From Streptomyces sp. B21-083 (GTDB lineage Bacteria > Actinomycetota > Actinomycetes > Streptomycetales > Streptomycetaceae), in NCBI RefSeq assembly GCF_036898825.1, contig NZ_JARUND010000001.1, positions 4,650,001 to 4,714,000 on the forward strand: a DNA stretch of 64,000 nt, read 5' to 3'. The translations under genes were made by a program, and so were the position numbers. The notes beneath the pieces were generated by a model. That model did no database searches and had not been told where the DNA came from. It was given only the letters and a program-made list of their open reading frames with translations. Shown here in pieces: positions 1 through 64,000 of this stretch. Position 1 is the first letter of the stretch. The number at the start of each line of letters is the position of its first letter.

Positions 1-1
1 G

Positions 2-634
2 GCGGCGGCGGACGTACCGCTCGGGGGGTACGTACTGGCCTCGATGTCGCTGCAGGCCACCTACCGGGGCTTCGGCGACGAGGGCGTCGACCTCGCGCAG
101 GCCGCCCTGGAGCGCAACCGGGGCCTCGCGACGGCCCGCACGATGAGTTTCTTCCGGCTGGTCGAGGCGAGGGCCCACGCGCGCGCGAGTGACGCCCACG
201 CGGCGGGCGCTGCGCTGCGCTCCTCGGAGAGCTGGCTGGAGCGGGCCCGCGACGGCGACGGCGACCCCTCCTGGCTCGGCTTCTACGGGTACGACCGCTT
301 CGCCGCCGACGCCGCCGAGTGCTACCGCGACCTGAAGGCACCGCGCCAGGTCCGCCGTTTCACGGAGCAGGCACTGTCGAAGCCGACGGAGGAGTTCGTG
401 CGCTCGCACGGGCTGCGGCTGGTCGTCTCGGCGGTCGCCGAGCTCGAGTCGGGCAACCTCGACGCGGCATGCGAGCAGGGCGTACGGGCGGTGGAGGTCG
501 CGGGGCGCATCTCCTCGGCGCGCACCACCGAGTACGTGAAGGATCTTCTGCACCGGCTGGAGCCCTACGGGGACGAGCCGCGGGTGGTGGAGCTGCGGGA
601 GCGGGCCCGGCCGCTGCTGATGACTCCGGCGTAG
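2..634 (+). CDS. TPR-type transcriptional regulator, C-terminal part (5' truncated by window)
   Basis: The reading frame is open from the window edge, so the true start lies upstream and only about 210 C-terminal residues are visible. The sequence is purely helical and Ala/Arg/Glu-rich, with helix pairs of about 35 residues resembling tetratricopeptide repeats, and ends in LLMTPA. This is the look of the C-terminal sensor region of Streptomyces helix-turn-helix/TPR regulators (sporulation-associated type). The DNA-binding part would be outside the window, so the regulator call is an inference. It is co-directional with the oxidase gene that begins 115 bp downstream. Confidence 0.55.
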
Positions 635-748
635 ATTTCAGAGCGTCCGCAGACGCTGCGACGGGTGTTCGCTTTCTGTGTCCGCTTCCTGCGTTTGAAG
701 TGACTGTCAGTGGCGCAGTGCACTATCGAAAGCAGGAGGTGGGGCGCG

Positions 749-1972
749 GTGGAGCTGACGCGTGGGTTCGCTTACGACTGTGACGTGCTGGTGATCGGTG
801 GGGGGATCGTCGGTCTGTCGACGGCGTATGCGATCACGCGCGCCGCCCCGGGCACCCGGGTGACGGTGCTGGAGAAGGAGTCGGGCCCGGCGCGGCACCA
901 GACGGGCCGCAACAGCGGGGTGATCCACAGCGGGATCTACTACCGGCCGGGATCGCTCAAGGCCGAGTACGCGGTGCGGGGCGCCGCCGAGATGGTCAAG
1001 TTCTGCGCGGAGTACGGCATAGCGCACGCCGTCACCGGCAAACTGATAGTCGCCACGGAACGGGACGAGCTGCCCCGTCTGCACGCCCTCGTCCAGCGCG
1101 GCCGGGAGAACGGCATTCCGGTCCGGGAACTGGGCCCCTCCCAGATCGGGGAGTACGAGCCGGAGGTGCGAGGCCTCGCCGGCATCCACGTGGGCACGAC
1201 GGGCGTCTGCGACTACGGGGCGGTCGCCCGGCAGCTGGCCGAGTCCTCCGGGGCGGAGATCCGGTACGGGGCCGAGGTGGTCCGCGTCGACCGGCGGCCG
1301 GAGCTCGGGGTGGCCGTGCGGACGGCGGGGCCGGGCGGCGGCGAGATCGTGCGGGGGCGGGTCCTGGTCAACTGCGCGGGGCTGTACTGCGACGAGGTGG
1401 CGCGGCTGACCGGCGACGACCCAGGGATGCGGATCGTGCCGTTCCGGGGCGAGTACTTCACGCTGGCGCGGCCCGAGCTGGTGCGGGGGCTGGTGTATCC
1501 GGTGCCCGATCCGGCGTTCCCCTTCCTCGGGGTCCATCTCACCCGGGGGATCGACGGGAGCGTCCACATCGGGCCCAATGCCGTGCCGGCGCTGGCCCGC
1601 GAGGGATACGGGTGGGGAACCGTACGGATGCGCGAGCTGGGGGCGACGGTGGCGTGGCCGGGGTCGTGGCGGATAGCCGCGCGGCACTGGCGGTACGGAG
1701 GCGGGGAGCTGCGGCGCTCGGTGTCCAAGAAGGCGTTCGCGCGGGCGGTCCGGAGGTTGTTGCCGGTGGTGGCGGACGGGGATCTGGTGCCCGCGGCGTC
1801 GGGCGTGCGGGCGCAGGCGGTGCTGCGGGACGGGACGCTGGTGGACGACTTCCTCATCCGGGAGGGGGCGAGGGCGGTCCATGTGCTGAACGCGCCCTCG
1901 CCGGCGGCGACCGCTTCGCTGCCGATCGGGCGGGAGGTGGCCCGGCGGGCGCTGGCCGTGCTGGGTGGGTGA
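749..1972 (+). CDS. lhgO: L-2-hydroxyglutarate oxidase (FAD-dependent)
   Basis: Predicted 407-aa flavoprotein of the DAO/LhgO family, which oxidises L-2-hydroxyglutarate to 2-oxoglutarate and passes electrons to the membrane pool. The N-terminus carries the dinucleotide-binding motif VIGGGIVG near residues 15-22 and an acidic strand end (VLEKE). Typical LhgO blocks follow: HQTGRNSGVIHSGIYY, VNCAGLYCD and IVPFRGEYF. The C-terminal FAD contact is ASGVRAQAV. The frame opens further upstream (ATG 710), but GTG 749 is preferred because AGGAGG at 734-739 sits 9 nt before it. No TM segment is visible. It is probably monocistronic, with trmB starting 160 bp later. Confidence 0.85.
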   Translation: MELTRGFAYDCDVLVIGGGIVGLSTAYAITRAAPGTRVTVLEKESGPARHQTGRNSGVIHSGIYYRPGSLKAEYAVRGAAEMVKFCAEYGIAHAVTGKLIVATERDELPRLHALVQRGRENGIPVRELGPSQIGEYEPEVRGLAGIHVGTTGVCDYGAVARQLAESSGAEIRYGAEVVRVDRRPELGVAVRTAGPGGGEIVRGRVLVNCAGLYCDEVARLTGDDPGMRIVPFRGEYFTLARPELVRGLVYPVPDPAFPFLGVHLTRGIDGSVHIGPNAVPALAREGYGWGTVRMRELGATVAWPGSWRIAARHWRYGGGELRRSVSKKAFARAVRRLLPVVADGDLVPAASGVRAQAVLRDGTLVDDFLIREGARAVHVLNAPSPAATASLPIGREVARRALAVLGG

Positions 1973-2132
1973 GGCGGGGGTTCCTTCGGCGTCGCCGAGC
2001 TGAGAAGCGGGCCTGGGCTGGATGGATGCGGCGAACGGGTGGGGTGGTGGGAAGCCGGGCCTGTGCCGCGTCCGCGTCTGCTGTGGACGCCGGACACGTC
2101 GGTGTGCTCGCGGCGGTAAAATCGGCCGCACT

Positions 2133-2942
2133 GTGTCTGACTCCCTTGACTCCGCCGCCCCCTCCCCCGGGCCGACGCCCACCCCGGCCCCCGCTCCCGT
2201 CCGGGCCAAGGGCGAGCCCCGGTTTCCCGGCGGGCCGCAGGCCGATCCCGCCGGGTCCCACTTCGAGCGGCGGATCAGGAGCTTTCAGCCCCGGCGCAGC
2301 CGGGTCACCGCCGGGCAGGGTGACGCGTTGCTGCGGCTGTGGCCCAAGTGGGGCCTCGACATCGACGGCCACGCCCTCCGCCTCGGCGAGTTGTTCGGCG
2401 ACGACCTGCCCGTCGTACTCGAGATCGGGTTCGGGATGGGCGAGGCCACCGCGAGGATGGCTGCCGACGATCCCCGTACCAACATCCTCGCCGTCGACGT
2501 GCACACCCCGGGCCAGGGCAATCTGCTCAACCTCGCCGACCAGCAGGGACTGACCAACATCCGTGTCGCCAACGGTGACGCCATCATCCTGCTCCGCGAG
2601 ATGCTCACCCCCGACTCCCTGGACGGCCTGCGCGTCTACTTCCCCGACCCCTGGCCCAAGAAGCGGCACCACAAGCGGCGGCTGATCCAGCCCGAGTTCC
2701 TCGATCTGGTCGCCGACCGGCTGCGCCCCGGCGCCGTCGTGCACTGCGCGACCGACTGGGAGCCGTACGCCGAACAGATGCTCGACGTGCTCGACGCGCA
2801 CCCGGAGTTCGAGAACACCCGGCCGGACGGCGGTTACGCACCCCGGCCGGAGTTCCGTCCCCGGACCCGTTTCGAGGGCCAGGGGCTGGAGAAGGGTCAT
2901 GTCGTGAACGACCTGCTGTTCCGCCGCGTACAGCACCCGTAG
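2133..2942 (+). CDS. trmB: tRNA (guanosine(46)-N7)-methyltransferase
   Basis: Class I SAM methyltransferase that makes m7G46 in the tRNA variable loop. From GTG 2133 it is 269 aa. A Pro/Ala-rich disordered head (about 40 residues) precedes the SAM motif EIGFGMGE (97-104). The acidic ribose contact is AVDVHTPG, and the family signature PDPWPKKRHHKRR (171-183) binds tRNA. The C-terminal block TRFEGQGLEKGH is also typical. The upstream in-frame ATG at 2022 would add a low-quality Cys/Arg-rich leader, so GTG 2133 is chosen. Head length is above the usual bacterial TrmB, as is common in actinomycetes. Confidence 0.9.
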   Translation: MSDSLDSAAPSPGPTPTPAPAPVRAKGEPRFPGGPQADPAGSHFERRIRSFQPRRSRVTAGQGDALLRLWPKWGLDIDGHALRLGELFGDDLPVVLEIGFGMGEATARMAADDPRTNILAVDVHTPGQGNLLNLADQQGLTNIRVANGDAIILLREMLTPDSLDGLRVYFPDPWPKKRHHKRRLIQPEFLDLVADRLRPGAVVHCATDWEPYAEQMLDVLDAHPEFENTRPDGGYAPRPEFRPRTRFEGQGLEKGHVVNDLLFRRVQHP

Positions 2943-3010
2943 AGCACGCCCAGAACCTCAGAACCTCACGTCCCCTCCCGCACCGTCGCGGGCCGCGTCC
3001 CTCCCTCGTT

Positions 3011-3016
3011 AGGGTC
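3011..3016 (+). promoter_or_regulatory. -10 box of leaderless promoter for prsW-like gene
   Basis: TAGGGT seven bases before GTG 3023, with no Shine-Dalgarno sequence, fits the common Streptomyces arrangement in which transcription starts at or next to the start codon. A convincing -35 hexamer is not obvious. Confidence 0.45.
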
Positions 3017-3022
3017 AATGCC

Positions 3023-4384
3023 GTGGCCACCTTTCCCCCGTACCCGACGCATCCCAGTGGCCCGGCCGACGGTCCCGTCGGCGGGGCGCTGCGGCACGCG
3101 CACTGGTGGCAGCGGCCCTGGGTGCGTTACGGCGCCCTCATCAGCCTGCTCGCGCTCTCCGGGCTCGTCATCCTCGCCCTGGTCCGCGAACAGACCGGCA
3201 CCGAGGGGTTCCTGGTCGGACTCGGGCTCGCCGTACTGCCCGTGCCGTTGCTCGTCGCCGCGTTCCGGTGGCTGGACCGGGTCGAGCCGGGCCCCTGGCG
3301 GAACCTGGTCTTCTCCTTCGCCTGGGGCGCCTGCGCGGCGGCCCTGATTGCGATCGTCGCCAACAGCTTCGCGACCAGATGGATAGCGACGGCCACCGCC
3401 GACCCGTCGGGCGCGGACACCCTCGGCGCGACCGTCATAGCGCCGATCGTCGAGGAGTCCGCCAAGGCGGCCGCCGTACTGCTCATCTATCTCTTCCGGC
3501 GGCGCGACTTCACCGGGATCGTCGACGGGGTCGTCATCGCCGGGGTCACCGCCACCGGTTTCGCCTTCACCGAGAACATCCTCTACATCGGCACCGCGTT
3601 CGGCACCGACCAGCTCACCGGAGACACCGGTATCGCCTCGGTCACCGCGGCGACCTTCTTCGTACGCGTCGTCATGTCGCCGTTCGCGCACCCCCTGTTC
3701 ACGGTCCTCACCGGTATCGGGTTCGGGATCTCCGCGCTGTGGGGTGAGGGCCGGCCCGTCCGCCGGGTGCTGCTGCCGCTGACCGGGCTGCTGCTCGCGA
3801 TGAGCACGCACGCCTTCTGGAACGGCTCGTCGACCTTCGGGGAGTACGGGTTCATCGCGGTGTACGCCGCTTTCATGGTGCCCGCGTTCGGTCTGCTGAC
3901 CTGGCTGGTCATCTGGACCCGCCAGCGTGAGCTGCGGACCGTGCGCGCCGAGTTGCCCGCGTACGCGATGGCCGGCTGGCTGGCCCCGGCCGAGCCGTAC
4001 GCCCTCGGCTCGATGCGCGCCCGCCGCCTGGCCCGCGAGTACGCCCGCCGCCACCTGGGCAGGCCCGCCGCCCGTGCGGTGGCGCAGTACGAGGCGTACG
4101 CCACCTCACTCGCGTTCCTGCGTCACCGGGGGCGCCTCGGCCGCGCGGGCGCCGACTTCGTCGTCCGGGAGCAGGAGCTGCTGGGCGAGCTGTGGGAGCG
4201 CAGGGCGGTGGCCCGCCCGGCCCTGGACCACGCGGCCCGCGCCATCGCACCGGCCCCGGTTCCCGTGCCACCGGTCACCTGGCCGCCGTACCCCTACAGC
4301 CCCCACAACAGCCACGGCCACCACTACGGCCACAACCGCCCCGCCTACGACCCGTACCCGGCCTACAACCCGTACCGCTGGTAG
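3023..4384 (+). CDS. PrsW family intramembrane metalloprotease
   Basis: Polytopic 453-aa membrane protein of the PrsW/CPBP-like protease superfamily. PrsW of Bacillus cleaves the anti-sigma factor RsiW; the substrate here is unknown. Visible catalytic motifs are IVEESAKA (Glu144-Glu145), FAFTENILY (Glu184) and SPFAHPLF (His223), plus STHAFWN, spread over about seven TM helices. The C-terminal 100 residues are soluble and end in a His/Tyr/Pro-rich tail. The start is GTG 3023. A TAGGGT -10-like box at 3011-3016 lies so close that the mRNA is probably leaderless. Confidence 0.85.
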   Translation: MATFPPYPTHPSGPADGPVGGALRHAHWWQRPWVRYGALISLLALSGLVILALVREQTGTEGFLVGLGLAVLPVPLLVAAFRWLDRVEPGPWRNLVFSFAWGACAAALIAIVANSFATRWIATATADPSGADTLGATVIAPIVEESAKAAAVLLIYLFRRRDFTGIVDGVVIAGVTATGFAFTENILYIGTAFGTDQLTGDTGIASVTAATFFVRVVMSPFAHPLFTVLTGIGFGISALWGEGRPVRRVLLPLTGLLLAMSTHAFWNGSSTFGEYGFIAVYAAFMVPAFGLLTWLVIWTRQRELRTVRAELPAYAMAGWLAPAEPYALGSMRARRLAREYARRHLGRPAARAVAQYEAYATSLAFLRHRGRLGRAGADFVVREQELLGELWERRAVARPALDHAARAIAPAPVPVPPVTWPPYPYSPHNSHGHHYGHNRPAYDPYPAYNPYRW

Positions 4385-4406
4385 CCGGGCTCGAACTACG
4401 AAAAAA

Positions 4407-4448
4407 CCGGTAGTCCTGACGCCGATGAACGAACGTCAGGACTACCGG
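4407..4448 (-). terminator. Rho-independent terminator after M23 peptidase gene
   Basis: A 15-bp inverted repeat (CCGGTAGTCCTGACG and its complement) with a 12-nt loop. On the minus strand it is followed by TTTTTT, so it terminates the leftward M23 gene. It may also stop the rightward prsW transcript. Confidence 0.8.
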
Positions 4449-4495
4449 CGAGAGACCGGGGAAGGCGTCTCCTACAGGACTGGTTCCTCAGGTTC

Positions 4496-5557
4496 CTACG
4501 GGTTGAGGCCCATGCTCCGCAGCCACGCCATCGGGTCGATGCCGGCACGGTCCGAGCTGCTGGTGTGCACCTCCAGGTGGAGGTGGGCCCCGGTGACGTT
4601 GCCGGTGGCGCCGACGCGGCCGATGACGTCACCCGTGGCGACCTTCTGGCCGACGCTGACGTTGATCGACGACTGGTGGGCGAACCACAGCTCGGTGCCG
4701 TCGTCGAGGGTGAGGATGGTGCGGTAGCCGTACGAGCCGCTCCAGCCCGCCTCGGTGACCGTGCCACTGTGGATGGCCTTGATCGGCGTGCCGGTGGGCG
4801 CGGCGAAGTCGAGGCCGGTGTGGTAGCCGGAGGACCACAGCGAGCCGGCCTGGCCGAACGTCGAGGTGATCGTGTACGAGGAGGTCGGCAGCGTGTACTG
4901 CTTGGCGAGCGAGGCGAGACGCGCGGCCTCCACCTTCGCCGCCGCGGCCTCCGCGATCTTCTTCTTCTCGGCGGCGACCTTGGCCGCGGCCTCCCGCTTC
5001 ACCTTGGCGGCCTCGACGGCGGCCTTCTTCGCGGCGGCGTCCTGGGCGGCCTGCTGGACCTTGGCCTCGGCCTGGTCCTTCTGCTGCTCGGCCTGGAGGA
5101 TGATGCGGCTGCGCAGGGCCTCGCCGGCGTCGCTGGTGCCCTGCTCGGTCTCCTCGGTTGTCACGCCGACGCTGCTGAGCGCGGTGGCGGAGCCCTTGGG
5201 CTCGTCGTCCGAGTCGTCGTGCGTGAAGGGCGAGCCGACGGAGGGCAGGTCGGGGATGGAGATCGAGACCGGCGGCTTGCCGCTCTGCGCGGTGGCCATG
5301 CCGGCCCCGCCGACAGCGGCTATGACGCCGACGCCGAGAACGGTGGAACTGCGGGCGAGCCCACCACGCTGCTTGCCGACGCGGTGCCGGCCGCGAACAG
5401 GGAGGACGGAGTCCGCACTGGGATTCCACTCCTCCCAGGGGCCCTCGTCGGTGCGGTAGCCGCCGAAGCCGAAGGTCGGGATCTTCCCGTCCTCGGTCTC
5501 GCTGCTGCGCCGGTTCGGCACGGAGGGGGCTTCTGGGGCAGGCGGGTTTGACGCCAC
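4496..5557 (-). CDS. M23 family metallopeptidase (LytM-type murein endopeptidase), secreted/anchored
   Basis: A 353-aa peptidoglycan hydrolase. Residues 1-64 are a charged cytoplasmic-looking head. Residues 68-90 form one hydrophobic segment ending in an Ala-x-Ala-like site (ATAQSG). Residues 145-220 are an Ala/Lys/Glu coiled coil, and 221-353 the LytM/M23 domain. Zinc ligands are visible as HTGLD (His246, Asp250) and HLHLEVH (His325, His327). The long head before the hydrophobic segment is unusual for a signal peptide but common in Streptomyces M23 proteins. The start GTG 5557 follows AAAGGAG. The upstream c-di-AMP riboswitch and the terminator make it a single-gene unit under second-messenger control. 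Confidence 0.9.
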   Translation of the reverse strand: MASNPPAPEAPSVPNRRSSETEDGKIPTFGFGGYRTDEGPWEEWNPSADSVLPVRGRHRVGKQRGGLARSSTVLGVGVIAAVGGAGMATAQSGKPPVSISIPDLPSVGSPFTHDDSDDEPKGSATALSSVGVTTEETEQGTSDAGEALRSRIILQAEQQKDQAEAKVQQAAQDAAAKKAAVEAAKVKREAAAKVAAEKKKIAEAAAAKVEAARLASLAKQYTLPTSSYTITSTFGQAGSLWSSGYHTGLDFAAPTGTPIKAIHSGTVTEAGWSGSYGYRTILTLDDGTELWFAHQSSINVSVGQKVATGDVIGRVGATGNVTGAHLHLEVHTSSSDRAGIDPMAWLRSMGLNP

Positions 5558-5579
5558 GTGGGCGTGCTCCTTTCCTTCC

Positions 5580-5720
5580 TTCTCGCCTACCGGGTTAGCT
5601 GACGGGTTCGGAGCAGGAAGGTCTCCTACGCGCGTATACCTGCCGTGTCGCCACGGCGGCGGACGAGCGATTCACCCCAAGGTGGTGGTTCCCCGGTTCC
5701 CTTGCGGGATTAGGCACTTG
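5580..5720 (-). promoter_or_regulatory. c-di-AMP (ydaO/yuaA) riboswitch
   Basis: The minus-strand leader of the M23 gene contains the hallmark ydaO blocks in order. These are GCCTAATCC (about 5707-5715), GGAACCGGGGAACCACC (about 5684-5700), CTTGGGGTGAAT (5670-5681), and CCGAACCCGTCAGCTAACC plus GTAGGCG (5583-5611). The terminal helix pairs GCCTA with TAGGC. In actinomycetes this class switches off cell-wall hydrolases when c-di-AMP is high. The ribosome site GGAGC could pair with GCTCC at about 5609-5614 inside the aptamer, which would give translational control (inference). Confidence 0.9.
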
Positions 5721-5995
5721 CGCACGGAGCCGACTCTTGTGACGGCTGGGACTACCGCGCTGCGTTATCGAACGTTAATAGACCTGGACACCGGATTCCA
5801 AGCTGTTCCCGTTGATCGTTAATCCTTTTCCCGAGGACTTTCTGGGTCACCACCGGTGAAAATCGGGCGAGTTGACCATGCCCTAAGTGACTACCGAGTT
5901 TTGACGAGGTGTCAGATGTTGTGCGCAACGAGATCGCTCACTCACCCTTGGTGACAGGCGATGAAAACCGACTGCGGCCAGGGCACAAACGACTC

Positions 5996-6033
5996 AGGGC
6001 CGGAAAACCATTTTCATGGTTTTCCGGCCCTGG
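5996..6033 (-). terminator. Terminator downstream of tRNA-fMet
   Basis: A near-perfect hairpin with arms CAGGGCCGGAAAACCA and complement around TTTTCA. It begins 9 bp beyond the tRNA 3' end on the minus strand. The next genes on the minus strand are more than 400 bp away, so it most simply ends the tRNA transcript. Confidence 0.7.
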
Positions 6034-6041
6034 GCCTTCAG

Positions 6042-6115
6042 TAGCGGGGACAGGATTTGAACCTGCGACCTCTGGGTTATGAGCCCAGCGAGCTACCGAG
6101 CTGCTCCACCCCGCG
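6042..6115 (-). tRNA. Initiator tRNA-fMet (anticodon CAT)
   Basis: A 74-nt cloverleaf with anticodon loop CTCATAA. Two initiator marks are present: the unpaired first acceptor position (C1 opposite U72) and three consecutive G-C pairs at the base of the anticodon stem (CTGGG/CCCAG). No CCA is encoded. The discriminator base is A. Confidence 0.92.
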
Positions 6116-6189
6116 CCGCTGAACACAACTATACGTCATCCGAGGGACCTCGATCACCACCCTCGGCCCGGCCCCGCAGAAGCGGCACG

Positions 6190-7329
6190 TCAGCCGGGCA
6201 GGTGGGCGTTGGGAGCCTTGGCCCGCTCCGCGAACTCGGGGAGCACGACGACCTCGACACCCTCCCCGGAGAGCAGCCCGCTCCCGTCCGCCGCCACGAC
6301 GAAGGTGTCCGGCTCGCGCCAGGCGGTCACCACCCGGCGGACGCCCGCGTCGAGGATCAGCCGGGCGCAGGGGGCGGGGCGGGAGGCGCGGCGGGCGCAG
6401 GGCTCCAGGCTGCTGTAGACGGTGGCCGTCCGGAGCCGGGGGTCGGCCGGGTCGAGCTTCGCGAGCGCCGACTCCTCGGCGTGCACGACCGGGTCGCCGC
6501 CCTCCCGGGAGTGCCCGCGCGCCAGTTCCGTACCGTCGGAGGCCACCACCACCGCCCCCACGCTGAACGCCGTGCGCGACGGCGGACAGAGCTGGGCCAG
6601 TTCGCACGCCAGTGCCAGCCAGTGCCGGTCGGCGGCGGAGGCGAGCGGACCCGCGCCGGGGGCGGTGGGCTCGTACCGCATGAGGACGACGTCGTCGATC
6701 CTGCGCGTCTCCGTGAGCCGGAGCCGGCCGCCCTGGTAGCCGCCGGGGCCGAAGAGGCGGGGGGCGTCGGGGTCGCCGACGAAGAGGGGCGCGAGGACGA
6801 GCTGGAGTTCGTCGGCGAGGCCCTGCCGGAGGAGCTGGGTGTGGACGGTGCCACCGCCCTCGACCATGAGGCGCCGGACGCCCCGTACGTCATGCAGGTG
6901 TTCGAGCAGGGCTCGCCAGTCGAGCGCGCCGGGACCCAGGGCCACGATGTCGACATCGGCGCCGAGGCCGGCGCGCCGGGCCTGTGCGGCACCCTTGTCC
7001 GTCGTGTACACGGCCTTCTCGCCGCCCGTGTGCCAGAAGTTGGCGGCCGGGTCCAGCTCCCCCGAGCCGCTCACGGTCACCTTGAGCGGATACTCGGGCT
7101 TGCCGGCCGCCAGCCGCGCGGCCCGCCGCTCCGGCGAGTTGACCAGGAGACGCGGGTTGTCGGCGCGGATGGTGCCGGCGCCGATGAGGATGGCGTCGCT
7201 GGACGCCCGTACTTCGTCGACGCGGTCGAAGTCGGCGGGGCTGGAGAGCAGCAGCCGCTCGGGGCCGGTGTCGTCCAGGTAGCCGTCGAGAGAGACGGCG
7301 GCGGACAACAGGACGTGCGGGAGGGGCAT
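6190..7329 (-). CDS. RibD-like bifunctional deaminase-reductase with reversed domain order
   Basis: This 379-aa protein has the two RibD domains in inverted order. Residues 1-225 form the DHFR-like RibD reductase domain (SLDGYLDD near 13-20, GAGTIRADNPRL 50-61, MVEGGGTVH 155-163). Residues 235-370 form a cytidine-deaminase-like zinc domain with HAE (His283, Glu285) and the Cys pair Cys311/Cys321 of the PC-x8-PC motif. Canonical RibD is deaminase first. The expected chemistry is deamination and side-chain reduction of a pyrimidine made from GTP. Neighbours are a divergent MarR regulator and a GTP cyclohydrolase II, so it probably works with that enzyme. Whether it makes a riboflavin precursor or another product is not decided by sequence. 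Confidence 0.8.
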   Translation of the reverse strand: MPLPHVLLSAAVSLDGYLDDTGPERLLLSSPADFDRVDEVRASSDAILIGAGTIRADNPRLLVNSPERRAARLAAGKPEYPLKVTVSGSGELDPAANFWHTGGEKAVYTTDKGAAQARRAGLGADVDIVALGPGALDWRALLEHLHDVRGVRRLMVEGGGTVHTQLLRQGLADELQLVLAPLFVGDPDAPRLFGPGGYQGGRLRLTETRRIDDVVLMRYEPTAPGAGPLASAADRHWLALACELAQLCPPSRTAFSVGAVVVASDGTELARGHSREGGDPVVHAEESALAKLDPADPRLRTATVYSSLEPCARRASRPAPCARLILDAGVRRVVTAWREPDTFVVAADGSGLLSGEGVEVVVLPEFAERAKAPNAHLPG

Positions 7330-7358
7330 GGGTCGCTCTCTTCTTGACCGGGCCTGGC

Positions 7359-7387
7359 TTGGTTCAAGTTTTAAACAAACCTACACT
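7359..7387 (+). promoter_or_regulatory. Promoter and candidate MarR site before the MarR gene
   Basis: TTGGTT (7359-7364) and TACACT (7382-7387), spaced 17 bp, form a plausible promoter six bases before ATG 7394 (leaderless). Between them, GGTTCAAGTTTTAAAC resembles the TGCTTCAA-type half sites found twice before ribA, though with altered spacing. The location is also the promoter region of the divergent RibD-like gene. Confidence 0.4.
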
Positions 7388-7393
7388 GGTCTC

Positions 7394-7969
7394 ATGACGA
7401 CCCGCTGGCTCACTCCCGAGGAGCAGCGCGCGTGGCGCGCGTACGTCGCGGCCTCCCTGCTTCTGGAGGACGCGCTCGACCGGCAGCTCCAGCAGGACGC
7501 CGGGATGCCGCACCTCTACTACACGATCCTGGCCTATCTCTCCGAGACGCCCGAGCGACGGCTGCGCATGACCGATCTCGCCGAGAAACTGAAGATCACG
7601 CGCAGTCGGCTGACGTACGCGGTGGCCCGGCTGGAGAAGGACGGTCACGTACGGCGCGAGGCCTGCAAGTGGGACAAGCGGGGCACGGTCGCCGCGCTGA
7701 CCGAGGAGGGCATGGCGGTACTGGAGCGCACCGCCCCGGGCCATGTCGCGACGGTCCGCGGGGCCCTCTTCGACCATCTGACCCCGGAGCAGGTGGGTCA
7801 GCTGGAGGAGATCGGTAAGCGGATCGAGCGGGCACTCCAGGGGGACGGGACGGAGTCGGCGCCGGAGGGCCTGCCCTGGCTGCGCAGGTCGTCACCCTCG
7901 TGCGGCGCCGACGAGGGCGAGTCGGGCGGCTCGGGCGATTCCCGTGGCTCCGGCGACTCCGGCGCATGA
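7394..7969 (+). CDS. MarR family transcriptional regulator
   Basis: A 191-aa winged-helix regulator. N-terminal dimer helices carry WLTPEEQRAW, followed by the MarR HTH and wing: LRMTDLAEKLKITRSRLTYAVARLEKDGHVRREACKWDKRGTVAALTEEG, given here in outline only as MTDLAEKLKIT and TEEGMAVL. A Gly/Ser-rich tail of about 30 residues follows. The frame is open 22 codons further upstream, but ATG 7394 sits just behind a -10 box, consistent with a leaderless start. It lies between a divergent RibD-like gene and the co-directional ribA-like gene; palindromes in both promoters make it the likely local regulator of both. The ligand is unknown. Confidence 0.85.
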   Translation: MTTRWLTPEEQRAWRAYVAASLLLEDALDRQLQQDAGMPHLYYTILAYLSETPERRLRMTDLAEKLKITRSRLTYAVARLEKDGHVRREACKWDKRGTVAALTEEGMAVLERTAPGHVATVRGALFDHLTPEQVGQLEEIGKRIERALQGDGTESAPEGLPWLRRSSPSCGADEGESGGSGDSRGSGDSGA

Positions 7970-7986
7970 GGACTCCCACAACCCCA

Positions 7987-8053
7987 TTGCTTTAACTTTG
8001 AAGCATGGGATAGGGTCACTCTTCGAACGAGGATCTGCTTCAAATCTGAAGCA
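7987..8053 (+). promoter_or_regulatory. ribA-like promoter with two MarR-type palindromic operators
   Basis: Operator 1 is TGCTTTAACTTTGAAGCA (7988-8005) and operator 2 is TGCTTCAAATCTGAAGCA (8036-8053). Both have TGCTTCA/TGAAGCA arms. A TTGCTT (7987-7992) to TAGGGT (8011-8016) promoter with an 18-bp spacer overlaps operator 1, and operator 2 covers the early transcribed region. This is a classic layout for repression by a dimeric regulator such as the adjacent MarR protein (assignment inferred). Confidence 0.6.
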
Positions 8054-8107
8054 AGACTGAGCAGGAGCAGGTCCGGAGGATCGATCAGACCGACCCGGGA
8101 GCCCCGC

Positions 8108-8776
8108 ATGCCCGACCTCACCGCCGCCACCCAGCGCTCCCGTGTCCGGGTGCCGCTCCGCTTCCACGATGGCTACAGCGTCGACACCGAGCTGGTCACC
8201 TTCCACGGCCTGACCGACGGCCAGGAGCACGTGGCGGTCATCATCGGCGAACCGAAGCCCGGCACCACCCCGCTGGTCCGGCTGCACTCCGAGTGCCTCA
8301 CGGGCGATGTCTTCGGCTCGGCCCGCTGCGACTGCGGCCCGCAGCTGCGCGAGGCCGTCGAGCGCATCGCCGAGCACGGCGGCGTCCTGCTCTACCTCCG
8401 CCAGGAAGGCCGCGGCATCGGCCTCTACAACAAGCTCGACGCGTACGCCCTCCAGGACGAGGGCCTCGACACCTACGCCGCGAACGCCGCCCTGGGCCTC
8501 CCCGAGGACGCCCGCGACTACACGGCGGCGGCCCAGATGCTCCAGGCCCTGGGCATCGACTCGCTGGACCTCCTCTCCAACAACCCGGACAAGGCCAACC
8601 AGCTCCGGGCCCTGGGCATGGACGTCCACGACCGCGTCCCCACGGGCGTCTTCACCACCCCGGACAACGTCCGCTACCTCCGCGCGAAGGTCCTCCAGAC
8701 CCAGCACACGCTGCCGCTGGGCGAGTTGGGCGGCGTGGGCGGGCACACCGGCCGCGCCGAGCTGAGCGTGGGCTGA
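8108..8776 (+). CDS. ribA: GTP cyclohydrolase II
   Basis: A 222-aa stand-alone GCH II that opens GTP to 2,5-diamino-6-ribosylamino-pyrimidinone phosphate with loss of formate. The zinc ligands Cys63, Cys74 and Cys76 lie in HSECLTGDVFGSARCDCG. The catalytic loop RQEGRGIGL is at 98-106, and later contacts are DTYAANAALGL and NNPDKANQL. It lacks the DHBP synthase domain found in bifunctional RibBA proteins. Its promoter carries two palindromes matched to the MarR gene upstream. Together with the RibD-like fusion it supplies two successive steps on a GTP-derived pyrimidine, possibly a dedicated second set beside the housekeeping rib operon. Confidence 0.9.
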   Translation: MPDLTAATQRSRVRVPLRFHDGYSVDTELVTFHGLTDGQEHVAVIIGEPKPGTTPLVRLHSECLTGDVFGSARCDCGPQLREAVERIAEHGGVLLYLRQEGRGIGLYNKLDAYALQDEGLDTYAANAALGLPEDARDYTAAAQMLQALGIDSLDLLSNNPDKANQLRALGMDVHDRVPTGVFTTPDNVRYLRAKVLQTQHTLPLGELGGVGGHTGRAELSVG

Positions 8777-8886
8777 CGGCGTTCCGACAGGGCCGCCGGC
8801 CGATGACGGCGAGCTGCTGAACAGGCTCGCTCACACGCGGTCCACGGGAACGGTTGGAGTGGTGCCCAACCGGTTACTCGTGCGGA

Positions 8887-10110
8887 ATGCTGCGAATACT
8901 GAGACGACACGGACACCACGACGAACATGACGAGCCCGGCCGATACGACGGTCACAGCGATCCCGACGGTCGCTACGGACACGACGGGCACGACCGGGAT
9001 TTCGGGCATCACGGGCACTCCGGGCCCAGCACGGCCGGCGGACCTGACCGACCCGGCGGCCCCGTGCGACCGGCCGAACCCGACCGACCGGGCACCGCGG
9101 ACCGTACGTCCGACACCGCGCCGGCGCCTCATGCCGGGCCGGACGAGCAGGTCGAGCGGCGGGCGCCCGACACTCCGACCGACCTGCCCAGGAGCTCCTG
9201 GTTGGCGGTGCTCAAGGGCACCGCGAAGGAGTTCCAGAAGGACGAGCTGACCGACCGGGCCGCGGCACTGACCTACTACGGGATCCTCGCGCTGTTCCCG
9301 GCCATGCTGGTGCTGATCTCCCTGCTCGGGATCATGGGCCCGTCGACGTCGCAGCGAGTGCTGGACAACATTCAGAACCTGGCCCCGGGCGCGGTCCGGG
9401 ACGTACTGCGCAACGCCGTGCAGCAGATGCAGGGCACCGCCGGGATCGGCTCGGTCATGGCGATCGTGGGCCTGGTGCTCGCGGTGTGGTCCGCCTCCGG
9501 CTATGTCGCCGCGTTCATCAGAAGCGCCAACGCGGTCTACGACGTCCCCGAGGGCCGCCCGGTCTGGAAGGTACTGCCCGTCCGCGTCGCCGTGACGGTG
9601 GTCCTGATGATCCTGGCCGTGGTCAGCGCGGTGATCGTCGTGTTCACCGGCGGCCTCGCCCGGAAGGCGGGCGGCGCGCTGGGGATCGGCGACACGGCGC
9701 TCACGGTGTGGTCGATCGCGAAGTGGCCGGTGCTGGTGATCCTGGTCACGGTCATGATCGCGATCCTGTACTGGGCGACGCCGAACGCGAAGATCCGCGG
9801 CTTCCGCTGGATCACGCCGGGCAGTTTCCTGGCGCTGGTGATCTGGATGGCCGCCTCCGCCGGGTTCGCCGTGTACCTGGCGAACTTCGCCTCGTACAAC
9901 AAGACCTACGGCACCTTCGCCGGCGTGATCATCTTCCTGGTGTGGCTGTGGATCACGAATCTGGCGATCCTGCTGGGCCTGGAGTGCGACGCGGAACTGG
10001 CCCGCCAGCGGGCCGTCGCAGGCGGCCATCCGGCCGCCGAGGAGCCCTACGTACAGCCTCGGGACACCCGGAAGTGGGACGCGGAGGACCGCCGCCGCTT
10101 CGAGTCCTGA
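8887..10110 (+). CDS. YihY/virulence factor BrkB family membrane protein
   Basis: From ATG 8887 the product is 407 aa. The first 110 residues are disordered and rich in His, Asp, Gly and Pro (possible metal-binding head). A YihY/BrkB domain with about six TM helices follows; motifs include LTDRAAALTYYGILALFPAML and, near the end, YGTFAGVIIFLVWLWITNLAILLG (quoted in part as WLWITN). The soluble C-terminal tail is short. Family members are inner-membrane proteins of unsettled function. A TTG at 8854 could extend the frame, but no ribosome site supports it. Confidence 0.85.
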   Translation: MLRILRRHGHHDEHDEPGRYDGHSDPDGRYGHDGHDRDFGHHGHSGPSTAGGPDRPGGPVRPAEPDRPGTADRTSDTAPAPHAGPDEQVERRAPDTPTDLPRSSWLAVLKGTAKEFQKDELTDRAAALTYYGILALFPAMLVLISLLGIMGPSTSQRVLDNIQNLAPGAVRDVLRNAVQQMQGTAGIGSVMAIVGLVLAVWSASGYVAAFIRSANAVYDVPEGRPVWKVLPVRVAVTVVLMILAVVSAVIVVFTGGLARKAGGALGIGDTALTVWSIAKWPVLVILVTVMIAILYWATPNAKIRGFRWITPGSFLALVIWMAASAGFAVYLANFASYNKTYGTFAGVIIFLVWLWITNLAILLGLECDAELARQRAVAGGHPAAEEPYVQPRDTRKWDAEDRRRFES

Positions 10111-10290
10111 ACCGGCGGCCAGCGCCCCGTGTTCCGGCGGGGTGACGCGGCGACGAGTGGGTACTCGCAGAGCCGATCGATCCGACAAACGCGCAGGGCA
10201 GAGTCGTACGAGCGTCAACGAACGCCGACCGGGCCCGCCGCACACATCGACGAACGCCGACGAAAGCCGACGAAGGACGGGTGAGCACCC

Positions 10291-10710
10291 ATGACAGCAC
10301 AGGGCTCCCACCGAACGGACAACGGAGCGCAGGAACCGGTGGGCGACCTGGTCCAGCGTGCCTCGCAGCAGTTGTCACAGCTGGTCCGCGACGAGATGCG
10401 GCTGGCCCAGGCGGAGATGACCGAGAAGGGCAGGCGGTTCGGTAAGGGCGGCGGCCTGTTCGGCGGCGCCGGCGTGCTGGGTGTGCTCACCCTGCAGGCC
10501 CTCGCGGCCGCCGCGATCGCCGCGCTGTCGCTCGCCATGGACGTGTGGGCGGCGGCGCTGATCGTCACCGCCGTCCTGGCCGTCGTGACCGCGGTGATGG
10601 CCGCGCTCGGCAAGCAGCAGTTCAGCAAGGCATCCCCGCCGACGCCCGAGCGGACGGTGGACAGCGTCAAGGCCGATGTGGCCGCTATCAAGGAGAGTGC
10701 ACACCGATGA
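10291..10710 (+). CDS. Phage holin family protein (holin-3 superfamily)
   Basis: A 139-aa protein with an amphipathic N-terminus (QLSQLVRDEMRLAQAEM) and two TM helices, residues about 50-75 and 85-108, in the Gly/Ala-rich style of the actinobacterial holin-3 family. It is not in a prophage: its stop overlaps the DUF3618 gene (ATGA), forming a conserved three-gene set with DUF4235. A role in membrane stress is only inferred. Confidence 0.8.
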   Translation: MTAQGSHRTDNGAQEPVGDLVQRASQQLSQLVRDEMRLAQAEMTEKGRRFGKGGGLFGGAGVLGVLTLQALAAAAIAALSLAMDVWAAALIVTAVLAVVTAVMAALGKQQFSKASPPTPERTVDSVKADVAAIKESAHR

Positions 10711-11174
10711 CCAAGGACAAGTCGCAGCAGGGTGCTGAGGCAACACCGTCTCCCGAGGAACTACGGACGCGGGTGGAGGCGACACGCGAGAAGCTCGGCG
10801 AGACGGTCGAGGCCCTCGCCGCGAAGGCCGACGTCAAGGCCCGGGCCCAGGAGAAGACGACGGCCGTCAGGCAGCAGGTCGCCGAGAAGTCCGCCCAGGT
10901 CGGGGCCCAGCTGCGGGACAAGGCGACGCACGCGGCCCACGCCGTGCAGGACAGGACCCCCGAACCCGTGCGCGCCAAGGCGGTGACGGCCGGCGAGCAG
11001 GTCCGCGACAAGGCCGTGCACGTCGCTGAACTGGCCCGGGACAAGGCCCCGGAGCCGGTACGGGAGAAGGCCGGCCAGGGGATGCGTGCGGCGCGCGCCA
11101 ATCGCGCCCCGCTGCTCGCCGCCGGAGTGATCGTCGCGCTGCTCATGGTGCGCCGGTCGAGGAGGCACCGATGA
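10707..11174 (+). CDS. DUF3618 domain-containing protein
   Basis: A 155-aa protein. The N-terminal DUF3618 motif (SPEELRTRVEATREKLGETV) is followed by repeated Ala/Lys/Val helices with the recurring pattern DKAxxxAxxxxDKAPEPVREKA (imperfect repeats of about 22 residues) and one C-terminal TM helix (LLAAGVIVALLMV) ending in RRSRRHR. It starts with ATG 10707, which overlaps the holin stop, and its own stop overlaps the next ATG, so the trio is translationally coupled. Confidence 0.85.
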   Translation: MTKDKSQQGAEATPSPEELRTRVEATREKLGETVEALAAKADVKARAQEKTTAVRQQVAEKSAQVGAQLRDKATHAAHAVQDRTPEPVRAKAVTAGEQVRDKAVHVAELARDKAPEPVREKAGQGMRAARANRAPLLAAGVIVALLMVRRSRRHR

Positions 11175-11437
11175 AGGGCTCGAAGATCGCCTACAAGCCG
11201 GTCGGCATGGCCGTGGGCGCCCTCGGTGGTGTCCTGGCCGGGGCAGTGTTCAAGCAGGCCTGGAAGCGGCTCGCGCACGAGGACGACGCCCCTGACGCCA
11301 CGGACGAGTTCCGCAGCTGGCGCGAGATCCTCCTGGCAGCCGTCGTACAGGGCGCGATCTTCGCCGGCGTCAAGGCGGCCGTCGACCGCGGCGGCGCCAC
11401 CGCCGTCCGGCGCCTGACGGGTACCTGGCCGGGGTGA
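11171..11437 (+). CDS. DUF4235 domain-containing membrane protein
   Basis: An 88-aa protein. An N-terminal hydrophobic stretch (AYKPVGMAVGALGGVLAGAVF) is followed by the DUF4235 core W-x-E-I-L-L-AAVVQGAIFAGVKA and VDRGGATAVRRLTG. It is the last gene of the holin-DUF3618-DUF4235 set, with an ATGA overlap to its neighbour. A strong two-way hairpin follows 30 bp after its stop. Confidence 0.85.
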   Translation: MKGSKIAYKPVGMAVGALGGVLAGAVFKQAWKRLAHEDDAPDATDEFRSWREILLAAVVQGAIFAGVKAAVDRGGATAVRRLTGTWPG

Positions 11438-11466
11438 ACCTCCGGGCCGCACCTCCGGAACGACGT

Positions 11467-11500
11467 ACTGGGCCGCGCGGCGAACGCCGCGCGGCCCAGT
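11467..11500. terminator. Bidirectional terminator
   Basis: A 16-bp perfect inverted repeat (ACTGGGCCGCGCGGCG and complement) with a 2-nt loop between the converging DUF4235 and cold-shock genes. There is no long T-run on either side, as usual for Streptomyces hairpin terminators. Confidence 0.75.
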
Positions 11501-11515
11501 AGGTTCACCGTGAGA

Positions 11516-11719
11516 TCAGGCGGTGGTGATGTTCTCCGCCTGGGGGCCCTTCTGGCCCTGGACGACGTCGAACGTCACGGCCTGGCCCTCCTGGAGCTCA
11601 CGGAAGCCCGAGGAGTTGATCGCGGAGTAGTGCGCGAAGACGTCCGGACCGCCGCCGTCCTGGGCGATGAAGCCGAAGCCCTTCTCCGCGTTGAACCACT
11701 TCACAGTTCCCGTAGCCAT
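11516..11719 (-). CDS. Cold-shock protein (CspA family)
   Basis: A 67-aa single cold-shock domain, a full-length five-strand OB fold. RNP1 is KGFGFI and RNP2 is VFAHY; the start is [18 protein letters not shown]. It acts as an RNA chaperone or antiterminator on cold shift or growth transition. The ribosome site GGAAGG precedes ATG 11719. A second csp with about 80 percent similar sequence lies at 15.7 kb beside a DEAD-box helicase. Confidence 0.95.
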
Positions 11720-11935
11720 AGTCATGCCTTCCAGTCGATGAACGTCTGCCCCCTTTGGGGAAGACGGAGGTGATCGCCCTGGTCCCTGCGGCACAGCACA
11801 GCAAAGCGCCCACACCAAGGGCGTGGGCAAGGGAACTCCGAACCACGACAGCTCGCACAGACGCTACCGGTCCGCGCCCGCCATCACCACAGAAAAAACT
11901 GCGCGTCGCATTTCGGCCACGCGTGTGGGTGATGG

Positions 11936-11954
11936 CCCGCCGACCCGGCGGGCA
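11936..11954 (-). terminator. Possible terminator after merR-like gene
   Basis: GCCCGCC-GACCC-GGCGGGC, a 7-bp stem 9 bp past the stop of the leftward MerR-like gene. It is short but well placed. Confidence 0.4.
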
Positions 11955-11962
11955 CGCTCACG

Positions 11963-12301
11963 TCAGTTCGCCGCCGACGGATTGGACGATGTGTCGGCAC
12001 GCCGGTATTCGGCGTTGATGCGCTGGGCTTCTTCGAGCTGGTCCTCAAGGATGATGATCCGGCAGGCGGCCTCGATCGGGGTGCCACGGTCGACGAGCTC
12101 ACGCGCGCGGGCCGCGATGCGCAGTTGGTAGCGGGAGTAGCGGCGGTGTCCGCCCTCGGAGCGCAGTGGCGTGATCAGTCGCGCTTCGCCGAGGGCCCGG
12201 AGGAACCCGGGAGTGGTACCGAGCATCTCGGCGGCCCGGCCCATCGTGTAGGCGGGGTAGTCGTCGTCGTCAAGACGGCCCAGCGAGTCGTCTGCTGTCA
12301 T
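11963..12301 (-). CDS. MerR-type HTH regulator
   Basis: A 112-aa regulator. The MerR HTH is YTMGRAAEMLGTTPGFLRALGEARLI followed by the wing SEGGHRRYS (motifs in outline), then a long helix with an acidic coiled part (IILEDQLEEAQRINAEYRR). It lacks any ligand-binding domain, as in HspR-like or developmental MerR proteins. The start is ATG 12301 behind AGGTGAG. The frame remains open upstream through three 12-nt repeats that would encode FHKT units, but these sit in the probable leader. Confidence 0.8.
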   Translation of the reverse strand: MTADDSLGRLDDDDYPAYTMGRAAEMLGTTPGFLRALGEARLITPLRSEGGHRRYSRYQLRIAARARELVDRGTPIEAACRIIILEDQLEEAQRINAEYRRADTSSNPSAAN

Positions 12302-12310
12302 CTCACCTCT

Positions 12311-12346
12311 CTTGTGGAACGTCTTGTGGAACGTCTTGTGGAACGC
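12311..12346 (-). repeat. Three tandem 12-nt repeats in merR-like leader
   Basis: CTTGTGGAACGT at 12311, 12323 and 12335 (the last copy ends in C). The repeats lie between the hairpin at 12352-12384 and the start codon of the merR-like gene, in phase with its frame (12 = 4 codons). Confidence 0.85.
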
Positions 12347-12351
12347 GTCGA

Positions 12352-12384
12352 GGGGCCTTGGTGCCGTAACGGCACCAAGGCCCC
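12352..12384. other. Strong hairpin in merR-like leader
   Basis: A perfect 15-bp stem GGGGCCTTGGTGCCG with a TAA loop, 51 bp before ATG 12301. Neither strand has a T-run after it. It could be a terminator for an upstream transcript or part of a leader structure with the adjacent tandem repeats. Confidence 0.6.
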
Positions 12385-12396
12385 GAAGGAACTGCA

Positions 12397-12976
12397 AACA
12401 CCATCTGCCGGCCCTACTACTGCACCGGCCTTCTTTTTCCGCACGATTGTCTGATATGCCGACGTGAGTGCGGGGATCGCGGATGTATGACCGGAGACCA
12501 CCTACCTATCGATGTCCTGCGGTACCCGGGCCCAGCTTCCGCCCGGGCGATCCTGATGGCGCTCGACTCCTCCGTTCTTCCCTCTGGGTCAACAACTATC
12601 GAACAGGAACTGCGTACTGGTACTGCCGGTACCGCTCATGGCGGCCCCCTGATCACTGCGGGCCACCCGGTCCGGTCGTCAGTCCCGTCGCCGACCTGCG
12701 ACAACCTTGGCTTCGGAACTCCACCACCGCACCGTCATGCGATCTTCAACTGCGGCACTGCTGCCCGGCAGTTCGTGTCTGCCAGGCCTCGCTCGATCTC
12801 GTCTACAAGAGAAACCATAATGACCCGAGCCGCCAATGTCTACTCCGACGAGCATAGATTTTGGTGAGCTCGACGATGAGGTAATCACCTGTGGGCCGAT
12901 CGGCGGAGAGAGGCCGTCCCTCCTGGGTGTCACCGCCCGAGCCACCCGGACGGGCCGTTGCATAGAATCCGATGCC
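12397..12976. other. Gene-poor interval
   Basis: About 580 bp with no convincing gene. Open frames on the plus strand (for example 12487-12867) have poor third-position bias and no family resemblance. GC content is visibly lower than the surroundings, so an old insertion remnant is possible. The promoter of the merR-like gene must lie in its left part. Confidence 0.4.
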
Positions 12977-13336
12977 ATGCCGAAGCCTGACGACCTGATC
13001 GTTGACATCGCCGCCCTTGTGGAGTCCGGGCGAAGCAATCAGATGTCCCTGACCGTGGTCACCGGTGGTGCTGTCATCACCGGTCGACTGGCTCCCGAAG
13101 CCGTGTGGCGGCGGAGGGTGTCGGACGTACTGACCGACTCCGATCAACTGGGCGAGTTCTCCGCCGTTTTCAACGCCCCCGCCAAGAGGGAGGGCCCGCC
13201 CACGCATCTGCACTTCCATGTCGCCCGGATCCTGCAGGGCACAGTGGGGATCCCGGAGACGGGCGGGATGTACCGCATCGCGATCGAGGACGTCAGCGCC
13301 TGGACCGTGGGCGACTTCAGGTACTCCGACCACTGA
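12977..13336 (+). CDS. Hypothetical protein, GvpU-like
   Basis: A 119-aa soluble protein. The segment SLTVVTGGAVITGRLAPEAVW followed by THLHFHVARIL resembles the gas-vesicle accessory GvpU type, a small beta-rich domain, but no other gvp genes are near, so the match is tentative. ATG 12977 is preceded by TAGAAT (12963-12968), suggesting a leaderless mRNA. A strong terminator follows 57 bp downstream. It is monocistronic. Confidence 0.6.
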   Translation: MPKPDDLIVDIAALVESGRSNQMSLTVVTGGAVITGRLAPEAVWRRRVSDVLTDSDQLGEFSAVFNAPAKREGPPTHLHFHVARILQGTVGIPETGGMYRIAIEDVSAWTVGDFRYSDH

Positions 13337-13392
13337 CCCCGCCGACCCGCTGAGCCGGCGCCGCACCCAGGCCGGCCGGCCCGGCACGCATT

Positions 13393-13424
13393 GAGGGCCC
13401 TGCCGACGTATCGGCAGGGCCCTC
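13393..13424. terminator. Bidirectional terminator
   Basis: A 14-bp stem GAGGGCCCTGCCGA with a CGTA loop between the converging GvpU-like and SCO5918-type genes. Confidence 0.75.
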
Positions 13425-13462
13425 GATGTTGTCCGGCTCGCGCCGGTCGGGTCGGTCAGTGG

Positions 13463-13771
13463 TCAGACGGCCACGGGAGTCCCGAGCAGCGCCGAAGCCT
13501 GCTCGAACGGGCTCTCCACACGTACCGGCTCGGCCTGCGGCGGAGTCCCGCAGGTGAAGCCGAGCCGGGTCATGGCCCGTACGACTTCGCCCGCGCTGAA
13601 ATCGCGGGGGTCCTGACGGGTGACGACCTGGCCCACCTGCTTGACGGGGTAGCGGCGTCGCCCGATGACCACGGACTCACCGGTGACCGGCAGGGGTTTG
13701 ACGCCCTTCATCGACTCCAGTACGCCGCTCTTGGTCAGGTCGAACGGGAAGCGTGCGATGACACAGCGCAT
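13463..13771 (-). CDS. SCO5918 family protein
   Basis: A 102-aa conserved Streptomyces protein (MRCVIARFPFDLTKSGVLESMKG...). It is usually found directly downstream of a cold-type DEAD-box helicase, as here (90 bp gap, same strand). No catalytic motif is recognisable; it has a basic centre (IGRRRYPVKQVGQVV) and may be a nucleic-acid or helicase partner (inference). It is likely in one transcript with the helicase gene. Confidence 0.75.
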   Translation of the reverse strand: MRCVIARFPFDLTKSGVLESMKGVKPLPVTGESVVIGRRRYPVKQVGQVVTRQDPRDFSAGEVVRAMTRLGFTCGTPPQAEPVRVESPFEQASALLGTPVAV

Positions 13772-13860
13772 GTTGCCTCACAGGGAGAAGCGGCGGAAAC
13801 GGGTGAAGCGGGGGCGGTCGCCGGGACGACGACCGCCGGACCTCGAACGTCGGGAAGGCG

Positions 13861-15372
13861 TTACGCCGCAGCGGCGCCGGTCTGCCGTACTGACGCGCGG
13901 CGGGCCGCCGAGGCGGGGTGGCGCCGGCCGCGCGAGGTGCCGCGCTTCTTGGCGCGTTCGGCCACCGGTGCGGTGATGACGACCGGGACACCCGACGGCG
14001 CCTGGGCGCCGGTGATGCGCTGCAGGGCCTCTTCGCCCGAGCGGACCTGGGTGGTCAGCGGGCTGATGCCGGCCGCCATCATCAGGCGGGTCATGTCGCG
14101 GCGCTGGTTCGGGGTGACCAGGGTCACGACGCTGCCGGACTCGCCGGCGCGGGCGGTCCTGCCACCACGGTGGAGGTAGTCCTTGTGGTCGGTCGGCGGG
14201 TCGACGTTGACGACGAGGTCGAGGTTGTCGACGTGGATGCCACGCGCCGCGACGTTCGTCGCCACCAGCACGTTGACGTGCCCGGTCTTGAACTGCGCCA
14301 GTGTCCGGGTGCGCTGCGGCTGCGACTTCCCGCCGTGCAGGGCGGCAGCCCGTACCCCGCTGTTGAGGAGGTGCTCGGTGAGACGGTCGACGGCGTGCTT
14401 GGTGTCGAGGAACATGATCACGCGGCCGTCACGGGCGGCGATCTCGGTGGTGGCCGCGTGCTTGTCGGCGCCGTGGACGTGCAGCACGTGGTGCTCCATC
14501 GTCGTGACCGCACCGGCCGACGGGTCGACGGAGTGCACGACCGGGTCGGTCAGGTAGCGGCGCACGAGCAGGTCGACGTTGCGGTCGAGGGTGGCGGAGA
14601 ACAGCATCCGCTGACCCTCGGGACGCACCTGGTCGAGCAGGGCGGTGACCTGCGGCATGAAGCCCATGTCGGCCATCTGGTCGGCCTCGTCGAGGACGGT
14701 GATGGAGACCTGGTTCAGCCGGCAGTCGCCGCGGTCGATGAGGTCCTTGAGGCGTCCGGGCGTGGCGACGACGATCTCGGCCCCGCCGCGCAGCGCGCTG
14801 GCCTGCCTGCCGATCGGCATCCCGCCCACCACCGTGGCCAGCCGAAGCCGCACGGCGCGGGCGTACGGGGTGAGCGCGTCGGTGACCTGCTGCGCCAGCT
14901 CACGCGTCGGTACGAGGACCAGACCCAGCGGCTGCCTGGCCTCGGCGCGCTGCCCGACCGTACGGGCCAGCAGCGCCAGCCCGAAGGCGAGGGTCTTGCC
15001 GGAGCCGGTGCGGCCACGGCCCAGTACGTCACGGCCGGCCAGGGAGTTCGGCAGGGTCGCGCCCTGGATCGGGAAGGGCACGGTCACGCCCTGCGAACCG
15101 AGCGCGGCCAGCAGCTCCTTGGGCATGTCGAGCTCGGCGAAGCCCTCGACGGCGGGAAGCGCGGGGGTGATCGTCTCGGGGAGAGCGAACTCACCCTGCG
15201 GCGCGGCGGGCCGGCGGCCGTAACCGCCGCCGGAACGGCCCTGGCCGCCGGAACGGCTCTGTCCGCCGGACCGGTTCGCGGTCGGCGCGCCCGATCGGCC
15301 GCCACTCCGTCCGGAAGCGGCACCGCCGCTGCGGGTGCGGGAGAAACGGTCGTTCGTACGTGTGCGGTTCAT
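13861..15372 (-). CDS. DEAD-box ATP-dependent RNA helicase
   Basis: A 503-aa RNA helicase of the cold/ribosome-associated class. The Arg/Gly/Ser-rich head (first 55 residues) is RGG-like. Motifs in order: Q-motif (VPFPIQGATLP), I (GRTGSGKT), Ia (PTRELAQQ), II (VLDEADQM), III (FSATLD), V (ARGIHV) and VI (HRGGRTARAG). The C-terminus is basic (RAKKRGTSRGRRH). ATG 15372 follows GGAAGG. Upstream lies a long leader carrying a 17-bp palindrome, then the csp terminator. The neighbouring csp and SCO5918-type genes point to a cold-response cluster. Confidence 0.93.
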   Translation of the reverse strand: MNRTRTNDRFSRTRSGGAASGRSGGRSGAPTANRSGGQSRSGGQGRSGGGYGRRPAAPQGEFALPETITPALPAVEGFAELDMPKELLAALGSQGVTVPFPIQGATLPNSLAGRDVLGRGRTGSGKTLAFGLALLARTVGQRAEARQPLGLVLVPTRELAQQVTDALTPYARAVRLRLATVVGGMPIGRQASALRGGAEIVVATPGRLKDLIDRGDCRLNQVSITVLDEADQMADMGFMPQVTALLDQVRPEGQRMLFSATLDRNVDLLVRRYLTDPVVHSVDPSAGAVTTMEHHVLHVHGADKHAATTEIAARDGRVIMFLDTKHAVDRLTEHLLNSGVRAAALHGGKSQPQRTRTLAQFKTGHVNVLVATNVAARGIHVDNLDLVVNVDPPTDHKDYLHRGGRTARAGESGSVVTLVTPNQRRDMTRLMMAAGISPLTTQVRSGEEALQRITGAQAPSGVPVVITAPVAERAKKRGTSRGRRHPASAARRASVRQTGAAAA

Positions 15373-15517
15373 GCGGAACCTTCCTCGATGCGGCTCACAT
15401 CTAGGAATTTCCGCAGCAACGAACCGCGCGGAGAATTGCAAGAATGGGCCGAAAGAATGCGAAAGCCAATCTGGCCGGCAGTGAATTCACGCGGGCACAG
15501 TTGCTGAATTGGATGAG

Positions 15518-15534
15518 TCGATTGAGTCAATCGA
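15518..15534. promoter_or_regulatory. 17-bp palindrome upstream of DEAD-box gene
   Basis: TCGATTGAGTCAATCGA is palindromic around one central base. It lies 146 bp before the helicase start and 100 bp after the csp terminator, so it is probably in the helicase promoter or leader. A second palindrome, GTGAATTCAC, is at 15481-15490. Confidence 0.45.
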
Positions 15535-15634
15535 ATCGATACGGAGTGACATCCGGGGCATCTACTACGCCCACGGACTCCGCCTCCGCGAAGTCGTCGC
15601 CTCAACAGGTGAAACCACTGCGAAAAAAATACAT

Positions 15635-15676
15635 GCAGCTGGGGCCCGTACCCCGAGGGATGCGGGCCCCAGCTGC
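15635..15676 (-). terminator. Rho-independent terminator of csp gene
   Basis: A 14-bp stem GCAGCTGGGGCCCG with complement. On the minus strand it is followed by ATGTATTTTTTT. It starts 17 bp past the csp stop. Confidence 0.9.
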
Positions 15677-15692
15677 AAAGTACGCGTTAACG

Positions 15693-15896
15693 TCAGGCAA
15701 GAACGATGTTCTCGGCCGTCGGGCCCTTCTGGCCCTGCGCGATGTCGAAGGTGACCTTCTGGCCTTCGAGCAGCTCGCGGAAGCCCTGGGCGGAGATGTT
15801 CGAGTAGTGGGCGAACACGTCAGGGCCGCCACCATCCTGCTCGATGAATCCGAAACCCTTTTCCGCGTTGAACCACTTCACGGTGCCAGCAGCCAT
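15693..15896 (-). CDS. Cold-shock protein (CspA family)
   Basis: A 67-aa cold-shock domain with RNP1 KGFGFIE and RNP2 VFAHY. It differs from the 11.5-kb copy mainly in the C-terminal third ([13 protein letters not shown]). GAAGGAG lies 7 nt before ATG 15896. It is followed by a strong terminator and then, on the same strand, the DEAD-box helicase and SCO5918-type gene. Confidence 0.95.
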
Positions 15897-16382
15897 GTCA
15901 TATCTCCTTCAGAGGGGGTGCTTACGGGTCCGCAGGTCGCAGACTCCGTGTCGCCGTGATGATTGCCCCGCCCGGAAGACCGGAGATAAAAATTTCGGGA
16001 ACCACAACTGCAACTTAGATCGACAGTAGCACACTGCGACGGCCGACGAGTGTTGAATAACTCTCAGTTATCCATTGGGGCAAATAACCTGCCCGTGCGT
16101 TCCGTTAATTTCTCAGTTCGCGGCCACAGATATTAGGGCGTGCCCGACGAAGGGCCTCTCCCGCGACGCCCGCTGCCGGCCGCTCCCGGCCGCCAAGAGT
16201 GCAGGCGTAGGGGCCGCGCTGTGGGCCCGGAGGCGGAGGAGCGGTTCCTCCTCACCGTCGCCTCGGCGGCGATGAGGAGGTGGCCAGGCGCTCGGCACAC
16301 CCTTGCCTGCGAGACAGCAGTCGCGCACGTCGTTCCCGCCGGGACCGGCGGAGCCGATCGCGGAGCCGATGGCCCGACGCGG
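15897..16382. other. Intergenic interval
   Basis: About 485 bp. The left 150 bp is the csp leader and promoter. The rest (16133-16380) is GC-rich without family resemblance in any frame. I see no gene, RNA or clear repeat in it. Confidence 0.4.
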
Positions 16383-17081
16383 TCAGCCGATCGGCTTCCG
16401 GAGTTCGGACCGGATCCGGAGGGTGCGCTCGGCAACGGCCGCCAGGTCCAGGTCCTCAGGGCTGTCGGCGGCGTTGCCGGGGGTGATCTCTCCGATGACC
16501 GCCGCGGTGTTGCCGTCGTTCCAGCCACACATCGGGGCGAAGACCTCCGCGCCCCCGTTGTCCATGGTGATCACCTGACAGGTGAGGGTCGTGTCCGCCC
16601 CGGCCAGCTCGAAGTCCTTGGGAGGTACCGCGAGGGTGAGGTTCTCAGTGTTGGCCGCGCCCTTCATCATCGTGGCCCGCGCCTCGTCGCTGTTCGTGAA
16701 TCGGCCGTAGACACCCGAGACGTTGAGTTGCCCCCCGAGGTTCACAGGGGCGTACGTCGCCACGGCGGCGCGGGCGTCACGGGCACCCCACCTGCTCTCG
16801 GCCTCCTCCTTCAGCCCGCTTCCGGAGGAGTCGGAGAAGTCCTGCGTCAGCTCGTACCCGCCGTCGAGCAGGGTCTCGGGCAGCGTCAGCCGGTACTCGG
16901 CCGCGGGGAAGCCGCTGTCGGAGTCCGCCCCGACGACCACCCACGCGGTCGCGGCCACGATCAGCAGACCGACGACCCCGCCCACGACCCCGAGAACGAT
17001 CCCGACGCGGCTCCTCTTCGGCGGAGGCGGGGGCGGAGACGGAGACGGAGGCATCGGGATGAGCGGCTGAGGCTGGGACAC
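16383..17081 (-). CDS. Hypothetical membrane-anchored extracytoplasmic protein
   Basis: A 232-aa protein. The Pro-rich cytoplasmic head (PSPSPPPPPPKRSR) precedes one TM helix (about 26-48, VGIVLGVVGGVVGLLIVAATAW) and an external domain of about 180 residues with two Cys (TCQVI and MCGWND) that could form a disulfide. This layout is common among Streptomyces surface proteins of unknown role. The start is ATG 17081. It is probably monocistronic. Confidence 0.75.
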   Translation of the reverse strand: MSQPQPLIPMPPSPSPPPPPPKRSRVGIVLGVVGGVVGLLIVAATAWVVVGADSDSGFPAAEYRLTLPETLLDGGYELTQDFSDSSGSGLKEEAESRWGARDARAAVATYAPVNLGGQLNVSGVYGRFTNSDEARATMMKGAANTENLTLAVPPKDFELAGADTTLTCQVITMDNGGAEVFAPMCGWNDGNTAAVIGEITPGNAADSPEDLDLAAVAERTLRIRSELRKPIG

Positions 17082-17155
17082 ACCAGAACGCTAGTGCACG
17101 GGCCCGTCCGGTATGGCGCTCCTCACACGGAGTGGGCCACGGCAAGGACAGCGGC

Positions 17156-17415
17156 ATGCGGGAGACCGCGGACCCGTTCCACGTCGACGTGAAGGTGCTG
17201 ACGACCTGGCTCATCGAGGTGAACATCTTCCGACGGCAGGTTTCCCGAAACGGTGGGGCGCGGAACCTGCCGCGGAGAAGCAGCATCAGGACTCCGGGCT
17301 GTTCACCGTGAAGATGGAAACGACGAACGGCTTCAACTTCCCCGTCGCCTACGCGACGAGCAACGGCCTGGACCTGATTGACGATCTGTGGAAGCGACGC
17401 CCCAACGCCGCCTGA
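17156..17415 (+). pseudogene. Small hypothetical gene with apparent frameshift
   Basis: From ATG 17156 one frame reads MRETADPFHVDVKVLTTWLI and then becomes Arg/Gly junk ending at 17308. The +1 related frame becomes protein-like from about 17245 (LFTVKMETTNGFNFPVAYAT) and ends at 17415 in WKRRPNAA. Joining the two near 17240 would give a protein of about 86 aa, so a one-base shift or a sequencing error is likely. No family is recognised. A terminator follows directly. Confidence 0.35.
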
Positions 17416-17425
17416 CCGGACGCCT

Positions 17426-17457
17426 GCGGCCCCGCTCTCCTCGGAGGGCGGGGCCGC
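17426..17457. terminator. Terminator between converging genes
   Basis: A stem GCGGCCCCGC with complement and a 12-nt loop, followed by TTTCG on the plus strand. It lies between the frameshifted ORF and the GntR gene. Confidence 0.7.
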
Positions 17458-17473
17458 TTTCGTGCGTCTGAGG

Positions 17474-18232
17474 TCAGCCACCGTGCGGGGCTTGCCCGTA
17501 CTCGGCCACCCACCGGTCGCCACGCATCACGACATCCGCCGTCTCCACCGGGCGTCCGGTGGCCTGGTCGTAATAGGTCCGCTCGATCGCCAGCACCGGG
17601 CCGGGCGGCGTCATGCCCAACCCCTGCGCCTCCTGCCGGGCCGCCAACCGGGCACGGACCTTCTCCACAGGGTCACCTACCTCGATGCCGATGACCCGCA
17701 TGCGCGCGGCCACACCGATCCCGGCGTAGGGGCCGACCTCGGGCAGAGCGATCAGGGACCGGCCGGTGACGGCGAGCGGCTCCCACGACTCGGCAATCTG
17801 CACGGGCCGTTCGTCGGCGAGATAGGTGTACGAGGTGTGCATCACGGGCTCGCCCGGTTCGAGGTCGAGGCGGCCGGCCACGCTGGCGGTGGCCGTCTCG
17901 GTGGTGGACTCATGCCTCCAGGTGCCGACGGCTCCCTGCTCGGCCGCGCCTTGGGCGAAGGGGCTGTCCTCGGAGCGGCGGCGGTGGCGACGCACGAGCA
18001 GTTCGGGTGTCTCGTTGCTGCGGACGTAATGGCCGGCGCCGTGCCGGGACACCACCAAGCCGTCGTCAACGAGGACCTTGTAGGCGCCGGTGGCGATGGG
18101 GTTGCTGCCTCCGTACTGGGCTGAGATCTCCGAGACCGATGGCAGGCGGGTGCCGGGCAGTAGTTCGCCGGATTCGATGCGGGCGCGCAGCTCGTCGGCT
18201 ACGCGCAGGTACAGCGGCGGCTCCGTGCTCAC
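17474..18232 (-). CDS. GntR family regulator, HutC subfamily (UTRA domain)
   Basis: A 252-aa regulator. The N-terminal winged helix is PLYLRVADELRARIESGEL with LPSVSEISAQYGGSNPIATGAY. A UTRA effector domain follows (about 85-245; HTSYTYLADERPVQIAES and IERTYYDQATGRPVE). GTG 18232 is chosen because GGGAGG lies 7-8 nt before it and the longer frame reads through the operators. Two palindromes upstream (18282-18315) are the likely autoregulatory operators. Related HutC regulators control transfer genes on Streptomyces integrative elements, and the divergent mini-ORFs here may be its targets. Confidence 0.85.
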   Translation of the reverse strand: MSTEPPLYLRVADELRARIESGELLPGTRLPSVSEISAQYGGSNPIATGAYKVLVDDGLVVSRHGAGHYVRSNETPELLVRRHRRRSEDSPFAQGAAEQGAVGTWRHESTTETATASVAGRLDLEPGEPVMHTSYTYLADERPVQIAESWEPLAVTGRSLIALPEVGPYAGIGVAARMRVIGIEVGDPVEKVRARLAARQEAQGLGMTPPGPVLAIERTYYDQATGRPVETADVVMRGDRWVAEYGQAPHGG

Positions 18233-18281
18233 TGTCCGCCCTCCCTTGTGTGACTTGCGTGACCGAGTAGCCAGCGCCGCT

Positions 18282-18315
18282 ACTCTCGTACGAGAGTTAT
18301 CCTCTCGCGCGAGAG
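18282..18315. promoter_or_regulatory. Twin palindromic operators (GntR candidate)
   Basis: ACTCTCGTACGAGAGT (18282-18297) is a perfect 16-bp palindrome and CTCTCGCGCGAGAG (18302-18315) a perfect 14-bp one. They share CTCTCG/CGAGAG arms and their centres are 19 bp apart, about two helical turns. Position between the GntR gene and the divergent mini-ORF chain suggests control of both. Confidence 0.7.
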
Positions 18316-18484
18316 TAGGTACCGCGGCTCCGCCACCCGCGTCAGCGCGCCCGCGCCCGCCGCAACGGACTGGGGCCGCTGGCACCGGGTCATCTCCGTC
18401 CTGAAGACCGCAGACAACTGGGGCAGCAGCACCGGCGGCGCACCCGAGATCTGGGCTGAGATCAAAGACGAGGTGAGCCCGTGA
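18314..18484 (+). pseudogene. Start-less coding fragment before mini-ORFs
   Basis: An open frame ending ...TDWGRWHRVISVLKTAD... and EIWAEIKDEVSP has good codon bias but no ATG, GTG or TTG after the operators. It may be the end of a truncated gene, or use a rare start. Its stop overlaps the next start (GTGA at 18481), indicating translational coupling. Confidence 0.35.
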
Positions 18485-18534
18485 AGCCACTCAACAGCAC
18501 GCGCCAGGCCGATCCGGAACAGCGGCAGCCGTGA
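18481..18534 (+). CDS. 17-aa leader-like mini-ORF
   Basis: GTG 18481 encodes MKPLNSTRQADPEQRQP. It overlaps the fragment upstream (GTGA) and the next ORF downstream (GTGA at 18531). The perfect overlap chain suggests it is read; its function is unknown. Confidence 0.35.
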   Translation: MKPLNSTRQADPEQRQP

Positions 18535-18671
18535 CCGCCACCGAGAACCTGTCCACGGAATGCACGGTCGGCCGGGAGCCCGGCTATCAGGACATCCACG
18601 CCATGTGCCGCCAGACCCAGGACGTCCCCCTGCCGTACAGCACGGGCATCCTCCTCGTAGGAGAGCGATGA
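18531..18671 (+). CDS. 46-aa hypothetical protein
   Basis: GTG 18531 encodes a 46-aa peptide with segments ECTVGREPGYQDIHAMCRQT and DVPLPYSTGILL. Codon bias is good, with two Cys. It is coupled at both ends by 4-nt overlaps. It resembles small conserved Streptomyces proteins next to GntR regulators; no function is known to me. Confidence 0.5.
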   Translation: MTATENLSTECTVGREPGYQDIHAMCRQTQDVPLPYSTGILLVGER

Positions 18672-18859
18672 CCACGGCGACGTCGTATCTGCTGCAGATG
18701 CCGGCCACACCCCCCGAGCCCACACCGTGCTGTGTGGTCTGCGCGAGCCTGGACGGTCAGCGGGCGCAGGCCCGGGCTGTAGGCGACTACTCGCGGGTGT
18801 CCGACTGCAACGCGCGCACGCGCGCCCACACCTGCCGCAAGGCACCCACACCCCACTGA
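18668..18859 (+). CDS. 63-aa hypothetical protein
   Basis: ATG 18668 overlaps the preceding stop (ATGA). The product has a Cys-x2-Cys pair (CCVVCASLDGQRAQA) plus further Cys residues, which could bind a metal, and ends in CRKAPTPH. It is the last member of the four-part overlapping chain behind the GntR operators. A hairpin (18911-18942) follows. Confidence 0.55.
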   Translation: MTTATSYLLQMPATPPEPTPCCVVCASLDGQRAQARAVGDYSRVSDCNARTRAHTCRKAPTPH

Positions 18860-18910
18860 TCTCCCGCCTGCCTCGTACCCCGTGACCACCGCGGGCGGGG
18901 CGGGAACAGG

Positions 18911-18942
18911 CCCCGGCCGGACGCCGATCCGGTCGGGGCCGC
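18911..18942 (+). terminator. Terminator of mini-ORF chain
   Basis: A stem GGCCCCGGCCGGA with near-complement TCCGGTCGGGGCC and a 6-nt loop, 51 bp past the last mini-ORF. Confidence 0.6.
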
Positions 18943-19017
18943 TCCATGTCTTGATCGTTTGCACTTCGGTCGAGCTTCGGCTGAGCTAACGACCACTCAG
19001 TCCCCGAAAACGACAGA

Positions 19018-19050
19018 AGCCCCAGTCCAGACGTGCTCTGAACTGGGGCT
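19018..19050 (-). terminator. Chromosomal terminator of tRNA-Lys (stranded by island)
   Basis: AGCCCCAGT/ACTGGGGCT hairpin, followed on the minus strand by TTCTGTCGTTTTC. It directly abuts the left tRNA-Lys remnant, as expected for the original terminator before the island inserted. Confidence 0.7.
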
Positions 19051-19053
19051 TAC

Positions 19054-19101
19054 CCGTAGACCCTGTGGGACTCGAACCCACAACCAATGGATTAAAAGTC
19101 C
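19054..19101. repeat. Left attachment repeat (att core, tRNA-Lys 3' copy)
   Basis: 48 bp identical to 37307-37354, covering the tRNA-Lys 3' end, T arm, variable loop and anticodon region. Identity stops abruptly at 19102, inside the anticodon stem. Confidence 0.92.
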
Positions 19102-19118
19102 TGGCCGGATCGTGCTGC

Positions 19119-19161
19119 GTGGTTCCGGACGCTGACTTGGTGTCCGGAACCACCAGGTCAG
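19119..19161. other. Overlapping inverted repeats at island left end
   Basis: GTGGTTCCGGAC (19119-19130) pairs perfectly with 19142-19153. CTGACTTGGTG (19132-19142) pairs with CACCAGGTCAG (19151-19161) with one mismatch. The two hairpins overlap and exclude each other. They begin 18 bp inside the att core, where recombinase or excisionase sites are expected. Confidence 0.6.
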
Positions 19162-19211
19162 GACAGGTTCGTAGTGGGGTGCGGTCCACGTCAGGATGGC
19201 TCCTGCCGCAC

Positions 19212-19225
19212 CATCCGCTCACGCA
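19212..19225 (+). other. Candidate arm-type integrase site, left
   Basis: CATCCGCTCACGCA, identical to 37193-37206. It lies about 110 bp inside the left core and in the same orientation as the right copy. Confidence 0.4.
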
Positions 19226-19549
19226 GAAGAGTCACAGGTCGGAAGTCAACGACCGCAAACGGCGCAGCATGATCGCCGGAGTACAAGAAGTCCCGCCATT
19301 GGGGGAGCCGCTCGTCGGCATGCCGCACCACCTGCTGCACCTCGACCGCTTCCTGAGGTCAGTCCACCGTGAACGTCAAACACAGCCCAGGCGTGCCCCA
19401 GGGACAACACTGTGAGCGGAGACCCACAAACCCTGCGCAGACGATCACACTCTTGATGCAAGCGTAAGCGGCGAGCACCGACACCAAGGCCCGCGCGCTG
19501 TACCCGGATTGGGGCGCCGAGCAGATCCACGACGAGGTCCACCTCCCCC
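19226..19549. other. Island left arm without clear gene
   Basis: Short open frames here (for example one around MPHHLLHLDRFLR and one around KARALYPDWGAEQIHDEV) look like coding debris but do not join into a recognisable protein. Probably decayed cargo. Confidence 0.35.
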
Positions 19550-19813
19550 TCAAAGAGAGGGGGGTGCTTGTTCCTGGTCCTGCTTTCTTTTCTTCCTAAC
19601 GGCTCGACGACGCTCCCACCTCCTCCTTTTTAAAGCTGCATGCTTCCGGCGGTGCTCCCAAAAGGCAATCCACCACATGTAGAGGTCATGCGATTCCTTT
19701 GGAAGGACTACGCGGGCGAAACCCAGCACAAAGATCAGGAAGAATGCAGCCCACCATGGCATTTCAGCAAGGGCACTCTGAGGGATTTCAAGCACGGCGA
19801 AGACTCTCTGCAC
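19550..19813 (-). CDS. Small hypothetical membrane protein
   Basis: An 87-aa product from GTG 19813. One TM helix (about 18-38, MPWWAAFFLIFVLGFARVVL) is followed by a strongly basic tail (KRRRWERRRAVRKKRKQ), giving a positive-inside topology. GC is lower than the chromosome average. The ribosome site is weak, so both start and reality are moderate. No family recognised. Confidence 0.45.
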   Translation of the reverse strand: MQRVFAVLEIPQSALAEMPWWAAFFLIFVLGFARVVLPKESHDLYMWWIAFWEHRRKHAALKRRRWERRRAVRKKRKQDQEQAPPSL

Positions 19814-19849
19814 GAAGATAACTTTCGGGCCCGCTCTTAAAAATCTCCA

Positions 19850-20707
19850 CTAAATGCGAATCTTAAGAACCGAATCACTAAGAGTCACTTCGTACGCCCT
19901 GCTGCTTTTCGCGAGCCTTGCTCCAGAAATACCGACCGTAGGGTCAGCTAGCGCAGCCGCGACATCTTCCGGATAGGGAAGCCCTGTCCACTGGGCTTCC
20001 CATTCATCGCCTGCCCCCCAAAGCCTGCGCCGAGGATCCGAGTCATCATCGCGGCCTCTGCCCTCATCACGCCGCAACGGGTCCCAGTACCAGTTCCCTG
20101 TGGCCCACCGCCCCTTGGGGTCAGCCATGGACATACGGGCAGCAATACCAGCCAATAGAGTCTGAGCTGTGTCACCCATGGGAGGAACGTCGGCAAGCTG
20201 GCGCTCCTCTACCGGGTCCAAAGGGTCATCAAGCGTGCGAAAATCGAAGTGCGAGCCTTCTCGCACCCTCTGCAGCTTGCCGTCTAGCCGACTCGTGACC
20301 ACCAATTGTGCCCCCGTAGGGACATGCTCCAACGCATACGTCCGGTAGTCGTACATAGCCCGCAATCGCAACCCTGGAAGCCTTGGGGTGCTATCACCAT
20401 GCGGCACCAGATACCTGGTGACGTTATCTGGGGCATCGCTGATGAATACCAGCTGATTCCACCGAGGCGACACTGTAATCGTGTACCAGGTGAGGGTGCT
20501 CAACAACCACTTCGCGGGAGGCGCACCGTCTTCGCCGCGGTTAAATAGACCGAGAGCCAGCAAAGCGTTCATCTTCCGCTGACCCGGCGCGCACGAATCC
20601 AACCCATGAGTGCGGTCGTTTGAGATTCCAGCAAGCGCAGCTTCGTAAATCTCACCGGAATACGCTTTGCGCATGTGTGCAGCTCGCTTCTTTACAGAAT
20701 TTGGCAT
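19850..20707 (-). CDS. Hypothetical protein, island cargo
   Basis: A 285-aa soluble protein with no family I can name. The N-terminus is basic and helical (MPNSVKKRAAHMRKAYSG). The centre is mixed alpha/beta with LTWYTITVSPRWNQLVFIS and TGAQLVVTSRLDGKL. An acidic linker (RDEGRGRDDDSDPRRR) precedes a C-terminal strand-rich end (YEVTLSDSVLKIRI). The ribosome site GAGG sits 9 nt before ATG 20707. Third-position GC is lower than in the core genes, marking it as acquired. It is transcribed leftward, toward the att site. Confidence 0.6.
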   Translation of the reverse strand: MPNSVKKRAAHMRKAYSGEIYEAALAGISNDRTHGLDSCAPGQRKMNALLALGLFNRGEDGAPPAKWLLSTLTWYTITVSPRWNQLVFISDAPDNVTRYLVPHGDSTPRLPGLRLRAMYDYRTYALEHVPTGAQLVVTSRLDGKLQRVREGSHFDFRTLDDPLDPVEERQLADVPPMGDTAQTLLAGIAARMSMADPKGRWATGNWYWDPLRRDEGRGRDDDSDPRRRLWGAGDEWEAQWTGLPYPEDVAAALADPTVGISGARLAKSSRAYEVTLSDSVLKIRI

Positions 20708-21108
20708 ACCAATACCTCACTCGCCGCACCGGTCGGCGTTTGAGTTGGACGCCAAAAATTCTGCCTGCTGCACTGCTGTCACAGAGTGAGTGCACATACA
20801 CCCGCGAGACGACGCTTGTGGCCGGTGTCCACACGTCGGAGCTCCTGAGCCTCTGCGCTCAGGTTAGACAAGTCAACGATGTGAGCGTAGCGACCGCTGC
20901 GGTGGTTCGCAGCCAACTCCCGGTTTTCCCTGCAAGGTTCTGCTGCATGAGTGGTCCGTCGCACGGCCCGTATGGCTTGGTGTCCTTGAAACTGAAGGTC
21001 CCGGCACTGTGCGACCTGTGTTCTTCGTCGCCCCCTGCGAAGACTTGGCGTACCGGCCAGCTTGCTCGGGCGCATGGGGCTGTCAGTGGCGCAGGGCACC
21101 ATGGCCTC

Positions 21109-21852
21109 ATGAGTATCGATATCCCCTGGGCGCGCAATGAGTTGGACCAGTTCCTGCAACTGACCGAGTTGTACAGGCCAACGGACCCTCCGGGCGTACT
21201 CACGGTCAGCAGCCGACTTTCCAACCGCGGTTCCCAGGCTGACATCGTGGCCAGCGCTCACGTGGTGGAACAGATCCTGGACCGCGCCTTGCCGCACTGG
21301 CGTACTGAGGTTCCGAGCAAGAACAACAGCACTGTGAACCGCTGGTGGCAACACAGGGAGACCGCACAACGAGCGCTCGCCGCCCTCCAGAGGGACGAAG
21401 AGGTCAGAGCCCGCCTCGGTGATGACGCTCCCCAGGTGAGCGCGGCCACCATGCATCCATGGGCATGGGAAGGGGCTCGCGCGCTGTGGCGCAGCGGGCA
21501 CTTCCGGGAGGCGGTGACAGCAGCTGTACGGAAGGTCAACGCCGAGACGCAGAACAAGATTGGCCGCCGGGATGCCAGCGAGACCAAGCTCTTCCAGAGC
21601 GCCTTTTCGCTGAACGCCCCCAAGCCCGACGAACCCCGCCTACGACTCATGGAAGACGACGGCAGCGACACCTTCCGCAGCCTCCACCGGGGAGCTATGG
21701 CCTTCGCCGAGGGCTGCTACGCCGGCATCCGCAATCCGAACAGCCACGAGGACGGCCTCCCCGAGCTTCCAGGGCATGAGGCGCTTGAGCAACTCGCGGC
21801 GTTCAGCGTGCTCGCCCGCTGGGTGGACGTGTCGAGCGTGCTCTCGACCTGA
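21109..21852 (+). CDS. TIGR02391 family protein
   Basis: A 247-aa protein. The C-terminal half matches the TIGR02391 (Ymh-type) domain: HPWAWEGARALWRSGHFREAV, VNAETQNKIGRRDASET, GAMAFAEGCYAGIRNPNSHE (each a short motif). The N-terminal half is a helical region (ELDQFLQLTELYRPTDPPG). The family is common on prophages and defence-type islands, with proposed nucleotide or nucleic-acid roles (HEPN-like helical fold is my guess). The frame is open far upstream to 20620, but ATG 21109 opens the coherent part. It is probably a single-gene unit. Confidence 0.75.
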   Translation: MSIDIPWARNELDQFLQLTELYRPTDPPGVLTVSSRLSNRGSQADIVASAHVVEQILDRALPHWRTEVPSKNNSTVNRWWQHRETAQRALAALQRDEEVRARLGDDAPQVSAATMHPWAWEGARALWRSGHFREAVTAAVRKVNAETQNKIGRRDASETKLFQSAFSLNAPKPDEPRLRLMEDDGSDTFRSLHRGAMAFAEGCYAGIRNPNSHEDGLPELPGHEALEQLAAFSVLARWVDVSSVLST

Positions 21853-22093
21853 GGAGCACCCGGTCCGCTCATGAGATGCAGACACGGGCTGCACTCTCTG
21901 GCATGGCGTCGATTGAGATCCGAGCAGGCTTGAGACCGGATCACGAACGTCCACATCCGCCACCAGACGGAACCACCTGCGGAAACGCCCAGCGAGCTAG
22001 CCAACTGAAGCATAAGTGCAAGTTTCACGCACAGAACTGAAGCATTGGGTGTACCGTAACGCGCAAAGCACTAGCAACGGACGGGAGTGATGC

Positions 22094-22873
22094 ATGGACG
22101 GTTCGATCCCCGCCTGGGCTCAGTCGCGGTTCGGCGAACACGCCGCGGCGATCCAAGGGGCAATATGGCGGGCCCTCAGCGAGACGGCTCAGGGAGTTGC
22201 TGACATCCGGGCAGCCTCACGGAACAAGAAGGGGTTCGCCCCCGGCGGTGAACGTGCTGTCGACCAGTTTGAACTCCTGGTCGGCGAGCTGGAGGAACTT
22301 GGGATCGAGGGCACCGAGGTCATCAGCACGGGCTCCTGGTACGGCTTGCCTCTCGTGCTGAACACGCTCATCTATCCCGTCCATACGCAGAACGGGGACG
22401 AGCACGTAGACCGATGGCCCCGTCGGAAGTTGTCGAAGCTGATGAAGGAGATCTTCGCTTCGACAGCTGCAGGTCGAAGGTGGGTAGCCGATCCCATCAG
22501 CGGCTTCGAGATCGAGGACGAACTCCGTGCTTCGCTAGCCGATCTCGCAGGGCGTGACCCGAGGCCGCGCCTGGTGCTTGTTGTCTATGAGTTGGATCGT
22601 TCAGGGCTGAAGCGCGTCTGGTGGGGTGAGGCTGAGCTCCGGAGTGGAGCGGGCGCTATTCGATGGCTGACGGAGCGTTCGCCACTCGTAGCCCCACTCG
22701 CCACCCCGCTTGCTCTTGTGGCCGACGAGGCAGGAGATGATCGGTTCGACTCGGGCGACTTGCCAGACCTGCCGATGGCCGACAGGCCCGACGAGGAGCA
22801 ACACTCTGAGCAGCCCCTGCCCACCGAGCAAGCAGACGAGACCGACGACACCATAGAGAGTGATGAGAACTGA
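22094..22873 (+). CDS. Hypothetical protein coupled to XRE-ImmA peptidase
   Basis: A 259-aa protein of unknown family. Residues 1-190 look globular (SRFGEHAAAIQGAIWRALSE, TGSWYGLPLVLNTLIYPVH, RLVLVVYELDRSGLKRVWWG). Residues 195-259 form a very acidic, low-complexity tail rich in Asp, Glu and Pro. ATG 22094 follows GGGAGTG. Its 3' end overlaps the start of the next gene by 11-14 bp, so the two are co-translated. By analogy with gene pairs containing an ImmA/IrrE partner it could be the effector or the cleavage substrate (inference). Confidence 0.6.
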   Translation: MDGSIPAWAQSRFGEHAAAIQGAIWRALSETAQGVADIRAASRNKKGFAPGGERAVDQFELLVGELEELGIEGTEVISTGSWYGLPLVLNTLIYPVHTQNGDEHVDRWPRRKLSKLMKEIFASTAAGRRWVADPISGFEIEDELRASLADLAGRDPRPRLVLVVYELDRSGLKRVWWGEAELRSGAGAIRWLTERSPLVAPLATPLALVADEAGDDRFDSGDLPDLPMADRPDEEQHSEQPLPTEQADETDDTIESDEN

Positions 22874-24026
22874 TCATCCAACGATCCCCGGCCTTGGTGG
22901 GGTGTCCCCCAAGGCCGTCTGGGATGCGTTCCACCCGCCTCGCCTCACACAAGCCCGCCATCTAGCAGGCATGACCAAGAAGGACGTTGCCCAGGGCATC
23001 GGCGTATCTCCTGCCGCTGTCGGACAGTACGAGACGGGCAGTAGTAAACCGCGGCCAGATCTTCTGCCTCGGTTGGCTGATGTCCTAGAAGTCCCGATCG
23101 AGTTCTTCCTCGCGGGTAGGCCGATTGGGAAGCTGGACACCTCCATGGCTTATTTTCGCTCGTTGCGGTCTACGAGCGGGGCGCAGAGGAGTCGGGCACT
23201 CGGCCTCGCAGGGCAGGTATGGGAGTTGACTTTTGCCCTGGAACGTCGCGTTCAACTACCTCTTGTCAATCTTCCTGGATTCACTGGTGGCGAAGTGCAC
23301 CCGGGGACCGATTTGCCTTCTGCCGCCAGAGAAGCCGCGCAAGAACTTCGCGCGTATTGGAACCTCGGTCGGGGCCCCGTCAAGCACTTGGTACGACAAC
23401 TGGAGACTCATGGAATCGTAGTCTCCGTTCCACCCGAGGCCGATGAAACTGCAACTAGAATTGACGCATTTGCAACTTCGGGCCTACCTCGCCCGCTTAT
23501 GGTACTAACCCATAATCGCGCAGATGATGTGTACAGGCACCGGTTCAGTGCAGCGCACGAGTTGGGTCACCTGGTCCTACATTCCTCCTCCGCTGGAGAC
23601 AACCAACAAGAGCGAGAGGCTGACGCTTTCGCGGCCGAATTTCTCACCCCACGAGCCAGCATCCTCCCCCTCCTTCCACGCAGAATGGACCTAGCGCAAC
23701 TCGCTGACTTGTCACGCACCTGGGGCGTCTCAGTCAAATCCCTGATCTATAGATGTCGTGAGCTTGGCCTTGCATCGGATGCCACTGCAAGTCGCGCCTA
23801 CCAAAGGCTGAATGCTCTGTCTGACCAGCCAGGTTTCTCACCGGAACCTGTGGCGCGATTTCCTGGCGAGCAATCAATCCTGCTCCAACGAGCCTTCGAG
23901 CTCGCGCAGAAAAGTCAAGGGCTGACAATTCGAGAATTGGCGAAGGAGTTGGCCTGGAAGCCAGAACGGGTCCGGGAGATTCTCGGATTCCGAGAGTCTC
24001 GGCCAATTCTTCGCCTGGTCGATTGA
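22863..24026 (+). CDS. XRE HTH - ImmA/IrrE metallopeptidase fusion
   Basis: A 387-aa protein. The N-terminal XRE HTH is at residues 27-85 (MTKKDVAQGIGVSPAAVGQYETG). The ImmA/IrrE zinc peptidase domain centres on HELGH (His232-His236), with the third ligand in EREADAFAAEFL near 250. A C-terminal helical region ends with a second HTH-like stretch (LTIRELAKELAWKPERVREILG). Such proteins bind DNA and are activated to cleave a partner or repressor, as in the ICEBs1 ImmA-ImmR system, or act as antitoxins. ATG 22863 lies within the end of the preceding gene; GTG 22860 is an alternative. Confidence 0.85.
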   Translation: MRTDHPTIPGLGGVSPKAVWDAFHPPRLTQARHLAGMTKKDVAQGIGVSPAAVGQYETGSSKPRPDLLPRLADVLEVPIEFFLAGRPIGKLDTSMAYFRSLRSTSGAQRSRALGLAGQVWELTFALERRVQLPLVNLPGFTGGEVHPGTDLPSAAREAAQELRAYWNLGRGPVKHLVRQLETHGIVVSVPPEADETATRIDAFATSGLPRPLMVLTHNRADDVYRHRFSAAHELGHLVLHSSSAGDNQQEREADAFAAEFLTPRASILPLLPRRMDLAQLADLSRTWGVSVKSLIYRCRELGLASDATASRAYQRLNALSDQPGFSPEPVARFPGEQSILLQRAFELAQKSQGLTIRELAKELAWKPERVREILGFRESRPILRLVD

Positions 24027-24080
24027 TCCGAAATGGATGGTTTTTCTGCAGGTTTAACTGCGGAAAACCGTCCCCTATTT

Positions 24081-24581
24081 CTAACGCCACCCGTCCAGCG
24101 ACACCTGGGGACCGTCGGTTAGGTACCGGTGGAGGGCGCTGGCAGTGGTGTCCACGAACTCTTCGGGGATCGCATCGGTATCGACCCATTGGACCTGTGC
24201 ATGTTTACGCGGTTCGCGGTTTTCGGGTTCGCCGGTCCATTCGTGAGCGGCGAAGACTACTGTGAGAAAGCCGTTGGGAGCTTCAACGCCCCAGGCACCG
24301 TGGATGATGTGAGCGACCTTCAGGGACTCCGGTTTCACCATCAGCCCGGTCTCCTCGTACAGCTCCCGTACTGCAGTCTCGGTGACAGGCTCGCCGGGTT
24401 CGCTCTTGCCGACGGGGAGGTCCCACATGCCCTGGGCGAACTTGGCGTTCTGACTCCGCTGGAGGAGCACAACCCGGTTGGTGGCCTTGTCGTGGACGAT
24501 GACGGCGGCGACCAGCAGGGTCATGGATTCGAGGGCGGGCGGTAGGGCTTTGGGCTGATCGTCGGTTGTCCGCTGAGCCAC
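24081..24581 (-). CDS. Nudix hydrolase
   Basis: A 166-aa Nudix protein. The complete Nudix box G-x5-E-x7-R-E-L-x-E-E-T-G-L is visible as GKSEPGEPVTETAVRELYEE plus TGL, preceded by GMWDLPVGK. GTG 24581 follows GAAGGGA. It hydrolyses a nucleoside-diphosphate-linked substrate (not predictable). The Pif protein that blocks conjugal re-entry of the AICE pSAM2 is also a Nudix protein, so an element-immunity role is a reasonable alternative. It lies just downstream, on the same strand, of the XRE/TPR regulator (36-bp gap). Confidence 0.85.
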   Translation of the reverse strand: MAQRTTDDQPKALPPALESMTLLVAAVIVHDKATNRVVLLQRSQNAKFAQGMWDLPVGKSEPGEPVTETAVRELYEETGLMVKPESLKVAHIIHGAWGVEAPNGFLTVVFAAHEWTGEPENREPRKHAQVQWVDTDAIPEEFVDTTASALHRYLTDGPQVSLDGWR

Positions 24582-24617
24582 GGCTGGTGTCCCTTCGTCG
24601 GCCGGTTGGTGGGCAGC

Positions 24618-25973
24618 TTAGGCCAGCGCTTCGCGTGCGCGGCGGGCGAGTTCGCCCGCTCCGGGCACTTTGCGGCGCTGGTAGATGGAAAGGGTGGAGC
24701 GGACCGAGGTGATGGCTTTGCGGGTGCGGTCGGAGGTCATGCCTTCCATGAGGGTCAGGGCCTGGCCCCAGACGGCGACGGCCTCATCGGCGCGAGCCTG
24801 GGCGGCGAGACTGTCGCCGAGGTCGGCGTAGGTGAGGGCGTGGACTCGCTTGTATTTCTCGGGGTCCCAACGGATCAGAGCGTCTCGGTGCTGTTGCTCG
24901 GTGCCGATGTGGTCGGCGAGGGCGGTGAGTGTGCGGGCGGTGTGGCTGGCGACCGTGCCGGCGGCGGGGCCACTGACGCGGGAGTAGCTGGGCTGAGGAA
25001 GGTCGTCGCGCAGGAGGGCGTCTTCGGCGGCGAGCAGGGCGCGGGCCGCTGCGGGCCTCTCGCCGACGGCTGCGAAGGCGCGGGCGTGGGTGATGTGGAG
25101 GAGGGCTTCGGTCTGGCCGTCGACGTGCCCGAGACCGCGGACGAGCGCGCCTTCGACGAGGTCGACGCAGTGGTGGGGCTGCTTGAGGCTGAGGGCCTGG
25201 TGGGCGAGGGCCCGCATCATCCAGGCGGCGTGGCCGTGCGGGTCGGCTTCCCAGGCGAGCTGGTAGCCGACCTGGTAGTAGCGCTGGGCGGCGCCCTCTT
25301 GGCCGAGGTCGTGGTGCTTCCACCCTGCCAGGTAGACGAGTTCGGCCACGGCGCCGAAGGCTGCCCGCCGTAGAGCTTCGCTCGCGTAGCGGCCCCGGAG
25401 CATGGGCGCGGCGGTGTCGGCGAGGTAGGCGGTGACCGTGGTCAGGCCGTGGCCGCCGCCGAGGCGTTCGTCGGCCGCGCTGAAAGCCGCAGTGATCTGC
25501 CGTACGACGTCCACGTCCTCTGCTCCGACCACGGACGTGCCGGTGCGGGCGCGGAGCATGCGCGTGGTGGCCTCGTGATCGTGGGCGAGCGGCATGGCGA
25601 CGCCGGCAGTGGTGAAGGCGGCCACCGCGAGGAAGCGGCGGCGCTCAACATCAGCCCGACCGAGGTCAGTTGCGGCCAGGACAGGATCCCCGTCGGCCGA
25701 CTCCTCGCCATCTTGTGCGCGTAGGCCGATCTCGGTCTGGGTGATGATGCGGCCCGTTCGGCGTGACAAGGCTTCGGCGAGGTACTGGCCGGTCCGTCCG
25801 GTGGGCTGGCGGGTGCCGTTGGCCCAGTGGGAGACAGCCGACTTGTTCGTCTGGAGGATCTCGCCGTTCTCGGCCGCGATGCGCCGGACGTCTCTCGCCA
25901 GTGCCTCGTAGGTGCAGCCGGTCGCGGCAATGGTGTCGCGCAGGCGGGAGTTGGGGTCTCTCGGCGCTGCCAC
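24618..25973 (-). CDS. XRE regulator with TPR-like C-terminal domain
   Basis: A 451-aa Streptomyces-type regulator. An N-terminal HTH (about 10-60; TNKSAVSHWANGTRQPTGRT) is followed by a long helical TPR-like region with repeated Ala-rich helix pairs (AAMLRGRYASEAL, GHAAWMMRALAHQALSLKQP, YADLGDSLAAQARADEAVAVW in outline). It faces the four-gene cassette at 26.2-29.2 kb across a 220-bp shared promoter region and is followed on its own strand by the Nudix gene. It is the likely regulator of both sides; its signal is unknown. Confidence 0.8.
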   Translation of the reverse strand: MAAPRDPNSRLRDTIAATGCTYEALARDVRRIAAENGEILQTNKSAVSHWANGTRQPTGRTGQYLAEALSRRTGRIITQTEIGLRAQDGEESADGDPVLAATDLGRADVERRRFLAVAAFTTAGVAMPLAHDHEATTRMLRARTGTSVVGAEDVDVVRQITAAFSAADERLGGGHGLTTVTAYLADTAAPMLRGRYASEALRRAAFGAVAELVYLAGWKHHDLGQEGAAQRYYQVGYQLAWEADPHGHAAWMMRALAHQALSLKQPHHCVDLVEGALVRGLGHVDGQTEALLHITHARAFAAVGERPAAARALLAAEDALLRDDLPQPSYSRVSGPAAGTVASHTARTLTALADHIGTEQQHRDALIRWDPEKYKRVHALTYADLGDSLAAQARADEAVAVWGQALTLMEGMTSDRTRKAITSVRSTLSIYQRRKVPGAGELARRAREALA

Positions 25974-26196
25974 GCTCGCCTCCCCTTCGGGGTTGTAAAC
26001 CGCGTATACCGCTTCAACTGCCTCTCACCGTACCCACTGTGCGTGACGAAGGGTTCACTAATCACCAGCCGCCCGGCCCCGGTCCGACACCGTGACCAGG
26101 CTCCCCCTTCGGTCGGGCGGCCCCGAAGTTCCGTACGCCTACACCGGGTTCGGGCATTCCTGTGCCCGAACCCGGCCGATCAGAGACGGAGACACG

Positions 26197-26946
26197 GTGA
26201 CCACCATCGACACCGCGGCCATCACGGTCGTACTGCCCGAGGCATTCGACGAGCGCTGGAGCCGCCTGCCCGGCATCCAGATCGACAGCCGGCGCATCAC
26301 CATCGACCCGGCCGAGTACTTCTTCCGCTTCGAGTCCAGCACCTGGCTCATCGCCGACTGGGAGCTGGTCAAGTCCCAGCTCCTGAACGTGGAGGAGACG
26401 ACCGAGAGCGCGGTCGAGCAGCTCGCGCTGGAGTTCATCAAGACCCACGCCAAGTCCACCTCGGACGCCGCCCAGGTGCTCGCCACCGCCTACGAGGTGT
26501 ACGCCTACCTCTTCCGCGACGAACACCTCGCCGGCCTCGGCCTGCCGCAGTTCACCGCCGACCACCTGCGGATGCTGCGCGAGGCGGCCACGCTGATGGC
26601 GCTCAACAAGGTCGAGCTGGACGGACACATCTCCAACGTCGGCCCGTGCTGGTTCTTCCCCGCCGCCACCTCCGTGGTCTTCGACCTGGACGACGAGACG
26701 GGCGCCATGCTCGACGAGGTCTACCACGGCGGCTGGTTCAACGAGCACCGCCGCATCGAGGCCATCAAGGCCCACGCCGCTCTCGGCGGACGGCTCGTGC
26801 ATGGCTGCCAGTCCGTGCCGGACCAGTCCGGTGGCGTCGTGGCGCCCTACGGTGCCTCGATGACCTCCTTCCGCGACGACCTCGCGGCCTTCAAGTCCGG
26901 CTGGATCGAGCAGGTCTACGCCCACCGCGTGGCGCCGGCCGCGTAG
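26197..26946 (+). CDS. Hypothetical protein, first gene of four-gene cassette
   Basis: A 249-aa acidic soluble protein with no recognised family. Notable segments are ITIDPAEYFFRFESSTWLI, a helical middle (VEQLALEFIKTHAKSTSDA) and NVGPCWFFPAATSVVFDLDD. GTG 26197 is chosen because GACGGAGA lies in ribosome-site range and the longer frame from 26092 is Pro/Arg/Gly junk. The gap to the kinase-like gene is 75 bp. Its place as lead gene suggests it supplies the substrate, a scaffold or a self-standing activity for the three enzyme-like genes behind it. Confidence 0.65.
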   Translation: MTTIDTAAITVVLPEAFDERWSRLPGIQIDSRRITIDPAEYFFRFESSTWLIADWELVKSQLLNVEETTESAVEQLALEFIKTHAKSTSDAAQVLATAYEVYAYLFRDEHLAGLGLPQFTADHLRMLREAATLMALNKVELDGHISNVGPCWFFPAATSVVFDLDDETGAMLDEVYHGGWFNEHRRIEAIKAHAALGGRLVHGCQSVPDQSGGVVAPYGASMTSFRDDLAAFKSGWIEQVYAHRVAPAA

Positions 26947-27021
26947 CACCACCATCCCGGCTCCGGGGCGGGCCGACATCTCTCGCCCGCCCCGGACGCC
27001 ACCAACCCCCTGGAGCCCCAC

Positions 27022-27933
27022 GTGACCGCGAACCCCAGCACCGAACTCCTCGACAACCTGCTCACCCTGGCCGGCCAGACCACCGCCGTTCGCGAGGAAG
27101 TGCGCGTGTGGTCCATGTCCGGCGTCGAGCGCCTGACCTTCCCCGACGGCGCCACCGCCATCTTCAAGTATGCCAAGAGGCCCTTCGACAGGGAGGACCA
27201 GGCCCTCCGGCTGGCTCACACCCTCGGTGTCCCGGTGCCTGTCGTTCACGCCTCCGCAGTGCTGGACGGCTGGCTCGGGATGCTGCTGGAAGACCTCGGC
27301 GCCCCCGTTCGCGAGGCCGACGACCTCGACGGCGCTGCCGCAGCCGTTGTCCTGCATGGCACCCGCACGGCTGCCGCCCTGCCCGTCCTGGACCAGGAAC
27401 GGTTGCGCACCCTGCCGAGCCGAGCCCTGGAGCACCTCGGCCGACTCCGCAAGGCCGACCGGTGGCAGGATGCGGACGACGTCGAGGACGCCCTCGACCG
27501 GATTGTTCAAGCCGCCGAGCCCCGCTCGGCCGGTGCGACGGTGGCTCCGTTCGGCTGGGTGCACTCCGAGTTCCACCCAACCAGCCTCCACATCGGCCGG
27601 CACGGCTGGCGGCTGCTGGACTTCGCCCGCGCCTTCACCGGCCCCGGCCTCCTCGACCTGGCCAGCTGGCACGGCACGCTCGACACCCCCGATCCCGTAC
27701 GCCTGCGAGTCTTCCTGGACACCTACGTCACCGAAGGCGGCACCCCCGACGCCCTCGCCGAACGAGGCGGCCTGCCCGCCGAGAAGTGGGCACTGGGCTG
27801 GCACCGCACGTGGGCCGTCGAGTGGTTCATGGAGCAGTCCATCCGCTGGGTCAACGATCCGGCCACCGACCCCGCCTACATCAAGGCCGTACGCCGTCAC
27901 CTCACCGATGTCCTCCACCTCCTGGAGGTCTAG
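27022..27933 (+). CDS. APH-like kinase with altered catalytic motif
   Basis: A 303-aa member of the aminoglycoside/choline kinase fold. The ATP-site lysine is in TAIFKYAKR (Lys49). The equivalent of the catalytic HGDxHxxN motif reads HSEFHPTSLH (181-190), so the usual Asp is Glu and the Asn is Ser. The metal-binding D-F is LLDFARAF (Asp200). The changes suggest a specialised or weakened kinase rather than a standard resistance enzyme. GTG 27022 follows TGGAGCC. The stop abuts the methyltransferase start with no gap. Confidence 0.75.
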   Translation: MTANPSTELLDNLLTLAGQTTAVREEVRVWSMSGVERLTFPDGATAIFKYAKRPFDREDQALRLAHTLGVPVPVVHASAVLDGWLGMLLEDLGAPVREADDLDGAAAAVVLHGTRTAAALPVLDQERLRTLPSRALEHLGRLRKADRWQDADDVEDALDRIVQAAEPRSAGATVAPFGWVHSEFHPTSLHIGRHGWRLLDFARAFTGPGLLDLASWHGTLDTPDPVRLRVFLDTYVTEGGTPDALAERGGLPAEKWALGWHRTWAVEWFMEQSIRWVNDPATDPAYIKAVRRHLTDVLHLLEV

Positions 27934-28632
27934 GTGCTCGCCGCCCAGGCTTCCCCCTGGTACGTCCACGCGTTGCAACGCACCACGGCTGCTCCCGCCG
28001 AGCCGCTGGCCGTGCCCGCCCGGATGGAATGGACCACCCGGCCCGGCAGCGGGCCCGGCGCCGAAATCCTCGGCCCGGACCTGCGCCACAAGCGACTGCT
28101 GGAACTCGGCTGCGGCCCCGGCCACAACGCGGCCCACCTCGCCACCCGCTACGGCGCCCATGTCATCGGCGTCGACCTCGTCGGCCTCCAGGTCCGCCGA
28201 GCCCGCTCGCACTACGGCCGGCTGAACAACCTCACCTTCGTCGCCGGCCACGCCCTGCACTACCTGCAAGCCACAGACGAGAAGTTCGACGCCGTCTACT
28301 CGGTCTTCGTCGCCATCGGGCTCGTAGGCCCCGAGCTTCTGCTCCCGGCGATCGCCCAGCGCCTCAAACCCGGTCGCACTCTCGCCTTCTCGGTCCCCCA
28401 CCCCCAGCGTGGCGGCCTGCGCCCCGCCACCGGCGACCGGCCCCGCCGCGACTACGTCACCCTCCCCGACCGCAGCCGACTACCCATCGCCCGCTGGGAC
28501 TTCGACGCCGACCGCTGGGAGAGACACCTCGACTGCGCCGGCCTCTGGCTCGCCTCGGCCCAGGAGTTCCACGACGCCCGCCACGGTGGCCGCTGGCCCA
28601 CCACCCTGCTGATCACCGCGCGCAAGCTCTGA
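27934..28632 (+). CDS. Class I SAM-dependent methyltransferase
   Basis: A 232-aa Rossmann methyltransferase. Motif I is LLELGCGPG (55-63), motif II ends in VIGVDLVG (Asp81), and motif IV region FDAVYSVFVAIGLVGP. A C-terminal small-molecule-type region follows. GTG 27934 directly follows the TAG stop of the kinase-like gene, giving tight coupling. The fold is of the Methyltransf_11/25 type, usually acting on small molecules; the substrate may be the product of the kinase-like enzyme (inference). Confidence 0.8.
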   Translation: MLAAQASPWYVHALQRTTAAPAEPLAVPARMEWTTRPGSGPGAEILGPDLRHKRLLELGCGPGHNAAHLATRYGAHVIGVDLVGLQVRRARSHYGRLNNLTFVAGHALHYLQATDEKFDAVYSVFVAIGLVGPELLLPAIAQRLKPGRTLAFSVPHPQRGGLRPATGDRPRRDYVTLPDRSRLPIARWDFDADRWERHLDCAGLWLASAQEFHDARHGGRWPTTLLITARKL

Positions 28633-28662
28633 CCCCCACCCCGGCTCCCCAGGGAGAACCCG

Positions 28663-29241
28663 ATGCGCACGCCCTACCTGCTCCTCGACGTCGACGGCGT
28701 CCTCATACCTTTCCCGGACGCCGAAGGGGCCAGTCCGGCAAGCCACAACCGGCACGAGGTCGTGCCTGCTGATCGGAGCGTTGACGACCCGGTCACCATC
28801 TGGCTCAACCCTGTGCATGGCCCCTTGCTCATGCAGGTGATCCGGACCGGCCTGGTCATCCCCGTCTGGTGCACCAGCTGGCGCCACGACGCCACCACTC
28901 TGATCGGCCCGCTCCTCGGCCTCTCACCCCTGCCGAACGTCGACCTCCCATGCCCCCAGATCACCACCAGCCACCCCAACGGGTATCTGTGGAAACGCGA
29001 TCACGTCGACACCTGGCTCGGCGACGCGCCAGTCATCTGGATCGACGACGACTTCACCGCGCTCGACCACGGATGGGCCGCAGAGCGCACCGCCCGCGGC
29101 CAAGCGACCGCGCTTGTCCAGCCTGATCCCCACGTCGGTCTGCTGGCCGAGCACTTGGTCGAGGTCCTGGTGTGGGCCGCGCTGTTGCCCGTTGTACAAA
29201 CCGATGTCCCAGCCGTTCCGCATGAAGCCGAAGCCGCATAG
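28663..29241 (+). CDS. HAD-superfamily phosphatase-like protein
   Basis: A 192-aa protein. HAD motif I is LLLDVDGVLIPF (nucleophile Asp9, Asp11), motif II is VWCTSWRHDA and motif IV is VIWIDDDFTALDH. This pattern fits the HAD group related to the RNA-repair 'Swiss army knife' proteins. Spacing from the methyltransferase is 30 bp and the ribosome site is GGGAGAA. It is the last gene of the cassette. With the kinase-like partner it could set up a phosphorylation/dephosphorylation pair on the same substrate (inference). Confidence 0.75.
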   Translation: MRTPYLLLDVDGVLIPFPDAEGASPASHNRHEVVPADRSVDDPVTIWLNPVHGPLLMQVIRTGLVIPVWCTSWRHDATTLIGPLLGLSPLPNVDLPCPQITTSHPNGYLWKRDHVDTWLGDAPVIWIDDDFTALDHGWAAERTARGQATALVQPDPHVGLLAEHLVEVLVWAALLPVVQTDVPAVPHEAEAA

Positions 29242-29312
29242 CGGGGACAAGCCGCAGGACGCGCTCGTGCCCTCGCCGCCACGAAAGACGAGGGCACTGT
29301 CGCGGCTTGGAT

Positions 29313-29963
29313 GTGCTGGCTGAGCAGACGAAGCGTTTCAAGGCCAACGTCGCCGGCGAAGTCCGGCGGAGAAGAAAGGAGATGGCGTGGAGCGCTCAGG
29401 ACTTGGCCGACGCGTGCGAGCAACTCGGGCACCCCATCCCGCGCAACGTGATCGCCAACATAGAGTCCGGCCGCCGGGCCAGCCTTCCCCTGGTGGACGT
29501 CATGGTCCTGGCCGCCGCTCTGGAGACGTACCCGGTCTGTCTGATCTTCCCGGTCGGCTACGTCGACCGGACCCAGGAACTCCCCTTCCAGAACCTCGTG
29601 CCCACCTGGGATGCCCTACGGCGCTTCACCGGCGACGAGGACATGCCCTTGTACGACGCGGGCCTGATCCCCGACTTCGAAGCACACGCCAGCCTCGTAC
29701 GGACCGCCCTGGCCGCCCTCGAAGAGGAAGAACGGGCACGGTTCGCAGCCAAGACGGCAACCAACCGCGCCCAGCAGGAAGAAGCCGAGCGCAGGCGGAC
29801 CAAGTACGCCGACGAGGCCATCTCCGCCAAGTACAACCTCCGCTACCTCCGCCGCGACATCCGCGACGAAGGCGCCACCCCACCCCACCTGCCACCCGCC
29901 CTGGGCGACGTCGACCCACCCGAACCGCGAGACCCCAACACCACCCCGGAGGAACGCCTTTGA
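29313..29963 (+). CDS. XRE family regulator next to integrase
   Basis: About 216 aa. The N-terminal HTH is at about residues 13-65 (SAQDLADACEQLGHPIPRNV, IESGRRASLPLVDVMVLAAAL). The middle is uncharacterised, followed by a Glu/Arg coiled segment (EEEERARFAAKTATNRAQQE) and a Pro-rich tail. GTG 29313 or TTG 29307 are possible starts. Its stop overlaps the integrase start (TTGA), so it is co-translated with the recombinase. The position is that of an excisionase or integration regulator in AICE-type elements. Confidence 0.7.
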   Translation: MLAEQTKRFKANVAGEVRRRRKEMAWSAQDLADACEQLGHPIPRNVIANIESGRRASLPLVDVMVLAAALETYPVCLIFPVGYVDRTQELPFQNLVPTWDALRRFTGDEDMPLYDAGLIPDFEAHASLVRTALAALEEEERARFAAKTATNRAQQEEAERRRTKYADEAISAKYNLRYLRRDIRDEGATPPHLPPALGDVDPPEPRDPNTTPEERL

Positions 29964-30631
29964 AGGGCTCCACCCACCGCCACTGCTACTGCCGTGACCC
30001 CAAGACCGGCAAGCCGCTCGGCAAGAACTGCCCCAAGCTCTCCAGCCGCAAGCACGGCTCATACTCCATACGCCAGGAACTCCCACCGAACGAAGACGGC
30101 GTCCGCCGCTCCTTCAGCCGCGCCGGCTACGAGTCCCTCAAGGCCGCGCAGTCAGACCTCGACCACGTCCGTTCACTGCTGGCGCTGGCAGAGAAAGACG
30201 ACCCCGACAGCCTGCAACGCCTCGTCGACATGCTGGAGAAGGTCGCGGTCGAAAAGGCGCCACTCCCGGCCGTCGAAGAGACCCGGCGCCGTCTGAGGGC
30301 GGGCTTGGCCCTACGTGGCAACCTCACCGTCGGCGAGTGGCTAGACCAGTGGTTCGCCGCGAAGAAGCGCCGCAAGACCACACTCAACGCCTACGCCTCC
30401 CACATCCGCGTCCACTTGAAGCCGCGCATCGGGCACGTACGCCTCGACCGGCTCAACGTCGGCCACCTGGTGGAGATGTTCGACGCGATAGCCGACGACA
30501 ACGAGGTGGTCGCAGCCGAGAACGAGGCCCGCCGCGAGCAGATCGCCCGCTGCAAGCCGAGCACGCCCGGTCGCCCTGTGGGAGCGGAGCGGAAGCGGCT
30601 CGCGCCCGAACGAACCAAACTGGCAGGATGA
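29960..30631 (+). CDS. Tyrosine integrase, N-terminal part (arm and core-binding domains)
   Basis: TTG 29960 behind GGAGG gives a 223-aa product. The N-terminal Cys/His segment (HRHCYCRDPKTGKPLGKNCP) and GSYSIRQELP are typical of Streptomyces element integrases. A coiled stretch is followed by the SAM-like core-binding domain (LTVGEWLDQWFAAKKRRKTT, HLKPRIGHVRLDRLNVGHLV). It stops at TGA 30629-30631 in the linker before the catalytic domain, which continues in the -1 frame from ATG 30628. It is either a frameshift mutation or a split integrase. Confidence 0.8.
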   Translation: MKGSTHRHCYCRDPKTGKPLGKNCPKLSSRKHGSYSIRQELPPNEDGVRRSFSRAGYESLKAAQSDLDHVRSLLALAEKDDPDSLQRLVDMLEKVAVEKAPLPAVEETRRRLRAGLALRGNLTVGEWLDQWFAAKKRRKTTLNAYASHIRVHLKPRIGHVRLDRLNVGHLVEMFDAIADDNEVVAAENEARREQIARCKPSTPGRPVGAERKRLAPERTKLAG

Positions 30632-31485
30632 AGCCGTTCCGGAAGATCACCGGCCCGGCCACCCGTCAGGCGATCCGCCGCACCCTGCGCACGGCCCTAA
30701 ACTCCGCGATCGCCCAGCAGCTGATCACCTTCAACCCGGCGTCCCACGTCGAGTTGGAGTCAGGCAGGCGCCCGAAGCCCCTCCTGTGGACCGATGAACG
30801 CGTCCGGCGGTGGCGAGAGACCGGTCAGATCCCCGGCCCGGTCATGGTGTGGACGCCACAGCAGTTCGGCGCCTTCCTCGACGCGGCCGAACGCGACCGG
30901 CTTTACGCGATCCTCCACCTCATGGGCACCCGTGGCCTCCGGCGCGGCGAGGCGGTCGGCCAGGACTGGCACGAGATCGACCTCGACGCCGGCCTCATCA
31001 CGCCCGCCAAGGAGATCGTGGTGGACGGCTGGGACCCCTACGAGTCGGAGCCGAAGACGGACGGCAGCGCGAACACGATCGCGCTCGACAGCACGACCAT
31101 CTCCGAACTACGCGACCACAAAGCCCGCCAGGACAAGGAGCGCGCGAAGTGGGGCGACGCCTGGCAGGACACAGGCAAGGTCTTCACGAAGGAAGATGGC
31201 TCGTGGCTCCACCCCGAGACGGTCTCCGAGACCTTCCGCCGCATCCTCGCAACGACCGACCTGCCGCCCATCACCCTGCGGGACCTACGCCACGTCACCG
31301 CGACGCTCGTGCACGGAGGTGGCGGCGACATCCACACGGTGAAGGAGACGCTGCGGCACTCCACCATCACGCTGACCTCGGACACGTACACGAGCTTGCT
31401 CCCTGAGCTGGACCGTGAGATCGCCGAGGCCGCAGTAAAGCTCGTACCTCGCGCCCGCGAGCGGAAGATTGAGGGAAAAAATTAG
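30628..31485 (+). CDS. Tyrosine integrase, C-terminal catalytic domain
   Basis: A 285-aa product from ATG 30628, which overlaps the N-terminal half's stop (ATGA) behind GGCAGG. Catalytic residues visible: Arg in GTRGLRRGEAV (105/106), Lys143 in EPKTDGS, LRDLRHVTATL (Arg218 where most family members have His, then Arg221), His244 and nucleophile Tyr254 (SDTYTSL). All but the first His of HxxR are present, and Arg there is tolerated in some actinobacterial enzymes as far as I recall. Re-initiation could make a two-subunit recombinase; otherwise the island is locked in place. Confidence 0.85.
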   Translation: MKPFRKITGPATRQAIRRTLRTALNSAIAQQLITFNPASHVELESGRRPKPLLWTDERVRRWRETGQIPGPVMVWTPQQFGAFLDAAERDRLYAILHLMGTRGLRRGEAVGQDWHEIDLDAGLITPAKEIVVDGWDPYESEPKTDGSANTIALDSTTISELRDHKARQDKERAKWGDAWQDTGKVFTKEDGSWLHPETVSETFRRILATTDLPPITLRDLRHVTATLVHGGGGDIHTVKETLRHSTITLTSDTYTSLLPELDREIAEAAVKLVPRARERKIEGKN

Positions 31486-31521
31486 GGCACGGCCTGAGGA
31501 GAGCACCGCAAGAATACTGTC

Positions 31522-32751
31522 GTGGAGAACGAGAGCAATCTGCCCCTCACACTGATCACGATCGACCGTGCGTCGTCGAGCACGGTGGTCTCCCGCCTGG
31601 ACGGGAACGGGGCATGGCAGATTCCAGCGCCTTCCCTGTTCGAGGACACGAGCGTAGTGGCCAAACTAGAGTTCAGCCCGGCGCTACCAGCACTTCTCGT
31701 CACTACCCTGGCAGGGGACCAGATTCTCTTCGAGTTGCCGCTTCGAAGGGCCGCTAATCAGCTCGAAGGACGGCTCGTGGTGTATCTCGACCAGAACCAA
31801 TGGAGCACTTTGAGCAATTCCTGCCATGACCTGCAGAAGAGTAGCGAGAAAGATCAAGCCGCTGGTCGAAAGCTCAAGGATTGGGTGGAACAACGTCGGA
31901 TCATCCTGCCAGCCTCTTCCAGCCACTATTTCGAGACCGGCAAGCGGTTCAGTACGGAAAAGCGCTACGCCCTTGGGCTCACGGTCTTGCAGTACAGCCG
32001 GGGCTGGCAGATGCGCGACCCCCTGCAGGTCCGGCGAAACGAGCTTCACGATGCCTTCTGCCATCGACTGGGGCGCCCCGGCGAAATACGCTCCGCCCCG
32101 ATCTTCACCCTCGATCCGGATGCCCTCTTCTCTCCAATTCGATGGACTGACTCCGGGCTGCCTCCGACGTTGCTGAGCCAGTTTGGGTTCCACCTCGACG
32201 CGCTTGTCGCTGCCTCTGCTTCCATCGACACCATGCTCGACACCGAACGGATAGGTGAGGGACAAGACACCGGCTGGACGGCGGCAAGTCAGCGGTTCAG
32301 CGACTGGCTAGACGAACTGGATCAGGATTCACAGCAAAAGCGGAGGGCTGTCGACATCCACATCATTACGGATCTTCAGCAGGAGTTGGCTGAGGAGGCG
32401 GCTACGGCGGGAGTTCCCACAGAGCTATTCGGGCAGTGGGGCTTCAAGGGATGGGTGCGGGCGATCGGCGAGTCCCCCGCCGTTGGCCTCTTCCGGGAAA
32501 TGCTTCATAGTCGGCACCTCAACAAGGGAACGACGTGGCGACGCAATGATTTGCCGGACATGTTGTACCTGTCCTGCGCAGCCGGATACGCGGACGTCGT
32601 CGTCTGTGAGAAGCACATGCGTGACCCATTGCAGCGAGGCTTGAAGCGCATGGGACGGTCGGCACAGGTCTACCGTCGGCTTACCGACGCTGTAGCGGCG
32701 ATCGAGGAGCTTTTGGAAGTGCCTTCTTCCTCTGTCAGTCCCGCGCAGTAG
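31522..32751 (+). CDS. PIN-like domain protein, candidate nuclease
   Basis: A 409-aa protein with no exact family known to me. After an N-terminal beta-rich region of about 80 residues, VVYLDQNQWSTLS (Asp90) looks like the first acidic strand of a PIN-like nuclease. Acidic and helical parts follow, and near residue 350 DLPDMLYLSCAAGYADVVVC supplies later acidic positions typical of the fold. GTG 31522 sits behind AATACT, so it may be leaderless. It is immediately downstream of the integrase on the same strand, a usual site for accessory, defence or toxin cargo. The nuclease role is inferred from motif shape only. Confidence 0.55.
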   Translation: MENESNLPLTLITIDRASSSTVVSRLDGNGAWQIPAPSLFEDTSVVAKLEFSPALPALLVTTLAGDQILFELPLRRAANQLEGRLVVYLDQNQWSTLSNSCHDLQKSSEKDQAAGRKLKDWVEQRRIILPASSSHYFETGKRFSTEKRYALGLTVLQYSRGWQMRDPLQVRRNELHDAFCHRLGRPGEIRSAPIFTLDPDALFSPIRWTDSGLPPTLLSQFGFHLDALVAASASIDTMLDTERIGEGQDTGWTAASQRFSDWLDELDQDSQQKRRAVDIHIITDLQQELAEEAATAGVPTELFGQWGFKGWVRAIGESPAVGLFREMLHSRHLNKGTTWRRNDLPDMLYLSCAAGYADVVVCEKHMRDPLQRGLKRMGRSAQVYRRLTDAVAAIEELLEVPSSSVSPAQ

Positions 32752-32991
32752 CTCTGGCGGGGCTCTATCTCCCCGACCTGCGCTAACGGGTGGCTTACAC
32801 GGTTCTGGTGTGGGACAGACGCGTCGACCGCCACGCCCAGGAAGCTGCCACCGATTGGCGCGGCCGGGCCTCCTCCAACGCACACGGATCTTCATCACCC
32901 CGATCTGCGCGCTGACGAGGGCGCTTCGGCCACCAAGGCGACCGCTAGGGTCCCGTCTATCTGTGCCGTGGCCGCCACGCACTGCAGGGTC
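32752..32991. other. Convergent intergenic gap
   Basis: 240 bp between two converging genes. I see no RNA, repeat or gene. Confidence 0.4.
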
Positions 32992-33789
32992 CTAATCCAG
33001 GTTCGGCAGCTCGCCAAATCCGCTGCAGGGGTGAAGGCACCGGTAGCAACAGACGTCTCTGCCCGTCGGGTCCTCGCCCAAGCCGTGCTGGAGAACCTCC
33101 TGGCTCAACTCAATCTTGGCGAAGCGGGCCAGGGGGTCTCTGGGCCGGGACACCAAACTCACTTCGTGGAGCTGCAGTTGGGACATAACCGGCCGCGGAA
33201 AGGCGGAGACTGTCTCGCCATCGGTGTGTGAACAGCTGAGCCGACCGCAAATGCTGCACGTTCCGTCAGCGTCATGGCACACGGTGATGTCGTATCGGGT
33301 ATCGAGCAAGTGCGGGCAGGAATCGATGTCCTGCCCGCACAATGAACAATCGCGAGTCGCGGTGAAGCCGGCAGACATGCCCCATCTGCTGTGCATGAGC
33401 GTGAGTCGGCATACGTCCCAGTAGGCGTCGTCGGAGTACTCGATGTTGCAGCCGAAGAGTCCACCTACGAGGGCTGCGACGTGGTGAGCGTGTCTGTGAG
33501 CGAGTTCGGAAAGCTCGTTGTCCTCAAGGAAGTTGTAGGCGTCAACTGCACGTGCGAGCGAGGTGCGTGCCGCCGCTTCCAGGTCATGCCATGGATCGGT
33601 GAGCTGGGGCTTGTCGCGCGGCAGCCGGAGAGAACGCGCCATTGCCAGGTACTGGCGGTGGCCCCGCCGGTCAGAGGTGGACGAACCGATAAGAAGCGGA
33701 GAGAGCCGAGTACGCGCCGCAATGTTGGCTCGTAGTTGGCGTCGAGCTTGCGACCACACGTGGATAAGGAAGTCCCGTTGTGCGCTCAT
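32992..33789 (-). CDS. Cys/His-rich protein, C-terminal part of IS-interrupted gene
   Basis: A 265-aa product from an internal ATG. Two zinc-ribbon-like Cys clusters are visible: CSLCGQDIDSCPH and CSICGRLSCSH, plus VCCYRCLHPC near the end. The N-terminal helix is basic (HVWSQARRQLRANIAART). The gene is not intact: 30 bp before this ATG an IS3-family element interrupts it, and the missing N-terminal 80 residues are on the other side (35090-35302). Removing the IS and one GCT target copy restores a 345-aa frame. No family is known. Confidence 0.6.
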   Translation of the reverse strand: MSAQRDFLIHVWSQARRQLRANIAARTRLSPLLIGSSTSDRRGHRQYLAMARSLRLPRDKPQLTDPWHDLEAAARTSLARAVDAYNFLEDNELSELAHRHAHHVAALVGGLFGCNIEYSDDAYWDVCRLTLMHSRWGMSAGFTATRDCSLCGQDIDSCPHLLDTRYDITVCHDADGTCSICGRLSCSHTDGETVSAFPRPVMSQLQLHEVSLVSRPRDPLARFAKIELSQEVLQHGLGEDPTGRDVCCYRCLHPCSGFGELPNLD

Positions 33790-33876
33790 CGTCCACAGTC
33801 CGCGGCGGTGGATTGGGCTTGATCCGCTTTGACGGACATTCGAGATCAGGGGTTCTGCCCCGGGAGGATGTCCATC

Positions 33877-34185
33877 ATGGAGAGCATGGGGAAGAAGAAG
33901 CCTCGCCCTCGCCGTTCGTTCACGCCGGAGTTCAAGGCCGAGATCGTCGAGCTGTGCCGACGCGGTGACCGCTCGGTCGGTCAGATCGCCAAGGACTTCG
34001 ATCTGACCGAGACCGCGGTGCGGCTGTGGGTCAGCCAGGCCGAGGTCGACGCGGGCGAGCGGGACGGCCTGACCAGCGGTGAACGCGAGGAACTGGCGTC
34101 CCTGCGGCGGGAGAACCGCCGGCTGCGCGAGGACGTGGAGGTCCTCAAGCGTGCGACGGCTTTCTTCGCGAAGGAGACCCGGTGA
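33877..34185 (+). CDS. IS3-family transposase OrfA
   Basis: A 102-aa protein. The HTH_Tnp_1 domain (FTPEFKAEIVELCRRGDRSV, IAKDFDLTETAVRLWV) binds the terminal repeats. A leucine-zipper-like helix (LRRENRRLREDVEVLKRATA) follows. ATG 33877 lies 9 nt after GGGAGG. Its stop overlaps the orfB start (GTGA). Confidence 0.9.
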   Translation: MESMGKKKPRPRRSFTPEFKAEIVELCRRGDRSVGQIAKDFDLTETAVRLWVSQAEVDAGERDGLTSGEREELASLRRENRRLREDVEVLKRATAFFAKETR

Positions 34186-35054
34186 CGGTCCACCCGTTCA
34201 TCGAGGCGGAGAAGCGTGCAGGTCACAGCGTCAAACGGGCGTGTGAACTGCTGAAGGTCTCCCGGACCGCCTTCTATGCCCGCCGCACCGGCACGCCCGG
34301 TCCACGCGCGGCCCGTGACGCCGAACTGGCGGCACAGATCACCGATGTCCACACGCGATCGCGGGGAACCTACGGTGCCCCGCGCGTGCACGCCGTGCTC
34401 AAGCGGGCGGGTGCCGGGTGCGGGCGGCGCCGCGTCGCCCGGCTGATGCGGGCAGCCGGCCTGCAGGGCGGGCATCGCAGACGGCGGCACCTGACGACGG
34501 TCCCCGATCCGCGGGCTGTTCTGCGGCCCGATCTCATCGTCCGCGACTTCCAGCCCGACCCCGACGGGCTGAATACCCGCTGGTGCGGCGACATCACCTA
34601 TATCGCCACACAGGAGGGCTGGCTCTACCTGGCCACCGTCATCGACATCGCTTCCCGCCGCGTGGTCGGCTGGGCAACGGCTGATCACCTGCGGACCGAT
34701 CTCGTCGCCGACGCCCTGACGAACGCCTGCCGGCAACGTCGCCCCACCGCTCCGGTGATCTTCCACTCGGATCGCGGCTGTCAATACACCAGTCAGCAAC
34801 TTGCCGCGCTGGCAGACCAGTTGGGGGTGCGTCTGTCGGTCGGCCGCACCGGGCAGTGCTGGGACAACGCACTCGCCGAGTCGTTCTTCGCCACCATCAA
34901 ACGCGAGTTGCTCGACACCACCGCCTGGCCCAGCCGGGCCTCCGCCCACACCGCGATCTTCGATTTCATCGAGGGCTGGTACAACTTGCACCGTCTGCAC
35001 AGCAGCCTCGGCTACCGCAGTCCCGCCGAATACGAGACCGCATCCGCAGCCTGA
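34182..35054 (+). CDS. IS3-family transposase OrfB (DDE, rve integrase core)
   Basis: A 290-aa catalytic subunit. An N-terminal HTH_21 region (RTYGAPRVHAVLKRAG-like, seen as GTYGAPRVHAVL) precedes the retroviral-type integrase core. DDE residues lie in WCGDITYI (first Asp), IFHSDRGCQYTS (second Asp) and ALAESFFATIKRELL (Glu). GTG 34182 overlaps the orfA stop. The full-length frame suggests an active or recently active element. Confidence 0.92.
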   Translation: MTVHPFIEAEKRAGHSVKRACELLKVSRTAFYARRTGTPGPRAARDAELAAQITDVHTRSRGTYGAPRVHAVLKRAGAGCGRRRVARLMRAAGLQGGHRRRRHLTTVPDPRAVLRPDLIVRDFQPDPDGLNTRWCGDITYIATQEGWLYLATVIDIASRRVVGWATADHLRTDLVADALTNACRQRRPTAPVIFHSDRGCQYTSQQLAALADQLGVRLSVGRTGQCWDNALAESFFATIKRELLDTTAWPSRASAHTAIFDFIEGWYNLHRLHSSLGYRSPAEYETASAA

Positions 35055-35089
35055 CCACCACACCAATGGTGTCCGTCAAAGCGGAACAA

Positions 35090-35302
35090 GCTCAGGATTT
35101 CCTCTGTCGTCGATGACCAGGACGGAAGGTGGGCCAAGGACCGGCCCCAGGTGAGGGAGATGCTGCGACAGCACTGCCCGTACAGGCGCATGGATTCTCG
35201 CAGAGCCGTCACGCCGTCCTGGTGCAACATAGCCAGGCGCACAGGGCCTGACGCCGGGGGCAAAGGCACCCCGGTGCGGATGACGAGGCCGGAGACTCTC
35301 AT
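35090..35302 (-). pseudogene. N-terminal fragment of the IS-interrupted gene
   Basis: 71 codons from ATG 35302 (MRVSGLVIRTGVPLPPASGP ... TTEEILS) up to the IS end. The frame continues on the other side of the element as PIHRRGLWTMSAQRD. Its ATG overlaps the stop of the upstream membrane gene (ATGA), showing that the two formed a translationally coupled operon before the IS arrived. Confidence 0.8.
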
Positions 35303-35868
35303 CCTGTGGTGTCCCCCGCAGCGGCATCGTCCGGGTCGGCTGGGGGAAGCTCAGCACGGGCCGGGTCGGACACGGCCGCTTGGATGAGGTTCTCGATGTC
35401 CGCCAACCGACTGGTGATCTCCAGACCCCGGATGGCCGTTTCGTTCTCGGTCCGAACGATCTCAGCGATCTTGACCGTTACACGTGCCTCGTCGACCTCG
35501 TCGTCAGGGCAACTGGGCCCCAGAGAGGAGCGTGCCCGCTGCCAGACGGTCAGAACGATGCCTTTGACCAGATCGGTGGTGAGCGTAGTGGCCACAGCGA
35601 TGCCGATGGTGGCCACGACCTCGGTGGCCCCGTACTCACTGAGATAGCGGCGGTCTTCTCGCGCGCATGCGAAGTCGATGTCCACGCCACGGTGTCGCAG
35701 TGTCTTGATCAAGCCGGCCACGTCGTCCCGGTAGACGGCCATCTCGTCGATGCTTGAGTCGGGGAGCAGGAACACGCGGTCGCCCGTTGGGGCAGTCAGC
35801 ACTGTCTCGGGCAGGTCTGCCGCTGAGATGTCCCAGCGTGTCACATCACCGGTGATCTCTTTGGCCAT
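35299..35868 (-). CDS. Hypothetical membrane-associated protein, first gene of interrupted operon
   Basis: A 189-aa protein. The N-terminal half is mixed alpha/beta (DRVFLLPDSSIDEMAVYRDD, LIKTLRHRGVDIDFACARED). A single hydrophobic stretch, about 85-108 (EVVATIGIAVATTLTTDLVKGIVL), follows, then a coiled acidic tail (IAEIVRTENETAIRGLEITS). ATG 35868 follows GAGAGGG at about 10 nt. It is coupled by an ATGA overlap to the Cys-rich gene disrupted by the IS. No family is recognised. A small membrane-linked partner for a zinc-rich effector would be one reading (inference). Confidence 0.6.
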   Translation of the reverse strand: MAKEITGDVTRWDISAADLPETVLTAPTGDRVFLLPDSSIDEMAVYRDDVAGLIKTLRHRGVDIDFACAREDRRYLSEYGATEVVATIGIAVATTLTTDLVKGIVLTVWQRARSSLGPSCPDDEVDEARVTVKIAEIVRTENETAIRGLEITSRLADIENLIQAAVSDPARAELPPADPDDAAAGDTTG

Positions 35869-36114
35869 CAGCAGGAGCCCTCTCGTGATTGAGCGTTGTG
35901 CGCGTACCCAAGCCTAAAGCGGCGTGGGACCGCGCTGTCCCGCACGCAGTAGTCCACTGAAGTCTGGTGTTGAGTGGACTGCCGTCAGTCATGCCAGATC
36001 AGTTGGAGGGTGTGGGCTACTGCTCTGACATCGCAGGCTGAGAAAACGATGGATGAGCTAGGACTTGTCCGCCCGATCATGTGACTGTCTGACTGTTGGC
36101 TCGTTGTGTCAGGC

Positions 36115-36609
36115 ATGGGGCGGGGTGACTTGACGGATGGCGAGTGGGAACGGCTGCGGCCGTTCCTTCCGGTCAGCAACGGGCGTTGTGGCCGGTGGCG
36201 GGATCACCGGCAGGTGATCGACGGGATCCTGCACCGGGTGCGGACCGGGGTGCAGTGGCGGGATCTGCCCGAGCGGTTCGGTCCGTGGAAGACGGTCTAT
36301 GAACGCCACCGGCTGTGGTCGGCCGACGGCACCTGGGAGTGTCTGCTGCAGCAGGTCCAGTCCGCGGCCGACGCGGCCGGTGAGATCGACTGGGACATCG
36401 CGGTGGACTCCACCATCGTGCGTGCGCACCAGCATGCGGCCGGTGCTCGCACCGATCCGCCGCCGGCCCCCGGCTCAAAGGGGGCCGAAGTCCCAGAACA
36501 CCAGGCCGAGACGCCGTGGCAGAGCCTGCTCGCCCGCCTGGTGGAGGTGGTGCAGGAGGTGAGGGCCTGGGCCGCTCGCGCGGCGGGTTCACCAGCAAGC
36601 TCCACCTGA
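36115..36609 (+). CDS. IS5-family transposase, N-terminal frame
   Basis: ATG 36115 opens the DUF4096-type N-terminal domain (LTDGEWERLRPFLPVSNGRC, GVQWRDLPERFGPW) and the first catalytic Asp (DIAVDSTIVRAHQHAAG). Productive coding continues to about 36560, where translation must shift to the other frame to reach the catalytic C-terminus. The last 15 residues in this frame are out-of-frame read-through. Confidence 0.85.
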   Translation: MGRGDLTDGEWERLRPFLPVSNGRCGRWRDHRQVIDGILHRVRTGVQWRDLPERFGPWKTVYERHRLWSADGTWECLLQQVQSAADAAGEIDWDIAVDSTIVRAHQHAAGARTDPPPAPGSKGAEVPEHQAETPWQSLLARLVEVVQEVRAWAARAAGSPASST

Positions 36610-37046
36610 GCGCCGACGGGTGCTGCCGACCGCTGTCCCTGGTCGTCACCGGCGGCCAGCGCGCGGACTGCACCCAGTTCGAGGCCGTCCTGGAGAAGAT
36701 TCGTGTCCCCCGCGGCGGGCCGGGCAGGCCCCGCACCAAGCCCGACAGCCTCGCCGCGGACAAGGCCTACAGCAACGGCCCGTGCCGCCGGTACCTGCGC
36801 CGCAGGGGCATCCGGCACACCATCCCGGAGAAGACCGACAGCCAGGCCGCCCGCCGGCGCAAAGGTTCGCGCGGCGGACGGCCACCCGGCTTCGACGAAG
36901 AGCGATACAAGAAGCGCAACACCGTCGAGCGGGCGATCAACAGGCTCAAGCAAGCCAGGGCCGTGGCCACCCGCTACGACAAACGCAGATACGTCTTTCT
37001 CGGCACCGCCACCGTCGCAGCCCTCGTCATCTGGCTCCGCACATGA
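36516..37046 (+). CDS. IS5-family transposase, C-terminal frame
   Basis: The frame is coherent from LGRSRGGFTSKLHLSADG onward. It carries the second Asp (LAADKAYSNG) and the catalytic Glu in KRNTVERAINRLKQARAVAT, then YDKRRYVFLGT. It overlaps the first frame by about 90 bp, so a programmed frameshift joins the two halves, as known in IS427-type elements. Confidence 0.85.
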   Translation: MAEPARPPGGGGAGGEGLGRSRGGFTSKLHLSADGCCRPLSLVVTGGQRADCTQFEAVLEKIRVPRGGPGRPRTKPDSLAADKAYSNGPCRRYLRRRGIRHTIPEKTDSQAARRRKGSRGGRPPGFDEERYKKRNTVERAINRLKQARAVATRYDKRRYVFLGTATVAALVIWLRT

Positions 37047-37065
37047 TCGGGCGGACAAGTCCTAG

Positions 37066-37306
37066 TTACCTTCGGCTGCGGCCATCCGTCGTACCGCAGC
37101 ACGGGGCGAGAGGTGCCGCGTCGCAGCGAAGCCTCGCAAACGTGCCGGCGAGGGATCTTGTCAGCACCACCAAACGTGCGGCCCTGATCGAACATCCGCT
37201 CACGCATCGCTCACGCAGACCCCCGAAAACGCCACAGCGCCCGACCCGACCGAGGTCGACTCAGGCGCTGCGTTGCAGGTCAGAGGGGGTATCCCTCACC
37301 CGCGAA
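37066..37306. other. Island right arm
   Basis: 240 bp without a gene. It holds the direct repeats at 37193-37217 and a CAGCGCC/GGCGCTG hairpin (about 37235-37270) followed on the minus strand by GGCGTTTTCGGGG. That sequence copies the tail of the chromosomal tRNA-Lys terminator and so provides a replacement terminator for the tRNA. Confidence 0.5.
37193..37217 (+). other. Candidate arm-type integrase sites, right
   Basis: CATCCGCTCACGCA (37193-37206), followed at once by a second CGCTCACGCA (37208-37217), making an 11-bp tandem. It ends about 90-100 bp inside the right core, mirroring the left arm. Confidence 0.4.
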
Positions 37307-37354
37307 CCGTAGACCCTGTGGGACTCGAACCCACAACCAATGGATTAAAAGTCC
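37307..37354. repeat. Right attachment repeat (att core inside tRNA-Lys)
   Basis: The same 48 bp as at 19054-19101, here continuous with the rest of the functional tRNA-Lys. Confidence 0.92.
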
Positions 37355-37382
37355 ACTGCTCTGCCAATTGAGCTAAGGGTCC
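37310..37382 (-). tRNA. tRNA-Lys (anticodon TTT)
   Basis: A 73-nt cloverleaf with anticodon loop CTTTTAA, acceptor GGACCCT/AGGGTCT and discriminator A; no CCA encoded. Its 3' part is the attachment site of the island. Confidence 0.93.
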
Positions 37383-37502
37383 CCGCGATGTTGCAACCCC
37401 GAGCATAGCCGGACCCGGCCACGACTCCGATCGGGTATCGGAGACACGGCCGGGTCGGTCGGCGGCCAGGGCGGCGGGCCGTGCCGGAAATGGTGGGCCT
37501 CG

Positions 37503-39038
37503 TTATGGATCGACCGGTTCGGGTGCCCCCTTGCGAGCCGCCTCGCGTGCCCGGGTGCGCTCGTGGTCGGGGTTGAGGAACCAGTCGCGCGCCGAAGTCA
37601 CCCACCACAGTGCGGCGAAGCCCAGGACCGCCAGGACGGCGATCGGGGCGTAGTTGAAGTTCTCCCAGGTGACCGGCGCGAGCTGGGGCAGCATGAACAG
37701 CACCGTGATGACGCCGACCCAGATCACGGACACGATGCCGATCACCCGCGACCACCGGCCCAGATGCCACGGCCCCCGCTCGAACGCCTCGCCCTTGCGC
37801 AGCCGCAGCAGCGTCGGGATGACGTACGCGATGTAGAGGCCGATCACGGCGATCGACGTCACGGCCGCGTACGCCGTCACGTTGATCAGGTACGGGAGGC
37901 CCAGGACCAGTGCCCCGAACGCCGCCAGCCAGACCGCCGCCACAGGGGTACGGGTGCGGGGGCTGACCGTGTGCCAGAGGTGGGAGTAGGGGAGGGCGCC
38001 GTCGCGTGAGAAGGCGTAGATCATGCGGGAGTTGGCGGTGACCGATGCCATGCCGCAGAACAGCTGGGCGCCGATGACGATGAGCAGGAACAGCTTGCCG
38101 GCGGTCGCGCCCAGCGCGTCGAGCAGGATCTGCGCGGGCGGTACGCCGGTCGGGGACTTCAGGGCGCCGTCGTACGACTGGATGGCGAAGGTGAAGCCCA
38201 GGAGCAGGACGAAGCCCGCTATCCACGAGGTCCAGATGGACTGGACGATGCCCTTCGGGCCCGCCGTGGACGCGTCGTGCGTCTCTTCGGTCATGTGTGC
38301 GGAGGCGTCGTAGCCGGTGAAGGTGTACTGGGCCATCAGCAGCCCGAGGGCGACGACGTACACGCCGCTCCCCCAGCCCGTGTTGTTCACGAACTCCGTG
38401 AACACGAAGGACGCCGACTGGTGCTTGTCCGGTACGAACGTCAGCGCGCCGACGATGACGGCCACGCCCACCACGTGCCACCACACGCTGACGCTGTTCA
38501 GCAGGGCCACGATGCGTACGCCGAAGGTGTTGAGGAGTCCGTGCAGGACGAGGATGCCCGCGAAGAGCAGGATCGTGCGGCCCGGGGTGACCTCGAAGTC
38601 GAACTGGAGGTTCAGGTAGGCGCCCAGGAAGGAAGCCGCCCCGAAGTCGATGCCGGCGGTCACCGCGACCTGCCCGAGCACGTTGAACCACCCCGTGAAC
38701 CAGGCCCACGCGGCGGCCGTACGCGGGGGAGCCAGCTGGGCCGCCCAGAAGTACAGGCCTGCGGAGGTCGGGTAGGCCGAGCAGATCTCGGCCATCGAGA
38801 GCCCCACGAAGAGGGTCATGAGCCCTACGGCGACCCAGCCCCAGATGATCACGGCCGGGCCGCCCGTGTTCATGCCGAACAGGTACAGGGTCAGGCAGCC
38901 CGACAGGACCGAGATGATCGTGAAGGAGACCGCGTAGTTGGAGAACGCCGACATCCGGCGGGCGAGGACCTGGGTGTAACCGAGCTGGGCGAGCCGTTCC
39001 TCGTCCGACAGCCCACTCACTCTGACGTCATCTGTCAT
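37503..39038 (-). CDS. APC-superfamily amino acid permease
   Basis: A 511-aa transporter with about 12 TM helices. The N-terminal cytoplasmic stretch DEERLAQLGYTQVLARRMSA and the first helices (FSNYAVSFTIISVLSGCLTL) are of the GABA/basic amino acid permease (BAT1-like) kind. A family motif lies in MAEICSAYPTSAGLYFWAA. The C-terminus is charged (RAREAARKGAPEPVDP). The substrate cannot be read from sequence; GABA, choline or another amine/amino acid is possible. It is monocistronic, with the ATG 39038 leader lacking a strong ribosome site. Confidence 0.88.
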   Translation of the reverse strand: MTDDVRVSGLSDEERLAQLGYTQVLARRMSAFSNYAVSFTIISVLSGCLTLYLFGMNTGGPAVIIWGWVAVGLMTLFVGLSMAEICSAYPTSAGLYFWAAQLAPPRTAAAWAWFTGWFNVLGQVAVTAGIDFGAASFLGAYLNLQFDFEVTPGRTILLFAGILVLHGLLNTFGVRIVALLNSVSVWWHVVGVAVIVGALTFVPDKHQSASFVFTEFVNNTGWGSGVYVVALGLLMAQYTFTGYDASAHMTEETHDASTAGPKGIVQSIWTSWIAGFVLLLGFTFAIQSYDGALKSPTGVPPAQILLDALGATAGKLFLLIVIGAQLFCGMASVTANSRMIYAFSRDGALPYSHLWHTVSPRTRTPVAAVWLAAFGALVLGLPYLINVTAYAAVTSIAVIGLYIAYVIPTLLRLRKGEAFERGPWHLGRWSRVIGIVSVIWVGVITVLFMLPQLAPVTWENFNYAPIAVLAVLGFAALWWVTSARDWFLNPDHERTRAREAARKGAPEPVDP

Positions 39039-39119
39039 GCCCCCAGCAATGCCCCCGCTGGGGGCATGACATGCGCCACAGGACGACCGAAAATCGCCGC
39101 CCGTGGCCAGAACCGTCCT

Positions 39120-42100
39120 CTAGTACAGGCCCTTGTACCCCTGCCAGCCGCTGCCGATCTTCACCCGCGGCCCGAACGTCCCGTTCCCGAGACCGGGGTT
39201 GCGGTAGAGATTGCCCGCCGTGTCGCGCACGACCAGGTCGTTTCGTCCGTCGCCGGTGATGTCACCGACGCCGACGACCGCGTTGTAGGTGGCACCCCAG
39301 CCGGAGAGGACCTTGGCCCGGGCGGCGAAGGTGCCGTTCCCGGTGCCGTAGTAGCGGTACAGGGTGTTGGTCCCGTCCTGCGCGAGCAGGTCACCCAGTC
39401 CGTCGCCGTTCAGGTCACCGGCGCCGACGACCTTCTTGTACGTCTTCCAGTTGTCGTACAGCTTCACGCGCGCGGACAGCCTGCCCGCACTCGTGCCCTG
39501 GTAGAGGTACACGGTGCCGGTGGCGGCGTTACGGGCGATCAGGTCGGGCCGACCGTCCTTCGTCACGTCACCGGGTGAGGTCAGCACGTCGTACTGGTTC
39601 CAGCCGCTGGTCCCGAGTGTGATGTACGGCGCCGACGGCTTCAGCGCTGTGTGACACGCCGGCTTGTACAGGCGAAGGGCCCCACTGCTCAGCCGTACGA
39701 GGACATCGTTGCAGCGGTCCCAGTTCAGGTCACCGAAGGGCACCGCCGTGATACCGGCCGGCCAGCCGCTTCCGCTGAACTTTCCGGAGAACGTGCCCTT
39801 GCCCGTGCCCGGATGGAACGCCAGCGTGCCCGAGGGAGTGAGGGAGAGGAGGTCGCCGGTGGCGTCCGGGGACTGCCACCCAGGACCGCCCACGTAGTCG
39901 TGGCGCACCGCGCTACCGCGGGACAGCCCCACGGTGCCCCGCACCTCCACCGGCGCTCCGACCCCGTCCGCCGGAGTGACGCTCAGCGTCCAGTCGTACG
40001 AGCCGTTCGGGTGGAACCCGTCACCCCCGTAACTCCCCAGCAGGCCGCCCCACCCCACCGTCAGCTCACCGCGCGCGGCGCCACCCTCAACGCTGTCGAC
40101 GACCTTCCCCGTGGCCCGACTCCGTACGGTCAGCCGCCAGGTCCCGGACGGCTTCGACAGCAGCACGGTGACCACTGGATCCGGCGTCACGTCGTATCCC
40201 CGCACCTTGGCGAACGGGAAGCGCACGGCAGGCGCCAGCAGGCGCAGCGGCTGTTGCGGCACTCCGGACGGTACGAGGTGCACGCGCTCCTCGCCGTCCA
40301 CGTACGCGGCGTTGGCCCCGGACTCGTCCACGGTCCAGCGCACGTCCCGCTGTGAGACCCCGGTGTCGGGCAGCTCGCCGATGATCCGGCTCGCGGGCGT
40401 GCCGGCAGCGACCGTGGTGAGGGTCAGCTTCCCGGCCTGCCGGTCGTGTGTGACGACGTATCCGTCCCCGAGCTTGGTCTCGCCGACGGGCACGGGTACG
40501 GACCTTTGTGCGGTGCGGTCGTAGACACCTGCCCTGCCGTCGCAGGTCCAGTACAACCAGCGGCCGAGCGCCTGGAGTTCGGTGGGCGTGCAGCCCGCGT
40601 CGGTGGTGAGGGTCTCGGTGGTCTTCTTCGCGGTCAGGTCGTAAGCCGTGACGCTGCCCGCGGCCGCGCCGGTCGACCACAGGATCTCGCCGGAGAGAGC
40701 GGCGGCGCCAGGAGTACGGGTGACGACGGGACCGCCGTCGTCACCGATGCGGTAGACCTCCTGCCGAGCGGGCGCCGTGAACAGGAGGTACCGGCCCGAC
40801 ACGTCGGTGATCCGTCCACCCCGGGGCAGCTCGGTGCGTTCCCAGCGGCTGTCCGAATCCGGCCCGTTGACCCAGATCCGGTCGGTGGTCTCGTCGTGCG
40901 CGAGCCAGGCGACACGTCCGTCGGCCGTGCCCTGTACCTGCGCGCAGGCGACGTCCCCGGCGGCGCAGGGAGCGACGGCGACACCGGCGTCGAACAAGGT
41001 GCGCTCGCCGAACTCGGGGGTGCCGGACGGAGCGACGGTACGTGCCCTGGTGGCGAGTACGAGCGAGCTGTTCTGCTCCCGCACAACGAGCCGCCCCTGG
41101 TCCAGGGACAGACCCTGGATCGGCAGCGGCGGCTTGGGCAGCGGCTTGACCAGCTTGACGACAGGGGGTCCGCCGTCCGCGCCAGGGGTGATGCGCTGGA
41201 TGCCCCGGTCGCCGGTGCCGGTACCGATCTTCACAGCGGTGCCACCGGGACCGGCCGCGGTCGCGTTGCCGGAGGACCGCAGCAGGGTCACCTGGTCGCC
41301 GCCCTCGATGGGCTGCGCGGTCGTCGAGTAGGGTCCGTTGATCAGCCAGTCGCCGACGAGCGCCAGGGAGAAAGTGGCGTTCGCCCCGTCGCTGACGCCC
41401 TGGAGCCTGACCTCGGCGGGCGCCCCCGACAGGTCTCGGGGGAACACCAGGACCGTAGCCTTGTCGGTGGCGGAGACGACGACCCTGCCACCGCCCAGGT
41501 TCACCTTGTAGTACGCGACGGGGAGCGGACCGCTCCAGCCCCGCACCTCACCGGTCGCGCGGTCCACAGCGACCAGGCCCGACTGCCCTTCCACGACGGC
41601 GCGGAAGTACAGCGTCTCGGCATCCGCGCCAACGGCTGTCCCGAGCGTGAGGCCGGTCGGACCGCCCGTGACCCTCACGTTCCCGGTGGTCCCGTCCGGC
41701 CCGGGCGTCAGCAGATGCATGACCCGGGTGGCCGTGCCGTCCTCACCGGTCACCATCTTGTAGGCGACCGTCAGGTTGTCGTAGGACGTGAGGTGGGCGA
41801 GGCCGGCCGGGATCTGCAGGCTGCGGCTGGTGCCGTCGGTCGCGTCCCAGAAGTCGACTCGTCCGTCGGCATACCTGTACGCCAGGACATCCGTGCCGGT
41901 CGTCAACGGCACCGTCCCCGTGGGCGCCGTCGGAACACTCACCGACTCGCCGTCCGCGTAACGCGTCCACAGCAGGCCGGTCGCGCCCTCCAGGGTGTGG
42001 AACACACCCTGCGCCCCGGCAGCGTCGTGACCACTGTGGGTCGACGACGCCCGGAACGACGCGTCCAGGCCGTAGCTCCTGAACGCCGTCGGCACCACAG

Positions 42101-42275
42101 TCTCCTGCGTCGGCTGCGGCTCGTCCGCCACCGCCGACCCCGACGGCAGGAAGGGGCTCAACCCGGCCCCGAGAACGACGGACGCGGCAACCGCGACACC
42201 CGTACGTCTCCCCGTACGACCCATGCGCCCCACACGACCGCGCGCCGAAACGCGCGCGAAATCACGGTCCTTCAC
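39120..42275 (-). CDS. Secreted FG-GAP/VCBS repeat protein
   Basis: About 1,051 aa from GTG 42275. The basic N-terminus and hydrophobic stretch TGVAVAASVVLGAGLSPFLP end in a likely signal-peptidase site (AVADEP). The body is beta-rich, probably a propeller (many W/Y-x-D repeats), followed by an FnIII-like segment. The last 230 residues carry FG-GAP/VCBS calcium-type repeats: GDLNWDRCNDVLV, GDVTKDGRPDLIA, GDLNGDGLGDLLA and GDITGDGRNDLVV. It is an extracellular protein, presumably surface or substrate binding. The frame could also start at ATG 42314. Confidence 0.85.
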   Translation of the reverse strand: MKDRDFARVSARGRVGRMGRTGRRTGVAVAASVVLGAGLSPFLPSGSAVADEPQPTQETVVPTAFRSYGLDASFRASSTHSGHDAAGAQGVFHTLEGATGLLWTRYADGESVSVPTAPTGTVPLTTGTDVLAYRYADGRVDFWDATDGTSRSLQIPAGLAHLTSYDNLTVAYKMVTGEDGTATRVMHLLTPGPDGTTGNVRVTGGPTGLTLGTAVGADAETLYFRAVVEGQSGLVAVDRATGEVRGWSGPLPVAYYKVNLGGGRVVVSATDKATVLVFPRDLSGAPAEVRLQGVSDGANATFSLALVGDWLINGPYSTTAQPIEGGDQVTLLRSSGNATAAGPGGTAVKIGTGTGDRGIQRITPGADGGPPVVKLVKPLPKPPLPIQGLSLDQGRLVVREQNSSLVLATRARTVAPSGTPEFGERTLFDAGVAVAPCAAGDVACAQVQGTADGRVAWLAHDETTDRIWVNGPDSDSRWERTELPRGGRITDVSGRYLLFTAPARQEVYRIGDDGGPVVTRTPGAAALSGEILWSTGAAAGSVTAYDLTAKKTTETLTTDAGCTPTELQALGRWLYWTCDGRAGVYDRTAQRSVPVPVGETKLGDGYVVTHDRQAGKLTLTTVAAGTPASRIIGELPDTGVSQRDVRWTVDESGANAAYVDGEERVHLVPSGVPQQPLRLLAPAVRFPFAKVRGYDVTPDPVVTVLLSKPSGTWRLTVRSRATGKVVDSVEGGAARGELTVGWGGLLGSYGGDGFHPNGSYDWTLSVTPADGVGAPVEVRGTVGLSRGSAVRHDYVGGPGWQSPDATGDLLSLTPSGTLAFHPGTGKGTFSGKFSGSGWPAGITAVPFGDLNWDRCNDVLVRLSSGALRLYKPACHTALKPSAPYITLGTSGWNQYDVLTSPGDVTKDGRPDLIARNAATGTVYLYQGTSAGRLSARVKLYDNWKTYKKVVGAGDLNGDGLGDLLAQDGTNTLYRYYGTGNGTFAARAKVLSGWGATYNAVVGVGDITGDGRNDLVVRDTAGNLYRNPGLGNGTFGPRVKIGSGWQGYKGLY

Positions 42276-42403
42276 GGAACCCCCCGGTCCCTCGAAAGCC
42301 CTCGACCTGTACATCAGATGGGCTTGAGATGTGCATGCCCTGAGCAGGGCAACGGGAGCCTATCAGTGGGCACTTGTGAGGCAGACGGGGTTTCCGGGAC
42401 GCC

Positions 42404-42439
42404 GAAGGGCCCGTACGACCGGAGTCGTACGGGCCCTTC
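42404..42439. terminator. Terminator between secreted protein and DEAD-box gene
   Basis: A 16-bp perfect stem GAAGGGCCCGTACGAC with a CGGA loop. It lies 38 bp past the DEAD-box gene stop on the minus strand. Confidence 0.8.
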
Positions 42440-42477
42440 GGGAATCAGTCAGCGATCACTCGGTGAACGCCCGGCGA

Positions 42478-44775
42478 TCAGCCGTTGCGCTTCCAGCGCG
42501 GCTTCTCGTCGCGGCGGCCGAAGGAACCGGTGGCGGTGCCTGTGCCGGAGCCCGAACCCGTGCCCGTGCCCGTGCCGCGGTGGTCGTCGCGACGGCCCTG
42601 CGGGCGGTCGTGGCCGCCGGCGCGGAAGCCGCCGCCGCCGGTGGGGCGGTCGCCCTGGCGGTCACGGTTGAAAGGGCGGTCGCTGCCCCGGTGACCGGTG
42701 GCCGGACGGTCGTCGCGACGGAAGCCGCCACGGTCGTTGTTGTCGCGGTTGAAGCCGCCCGAGGGACGGTCGTCGCGGCGGAAGCCACCGCCCGAACCCG
42801 AGGGGCGGTCGTCACGACGCTCGAAAGAACGGCCACCACGATCGTTGTCGCGGTTGAAGCCACCCGACGGACGGTCATCGCGACGGAAGCCACCACGGTC
42901 GCCGCCGCCGTCACGACGGTCATCGCGGCGGAAACCGCCACCGGACGGACGGTCGTCGCGACGCTCGAAGGAGCGGCCACCACGGTCGTTGTTGTCACGG
43001 TTGAAGCCACCCGACGGACGGTCGTCCCGACGGAAGCCACCACGGTCGCCGCCGCCGTCACGACGGTCGTCGCGGCGGAAGCCACCACCGGACGGACGGT
43101 CGTCGCGACGCTCGAAGGAGCGGCCACCACGGTCGTTGTTGTCGCGGTTGAAGCCACCCGACGGGCGCTCGCGGCGCTCGTAGTTGCCCCGCTCGTCACG
43201 GCGCGGACGCTCCTCGCGCACCTGCGCCTCAGCGACGGCAGTCGCCTCGGCGGCGGCCTCCGCTACGACGACGGCGGCAGCGGCCTCGGCAACCGCGGCC
43301 ACGGCTGCCTCCGGGTCCTCGCCACGCTCGCGCGCCGCACGCGCCGTCAGGCGGTCGGCTTCCTCGCGCAGTTCGCCGGCGCGGCGCGTGGCGCGCGCCA
43401 GCTCCTTGGTGAGCTCCGAGACCTCACGCTCGGCCTGCTGGGCAGCGTTGCCCGCGGACTCGGCCTGGACCTCGGTCATCGAGCGGGCGCCGGTGATCTC
43501 CGCGACCTCGGGCTCGAAGGCCGCGCCGCCCTGGATGATGTGGCGCGAGGCGTCGACGCCCGCGTCCTCCATCAGCCGGAAGATCTGGCGGCGCTGGTGC
43601 GGCAGGGACAGCGACACGACAGTGCCGGAGCGGCCCGCGCGGGCCGTACGGCCGGAGCGGTGCAGGTAGTCCTTGTGGTCGCCCGCCGGGTCCACGTTCA
43701 GGACCAGGTCGATGCCGTCGACGTGGATGCCGCGGGCGGCGACGTCGGTGGCGACGAGGGCGTTGACGTAGCCCTTCTTGAAGTCCTCGAGGACGCGGGT
43801 ACGGGCGCCCTGCGTCATACCGCCGTGCAGCGCGTCGGCCTTCACACCGGAGTCGCAGAGCTGCTCGGCGATACGGTCGGCGCCCAGCTGGGTGCGGACG
43901 AAGATGATCGTGCGGCCCTTGCGGGAGGCGATCGCGGCCGTGACCGGCGCCTTGTCCTTGGGCTTCACGATGAGGATGTGGTGGGACATCGTCGTGACGT
44001 TGCCCTGGGCGCTGTCGACCTCGTGCGTGACCGGGTTGGTCAGGTAGCGCTTGACCAGCGTGGAGATCTCGTTCTCCATGGTGGCCGAGAACAGCATGCG
44101 CTGGCCGCCGCCCGGGATCTGGTCGAGCAGCTCGGTGACCTCGGGCAGGAAGCCCAGGTCGGACATCTGGTCGGCCTCGTCGAGGACGGCTACCTCGACG
44201 TTCGCCAGCGAGCAGGCGCCGCGGTTGATGATGTCGCGCAGACGGCCGGGCGTGGCGACGAGGACGTCGACGCCGCGCTCCAGGGCGTACATCTGGTTGC
44301 TCATCGACGTACCGCCGCAGACGACCTTCATCTTGAGGCCGAGGACGTCGCCGTACGGCTGGAGGGCGTCCGCGACCTGCATCGCGAGCTCACGGGTCGG
44401 CGTGAGGATGATGCCGCGGGGCTTCTTCTTGTCGGTGTGGCCGCCGGACAGCTTCGTCAGCAGCGGCAGACCGAAGGAGAGGGTCTTGCCGGAGCCGGTG
44501 CGGCCACGGCCGAGGATGTCCTTGCCGGCCAGGGCGTCCGGGATGGTCGCGGCCTGGATCGGGAAGGGGCTGGTCACACCGTTCTGCGTGAGCTTGCGCA
44601 CGACGCCCTCGGGGAGACCGAGGTCGGTGAAGGTGATCTCCGGCTCGCCGGACTCCGTGTCGGTGTCGGTGTCGGCGGCGTCGGTGTCGGCGGCCGTCTG
44701 CGCGAGGTCGAGGTCGATGACCTCGTTGTCCTCGTTCTCGGGCACGACGACGTGATCAGTACTGGAAATGGACAT
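42478..44775 (-). CDS. DEAD-box RNA helicase with RGG-type repeat tail
   Basis: A 765-aa RNA helicase. The acidic head (VIDLDLAQTAADTDAADTDT) precedes the DEAD-box core: Q-motif SPFPIQAATIP, I GRTGSGKT, II VLDEADQM, III FSATME, V ARGIHV and VI HRSGRTARAGR. An Ala/Glu coiled segment is followed by a tail of about 190 residues of Arg/Asp/Gly repeats (GGFRRDDRPSGG, RSFERRDD). Such tails bind RNA and favour phase separation. ATG 44775 is preceded by GGAAGG at about 12 nt, and the frame reaches back to 44868. Likely cold-induced and ribosome- or degradosome-linked. Confidence 0.93.
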   Translation of the reverse strand: MSISSTDHVVVPENEDNEVIDLDLAQTAADTDAADTDTDTESGEPEITFTDLGLPEGVVRKLTQNGVTSPFPIQAATIPDALAGKDILGRGRTGSGKTLSFGLPLLTKLSGGHTDKKKPRGIILTPTRELAMQVADALQPYGDVLGLKMKVVCGGTSMSNQMYALERGVDVLVATPGRLRDIINRGACSLANVEVAVLDEADQMSDLGFLPEVTELLDQIPGGGQRMLFSATMENEISTLVKRYLTNPVTHEVDSAQGNVTTMSHHILIVKPKDKAPVTAAIASRKGRTIIFVRTQLGADRIAEQLCDSGVKADALHGGMTQGARTRVLEDFKKGYVNALVATDVAARGIHVDGIDLVLNVDPAGDHKDYLHRSGRTARAGRSGTVVSLSLPHQRRQIFRLMEDAGVDASRHIIQGGAAFEPEVAEITGARSMTEVQAESAGNAAQQAEREVSELTKELARATRRAGELREEADRLTARAARERGEDPEAAVAAVAEAAAAVVVAEAAAEATAVAEAQVREERPRRDERGNYERRERPSGGFNRDNNDRGGRSFERRDDRPSGGGFRRDDRRDGGGDRGGFRRDDRPSGGFNRDNNDRGGRSFERRDDRPSGGGFRRDDRRDGGGDRGGFRRDDRPSGGFNRDNDRGGRSFERRDDRPSGSGGGFRRDDRPSGGFNRDNNDRGGFRRDDRPATGHRGSDRPFNRDRQGDRPTGGGGFRAGGHDRPQGRRDDHRGTGTGTGSGSGTGTATGSFGRRDEKPRWKRNG
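42680..43175 (-). repeat. Internal tandem repeats encoding RGG-like tail
   Basis: Units encoding RRDDRPSGGFNRDNNDRGG and RSFERRDDRPSGGGFRRDD recur at about 150-bp spacing, almost identical at DNA level at least twice and more divergent a third time. The region is prone to length change by recombination or slippage. Confidence 0.75.
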
Positions 44776-45030
44776 GCGAATGCGAAACCTTCCGGAGTCT
44801 CGTCGGCACGCGCCCGTCAACTCCGTGATTTCGCAAATTGACCGCCTCAATGCGGTCAGCCACGGCAAGGGAGAGTACGCGCCACACGCGGCGCATCTCT
44901 TCGGCGCCAGGCAATGGGATCAAACGATCTACTACCATACGCACCCACCTCCCCTTTGGGCAAATTGGGTGCCGTCACCGCAGGTCAGCCCCCTTTCGCA
45001 GCCCTTCCGCAGCCCCTTCCACGCCCTCGG

Positions 45031-45588
45031 TCAGACCGGTACCCCGGCCTCCGGCGCCGGCTCCCGGGTGACCAGTTGCGGCTGGGCCTGCTGCGGCTGC
45101 ACGGACGACGACGGCTCCGCGACCGTCGGCTCCGGCGAGGGCGGCGGGGGCGTGGGGGACACGGGCGGCGGCTCCGGCTCAGGCTCGGCGGTCTTCGTCG
45201 GCGTGGCCTGCGGCTTCGTCGGTGTGGGCGCACCGGGGCCGACCGGCCCGGGACTGCCACCGGCCGGCTTGGAGGGCGCCGACGCGGGCGCGCTCTGCCC
45301 GGCGGACGGGGAGGCGCCCGGAGAAGCGGGCGCCCCGCTGGCCCCTTTCGCGCCCCCCTTGTCCTTCCCGTGCCCGTGTTTTGCGTCACCCGCGGACCCG
45401 CCGACCCACCCGGAACCGCCGCCGGTCACCGCCGACCCTCCGTCGGGCGCCTTCGCGCCCTTCTGGCCCGCGCTGTGGGAGGGCTTGACCTGGCCGGCGC
45501 CGCCGTCGCCCACGCTCATACAACCGGCGGCAGCGGCGACGGCCACGACCGTGGCGGCCAGTCGGACAGGTACATGCAAGGGGCGCAC
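45031..45588 (-). CDS. Pro/Ser/Ala-rich secreted lipoprotein-like protein
   Basis: 185 aa from GTG 45588, which follows GGAGG at 8 nt. The hydrophobic N-terminus (LAATVVAVAAAAGC) ends in a lipobox-like AAGC, suggesting lipidation. The rest is low complexity: Gly/Lys/His, then long Pro, Thr and Glu runs (PEPEPPPVSPTPPPPSPEP), which would span the cell wall. No folded domain. Function unknown; it may be a stalk or spacer. Confidence 0.65.
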   Translation of the reverse strand: MRPLHVPVRLAATVVAVAAAAGCMSVGDGGAGQVKPSHSAGQKGAKAPDGGSAVTGGGSGWVGGSAGDAKHGHGKDKGGAKGASGAPASPGASPSAGQSAPASAPSKPAGGSPGPVGPGAPTPTKPQATPTKTAEPEPEPPPVSPTPPPPSPEPTVAEPSSSVQPQQAQPQLVTREPAPEAGVPV

Positions 45589-45714
45589 GGGCAGCCACCT
45601 CCGGTGGGGAGTCGAGGAGTCAAGGTGCTCAACTCCCGTCGCCCACAAGAAGACACGCGCCCCTCAGAAGCCTCCGCGCGCCGGGCCCCGCGGTCCCCGC
45701 CGCCCCATGGCCCG

Positions 45715-46065
45715 TCAGCCGTAGCCGAGCGCGTGCAGCCGCTCGTCGTCGATCCCGAAATGGTGGGCGATCTCATGTACGACCGTCACCTCGGTCTCCG
45801 CGACCACGTCCTCCCGCGTCTCGCACATCCGCAGGGTCGGCCCCCGATAGATCGTGATCCGGTCGGGCAGCACCCCCGCGTACCACTCCCCGCGGTCGGT
45901 CAGCGGCGTCCCCTCGTACAGCCCGAGCAGCTCGGGCTCGTCCGTCGGCGGCTCGTCCTCGACGAACACCGCCACGTTGTCCATCAGCCTCGTCAGCTCC
46001 GGCGGAATCCGGTCGAGGGACTCGGCGACCAGTTCCTCGAACTCCTCGCGCGTCATCTCCAGCAC
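45715..46065 (-). CDS. Minimal zincin-type metallopeptidase family protein
   Basis: A 116-aa protein of the small bacterial zincin family. The HEIAH motif is at 97-101 (VVHEIAHHFGID), preceded by the helix FEELVAESLDRIPPELTRLM and the strand NVAVFVEDEP. GTG 46065 or ATG 46056 are likely starts. The frame continues upstream without a stop into a TnpB remnant (to 46614), so a fused product could arise, but family length and conservation support the short gene. Substrate unknown. Confidence 0.85.
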   Translation of the reverse strand: MLEMTREEFEELVAESLDRIPPELTRLMDNVAVFVEDEPPTDEPELLGLYEGTPLTDRGEWYAGVLPDRITIYRGPTLRMCETREDVVAETEVTVVHEIAHHFGIDDERLHALGYG

Positions 46066-46614
46066 ACGCCCATTGTCCGGTACGGGCCGCTCGTACGGGA
46101 CTCTCGGACCCGCGCTCTGCGGAAAGCCGTGCTCTGTGTCACCCCGCTTAGGCGCGTGCCGCCTTGGGCATACGGGACCAGTGACTCCTCCCACGCGTAG
46201 ACGCGCGGGGCCGTCACCGTCCTTGGGGAACTCGACCGTGTCGAACCAGTTCACCCCGCGGAACCGCGGGTACCCGGGCGTCTCCCCGGCTTTGACGCGG
46301 CGGAAGAAGGCCTGGAACGCCTTGTCCAGGCGGCGCAGCGTGGCCTGCTGGGACGAGAACGACCACCGGCCATGACGCTCGGGGTCGAAGGCCCGGATGT
46401 CCTTGAGCTGCGCGGACTGCTCGCCGTACTTGATACCGGTCTTCGAAACGTGCTGGTAGGCGTCGCGGCGTTCCTGTAACGCCCCGTTGTACAGCGAGCA
46501 GTGATCACGGAGCATCTCCGTCAGCGCCCCGGCCTGCTGGACGGTCGGCCGAAGCAAGAACCTGTAGAGCGGATCACCCTCCGGCCTCCCTTCCATTATG
46601 TGATGTGACATCAC
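46066..46614 (-). pseudogene. TnpB remnant (N-terminal part), fused in frame upstream of zincin gene
   Basis: The frame encodes the start of an IS200/IS605-family TnpB: YRFLLRPTVQQAGALTEML, GALQERRDAYQHVSKTG, RLDKAFQAFFRRVKAGETPG, YPRFRGVNWFDTVEF. Coding similarity ends near 46190; the RuvC catalytic half is absent. The last 40 codons before the zincin gene look random. The near-palindrome TGTGATGTGACATCACA (46599-46615) overlaps its start, as at IS605 ends. Confidence 0.75.
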
Positions 46615-46659
46615 ACTACTACGCGTGCACTCACATCACGCGACGCCTACCATCGGCCG

Positions 46660-46863
46660 ATGACCGAACGCCCCCTGACTGGAGCCGAAGCCGCCGAATA
46701 CCTCGGCATCGGCATCCGCCGCATCCACAACCTGAACGCCGCCGACAACGACTTTCCTGAGCCCGAATACACCGGCCGCACACCCACCTGGACCACAGGC
46801 CAGCTCGACGCCTGGCGCTCCGCCCACCCTGCCCGCAGACACAACATCCGTACTCAAAGCTGA
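46660..46863 (+). CDS. Small AlpA/excisionase-like HTH protein
   Basis: A 67-aa protein. PLTGAEAAEYLGIGIRRIHN is an AlpA/MerR-type HTH, followed by FPEPEYTGRTPTWTTGQLDA and a basic end. It is divergent from the TnpB remnant (46-bp gap) and precedes a palindromic stretch (about 46889-46912) that looks like an IS605-type element end. It may be part of that element rather than a host regulator. Confidence 0.6.
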   Translation: MTERPLTGAEAAEYLGIGIRRIHNLNAADNDFPEPEYTGRTPTWTTGQLDAWRSAHPARRHNIRTQS

Positions 46864-46884
46864 GGTCAGAGCAACACTGAGAAG

Positions 46885-46916
46885 CGATCCCCCCACGCCT
46901 GAGGCGCGGGTCCCCT
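46885..46916 (+). other. IS605-like element end / hairpin
   Basis: Centred on CACGCCTGAGGCGCGGG, preceded by AAGCGATCCCCC and followed by TCCCCTCGC. Such palindromes mark the ends of IS200/IS605 elements and the 3' part of their guide RNAs. It ends about 5 bp before the ribosome site (AGGAG) of the metallophosphoesterase gene. Confidence 0.4.
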
Positions 46917-46929
46917 CGCTAGGAGTCTG

Positions 46930-48579
46930 ATGGCACGCGTACCCGCCAACACCCCGCACTCCGAAAGCATTCGCACCACTACCGGCCGCCTCGGCCGCCC
47001 TCTGACCGCGCTCACCGGCCCCTACCGCGCCCGTCGCGTACGTCCGGCCGCCGAGCTGGTCCATCCGCCGCACCCCTGGACCCGTGCTCTGGGCATGGTC
47101 GCGGTGGTCCTTCTGGGTGCTTGGCTGGGGCTGCTGATCGTCGGCAACGTACGCGCACCGGTCGGCCCGATGAACACGACGATGACCCTGCGTCCGTCCC
47201 TCACCGGCGGCACGAAGATCAACGTCTCCCCGCTGGGCGCCCTGGAGCTGAACAGCCACACCGCGCCGGTCCGCCTCGACGTGAACGTCGACCAGCTCGA
47301 CCCCGTCCGCGCCCAGGCCCTCGTCGACCACCCCGAACGCCTCTCCGGCCTCCAGGACGAGGTCGCCAAGGACGTCGGGCACGGCACCCTCGACCTGGCC
47401 GTCCGCTCCTGCGTAGCCGTCGTGTCCGGGGCCACCGCCCTAGGCCTCGCGGTCTACCGCCGCCCCCGCCGGGCCCTGGCGGCCGGCGGCCTCGCCCTCA
47501 CGCTCCTGGTGGCGTCGGGAGCGACGGCGTACGCGACCTGGAACCCCAAGTCGGTCCTGGAACCGAAGTTCTCCGGGCTGCTGTCCTCAGCCCCCTCCCT
47601 GGTCGGCAACGCGCGCAGCATCGTCACCGAGTTCGACGTCTACCAGAAGGAGTTGGCGCGCCTGGTGACCAACGTGACGAAGCTCTACGACGTCACGTCC
47701 ACGCTCCCGACCTACCAGCCCGACCCGGCCACGATCCGGGTCCTGCACGTCTCGGACATCCATCTCAACCCGGCGAGCTGGAAGATCATCGCGTCGCTGG
47801 TGGAGCAGTACGACATCAATGTCATCGTCGACACCGGCGACACCATGGACCACGGCACGGCCGCCGAGAACGGCTTCCTGGACCCGATCAAGGACCTGGG
47901 CGCCCCGTACGTATGGGTGCGCGGCAACCATGACTCGCGGCTCACCCAGCGCTATCTGGAGCGCATGAAGAACGTGCGCGTCCTGGACGACGGCCGCGCG
48001 ATCACCGTCGCGGGGGTGCGCTTCGCGGGCATCGGCGATCCCCAGTTCACCCCGGACCGGTCGGCGGGCGAGCAGGACGGCAGCCGCGCCCAGGAGCTCG
48101 CGGGCGACCGGCTGGCCTCGGCCATCCGCGACCAGCGGATCCTGGGCACCCCGGTCGACATCGCGATGGTCCACGAGCCGAACGCGGCCCGGCGGACGGA
48201 CGGCGAGGTCCCGCTCGTACTGGCCGGGCACCTCCACCACGCGGAGATGGAGGTCATGACGAAGGGCACCAGGCTGCGTATCGAGGGCTCCACGGGCGGC
48301 AGCGGACTGCGCGCCCTGGAGAAGCGCAACCCGGACCAGATCGAGGCGTCCGTCCTCTACCTGGACCGCGACACGCGCCGCCTGCAGGCCTGGGACGAGA
48401 TCAAACTGGGCGGGCTCGGGCTGACCACGGCGGAGGTGAGCCGCCACCTGCCGAAGGAGAACCAGCCGGGCGCGACGCCGGTCCCCTCACCTTCGGCTTC
48501 GCCCTCGCCTTCACCCTCGACTTCGGCCCCGCGTTCACCCTCTGCTTCGCCTTCGAGGTCCTCCGTTCCGAGCCCGTAA
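46930..48579 (+). CDS. Membrane-bound metallophosphoesterase
   Basis: A 549-aa protein. N-terminal TM (about 55-74), a mid region of about 75 external residues, then one or two further TM helices (AVRSCVAVVSGATALGLAVY, AGGLALTLLVASGATAYATW). A calcineurin-like phosphoesterase domain follows, about 255-480. All metal motifs are present: HVSDIHLNP, VDTGDTMDH, RGNHDSR and LAGHLHH. The C-terminus is a Ser/Pro-rich tail. It faces outward by prediction. AGGAGTCTG precedes ATG 46930. A transposon end abuts its ribosome site, which may have replaced its native promoter. Confidence 0.88.
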   Translation: MARVPANTPHSESIRTTTGRLGRPLTALTGPYRARRVRPAAELVHPPHPWTRALGMVAVVLLGAWLGLLIVGNVRAPVGPMNTTMTLRPSLTGGTKINVSPLGALELNSHTAPVRLDVNVDQLDPVRAQALVDHPERLSGLQDEVAKDVGHGTLDLAVRSCVAVVSGATALGLAVYRRPRRALAAGGLALTLLVASGATAYATWNPKSVLEPKFSGLLSSAPSLVGNARSIVTEFDVYQKELARLVTNVTKLYDVTSTLPTYQPDPATIRVLHVSDIHLNPASWKIIASLVEQYDINVIVDTGDTMDHGTAAENGFLDPIKDLGAPYVWVRGNHDSRLTQRYLERMKNVRVLDDGRAITVAGVRFAGIGDPQFTPDRSAGEQDGSRAQELAGDRLASAIRDQRILGTPVDIAMVHEPNAARRTDGEVPLVLAGHLHHAEMEVMTKGTRLRIEGSTGGSGLRALEKRNPDQIEASVLYLDRDTRRLQAWDEIKLGGLGLTTAEVSRHLPKENQPGATPVPSPSASPSPSPSTSAPRSPSASPSRSSVPSP

Positions 48580-48627
48580 ACCGTTTTGGCGAACGTCCCC
48601 GGCATCACCTATGATTCACACGTCCTC

Positions 48628-48700
48628 GCCCCCATCGTCTAGCGGCCCAGGACGCTGCCCTTTCAAGGCGGTAGCACGGGTTCGAATCCCGTTGGGGGCA
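48628..48700 (+). tRNA. tRNA-Glu (anticodon TTC)
   Basis: A 73-nt cloverleaf with anticodon loop CTTTCAA, acceptor GCCCCCA/TGGGGGC and discriminator A. An imperfect copy of its 3' end occurs at 57171-57197, just before tRNA-Asp. Confidence 0.93.
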
Positions 48701-48774
48701 CAGGTAAATACGGTTGGCGGCATCCCGCATCAGGGGTGGCCGCCATTCGTGCTTCACGGACACCGCTACGGCCG

Positions 48775-49743
48775 CTACGGCTGCGGTGGTCGCTGTCGTT
48801 GCGGGACGACCGTGTACTTCGGGTCCTCGGCCGAGGCGACTCCGGCCGCGAAGACACCGAAGCGGGTGCAGGCCGAGCCGGCGAGCAGGGCCAGGCCGCC
48901 CGCCACGGCCGCCGGGCGGCTGCGGTGGCCCAGCAGCAGTCCGCTCGCGGCGCCGGCGGCGGTGAGCAGCCGGGCGGCGCGCAGCAGGGTGCCGGCGCGG
49001 CCCTCGTGATAGGTCTCCGCCACCATTCCCAACCGCCTCTCGGCCGCCCTGAGCGCCACCGCCTCGGCCGCCGCGGCGAGCGTGGCGGCGCGGCGGGCCG
49101 GTGCTGTCTCCGCCGTAGGGCCGAGGATCAGGGCCATGCCGGAGGCGGCGGCCGTCGCGGACGCGACGAAGACGTACGGGAGTTCGCGGTGGGCGCCGTG
49201 CCAGGCGGGAACGGCCGTGTCCGCCGCCAGGACCGCCGTGTACGACGCGACCGCCGGGCCGAGCAGGGCGGCCGTCGCCGTGGCCGCCGTACCCGTCCTG
49301 GGCAGCCGGCCGGTGGCGGAGGTGAGGGCCGCCGCGCCCGCGACCGAGCCGTATCCGGCGAGGAGCCAGGAGCCCACGCTCATCGGAGAGGTCGGCTTGA
49401 ACACCCGGAGCATGTTCGGGAAGCGGCTGGGCACCCCGAGGTCGTGGACGAGCGCGGCGGCGGACAGGGAGATCGCCGCGAGGGAGGACACCTTCATCGC
49501 GGCGGCGGTCGTCCTCCGGCCGGTGAGCTGGGCGCCCGCCGCCAGCACCGATCCGGCGCCGGCGAGCCCGCCCAGGAAGAAGTAACCGGCGATGTCCAGG
49601 GCGGACCAGGAGGGCGCCTTGATGATCGGGCGCCCGTAGTACGACTCGAACTCGGCGCGCGGCACCATGAGTTGCTCGCCGCGCCGCCCGCCCTTCCTGC
49701 CGTCATTCCTTCCGCCCTTCTTGCCGCCCTCGCTGCCGTTCAT
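48775..49743 (-). CDS. nrfD: NrfD/PsrC-type membrane anchor subunit of formate dehydrogenase
   Basis: A 322-aa polytopic protein with about eight TM helices. A cytoplasmic head of Gly/Lys/Arg is followed by FESYYGRPIIKAPSWSALDI, GYFFLGGLAGAGSVLA and VHDLGVPSRFPNMLRVFKPT, signatures of the NrfD family. It passes electrons to menaquinone. ATG 49743 overlaps the stop of the iron-sulfur subunit gene (ATGA) and is preceded by GGAAGG. It is the last gene of the fdh operon. Confidence 0.88.
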   Translation of the reverse strand: MNGSEGGKKGGRNDGRKGGRRGEQLMVPRAEFESYYGRPIIKAPSWSALDIAGYFFLGGLAGAGSVLAAGAQLTGRRTTAAAMKVSSLAAISLSAAALVHDLGVPSRFPNMLRVFKPTSPMSVGSWLLAGYGSVAGAAALTSATGRLPRTGTAATATAALLGPAVASYTAVLAADTAVPAWHGAHRELPYVFVASATAAASGMALILGPTAETAPARRAATLAAAAEAVALRAAERRLGMVAETYHEGRAGTLLRAARLLTAAGAASGLLLGHRSRPAAVAGGLALLAGSACTRFGVFAAGVASAEDPKYTVVPQRQRPPQP

Positions 49744-50660
49744 CGGGTCGCCTTCCGTCGCGGGAGTGGGGGAAGGCCGGACAGCACGAAGGAGAGGGCG
49801 ATGCCTCCGGCCAGGGACAGGGCCGCAGCGCCGGCGTGTTTCCACATCGTGGGGAGGTCGCGGGTGGTGACGACCGGGTCCGGCGGCAGCCCGTACACCT
49901 CGGGCCGGTCCAGGAGCAGGAAGAACGCGCCGTCGCCGCCGACCCCGTCGTCGGGTTCGTGACCGTAGAGACGGGCGCCTTCCACCCCGGACTCCTGGAG
50001 CTGGTCGACCCGGAGCGCGGCGCGCTCGCGCAGTTCGTCGAGCGGACCGAACTGGATGGACTCGGTGGGACATGCCTTGGCACAGGCGGGTTCCTGACCG
50101 GCGCCGAGCCGGTCGTAGCACATCGTGCACTTGAACGCCCTGCCGTCGTGGGGGCGTTGCTCGATGACGCCGTACGGGCAGGCCGGGACGCAGTAGCCGC
50201 AGCCGTTGCAGATGTCCTCCTGGACGACGACCGTGCCGAACTCGGTCCGGAAGAGCGAGCCGGTGGGACAGACGTCGAGGCAGGCGGCGTGGGTGCAGTG
50301 TTTGCAGACGTCGGACGACATCAGCCAGCGCAGCTCACCGGCTCCTGTCGTTTCGACGGGGGCGGCCTCGGACTCACCTGCCAGCAGAGGGAGTTGGGTG
50401 CGCCCTTCCGGTGTGGGGGGCTGCTGCTGCGTCTGTTGCTCGATGAACGCCACATGGCGCCAGGTGGAGGCGCCCAGGCCCTGCGTGTTGTCGTAGCTCA
50501 TGCCGCTGAGCGTGAGGCCGTCCTCGGGGATGGCGTTCCACTCCTTGCACGCCACCTCGCAGGCCTTGCAGCCGATACAGACGGAGGTGTCCGTGAAGAA
50601 GCCGACGCGCGGCGGGGGTTCGGGGTGCCCTGCGTCGAGGGCGAGTTGACGGTTCGTCAT
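49740..50660 (-). CDS. fdhB: Formate dehydrogenase iron-sulfur subunit
   Basis: A 306-aa ferredoxin-like subunit with four 4Fe-4S cluster motifs: CIGCKACEVACKEW, CKHCTHAACLDVCPTG, CNGCGYCVPACPYG and CTMCYDRLGAGQEPACAKAC. A C-terminal TM helix (about 278-297, AAALSLAGGIALSFVLSGLP) anchors it. It connects the molybdenum subunit to the NrfD anchor. It is coupled by 4-bp overlaps to both neighbours. Confidence 0.92.
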   Translation of the reverse strand: MTNRQLALDAGHPEPPPRVGFFTDTSVCIGCKACEVACKEWNAIPEDGLTLSGMSYDNTQGLGASTWRHVAFIEQQTQQQPPTPEGRTQLPLLAGESEAAPVETTGAGELRWLMSSDVCKHCTHAACLDVCPTGSLFRTEFGTVVVQEDICNGCGYCVPACPYGVIEQRPHDGRAFKCTMCYDRLGAGQEPACAKACPTESIQFGPLDELRERAALRVDQLQESGVEGARLYGHEPDDGVGGDGAFFLLLDRPEVYGLPPDPVVTTRDLPTMWKHAGAAALSLAGGIALSFVLSGLPPLPRRKATR

Positions 50661-53600
50661 TTCCTGGTCTCCGTCCCCGTGGTGTCCGTGATGCCCGCGC
50701 GCCTGCGGTACTCGGCGACCAGTTCCGGCAGGGCGGGACCGCGCGGCCGGCGTCCTGGCCGGATGTCGGCGGTGAGCGCCTTGTCCTCCTGGATATGGGC
50801 GTTGGGGTCGAGGGCGATCGCGACGAGTTCGTTGGCCGCGTCGCCGGTGGCCACGCCGTTGGGGCCCCAGTGGAACGGCAGCCCGATCTGGTGGATCGTC
50901 CGGCCCCGCACGGTGAGCGGGGTGATCCGTGCGGTGACCATGACACGGGCCTCGATCGCGTTGCGGGCGGTCACGATGGTGGCCCAGCCCATGTGCTCCA
51001 GCCCGCGTTCGGCGGCCAGTTGGGGCGAGATCTCGCAGAAGAACTCCGGCTGGAGCTCGGAGAGATACGGCGACCAGCGGCTCATACCGCCCGCCGTGAA
51101 GTGCTCGGTGAGACGATGCGTGGTGACGACGTACGGGAAGACCTCGGCGCCCTTGTCGTCGCCGCTCGGGTGGTAGCGGTTGCCCTCCCGGGGCAGCAAC
51201 TGCCGTACGGGGGAACGCGGCGTGGAAGGGTGCAGGGCGTTGGTGAAGGGCGAGTCCTGCGGCTCGTAGTGGGTGGGCAGCGGGCCGTCCTCCAGGCCCG
51301 CGGGCGCGTACAGCCAGCCCTTGCCGTCGGCCTGCATGATGAACGGGTCGTCGCCGCGCAGGGCGTCCGGGCCGGTCGCGCCGTCTGGGGGTACGTAGTC
51401 AGGTGCGCGGTCGGGCACGAAGTCGGGGACGTCGTGGCCGGTCCACTTCCTCTCCGCCTCGTCCCACCAGACGTACGCCTTGCGCTCGCTCCACGGGGTG
51501 CCGTCGGGGGCGGCCGAGGCCCGGTTGTAGAGGATGCGCCGGTTGGCGGGCCAGGCCCAGGCCCAGTCGGCTGCCACCCAGTCCTGTTCGCCGCCGGGGG
51601 TGCGGCGGGCGGCCCGGTTGACGCCGTCGGCGTACACGCCGCAGTAGATCCAGCAGCCGCACTTCGTCGAGCCGTCGTCCTTGAGTTCGGTGTACGCGGA
51701 CAGCGGCGCGCCGTCCGGGCCGTGGCCGTTGATCTCGGCGAGCACGGCGGCGGCGATCGGCTCACGTAGCGGACCGTCGACCGGGTAGTCCCAGGTCAGG
51801 TCCTGTACGGGCCGGTCCATCGGATCCGTCGAGGTGGCCAGCTTCTCCTTGATGCGGCGGCCCAGGTGGTACATGAACCAGAGGTCGCTGCGGGCGTCGC
51901 CCTCGGGCTCGACGGCCGCGTGGTGCCACTGGAGCCAGCGGTTGGTGTTGGTGAAGGAGCCGGCCTTCTCGGTGTGCGCGGCGGCGGGGAAGAAGAACAC
52001 CTCGGTGCCGATGTCCTCGGTGCGCAGCTCGCCGGTCTCGGTCTCGGGGCCGTCCTGCCACCAGGTCGCCGACTCGATCAGGGAGAAGTCGCGGACGACC
52101 AGCCACTCCAGGTTCGCCATGCCGAGGCGCTGGAGGCGGGTGTTGGCCGAGCCGACGGCCGGGTTCTCACCCATCAGGAAGTAGCCCTTGCAGACGCCGT
52201 CGAGCTGGGCCATGACCGTGTCGTAGGTGGAGTGCGAGCCGGTCAGCCGGGGCAGGTGGTCGAAGCAGAAGTCGTTGGCGGCGGTGGCCGCGTCGCCGTA
52301 GTAGGCCTTCAGGAGGCTCACGAAGTAGGCCCGCATGTCGCCCCAGAAGCCCTTCTCGGTGCGGCTGGCCTCGATGAACGCGTCCAGGTTCTCGTGCGCG
52401 TGGGCGTGCGGCATGGGCAGATAGCCGGGCAGCAGGTTGTACAGGGTCGGGATGTCGCTGGAACCCTGGATGGAGGCGTGTCCGCGCAGCGCCTGGATGC
52501 CGCCCCCGGGGCGGCCGATGTTGCCGAGCAGCAACTGGAGGATGCTCGCGGCACGGATGTACTGGGCGCCGACCGAGTGCTGGGTCCAGCCGACCGCGTA
52601 CACGAAGGCGCTGGTGCGCTCCCGGCCCGAGTTCGCGGTCAGGTCCTCGCACACCTGGAGGAACGTCTCGCGCGGCACTCCGCAGACGTCCTCGACCAGT
52701 TCGGGGGTGTAGCGGGCGTAGTGGCGGCGGAGGATCTGGTAGACGCAGCGCGGGTGCTGGAGGGTCGGGTCGGTGGGCGGCCAGGGGCCGGTCCGGGCGC
52801 CGCCGGAGCCGTGGGTCTCGGAGCCGCCGAAGTCGCCGACACGCTCCTCGTACTGCTCGTCGACCTCGCCGGTGGGCTGCTGCACCTCGACGCCCTCGTA
52901 CTGCCAGCTCGCCGGGTCGTAGTGGTGCTCGTCCTCGTCGAGGCCCGAGAAGACGCCGTCGAGATCCTCGGTGTCGCGGAAGTCCTCGCCGACCAGGGTG
53001 GCGGCGTTGGTGTAGTTGAGGACGTACTCGCGGAAGTCCTTCTCCTCGGTCAGGACGTGGTTGATGATCCCGCCGAGGAAGGCGATGTCGCTGCCCGCGC
53101 GGATCGGTACGTGCAGGTCGGCGAGGGCGCTGGTGCGGGTGAAGCGCGGGTCGACGTGGATGACCCTGGCCCCGCGCGCCTTGGCCTCCATGACCCACTG
53201 GAAGCCGACCGGGTGCGCCTCGGCGAAGTTGGAGCCCTGGATGACGATGCAGTCGGAGTGCTGCAGGTCCTGCATGAACGTGGTGGCGCCGCCCCGCCCG
53301 AAGGACGTGCCGAGCCCGGCGACGGTCGAGCTGTGGCAGACGCGGGCCTGGTTCTCCACCTGGACCACGCCGAGACCGGTGAGGAACTTCTTGATCAGGT
53401 AGTTCTCCTCGTTGTCGAGGGTCGCCCCGCCCAGGCTGGCGATGCCGAGCGTGCGGGCGGTGCGCAGCCCGTCGGACTCCCACTTCCAGGTCCGGCGCCG
53501 GGTCTCGACCACCCGGTCGGCCACCATGTCCATGGCGGTCTCCAGGTCGAGGGGCTCCCAGTCGGTGCCGTACGGCCGCCGGTACAGGACCTGGTGGCGG

Positions 53601-53902
53601 CGGGCGGAACCGGTGGTGAGCTGGAGGGTGGCCGAGCCCTTGGGGCAGAGCCGGCCCCGGCTGATCGGCGAGTCCGGGTCGCCCTCGATCTGGACGACCT
53701 TGTCGTCCTTGACGTAGATCTGCTGGCCGCAGCCGACCGCGCAGTACGGGCAGACGGAACTCACCACCCGGTCGGCGGTGTCCGTACGGGGTCTGAGCTG
53801 CTGGGTGCGCTCCGACATGGCGGCCCGGCCGCGGCCCAGGGTGTCCGGTCCGGTGAGCTGACGGCTGACGGGCCACTCGCTGACCCACTTGCGCACACCC
53901 AT
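50657..53902 (-). CDS. fdhA: Formate dehydrogenase major (molybdenum/tungsten) subunit, Cys form
   Basis: A 1,081-aa molybdopterin oxidoreductase. The 4Fe-4S binding set is Cys51, Cys54, Cys58 and Cys86. The active-site region QVENQARVCHSS has Cys189 (TGC codon) where FdnG-type enzymes have selenocysteine, so no Sec insertion is needed. Further motifs are DPRFTRTSALAD and GNIGRPGGGI; the molybdopterin-dinucleotide domain is C-terminal. No Tat twin-arginine signal is visible at the N-terminus (MGVRKWVSEW), so it may face the cytoplasm. ATG 53902 follows AAAGGA. It forms the fdhA-fdhB-nrfD operon with ATGA overlaps. Confidence 0.93.
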   Translation of the reverse strand: MGVRKWVSEWPVSRQLTGPDTLGRGRAAMSERTQQLRPRTDTADRVVSSVCPYCAVGCGQQIYVKDDKVVQIEGDPDSPISRGRLCPKGSATLQLTTGSARRHQVLYRRPYGTDWEPLDLETAMDMVADRVVETRRRTWKWESDGLRTARTLGIASLGGATLDNEENYLIKKFLTGLGVVQVENQARVCHSSTVAGLGTSFGRGGATTFMQDLQHSDCIVIQGSNFAEAHPVGFQWVMEAKARGARVIHVDPRFTRTSALADLHVPIRAGSDIAFLGGIINHVLTEEKDFREYVLNYTNAATLVGEDFRDTEDLDGVFSGLDEDEHHYDPASWQYEGVEVQQPTGEVDEQYEERVGDFGGSETHGSGGARTGPWPPTDPTLQHPRCVYQILRRHYARYTPELVEDVCGVPRETFLQVCEDLTANSGRERTSAFVYAVGWTQHSVGAQYIRAASILQLLLGNIGRPGGGIQALRGHASIQGSSDIPTLYNLLPGYLPMPHAHAHENLDAFIEASRTEKGFWGDMRAYFVSLLKAYYGDAATAANDFCFDHLPRLTGSHSTYDTVMAQLDGVCKGYFLMGENPAVGSANTRLQRLGMANLEWLVVRDFSLIESATWWQDGPETETGELRTEDIGTEVFFFPAAAHTEKAGSFTNTNRWLQWHHAAVEPEGDARSDLWFMYHLGRRIKEKLATSTDPMDRPVQDLTWDYPVDGPLREPIAAAVLAEINGHGPDGAPLSAYTELKDDGSTKCGCWIYCGVYADGVNRAARRTPGGEQDWVAADWAWAWPANRRILYNRASAAPDGTPWSERKAYVWWDEAERKWTGHDVPDFVPDRAPDYVPPDGATGPDALRGDDPFIMQADGKGWLYAPAGLEDGPLPTHYEPQDSPFTNALHPSTPRSPVRQLLPREGNRYHPSGDDKGAEVFPYVVTTHRLTEHFTAGGMSRWSPYLSELQPEFFCEISPQLAAERGLEHMGWATIVTARNAIEARVMVTARITPLTVRGRTIHQIGLPFHWGPNGVATGDAANELVAIALDPNAHIQEDKALTADIRPGRRPRGPALPELVAEYRRRAGITDTTGTETRK

Positions 53903-53941
53903 GGTGTGTCCTTTCGGCGGCCGGGGATGCCGGCGGGAAGG

Positions 53942-54238
53942 TCAGCCCGTCGGCTCGTCGGGGACGGGCTGCTCGGGGCGCCGGCTACCGGAGTGCGGGG
54001 CGCCCCGCCTGCCCGTACCGGCTTCGTCCGTGTCGGGGACCTCGGGGTCGGGGGCCTCGGGGTCGGGCCGCTCGTCCGGCCTTGCCGCCGCCGAGGCGTC
54101 GTCGGCCAGCTCCCAGGGGTCCTCGTCGGCCCCCGCCTGCTGGTCGGGCAGGTCCCTCGGGACTGGGTTCGGGCGGGGCTCCGGTTCCGGTGTCCCTTCC
54201 CCGTCGTCCCCGGGGGTGTGGGTGGGGTGGTCGCTCAC
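53942..54238 (-). CDS. Acidic low-complexity protein upstream of fdhA
   Basis: 98 aa from GTG 54238. It is rich in Pro, Asp and Glu (GTPEPEPRPNPVPRDLPD, DERPDPEAPDPEVPDTD). Codon bias fits coding. The gap to fdhA is 39 bp on the same strand, so it is the probable first gene of the operon. No domain is visible. Possible roles are a chaperone-like or spacer protein; a chance frame cannot be excluded. Confidence 0.45.
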   Translation of the reverse strand: MSDHPTHTPGDDGEGTPEPEPRPNPVPRDLPDQQAGADEDPWELADDASAAARPDERPDPEAPDPEVPDTDEAGTGRRGAPHSGSRRPEQPVPDEPTG

Positions 54239-54317
54239 TGCGCTGTCCCTTCGTCGCTCTGGTCGCTCTCGTCGGCGGGACCGGTCGCACCAGCGGGTAC
54301 CCAGGGGGCGCCCGCTA

Positions 54318-54906
54318 TCACTCCAGGAGCCGCAGAACCGCCGCCTCGATGTCGCCCTGAGTGGCGGGGTGCCCGAAGGACGCGCCCGCGCCCAGCCGGT
54401 CGAGGGCGGGGGCGATGGTCCGGCCCTGTTCGAAGAGCTCGACCGGACCGTCACTCGTGGTGGCGATGTTCACGATCCCCAGATCGATACCGAGAAAGCC
54501 GTCGGGATCGGTGTTCAGGGGTGCTTCAGGGATCTCGCAGGTGGCCTGCAGAAACCACATGCCGTCCCGCGCGACGAGGTCGGACTCGCCCTTGCGGTAC
54601 AGGGCCAGGCGGGCCAGCTGTTCCGGGGAAGCGGTGAACGCCACCCCCTTGACCCGCCCGGACAGGGTCCAGATGGATACGGTCCGGTCGGGGATCTGCC
54701 AGGACAGCATCCGGTCGTCATAAGGCTGCGCGCCCTCGGGCCGGAACGTGATCGGCTTCTCCACCGCCCGCCGGTATCGCTTCGACCACGGCTTGCCCAG
54801 GTTCCCGGCCTTCAGATTCGACTTCAGCGTGGTGTACGCGTCACACGTCTTCTTGATCACGTGCTGGGCCGCCTGCGCACCCTTTGACCTGCACCACCAG
54901 CTTCAC
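54318..54906 (-). pseudogene. TnpB remnant (internal deletion, C-terminus lost)
   Basis: GTG 54906 starts VKLVVQVK, the usual TnpB start. A deletion with frame change then joins to AQAAQHVIKKTCDAYTTLKS, which continues to the RuvC-I motif FLGIDLGIVNIATTSDG. The RuvC-II, zinc-finger and RuvC-III parts are absent. The remaining 40 codons (DRLGAGASFGHPATQGDIEA) look foreign. It is a decayed copy of a different TnpB lineage from the one at 46.1-46.6 kb. Confidence 0.75.
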
Positions 54907-55073
54907 GACAGCCGAACCTACACACCCGCCCGCACACAGACGGCTTCCGCACACCCGTCCCACCATCCAGTGACACACCGGCCGCACGTTCGGTATTGCC
55001 CGGCTCCACCGGACCGCCCCACAGGCGCTCCGCGCCCGAACCCCGGACTCAGCGCGTCACTGGTTGTCTCGCG

Positions 55074-55445
55074 TCACTGGTCGTCTTCGGGGCTTCTCGC
55101 GTGCGGGGCCGTCGACTGCAGCTCACGTCGGCCGTCGACGTGTTCGTCGTCGTGCCGCGCGAGGAGCGACAGCAGCTCGGCCACGCTCAGCCCCTCGTCG
55201 GCGGGATGGCGCAGAATCGTTCCCCCCTCGATCTGGTACGCGTTGGAGCGTCCCTGCCGGGTGTGGGTGAGATAGCCGGCCGTCTCCAGATCCGAAACGA
55301 TCTTCTGGACGGCACGCTCCGTGAGGCGACACCGTGCGGCGATGTCACGGATGCGGACGGTGGGATTCTCCGCGATCGCGGCCAGGACACGGGAGTGGTT
55401 GGTGAGGAACGTCCACCCTGTGTGTGATTCGGGTACTCCACGCAT
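55074..55445 (-). CDS. Winged-helix transcriptional regulator
   Basis: A 123-aa regulator. The winged helix is at about 15-75 (NHSRVLAAIAENPTVRIRDI, CRLTERAVQKIVSDLETAGY, wing HTRQGRSNAYQ). A short helical tail rich in Asp, Glu and His follows. ATG 55445 is preceded at about 7 nt by TATGCT, a -10-like box, so it is probably leaderless. It is of the MarR/ArsR-like single-domain type. Likely target: itself or the divergent STAS-ANTAR gene (inference). Confidence 0.75.
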   Translation of the reverse strand: MRGVPESHTGWTFLTNHSRVLAAIAENPTVRIRDIAARCRLTERAVQKIVSDLETAGYLTHTRQGRSNAYQIEGGTILRHPADEGLSVAELLSLLARHDDEHVDGRRELQSTAPHARSPEDDQ

Positions 55446-55577
55446 GCCGTCAGCATAGGCTTTCTGATTCACGTATTCAAAAGGCCGAACTTTATTTCAT
55501 GTATCTCTTGACGTACGAACCCGGCGGGCAGAGGCTTGAAAAGCCACGAACTGCCCGATGCCTACGGAGTGGCCGCA

Positions 55578-56396
55578 ATGTCAGACCGCGCAGTTACTAC
55601 GCAGCTCACGGTGGCGAACCAAATCCCCCCGGCACCGCTCGCCCCTCTGTCGAGCGACGCCCCCACACGACTGCTCGGGATCGAGACCCGCCCCGAGGGC
55701 TACGCCACGCTCGTCGTGGTGTCAGGGGCGATCGACCTCGTCACGGAACAGGCCCTGCACCGGGGTCTGCGCCAGGCCTTGGCCCGCTCGGAGCGCGGCA
55801 TCGATCTCGATCTGAGCGGCGTCGACTTCTGTGACTGCTCCGGACTCAACGTCCTGCTGCGGGTCAGGAGGCACGCCCTCGAAGAGGGCAAGATCATCAC
55901 CATTCGGTCGGCGGGCGCCGCAGTGCTCCGGCTCTTCTCGATCACCGGCACGCTGCCACTGTTCGCCGGCATGGGCGAGAGCGCGGAAACCGAACGCACG
56001 GGCGGGGCCGACGCAAGCGGCCGGGTCCCTTCCACGAACCCCACCGCAGACTCCGCCGCCGAGACCGCACCGCTCGGCGAAACCGACCAGGATCTGCGGA
56101 TCGAGGTGATTCAGCTTCGCAGGGCCATGCAGACGCGGCCCGTCATCGACCTCGCCCGGGGCGTCCTCATGGCGTCCTTCGGTCTGAGCGCCGAGGACTC
56201 GTGGAAAGTGCTGGTCGCGGTCTCCCAGAACACCAACACCAAGCTGCACGAGGTGGCCGACAACCTCGTCGGCGCGGTCACGGGCGACGCCCTCCCCGAG
56301 GCGTTCCGGCTGCGGATCGCGGAGACGGTCGCCGACCTCCGGACACCCCGGCGGACACCCCCGGAGGACCCGGCGAGACTTGCTCCTCACCCCTGA
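55578..56396 (+). CDS. STAS-ANTAR fusion (anti-sigma antagonist with RNA-binding domain)
   Basis: A 272-aa protein. The STAS domain is at about 30-130 (GYATLVVVSGAIDLVTEQAL, DLDLSGVDFCDCSGLNVLLR), with the conserved Ser in FCDCSGLN that anti-sigma kinases phosphorylate. The ANTAR domain follows at about 165-222 (LRRAMQTRPVIDLARGVLMA, FGLSAEDSWKVLVAVSQNTN), which binds paired hairpins to block termination. This couples partner switching to antitermination. ATG 55578 follows GGAG; a TTG at 55536 is an alternative start. Confidence 0.85.
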   Translation: MSDRAVTTQLTVANQIPPAPLAPLSSDAPTRLLGIETRPEGYATLVVVSGAIDLVTEQALHRGLRQALARSERGIDLDLSGVDFCDCSGLNVLLRVRRHALEEGKIITIRSAGAAVLRLFSITGTLPLFAGMGESAETERTGGADASGRVPSTNPTADSAAETAPLGETDQDLRIEVIQLRRAMQTRPVIDLARGVLMASFGLSAEDSWKVLVAVSQNTNTKLHEVADNLVGAVTGDALPEAFRLRIAETVADLRTPRRTPPEDPARLAPHP

Positions 56397-56441
56397 ACCC
56401 GCCCCTCGAAGACCCGTGAACCCGACCCCTGAACCGGCTGC

Positions 56442-56633
56442 TCAGCCGCGATCCCGCCGGCTCTCGCGCATGGCCCTCTCCGCGCGCTCCTGGGTCTCGC
56501 CCCTGATCTTCTTCGCCTCACCGCGAGCCTGCTCCAACTTGCCTTCGAGCTCCTGCTCGTGATCGCTCGTGGCCTTGCCGGCCATCTCCTTGGCCTTGCC
56601 CTTGATCTTGTCGGTACGACCCTTGTCCACCAT
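56442..56633 (-). CDS. CsbD family protein
   Basis: A 63-aa CsbD-like stress protein (DKIKGKAKEMAGKATSD, GKLEQARGEAKKIRGETQER). It is highly charged, helical and soluble. GGAGG precedes ATG 56633. It is usually under general stress sigma factors; here it lies next to a STAS-ANTAR gene, which fits a stress context. Confidence 0.9.
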   Translation of the reverse strand: MVDKGRTDKIKGKAKEMAGKATSDHEQELEGKLEQARGEAKKIRGETQERAERAMRESRRDRG

Positions 56634-57238
56634 GACTCCTCCATAGGTTGTCGGGGGGCCCTGGAGACGCCCGCACATCAGGACTCCGGGACCGCGATCC
56701 GCAGCGACGTAGGCCCCGCGGGCGCCGCTTCGTCTCCCTTTGCCGGCTGCTCTCCACCCACCACGATCCACCGGCCTCGCTCCACCGCAGCGGCACTCCT
56801 ACACCCGTTCCACTCCTTCCACTCCTTCGCGGATCACCCCCGGGCAGATGGTGAGCCTCTTGACGCCCGTCAGCTTCATCGCCGGGTGCCCGACCACCGC
56901 TCGGGCCAAACTCCGCACCCCTCACGCCCCCGGTACACGTGCCGCCACGCGCTCAGATCGCCTCCGGACCCGTCGGGACCCCCTCCGGTAATCCCTACGG
57001 AACCCCGACCGCACGCCCCCGACCTGCGTTGTCGCCTGCGCGGAACATCCCCCGTGGTCTGATACGCTTTTCCAGCGACATCGGCACGCCCACAACCCCC
57101 AACCGGTCACTCAGAACCACCAGATCGGCCACGGCGACCAGGCGGTCCGACACTCGCAGTCGGTGTCGGTTCACGACGGGAAATCCCGTTGGGAGCACAC
57201 GACACGGTGTGCGAGACTTACGTCGCGCACAACAGCAA
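56634..57238. other. Intergenic region upstream of tRNA-Asp
   Basis: About 600 bp without a convincing gene. It contains the csbD promoter, the tRNA operon promoter and, at about 57171-57197, an imperfect copy of the tRNA-Glu 3' end (AATCCCGTTGGG-A-GCACA). Confidence 0.4.
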
Positions 57239-57313
57239 GGTCCTGTGGAGCAGTTTGGAGTGCTCGCCACCCTGTCAAGGTGGAGGCCGCGGGTTCAAAT
57301 CCCGTCAGGACCG
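57239..57313 (+). tRNA. tRNA-Asp (anticodon GTC)
   Basis: A 75-nt cloverleaf with anticodon loop CTGTCAA, acceptor GGTCCTG/CAGGACC and discriminator G. Identical to the copy at 62169-62243. Confidence 0.93.
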
Positions 57314-57325
57314 CTGAGGTTGCAT

Positions 57326-57339
57326 GTTTCACGTGAAAC
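57326..57339. promoter_or_regulatory. parS-like site (ParB binding)
   Basis: GTTTCACGTGAAAC, the perfect 14-bp palindromic core of the Streptomyces and general bacterial parS element, between tRNA-Asp and tRNA-Phe. The flanks are T on the left and C on the right, against consensus T and A. Confidence 0.85.
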
Positions 57340-57344
57340 CTCGT

Positions 57345-57418
57345 GGCTGGGTAGCTCAGTTGGTACGAGCGATCGCCTGAAAAGCGATAGGTCGCCGGTT
57401 CGATCCCGGCCCCAGCCA
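57345..57418 (+). tRNA. tRNA-Phe (anticodon GAA)
   Basis: A 74-nt cloverleaf with anticodon loop CTGAAAA, acceptor GGCTGGG/CCCAGCC and discriminator A. It follows tRNA-Asp by 31 bp. Confidence 0.92.
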
Positions 57419-57427
57419 CCACCCGAA

Positions 57428-57451
57428 GACCCCGTCCGTTTGGACGGGGTC
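57428..57451 (+). terminator. Terminator after tRNA-Asp/tRNA-Phe
   Basis: GACCCCGTCC-GTTT-GGACGGGGTC followed by TTTGT, 9 bp after tRNA-Phe. Confidence 0.85.
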
Positions 57452-57535
57452 TTTGTCGTGCTCACGCTTGGCAGACGATGCGGGCGGCGCTACGTTCTGG
57501 CTGGTCCGCAGAACGTACGAGGTGGGGCAGGGACG

Positions 57536-57898
57536 ATGGTTCGGGGCGGGGCGAAGGCCGAGCAGGGTCATGACGGGCTGGAGAAGAGCCGTGCGCTGTA
57601 CGGACTCCTGGCGGTGGTCATCAGCAACGTCGCGATAGCCGGAGTGGCGATCTTCGGCGTGTGGCGTCTGCACGGTGACTCGGCCGTGATCGTGGGCGTC
57701 CTGACCTCGGCGTTCACGGCAGTCAGCACGATGACGACGGCCTATCTGAGCATCAAGGCGGTGTCCAACACCGCGAAGTCGATCGCGCTGGGCGACACGA
57801 GCGCCCGCACGATGCCCCCGGCAGCTCCCGTGGCGCCGGTACCGCAGCAGGCCAGTCCAGTCAGCCCGGTAAGTCCGGTCGGCCCGTCCGGCGACTGA
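57536..57898 (+). CDS. Small hypothetical membrane protein
   Basis: A 120-aa protein with two TM helices (about 20-43, LYGLLAVVISNVAIAGVAIF; about 50-72, VIVGVLTSAFTAVSTMTTAY), then SIKAVSNTAKSIALGDTSAR and a Pro/Val/Ser tail (APVPQQASPVSPVSP). ATG 57536 follows a weak GGCAGGG. No family known to me. It lies between the tRNA terminator and hrpA. Confidence 0.7.
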   Translation: MVRGGAKAEQGHDGLEKSRALYGLLAVVISNVAIAGVAIFGVWRLHGDSAVIVGVLTSAFTAVSTMTTAYLSIKAVSNTAKSIALGDTSARTMPPAAPVAPVPQQASPVSPVSPVGPSGD

Positions 57899-57986
57899 GG
57901 ACAGGGCAGTGCCGCTCGGGCCGAAGCGGGGCCGGCGACAAAAGGGTTCGCCAGTAATTTGGCCGAGGTGAGATCCTGGACCGCGT

Positions 57987-60900
57987 ATGTCTACGCATCC
58001 TGCCTCCGCCCCCGGCCACGGCCCCGGCGTCAGCGCCACCGGGTCCACTCCCGGCGCCCCCGCCCTCGGCGATCTCGCCCCCCGCCTGACCGAGCTGTCC
58101 CTGCGCGACGCGCACCGGCTCGGGCGCAGGCTCGAAGGCGCGCGCAGGATCCGCAAGCCGGAAGCCCGCGCCGCCGTCCTCGCCGAGATCGAGGCGGAGG
58201 TCGCGAAGGCCGAGCTACGGATGGCCGAGCGGCGCAGCCGGGTCCCGGCGGTCAGCTACCCCGAGCAGCTGCCCGTCAGCCAGAGGAAGGACGAGATCGC
58301 CGCCGCCATCCGCGACCACCAGGTCGTCATCGTGGCCGGCGAGACGGGGTCCGGGAAGACCACCCAGATCCCCAAGATCTGCGTCGAACTCGGCCGGGGC
58401 GTACGCGGCATGATCGGGCACACACAGCCCCGTCGTATCGCCGCCCGTACGGTCGCCGAGCGGGTCGCCGAGGAGCTGGACACGCCTCTCGGTGAGGCCG
58501 TCGGCTGGAAGGTCCGGTTCACCGACCAGGTGAACCAGGACGCGACGGTCATCAAGCTGATGACGGACGGCATCCTCCTCGCCGAGATCCAGACCGACCG
58601 CGAGCTGCGCGCCTACGACACGATCATCATCGACGAGGCCCACGAGCGGTCTCTCAACATCGACTTCCTGCTCGGCTACCTCGCCCAGCTCCTCCCCCAG
58701 CGCCCGGACCTGAAGGTCGTCATCACCTCGGCGACCATCGACCCCGAGCGCTTCTCCCGGCACTTCGGGGACGCCCCGATCGTCGAGGTCAGCGGCCGTA
58801 CGTATCCCGTCGAGGTCCGCTACCGCCCGCTCCTCGAAGAGGACAGCGACGACTCCGACCGCGACCAGATCACCGCGATCTGCGACGCCGTCGAGGAACT
58901 CCAGGGCGAGGGCAAGGGCGACATCCTCGTCTTCCTCTCCGGCGAGCGCGAGATCCGCGACACGGCGGACGCGATCACCAAGAGGAACTACCGGTTCACC
59001 GAGGTCCTGCCCCTGTACGCCCGGCTCTCGCACGCCGAGCAGCACCGCGTCTTCCAGAAGCACACGGGCCGCAGGATCGTTCTGGCGACCAACGTCGCCG
59101 AGACCTCGCTCACCGTGCCGGGCATCAAGTACGTCATCGACCCCGGCTTCGCCCGTATCTCCCGCTACAGCCACCGCACCAAGGTCCAGCGGCTGCCCAT
59201 CGAGGCGATCTCCCAGGCCAGCGCCAACCAGCGCAAGGGCCGCTGCGGCCGTACGTCGGACGGTATCTGCATCCGGCTCTTCAGCGAGGACGACTTCGAG
59301 TCCCGCCCGGAGTTCACGGATGCCGAGATCCTGCGGACGAACCTCGCCTCCGTCATCCTCCAGATGACCGCCGCCGGTCTGGGCGACATCGAGAAGTTCC
59401 CCTTCATCGACCCGCCGGACCACCGCAACATCCGCGACGGCGTCCAGCTCCTCCAGGAGCTCAACGCCCTCGACCCCACCGAGAAGGACCCCCGCAGACG
59501 GCTCACCGACACCGGCCGCAAGCTCGCGCAGCTGCCCGTCGACCCCCGGCTGGCCCGGATGGTCCTGGAGGCCGACAAGAACGGCTGTGTCCGCGAGGTC
59601 ATGGTGATCGCCGCCGCGCTCTCCATCCAGGACCCGCGCGAGCGCCCCGTCGAGAAGCAGGCACAGGCCGACCAGCAGCACGCCCGCTTCAAGGACGAGA
59701 CGTCCGACTTCCTCGCCCTGCTCAACCTGTGGCGGTATGTCCGTGAGCAGCAGAAGGAGCGGGGCTCGTCGTCGTTCCGGCGGATGTGCAAGCAGGAGTA
59801 CCTGAACTTCCTGCGGATCCGCGAGTGGCAGGACATCTACACCCAACTCCGTACCGTGGCACGCCAGATGGGCATCCACCCCAACGAGGACGACGCCCCC
59901 GAGCAGAGCGTCCACGTCTCCCTCCTGGCCGGGCTCCTCTCCCACATCGGGATGAAGGACGTACCGAAGTCCACCAGCGGCACAGCCGGAGCGTCCACGA
60001 CAACCGGCGACAGCCCCCGCAACAGCTCCGGCAAGAACGAGTACGTCGGCGCCCGCAACGCCAAGTTCGCGATCTTCCCCGGCTCCGCCCTCTTCAAGAA
60101 GCCCCCGCGGTTCGTGATGTCGGCGGAACTCGTCGAGACGTCCCGCCTGTGGGCCCGCGTCAACGCCCGCATCGAGCCGGAGTGGGTCGAGCCCCTCGCC
60201 GAGCACCTCCTCAAGCGCACCTACAGCGAGCCGCACTGGGAGAAGGACCAGGCCGCGGTGATGGCGTACGAGAAGGTGACGCTGTACGGCGTACCGATCG
60301 TCGCCCAGCGGAAGGTGAACTACGGGCGTATCGACCCGGAGGCGTCCCGTGAGCTGTTCATCCGGAACGCGCTGGTCGAGGGCGACTGGCGGACGCACCA
60401 CAAGTTCTTCGCCGACAACCGCCGGCTCCTCACCGAGGTCGAGGAGCTGGAACACCGGGCCCGGCGCCGGGACATCCTGGTCGACGACGAGACGCTCTAC
60501 GACTTCTACGACGAGCGCGTCCCCGAACACGTGGTGTCCGGCGCCCACTTCGACTCCTGGTGGAAGCACAAGCGGCATGAGGAGCCCGAACTCCTCGACT
60601 TCGAGCGGGCGATGCTCATCAACGAGCGCGCCGGGGACGTCAGCAAGGACGACTATCCGGACGCCTGGCATCAGGGACCGCTCAAGTTCCGGGTGACGTA
60701 CCAGTTCGAGCCGGGCGCGGACGCCGACGGTGTGACCGTTCACGTCCCGCTCCAGGTGCTGAACCAGGTCACGGACGAGAACTTCGACTGGCAGATCCCG
60801 GGCCTGCGCGAGGAGTTGGTGACGGAGCTCATCCGCTCCCTCCCCAAGCCGATCCGCCGCCACTACGTCCCGGCCCCCAACTTCGCCAAGCGCTTCCTGG

Positions 60901-62042
60901 ACTCCTCGACGCCCCTCCAGGAGCCTCTGACGGTCACCATGGCCCGCGAGTTGAAGCGCATGGTCGGAGTCCCGTTCACCGCCGACGACTTCGACTGGGA
61001 CCGCATCCCGGACCACCTCCGGATCACCTTCCGGATCGTCGACGAGCGGCGGCGCAAGCTGGACGAGGACAAGGACCTGGAGGTCCTGCGTCTCAGGCTC
61101 AAGCCGAAGGCCCGCAAGGCCATCTCCCAGGCCGCGGCGGCTACCGCCGAGCGCGCCGGCGGTGAGTCCCTGGAGCGCACCGGCCTGACGGACTGGTCGA
61201 TCGGCACCCTGACGCCCCTCTTCGAGACACGCAGAGCCGGTCAGCCGGTCAAGGCGTACCCGGCGCTGGTCGACGACGGCGACACCGTCTCCGTACGCCT
61301 CTTCGACACCGAGGCCGAGCAGCAGCAGGCGATGTGGAAGGGCACCCGGCGGCTCATTCTGCGCAACATCCCGGTCAATCCAGCGAAGTTCGCGTCCGAG
61401 AAGTTGACGAATGTTCAGAAGCTCGCGCTGTCGGCGAATCCGCACGGTTCGATCCAGGCCCTGTTCGACGACTGCGCGATGGCCGCGGCCGACAAGCTGA
61501 TCGCCGATCTGGGGGGCCCGGCGTGGGACGAGGAGTCGCACCGGAAGCTGTACGACAAGGTGCGCGCGGAGATCGTCGACACGACGGTCCGTACGGTCAA
61601 CCAGGTGCAGCAGGTGCTGGCCGCCTGGCAGGCCTGTGAGCGCCGTCTGAAGGGCGTACGCAGCGCCGTGCTCCTCCCGAACCTGACGGACGTACGCAGG
61701 CAGCTGGACGGCCTCGTACGGCCCGGCTTCGTGACCGCGGCCGGCCTGCGTCGGCTGCCCGACCTGATGCGCTACCTCGTCGCCGTGGACCGGCGCCTGC
61801 AGCAGATGCCCACCAACGTCCAGCGGGACACCACCCGCATGGAGAAGGTGCACGAGATGCAGGACGAGTACGCGTGGCTGCTGGAGCAGCTGCCGCAGGG
61901 CCGCCCGGTGCCGTCGGCGGTGCTGGACATCCGCTGGATGATCGAGGAACTCCGCGTCAGCTACTTCGCGCACGCGCTGGGCACGGCCTACCCGGTGTCG
62001 GACAAGCGGATCGTGAAGGCGATCGACGCACAGGCTCCGTAG
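57987..62042 (+). CDS. hrpA: ATP-dependent RNA helicase HrpA (DEAH-box)
   Basis: A 1,351-aa DEAH-box helicase of the usual bacterial HrpA size. Walker A GETGSGKT is at 118-125, with TQPRRIAARTVAERV, the DEAH box IIIDEAHERSLN, motif III ITSATID, motif V TNVAETSLTVPGI and motif VI QRKGRCGRTSDG. HA2/OB and the DUF3418 C-terminal region follow. It unwinds stalled ribosome-mRNA complexes in other bacteria. ATG 57987 is used; a Pro/Gly-rich head of about 30 residues precedes the core. It is monocistronic, with a hairpin after the stop. Confidence 0.95.
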   Translation: MSTHPASAPGHGPGVSATGSTPGAPALGDLAPRLTELSLRDAHRLGRRLEGARRIRKPEARAAVLAEIEAEVAKAELRMAERRSRVPAVSYPEQLPVSQRKDEIAAAIRDHQVVIVAGETGSGKTTQIPKICVELGRGVRGMIGHTQPRRIAARTVAERVAEELDTPLGEAVGWKVRFTDQVNQDATVIKLMTDGILLAEIQTDRELRAYDTIIIDEAHERSLNIDFLLGYLAQLLPQRPDLKVVITSATIDPERFSRHFGDAPIVEVSGRTYPVEVRYRPLLEEDSDDSDRDQITAICDAVEELQGEGKGDILVFLSGEREIRDTADAITKRNYRFTEVLPLYARLSHAEQHRVFQKHTGRRIVLATNVAETSLTVPGIKYVIDPGFARISRYSHRTKVQRLPIEAISQASANQRKGRCGRTSDGICIRLFSEDDFESRPEFTDAEILRTNLASVILQMTAAGLGDIEKFPFIDPPDHRNIRDGVQLLQELNALDPTEKDPRRRLTDTGRKLAQLPVDPRLARMVLEADKNGCVREVMVIAAALSIQDPRERPVEKQAQADQQHARFKDETSDFLALLNLWRYVREQQKERGSSSFRRMCKQEYLNFLRIREWQDIYTQLRTVARQMGIHPNEDDAPEQSVHVSLLAGLLSHIGMKDVPKSTSGTAGASTTTGDSPRNSSGKNEYVGARNAKFAIFPGSALFKKPPRFVMSAELVETSRLWARVNARIEPEWVEPLAEHLLKRTYSEPHWEKDQAAVMAYEKVTLYGVPIVAQRKVNYGRIDPEASRELFIRNALVEGDWRTHHKFFADNRRLLTEVEELEHRARRRDILVDDETLYDFYDERVPEHVVSGAHFDSWWKHKRHEEPELLDFERAMLINERAGDVSKDDYPDAWHQGPLKFRVTYQFEPGADADGVTVHVPLQVLNQVTDENFDWQIPGLREELVTELIRSLPKPIRRHYVPAPNFAKRFLDSSTPLQEPLTVTMARELKRMVGVPFTADDFDWDRIPDHLRITFRIVDERRRKLDEDKDLEVLRLRLKPKARKAISQAAAATAERAGGESLERTGLTDWSIGTLTPLFETRRAGQPVKAYPALVDDGDTVSVRLFDTEAEQQQAMWKGTRRLILRNIPVNPAKFASEKLTNVQKLALSANPHGSIQALFDDCAMAAADKLIADLGGPAWDEESHRKLYDKVRAEIVDTTVRTVNQVQQVLAAWQACERRLKGVRSAVLLPNLTDVRRQLDGLVRPGFVTAAGLRRLPDLMRYLVAVDRRLQQMPTNVQRDTTRMEKVHEMQDEYAWLLEQLPQGRPVPSAVLDIRWMIEELRVSYFAHALGTAYPVSDKRIVKAIDAQAP

Positions 62043-62045
62043 AAA

Positions 62046-62080
62046 ACCCCGCAAAACGGCCACCGAAGCCGTAACGGGGT
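62046..62080 (+). terminator. Possible terminator after hrpA
   Basis: ACCCCG...ACGGC / GCCGT...CGGGGT inverted repeat, 4 bp past the hrpA stop. Confidence 0.5.
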
Positions 62081-62168
62081 CGGTACGGTGGGTGAGTTCG
62101 CTCCGGGGCTCACCCTCCTGTACAGTCTCTTTTCGCAGCACAGCGCAACATCAAGTGCCGCGAAACCT

Positions 62169-62243
62169 GGTCCTGTGGAGCAGTTTGGAGTGCTCGCCAC
62201 CCTGTCAAGGTGGAGGCCGCGGGTTCAAATCCCGTCAGGACCG
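62169..62243 (+). tRNA. tRNA-Asp (anticodon GTC), second copy
   Basis: Identical over 75 nt to the tRNA-Asp at 57239-57313. Confidence 0.93.
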
Positions 62244-62250
62244 CAGCAAA

Positions 62251-62290
62251 GAAGAAGGCCCGCATCCGGCAACGGACGCGGGCCTTCTTC
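62251..62290 (+). terminator. Terminator after second tRNA-Asp
   Basis: A 13-bp stem GAAGAAGGCCCGC with complement, 7 bp after the tRNA. Confidence 0.8.
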
Positions 62291-62320
62291 GTGCCCCCGT
62301 CAGGACCGCGAGTGATGTAC

Positions 62321-62354
62321 GAGAGGGCCCGAGTCTCATGACTCGGGCCCTCTC
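62321..62354. terminator. Second hairpin after tRNA-Asp
   Basis: GAGAGGGCCCGAGT/ACTCGGGCCCTCTC with a 6-nt loop. It could be a backup terminator ahead of the DUF6274 gene. Confidence 0.55.
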
Positions 62355-62442
62355 GCGTTGCCGCCGTATTGACGGCGCCGCCCTCCCCCGGTACCCAGAA
62401 AGCAGGGCCTTCGATGCCCTGTCCCCCTTCCGGAGGTGGCGT

Positions 62443-62631
62443 ATGGCGGCGACCGCGCGACGGCACGAGACGCGTGCTCTGCTTCGGGCACATCTGGCGG
62501 CCGCGAGCGGGTACCGGCATCTCACGGGGCACTGTCCGATCTGCCACCGGCTGGAGCGGCTCGCCATGGAGCGCTGCGACGCGGACACCGAGGCCGACGA
62601 GACACCGGGTGCCAACAGCGGTTCCCTCTAA
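62443..62631 (+). CDS. DUF6274 family protein
   Basis: A 62-aa protein conserved near bldC in Streptomyces. It has a helical N-terminus (HETRALLRAHLAAASGYRH), then a Cys-x2-Cys motif (GHCPICHRLERLAMERC) that may bind zinc. GGAGG lies 6 nt before ATG 62443. Function unknown. Confidence 0.75.
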   Translation: MAATARRHETRALLRAHLAAASGYRHLTGHCPICHRLERLAMERCDADTEADETPGANSGSL

Positions 62632-62852
62632 CACCTGTGCCGCAGCGTCAACAAGGCGCGCGGCATGTGACGGGTGTCACTGCATGAGTTTTCGAAATGT
62701 GGGTTCTTACCGGTCTCCTACAACTGGTCAATTTAATATGTGCAATTGCACCAGTCCCCGGACAGGCCCCACAGCAGATCCGACACCCCTCCCCAGAGTC
62801 CAACAAGCCCGCTCACAGCACCCCGTGCCACCCCACCCAGGGGCACAAAAAA

Positions 62853-62888
62853 AGATCGCGCTGGACCCGGCGGAGTCCAGCGCGATCT
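62853..62888 (-). terminator. Rho-independent terminator of bldC transcript
   Basis: A 14-bp stem AGATCGCGCTGGAC with complement, followed on the minus strand by TTTTTTTG. It lies about 220 bp past the bldC stop, so the bldC mRNA has a long 3' part, or a separate small RNA ends here. Confidence 0.8.
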
Positions 62889-63111
62889 CTACGACGCGCC
62901 CTTGAAGCTGTGGAACCGGTGGAACTGCGTTGGGCGTGGGGCCTGTTGGGGCAGGACCCGCGTCGCTTCGAGCGGTCAACGATCAAGCTGATGGAGCAGG
63001 TGACTCTGGTGACTCTGATGGTGCGGGTGTTGCTGGTGCTTCCGGTGTTGCCAGTCGAACGGCTCGGCCGATAGTTGGGGGACCTGCCGACACGTCCGAC
63101 TATTCAGTTGG
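62889..63111. other. Interval between bldC and its terminator
   Basis: 223 bp without a credible gene on either strand; probably the bldC 3' UTR. Confidence 0.4.
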
Positions 63112-63318
63112 TCAGGCCTCGCTGCGCTGCTGCGGAATGCCCGCAAGCAGGGCGCGGACCTCGGCCTCGCGGTAACGGCGATGTCCGCCGAGCGTGCGAA
63201 TGGACGTGAGCTTGCCGGCCTTCGCCCACCGCGTCACCGTCTTGGGGTCAACACGGAACATGGTGGCGACCTCAGCCGGGGTCAGCAGCGGCTCGGCATC
63301 AGGGGTGCGAGCGGTCAT
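63112..63318 (-). CDS. bldC: Developmental MerR-type regulator BldC
   Basis: A 68-aa protein with a single MerR-type winged HTH: LLTPAEVATMFRVDPKTVTR, WAKAGKLTSIRTLGGHRRYR. It is as far as I can recall identical to S. coelicolor BldC. BldC binds co-operatively to direct repeats and holds back sporulation. ATG 63318 follows CGAGGAGG. The upstream leader contains a GAACCGA/TCGGTTC hairpin at 63336-63355. It anchors the window as Streptomyces core chromosome. Confidence 0.96.
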   Translation of the reverse strand: MTARTPDAEPLLTPAEVATMFRVDPKTVTRWAKAGKLTSIRTLGGHRRYREAEVRALLAGIPQQRSEA

Positions 63319-63830
63319 GAGCGGCCTCCTCGGGAGAACCGAACCTTCTCGGTTCATTCCTCTAAATTCTGCACCTTGACCCGCGTTGCCCGAAATGGCG
63401 GATGCGGGTCGAGTCGGTTATAGGACGAACGGCTTGTCCTCGGCACTACAACTACACCATCTGTCCAACCGCGTAGGCCAAACCGACGGAATTGCCCTCC
63501 CAGGCGGCCATCAGCGACGGAAGCCGATGGACCATGCCATAGCGGACAGTCACGCCACTGTGACGATCAGTCACAGTGGCGATCGGGAGTCACGAGACCC
63601 CCCATAGCGTGCAATGCTGAGATTCCACCCAAAGCTGGGCAGATAGAGCCTCCCCCGGACTCCTTGTCCTATTTTGGCACGAGGAGGGGCAAGGAAGGCA
63701 AGCCACCTGTACGTGCGGTCCGTCACGCTTGACACAAACGCCCGGATCGGGACCTACGTCCCACGGCAGCCCCAAGAGCGTCCCACAGAAATGGAACTCA
63801 CGTTCCAGGGAGTCTTTTTTTGACGAACTG
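63319..63830. other. bldC upstream region
   Basis: About 510 bp without a gene. It holds the bldC leader with the GAACCGA/TCGGTTC inverted repeat, presumably the bldC promoter, and the 3' flank of the next leftward gene with a TTTTTTT tract at about 63815-63821. Confidence 0.45.
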
Positions 63831-64000
63831 TCAGTTCGCCGACCTCCGGTCCCGCACCGACTGCCACCGCTCCACGAGCCGCCCGTACGCCTCCCCGGCC
63901 GCCTCGCCGTCCCCGTCGCGCAGCGCCTCGATCCCGGCGGCCACGTCCGCCGCCGAGTGGTCGCCGGCCAGATCACCGGCCGGCAGCACATGCACCAGCC
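63831..64000 (-). CDS. Hypothetical protein, C-terminal fragment (5' beyond window)
   Basis: 56 codons to the stop at 63831 (LVHVLPAGDLAGDHSAADVA, GEAYGRLVERWQSVRDRRSA). It has good codon bias and is helical; the N-terminus lies outside the window. No family can be named from this piece. Confidence 0.55.
   Translation of the reverse strand, partial: LVHVLPAGDLAGDHSAADVAAGIEALRDGDGEAAGEAYGRLVERWQSVRDRRSAN

Follow-up and report, generated by a model that had tools for sequence, protein, structure and literature searches.

A tRNA-Lys island in Streptomyces is probably a decayed member of a relaxase-bearing element family

Results

The window, by which we mean the whole 64,000-nucleotide stretch of Streptomyces sp. 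B21-083 DNA that was analyzed, contains an island of 18,301 bp, measured between and including two 48-bp direct repeats (19054-19101 and 37307-37354) that share the same orientation and are identical at 48 of 48 positions. Repeat comparison shows that an intact tRNA-Lys(ttt) gene (37309..37382, minus strand), scoring 73.7 bits against the Rfam tRNA model, has the right copy (37307..37354, no strand assigned) as its 3′ part, whereas the left copy (19054..19101, likewise without strand) is a remnant of the 3′ part of tRNA-Lys that reaches 25.1 bits, which is below the Rfam cut-off. The original prediction, which had placed an island with 48-bp att repeats at tRNA-Lys(TTT) and had regarded its left repeat as a truncated tRNA and its right repeat as the living gene, was therefore correct on these points. 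Further copies of the 22-bp repeat core with three or fewer mismatches are absent from the window, where none would be expected by chance. The genome contains a third, partial tRNA-Lys remnant (41 bp, 98%) at another place, C1:1041653-1041693. GC content over the 19-25 kb interval is 0.58-0.65, and outside it is mostly 0.65-0.75.

A comparison with empty sites, also proposed in that prediction, likewise supports insertion at this tRNA. The two findings that would have counted against the prediction, an island present without exception in related strains and a repeat shared with unrelated tRNA remnants, were not obtained. Among 22 related loci examined, 14 carry an element-free tRNA-Lys site, each with a single att copy, a tRNA-Met to tRNA-Lys distance within 3.3-14.6 kb, and no integrase of the island's family. 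In genome G140, the match to window positions 15996-16134 (72%) stops 16 bp from the match to window position 37221, next to the tRNA. Fourteen relatives carry both att copies together with a related integrase or integrase remnant at tRNA-Lys(ttt). In 13 of the 15 islands compared, GCTCACGC sites keep a constant spacing from the left and right ends, and 13 have at least one such site near the left end. The window island has a left site (19217..19224, plus strand) and a right pair (37198..37216, plus strand), which are putative integrase arm sites; a second left copy, 11 bp further along, is present in 11 of the 15 islands but missing from this one.

The island carries a tyrosine integrase gene (29960..31485, plus strand; PF00589, 4e-11), as had been claimed, but its frame is broken into two (29960-30631 and 30628-31485) by the lack of a single base relative to all four relatives compared. 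This frameshift could be a sequencing error. The integrase is the sister of that of the closest relative, G091 (support 0.96), and falls among loci that mainly have a relaxase. Immediately upstream is a gene for an HTH protein (29307..29963, plus strand; PF13560, 4e-4, below cut-off). G091 occupies the same site, carries the same six-gene module (described below), and has a relaxase-MobC-DUF2637-DUF3631 block, recognized by its Pfam domains, between that module and the HTH-integrase pair. Comparison with G091 places a deletion scar at 29332..29338 (no strand assigned) in the window, where approximately 5.7 kb comprising this block is missing. The G091 block falls exactly at the window junction, which cuts the first codons of the HTH gene; the initial codons of that gene differ from those in G091 and stem from the sequence to the left of the scar. 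Two insertion sequences also reside in the island: an IS3-like element (33814..35094, plus strand) with HTH_Tnp_1 and rve domains, inverted ends, and GGAT on either side, and an IS5-like element (36058..37065, plus strand) with DUF4096 and DDE_Tnp_1 domains and 26-bp perfect inverted ends that include CTAG on both sides. Both are missing from the uninterrupted bay of relative G189.

The prediction that the window island is without transfer or replication genes agrees with a Pfam scan of 20 window ORFs, which revealed no FtsK/TraB, replication-initiator, or relaxase domain, and neither a protein search nor PF03432 detected a relaxase anywhere in the source genome. Its relatives are better equipped. 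Relaxase, DUF2637-type, and DUF3631 (RepAM) genes are present in eight of the 14, and MobC in seven, and thus these islands are not bare cargo vehicles. The remaining six have no relaxase cluster, and three of these six share an alternative block with a Prim-Pol gene. The G091 relaxase matches PF03432 (1.4e-9), the relaxase motif is present in all 30 matches inspected, and 135 of the 246 sampled genomes of the genus have relaxases matching that of G091 at E<=1e-80; related relaxases also reside on Streptomyces plasmids. Some copies depart from this pattern, in that RepAM of G158 lies approximately 12 kb from relaxase-MobC on the opposite strand, the G189 relaxase is interrupted by an internal stop, and the integrases of G228 and G063 are truncated or broken. 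Among the matches listed, none of 18 integrase loci has FtsK/SpoIIIE (TraB) inside the island, one end being out of view in four of them. A search of 20 genomes found no PF02534 coupling-protein match inside an island, and nine of 18 relaxase-bearing hosts searched have no PF02534 match at all.

Cargo genes fill the remainder of the island. At the left is a gene for a 285-aa protein (19850..20707, minus strand) that has no Pfam, PADLOC, NCBIfam, or PHROG match and is 92% identical to a counterpart in the island that G063 carries at this tRNA. It is followed by a Hypoth_Ymh-domain gene (21111..21852, plus strand; PF09509, 3e-26) that matches a PADLOC HEPN model weakly (3.2e-6) and whose start at 21111 was our choice within ORF 20620-21852. 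To the right of the integrase are genes for proteins of 409 aa (31522..32751, plus strand; 379 homologues), which looks PIN-like as judged by eye, 265 aa (32992..33789, minus strand; Cys-rich), and 189 aa (35299..35868, minus strand), with identities of 91% (in the right bay), 84%, and 89%, respectively, to counterparts in G189.

Two adjacent genes in the left part likely form a new, putative toxin-antitoxin pair, judging from their sequences and arrangement. The second (22860..24026, plus strand) encodes an XRE HTH domain and an M78 (ImmA/IrrE) peptidase (PF01381, PF06114) and, like the antitoxins of RosmerTA toxin-antitoxin and anti-phage systems, fits RmrA models (PADLOC RmrA, 9e-90). The first, P0001 (22094..22873, plus strand; 259 aa, 17 homologues), is a toxin-like partner gene that overlaps it, and a P0001-type gene adjoins an RmrA-like gene in all 11 loci. 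The pair differs from RosmerTA in its putative toxin, since P0001 matches no Pfam, PADLOC, NCBIfam, or PHROG family.

Between this pair and the HTH gene is a module of six genes, whose order is NUDIX, NsdA-like TPR regulator, P0008, kinase-like, methyltransferase, and HAD. The NUDIX hydrolase gene (24081..24581; PF00293, 1.8e-20) and the NsdA-family TPR regulator gene (24618..25973; NCBIfam NF053720, 2.3e-103) are on the minus strand, and the other four are on the plus strand. A putative divergent promoter region (25974..26196, no strand assigned) has conserved blocks in 18 aligned loci and includes a leader hairpin (26144-26175) drawn from pairing counts over 30 rows. The signature gene P0008 (26197..26946) has 496 homologues and is present in 40 of 246 genomes, with no match in Pfam, PADLOC, NCBIfam, or PHROG and no usable PDB match. 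The kinase-like gene (27022..27933) has no Pfam match in the window copy, and the gene at the same position in a plasmid copy is annotated as aminoglycoside phosphotransferase family. Genes for a SAM methyltransferase (27934..28632; PF13649, 2.2e-15) and a HAD phosphatase-like protein (28663..29241; PF18143, 2.4e-7) complete the module.

Discussion

We consider it about 85% probable that the window island is a decayed member of an integrative mobilizable element (IME) family that integrated and then lost its mob/rep genes, and that its relatives are mobilizable via foreign machinery. In intact relatives, the tyrosine integrase and its HTH partner would recombine a core of 46-48 bp, with the integrase probably using GCTCACGC arm sites that lie roughly 145-185 bp inward of either end. 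Once the element had excised, its own relaxase and MobC would nick the DNA and deliver it via the machinery of another element, while RepAM (DUF3631) may replicate the excised circle. Cargo would be accommodated in two bays, one reaching from the left end to the mob/rep block and the other from the integrase to the tRNA. The window copy would have integrated first, and would then have undergone the mob/rep deletion, the integrase frameshift, and the two IS insertions, while retaining the RosmerTA-like pair, the six-gene module, and the right-bay cargo. Because mob/rep is lost, the integrase is frameshifted, and two IS elements are carried, this copy is probably immobile, and it is most likely a relic now fixed in place.

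The original prediction had instead described a cargo vehicle that by nature never had transfer genes and was moved wholly in trans. The failure to find mob, rep, or tra genes among the Pfam-scanned ORFs of the window copy fits this description, as does the absence of the relaxase cluster from six of 14 relatives, and the source genome encodes FtsK-domain proteins, one of which is a 540-aa open frame at C1:4747399. However, the G091 mob/rep block sits precisely at the window junction that cuts the first HTH codons, and the integrase is frameshifted. We therefore judge a transfer-free origin to be very unlikely, and we retain the idea of a helper acting in trans for the intact relatives, which it suits better than it does a scarred copy with a broken integrase. 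The lack of mob/rep genes could also be ancestral in the window copy, with the block gained by the relatives.

Phages offer another conceivable route. The integrase is 60.6% identical to that of Streptomyces phage TurkishDelight, and related integrases (55-61% identity in phage and viral-classed contigs) are carried by 22 contigs classed as viral. Three of these contain a relaxase-MobC-DUF2637-RepAM-HTH element with a 91% integrase, adjoining a second integrase of 56-59% with the core between them, and 14 of the other 19 have the core beside their own integrase; phage-borne movement may thus occur. Even so, relatives have relaxase and MobC, and the window ORFs scanned (20 with Pfam, 10 with PHROGs) yielded no capsid, terminase, or packaging gene, which makes a phage satellite or prophage remnant, moved by packaging or by co-excision with a neighboring prophage, more improbable still. 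Least probable of all is a remnant actinomycete integrative and conjugative element (AICE) that has lost TraB. The relatives encode DUF3631 (RepAM), which an account of these elements includes among AICE replication proteins (PMC3218068), but they have relaxase and MobC where TraB would be expected, and, among the matches listed, FtsK/SpoIIIE lies inside the island at none of the 18 integrase loci.

Canonical IMEs have their own relaxase but no coupling protein and no T4SS. By their gene content, the intact relatives look like IMEs, since they combine integrase, att repeats, and relaxase with MobC, and have no FtsK/TraB or PF02534 inside their islands among the matches listed. They differ in additionally carrying DUF2637 and RepAM, and the window copy differs in having lost the relaxase. 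Like AICEs of the pSAM2 type, the island uses a tRNA 3′-end site and has a tyrosine integrase and a NUDIX gene, and the relatives share RepAM. Unlike AICEs, TraB/FtsK is absent from the window island and, among the matches listed, from 18 of 18 integrase loci of relatives, and a replication initiator was not found in the Pfam-scanned ORFs of the window copy.

Streptomyces is known mainly for TraB-driven transfer of double-stranded DNA. The machinery that moves intact relaxase-bearing tRNA-Lys elements with no listed TraB is a concrete and testable question. A 2017 review counts a single canonical IME in Actinobacteria (PMC5704250), and T4SS-type ICEs plus one IME type are reported from Actinobacteria and Streptomyces (PMC3218068; PMC9513070).

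The window copy is chiefly useful as a fossil, in that it draws attention to this element family and to the six-gene companion that keeps a fixed position in it. We can only speculate, and think it rather unlikely, that the module is dedicated to relaxase-bearing elements of one widespread Streptomyces family, and that it produces or detects a small modified signal by which replication or mobilization is timed. In that case, quorum or stress would set the timing of these hitch-hikers. Relaxase genes lie at most 2.7 kb from the module in 16 of the 25 loci that have it in full, and the left flanks of these loci are variable.

The island occupies a tRNA-Lys site that is empty in many relatives

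The 18,301-bp island lies between two exact 48-bp direct repeats in the window sequence, at 19054-19101 and 37307-37354. On the right, the repeat forms the 3' part of an intact tRNA-Lys(ttt) gene (37309-37382, minus strand), and the left copy is a remnant of tRNA-Lys. No other copy of the 22-bp core of this att repeat occurs in the window at up to three mismatches (chance expectation, 0), and GC content is lower in the left part of the island than in the chromosome.

The original prediction held that this block is a genomic island inserted at tRNA-Lys, and comparison with other genomes bears it out. The tRNA-Lys region was used as a query against 150 genomes of the genus, and 22 tRNA-Lys loci of at most 20 kb each were fetched, a sample skewed toward near relatives because it was drawn from the best-scoring matches. 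Fourteen of the 22 (L042, L044, L045, L047, L050-L053, L055-L058, L120 and L121) carry a single att copy without an island-family integrase, with tRNA-Met and tRNA-Lys 3.3-14.6 kb apart, as compared with 31 kb in the window. Among the remaining eight, four hold such an integrase (L039, L043, L048, L049), two have two att copies without one (L041, L054), and two have a single att copy with tRNA-Met out of reach (L040, L046). At the site in genome G140, a match to window 15996-16134 (72% identity) stops 16 bp from a match to 37221, adjoining the tRNA. Window 16135-19053 is missing there and is therefore variable too, beyond the bounds of the att repeat; this segment, left of the repeat, contains a GntR/UTRA regulator.

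The genome of the window, 10.5 Mb in five contigs, belongs to Streptomyces judging by the names of close homologues. Elsewhere in it there is a third, partial tRNA-Lys remnant of 41 bp (L183; G000:C1:1041653-1041693), and a related integrase is absent from the surrounding 20 kb. Another locus (L181; G000:C2:3200068-3201576) carries an intact integrase, 61% identical to that of G091, adjoining tRNA-Met and tRNA-Asn genes.

A probable family of integrative mobilizable elements

With the intact G091 integrase gene as query, matches at E<=1e-100 were found in 60 of 246 genomes. We inspected 20 loci, and 14 have both att copies at tRNA-Lys(ttt) (G189, G243, G234, G023, G080, G158, G074, G013, G228, G091, G104, G018, G219 and G063), delimiting islands of 5.8 to 30.4 kb. 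Four others have one end outside view (G142, G012, G169, G029), and in G020 and G209 a more distant integrase lies in a stretch without tRNA-Lys. The integrases of G228 and G063 are truncated or broken.

The ends of these islands share a short sequence. Counting the window copy, 13 of 15 islands have at least one GCTCACGC site close to each end, starting 160-183 bases past the left end and 144-158 ahead of the right end; in 10 of the 15 the sites are paired at both ends with 11-bp spacing. G074 and G013 are without end sites. Interior copies on that strand number 0-4 per island, and the window copy still has the pair at its right end and a single site at its left end. We infer that these near-end sites are putative integrase arm sites.

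Clustering of the predicted proteins from the 15 islands placed relaxase, DUF2637-type and DUF3631 (RepAM) proteins in eight of the 14 relatives and MobC in seven. In G023, G080, G091, G104, G189, G234 and G243 these mob/rep genes are grouped on the minus strand directly ahead of the HTH-integrase. G158 has relaxase-MobC and DUF2637-RepAM on opposite strands, ~12 kb apart. Direct tblastn detected only relaxase (42%) and RepAM in G023, and the G189 relaxase has one internal stop. For the G091 proteins, Pfam confirmed the domains PF03432, PF05713, PF10935 and PF12307. All 30 relaxase matches inspected contain a relaxase motif. FtsK/SpoIIIE was absent inside the island among the matches listed for 18 integrase-bearing loci, four of which have an unseen end. 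A different block is common to G018, G074 and G219; in G018, the copy that was scanned, it encodes a Prim-Pol protein. In the G018 island (L176:4608-7219), the Prim-Pol gene is accompanied by an ATPase-like gene, and these clusters are common to G074 and G219.

On three contigs classed as viral (L264, L265, L266), a mob/rep element with a 91% identical integrase adjoins a second integrase (56-59%), with a core site between them.

Probable deletion and decay of the window copy

None of the mob/rep genes is present in the window copy, and neither a protein search nor a PF03432 search found a relaxase in its genome. Homology with G091 spans 24087-29332 and restarts at 29338, with ~5.7 kb extra in G091 at the gap, and in the window the HTH gene has its first codons replaced at this junction. 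A tree of integrase C-terminal regions places the window beside G091 (support 0.96), and most neighbouring loci have the mob/rep block; none was seen in G063, G228 and G169. The simplest reading is that the block was deleted in the window lineage.

The window integrase gene is also one base short compared with four relatives (G091, G104, G189, G013). An IS3-like element (33814-35094) is flanked on either side by GGAT, and an IS5-like element (36058-37065) has CTAG at each side. Both interrupt the right bay, the cargo region between integrase and tRNA, which in G189 is unbroken at both positions.

A six-gene companion module

The island carries a module in which genes for a NUDIX protein and an NsdA-family TPR regulator point leftward, and P0008, kinase-like, methyltransferase and HAD genes point rightward. 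Of 246 genomes, 40, including that of the window, carry the signature gene P0008. We fetched loci from 30 of the other 39 (nine were left out), and 25 hold the complete set, one with a split methyltransferase (L113). In 16 of these 25, a relaxase match (at least 60% coverage) is oriented toward the HAD gene at a distance of no more than 2.7 kb; the match is split in L103 and partial in L107. Two more have relaxase remnants (L099, L113), L109 has RepAM alone, and six have none (L094, L096, L102, L108, L112, L119). None of the five loci with an incomplete module has such a relaxase match.

When flanks were grouped by DNA in common over 1.5 kb, the 25 loci fell into 19 groups on the left, and a single group covered 19 of 25 on the right. 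An integrase-like match lies past the module or mob/rep region in 15 of 16 right-extended loci, at just 21-34% identity to the queries. Given such varied left flanks and divergent integrases beside a largely uniform right flank, the module holds its position while those change. Its divergent promoter region is conserved across 18 loci, and a leader hairpin upstream of P0008 (26144-26175) is well conserved, with mainly one-sided changes.

TPR regulators are known from other mobile elements. Exclusion by a NUDIX protein is described for pSAM2 (PMC3218068). By analogy with both, our guess is that the module might control or stabilise the element via a metabolite.

T4SS-type ICEs and one IME, the latter in 8 of 11 Streptomyces strains, have been reported earlier (PMC9513070), and thus this kind of element is already known. 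Searches of open-licence papers found no published description of the present IME family, and within that literature this Streptomyces family and its six-gene companion look undescribed.

Cargo genes

A toxin-like gene, P0001 (22094-22873), overlaps a downstream RmrA-type antitoxin gene (22860-24026) whose 388-aa product matches RmrA models in PADLOC (best 9e-90). A search at E<=1e-3 found 17 homologues of P0001, and its relatives at E<=1e-10 occur in 10 of 392 genomes, the window's own counted. An RmrA-like gene directly follows P0001 in all 11 loci (those of the 10 genomes plus L059), with RmrA-like identity of 65-100% and P0001 identity down to 25%. RosmerTA systems combine a protease-domain antitoxin with varied toxin partners (PMC10440598). 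P0001 may be one more such toxin type.

Three right-bay genes are common to the window and G189 (91, 84 and 89% identity) with order kept, and ~197 bp of the window bay (32795-32991) is absent from G189. The integrase-tRNA distance is at most ~0.2 kb in seven relatives, and others have differing genes there, such as those for SpoIIE, DUF5994 and STAS proteins in G234. In the G104 island (L123:16785-18254 and L043:3049-9509), the cargo includes a reverse transcriptase of DRT type (PADLOC RT_UG23, 2e-196) as well as genes of the lantibiotic dehydratase type.
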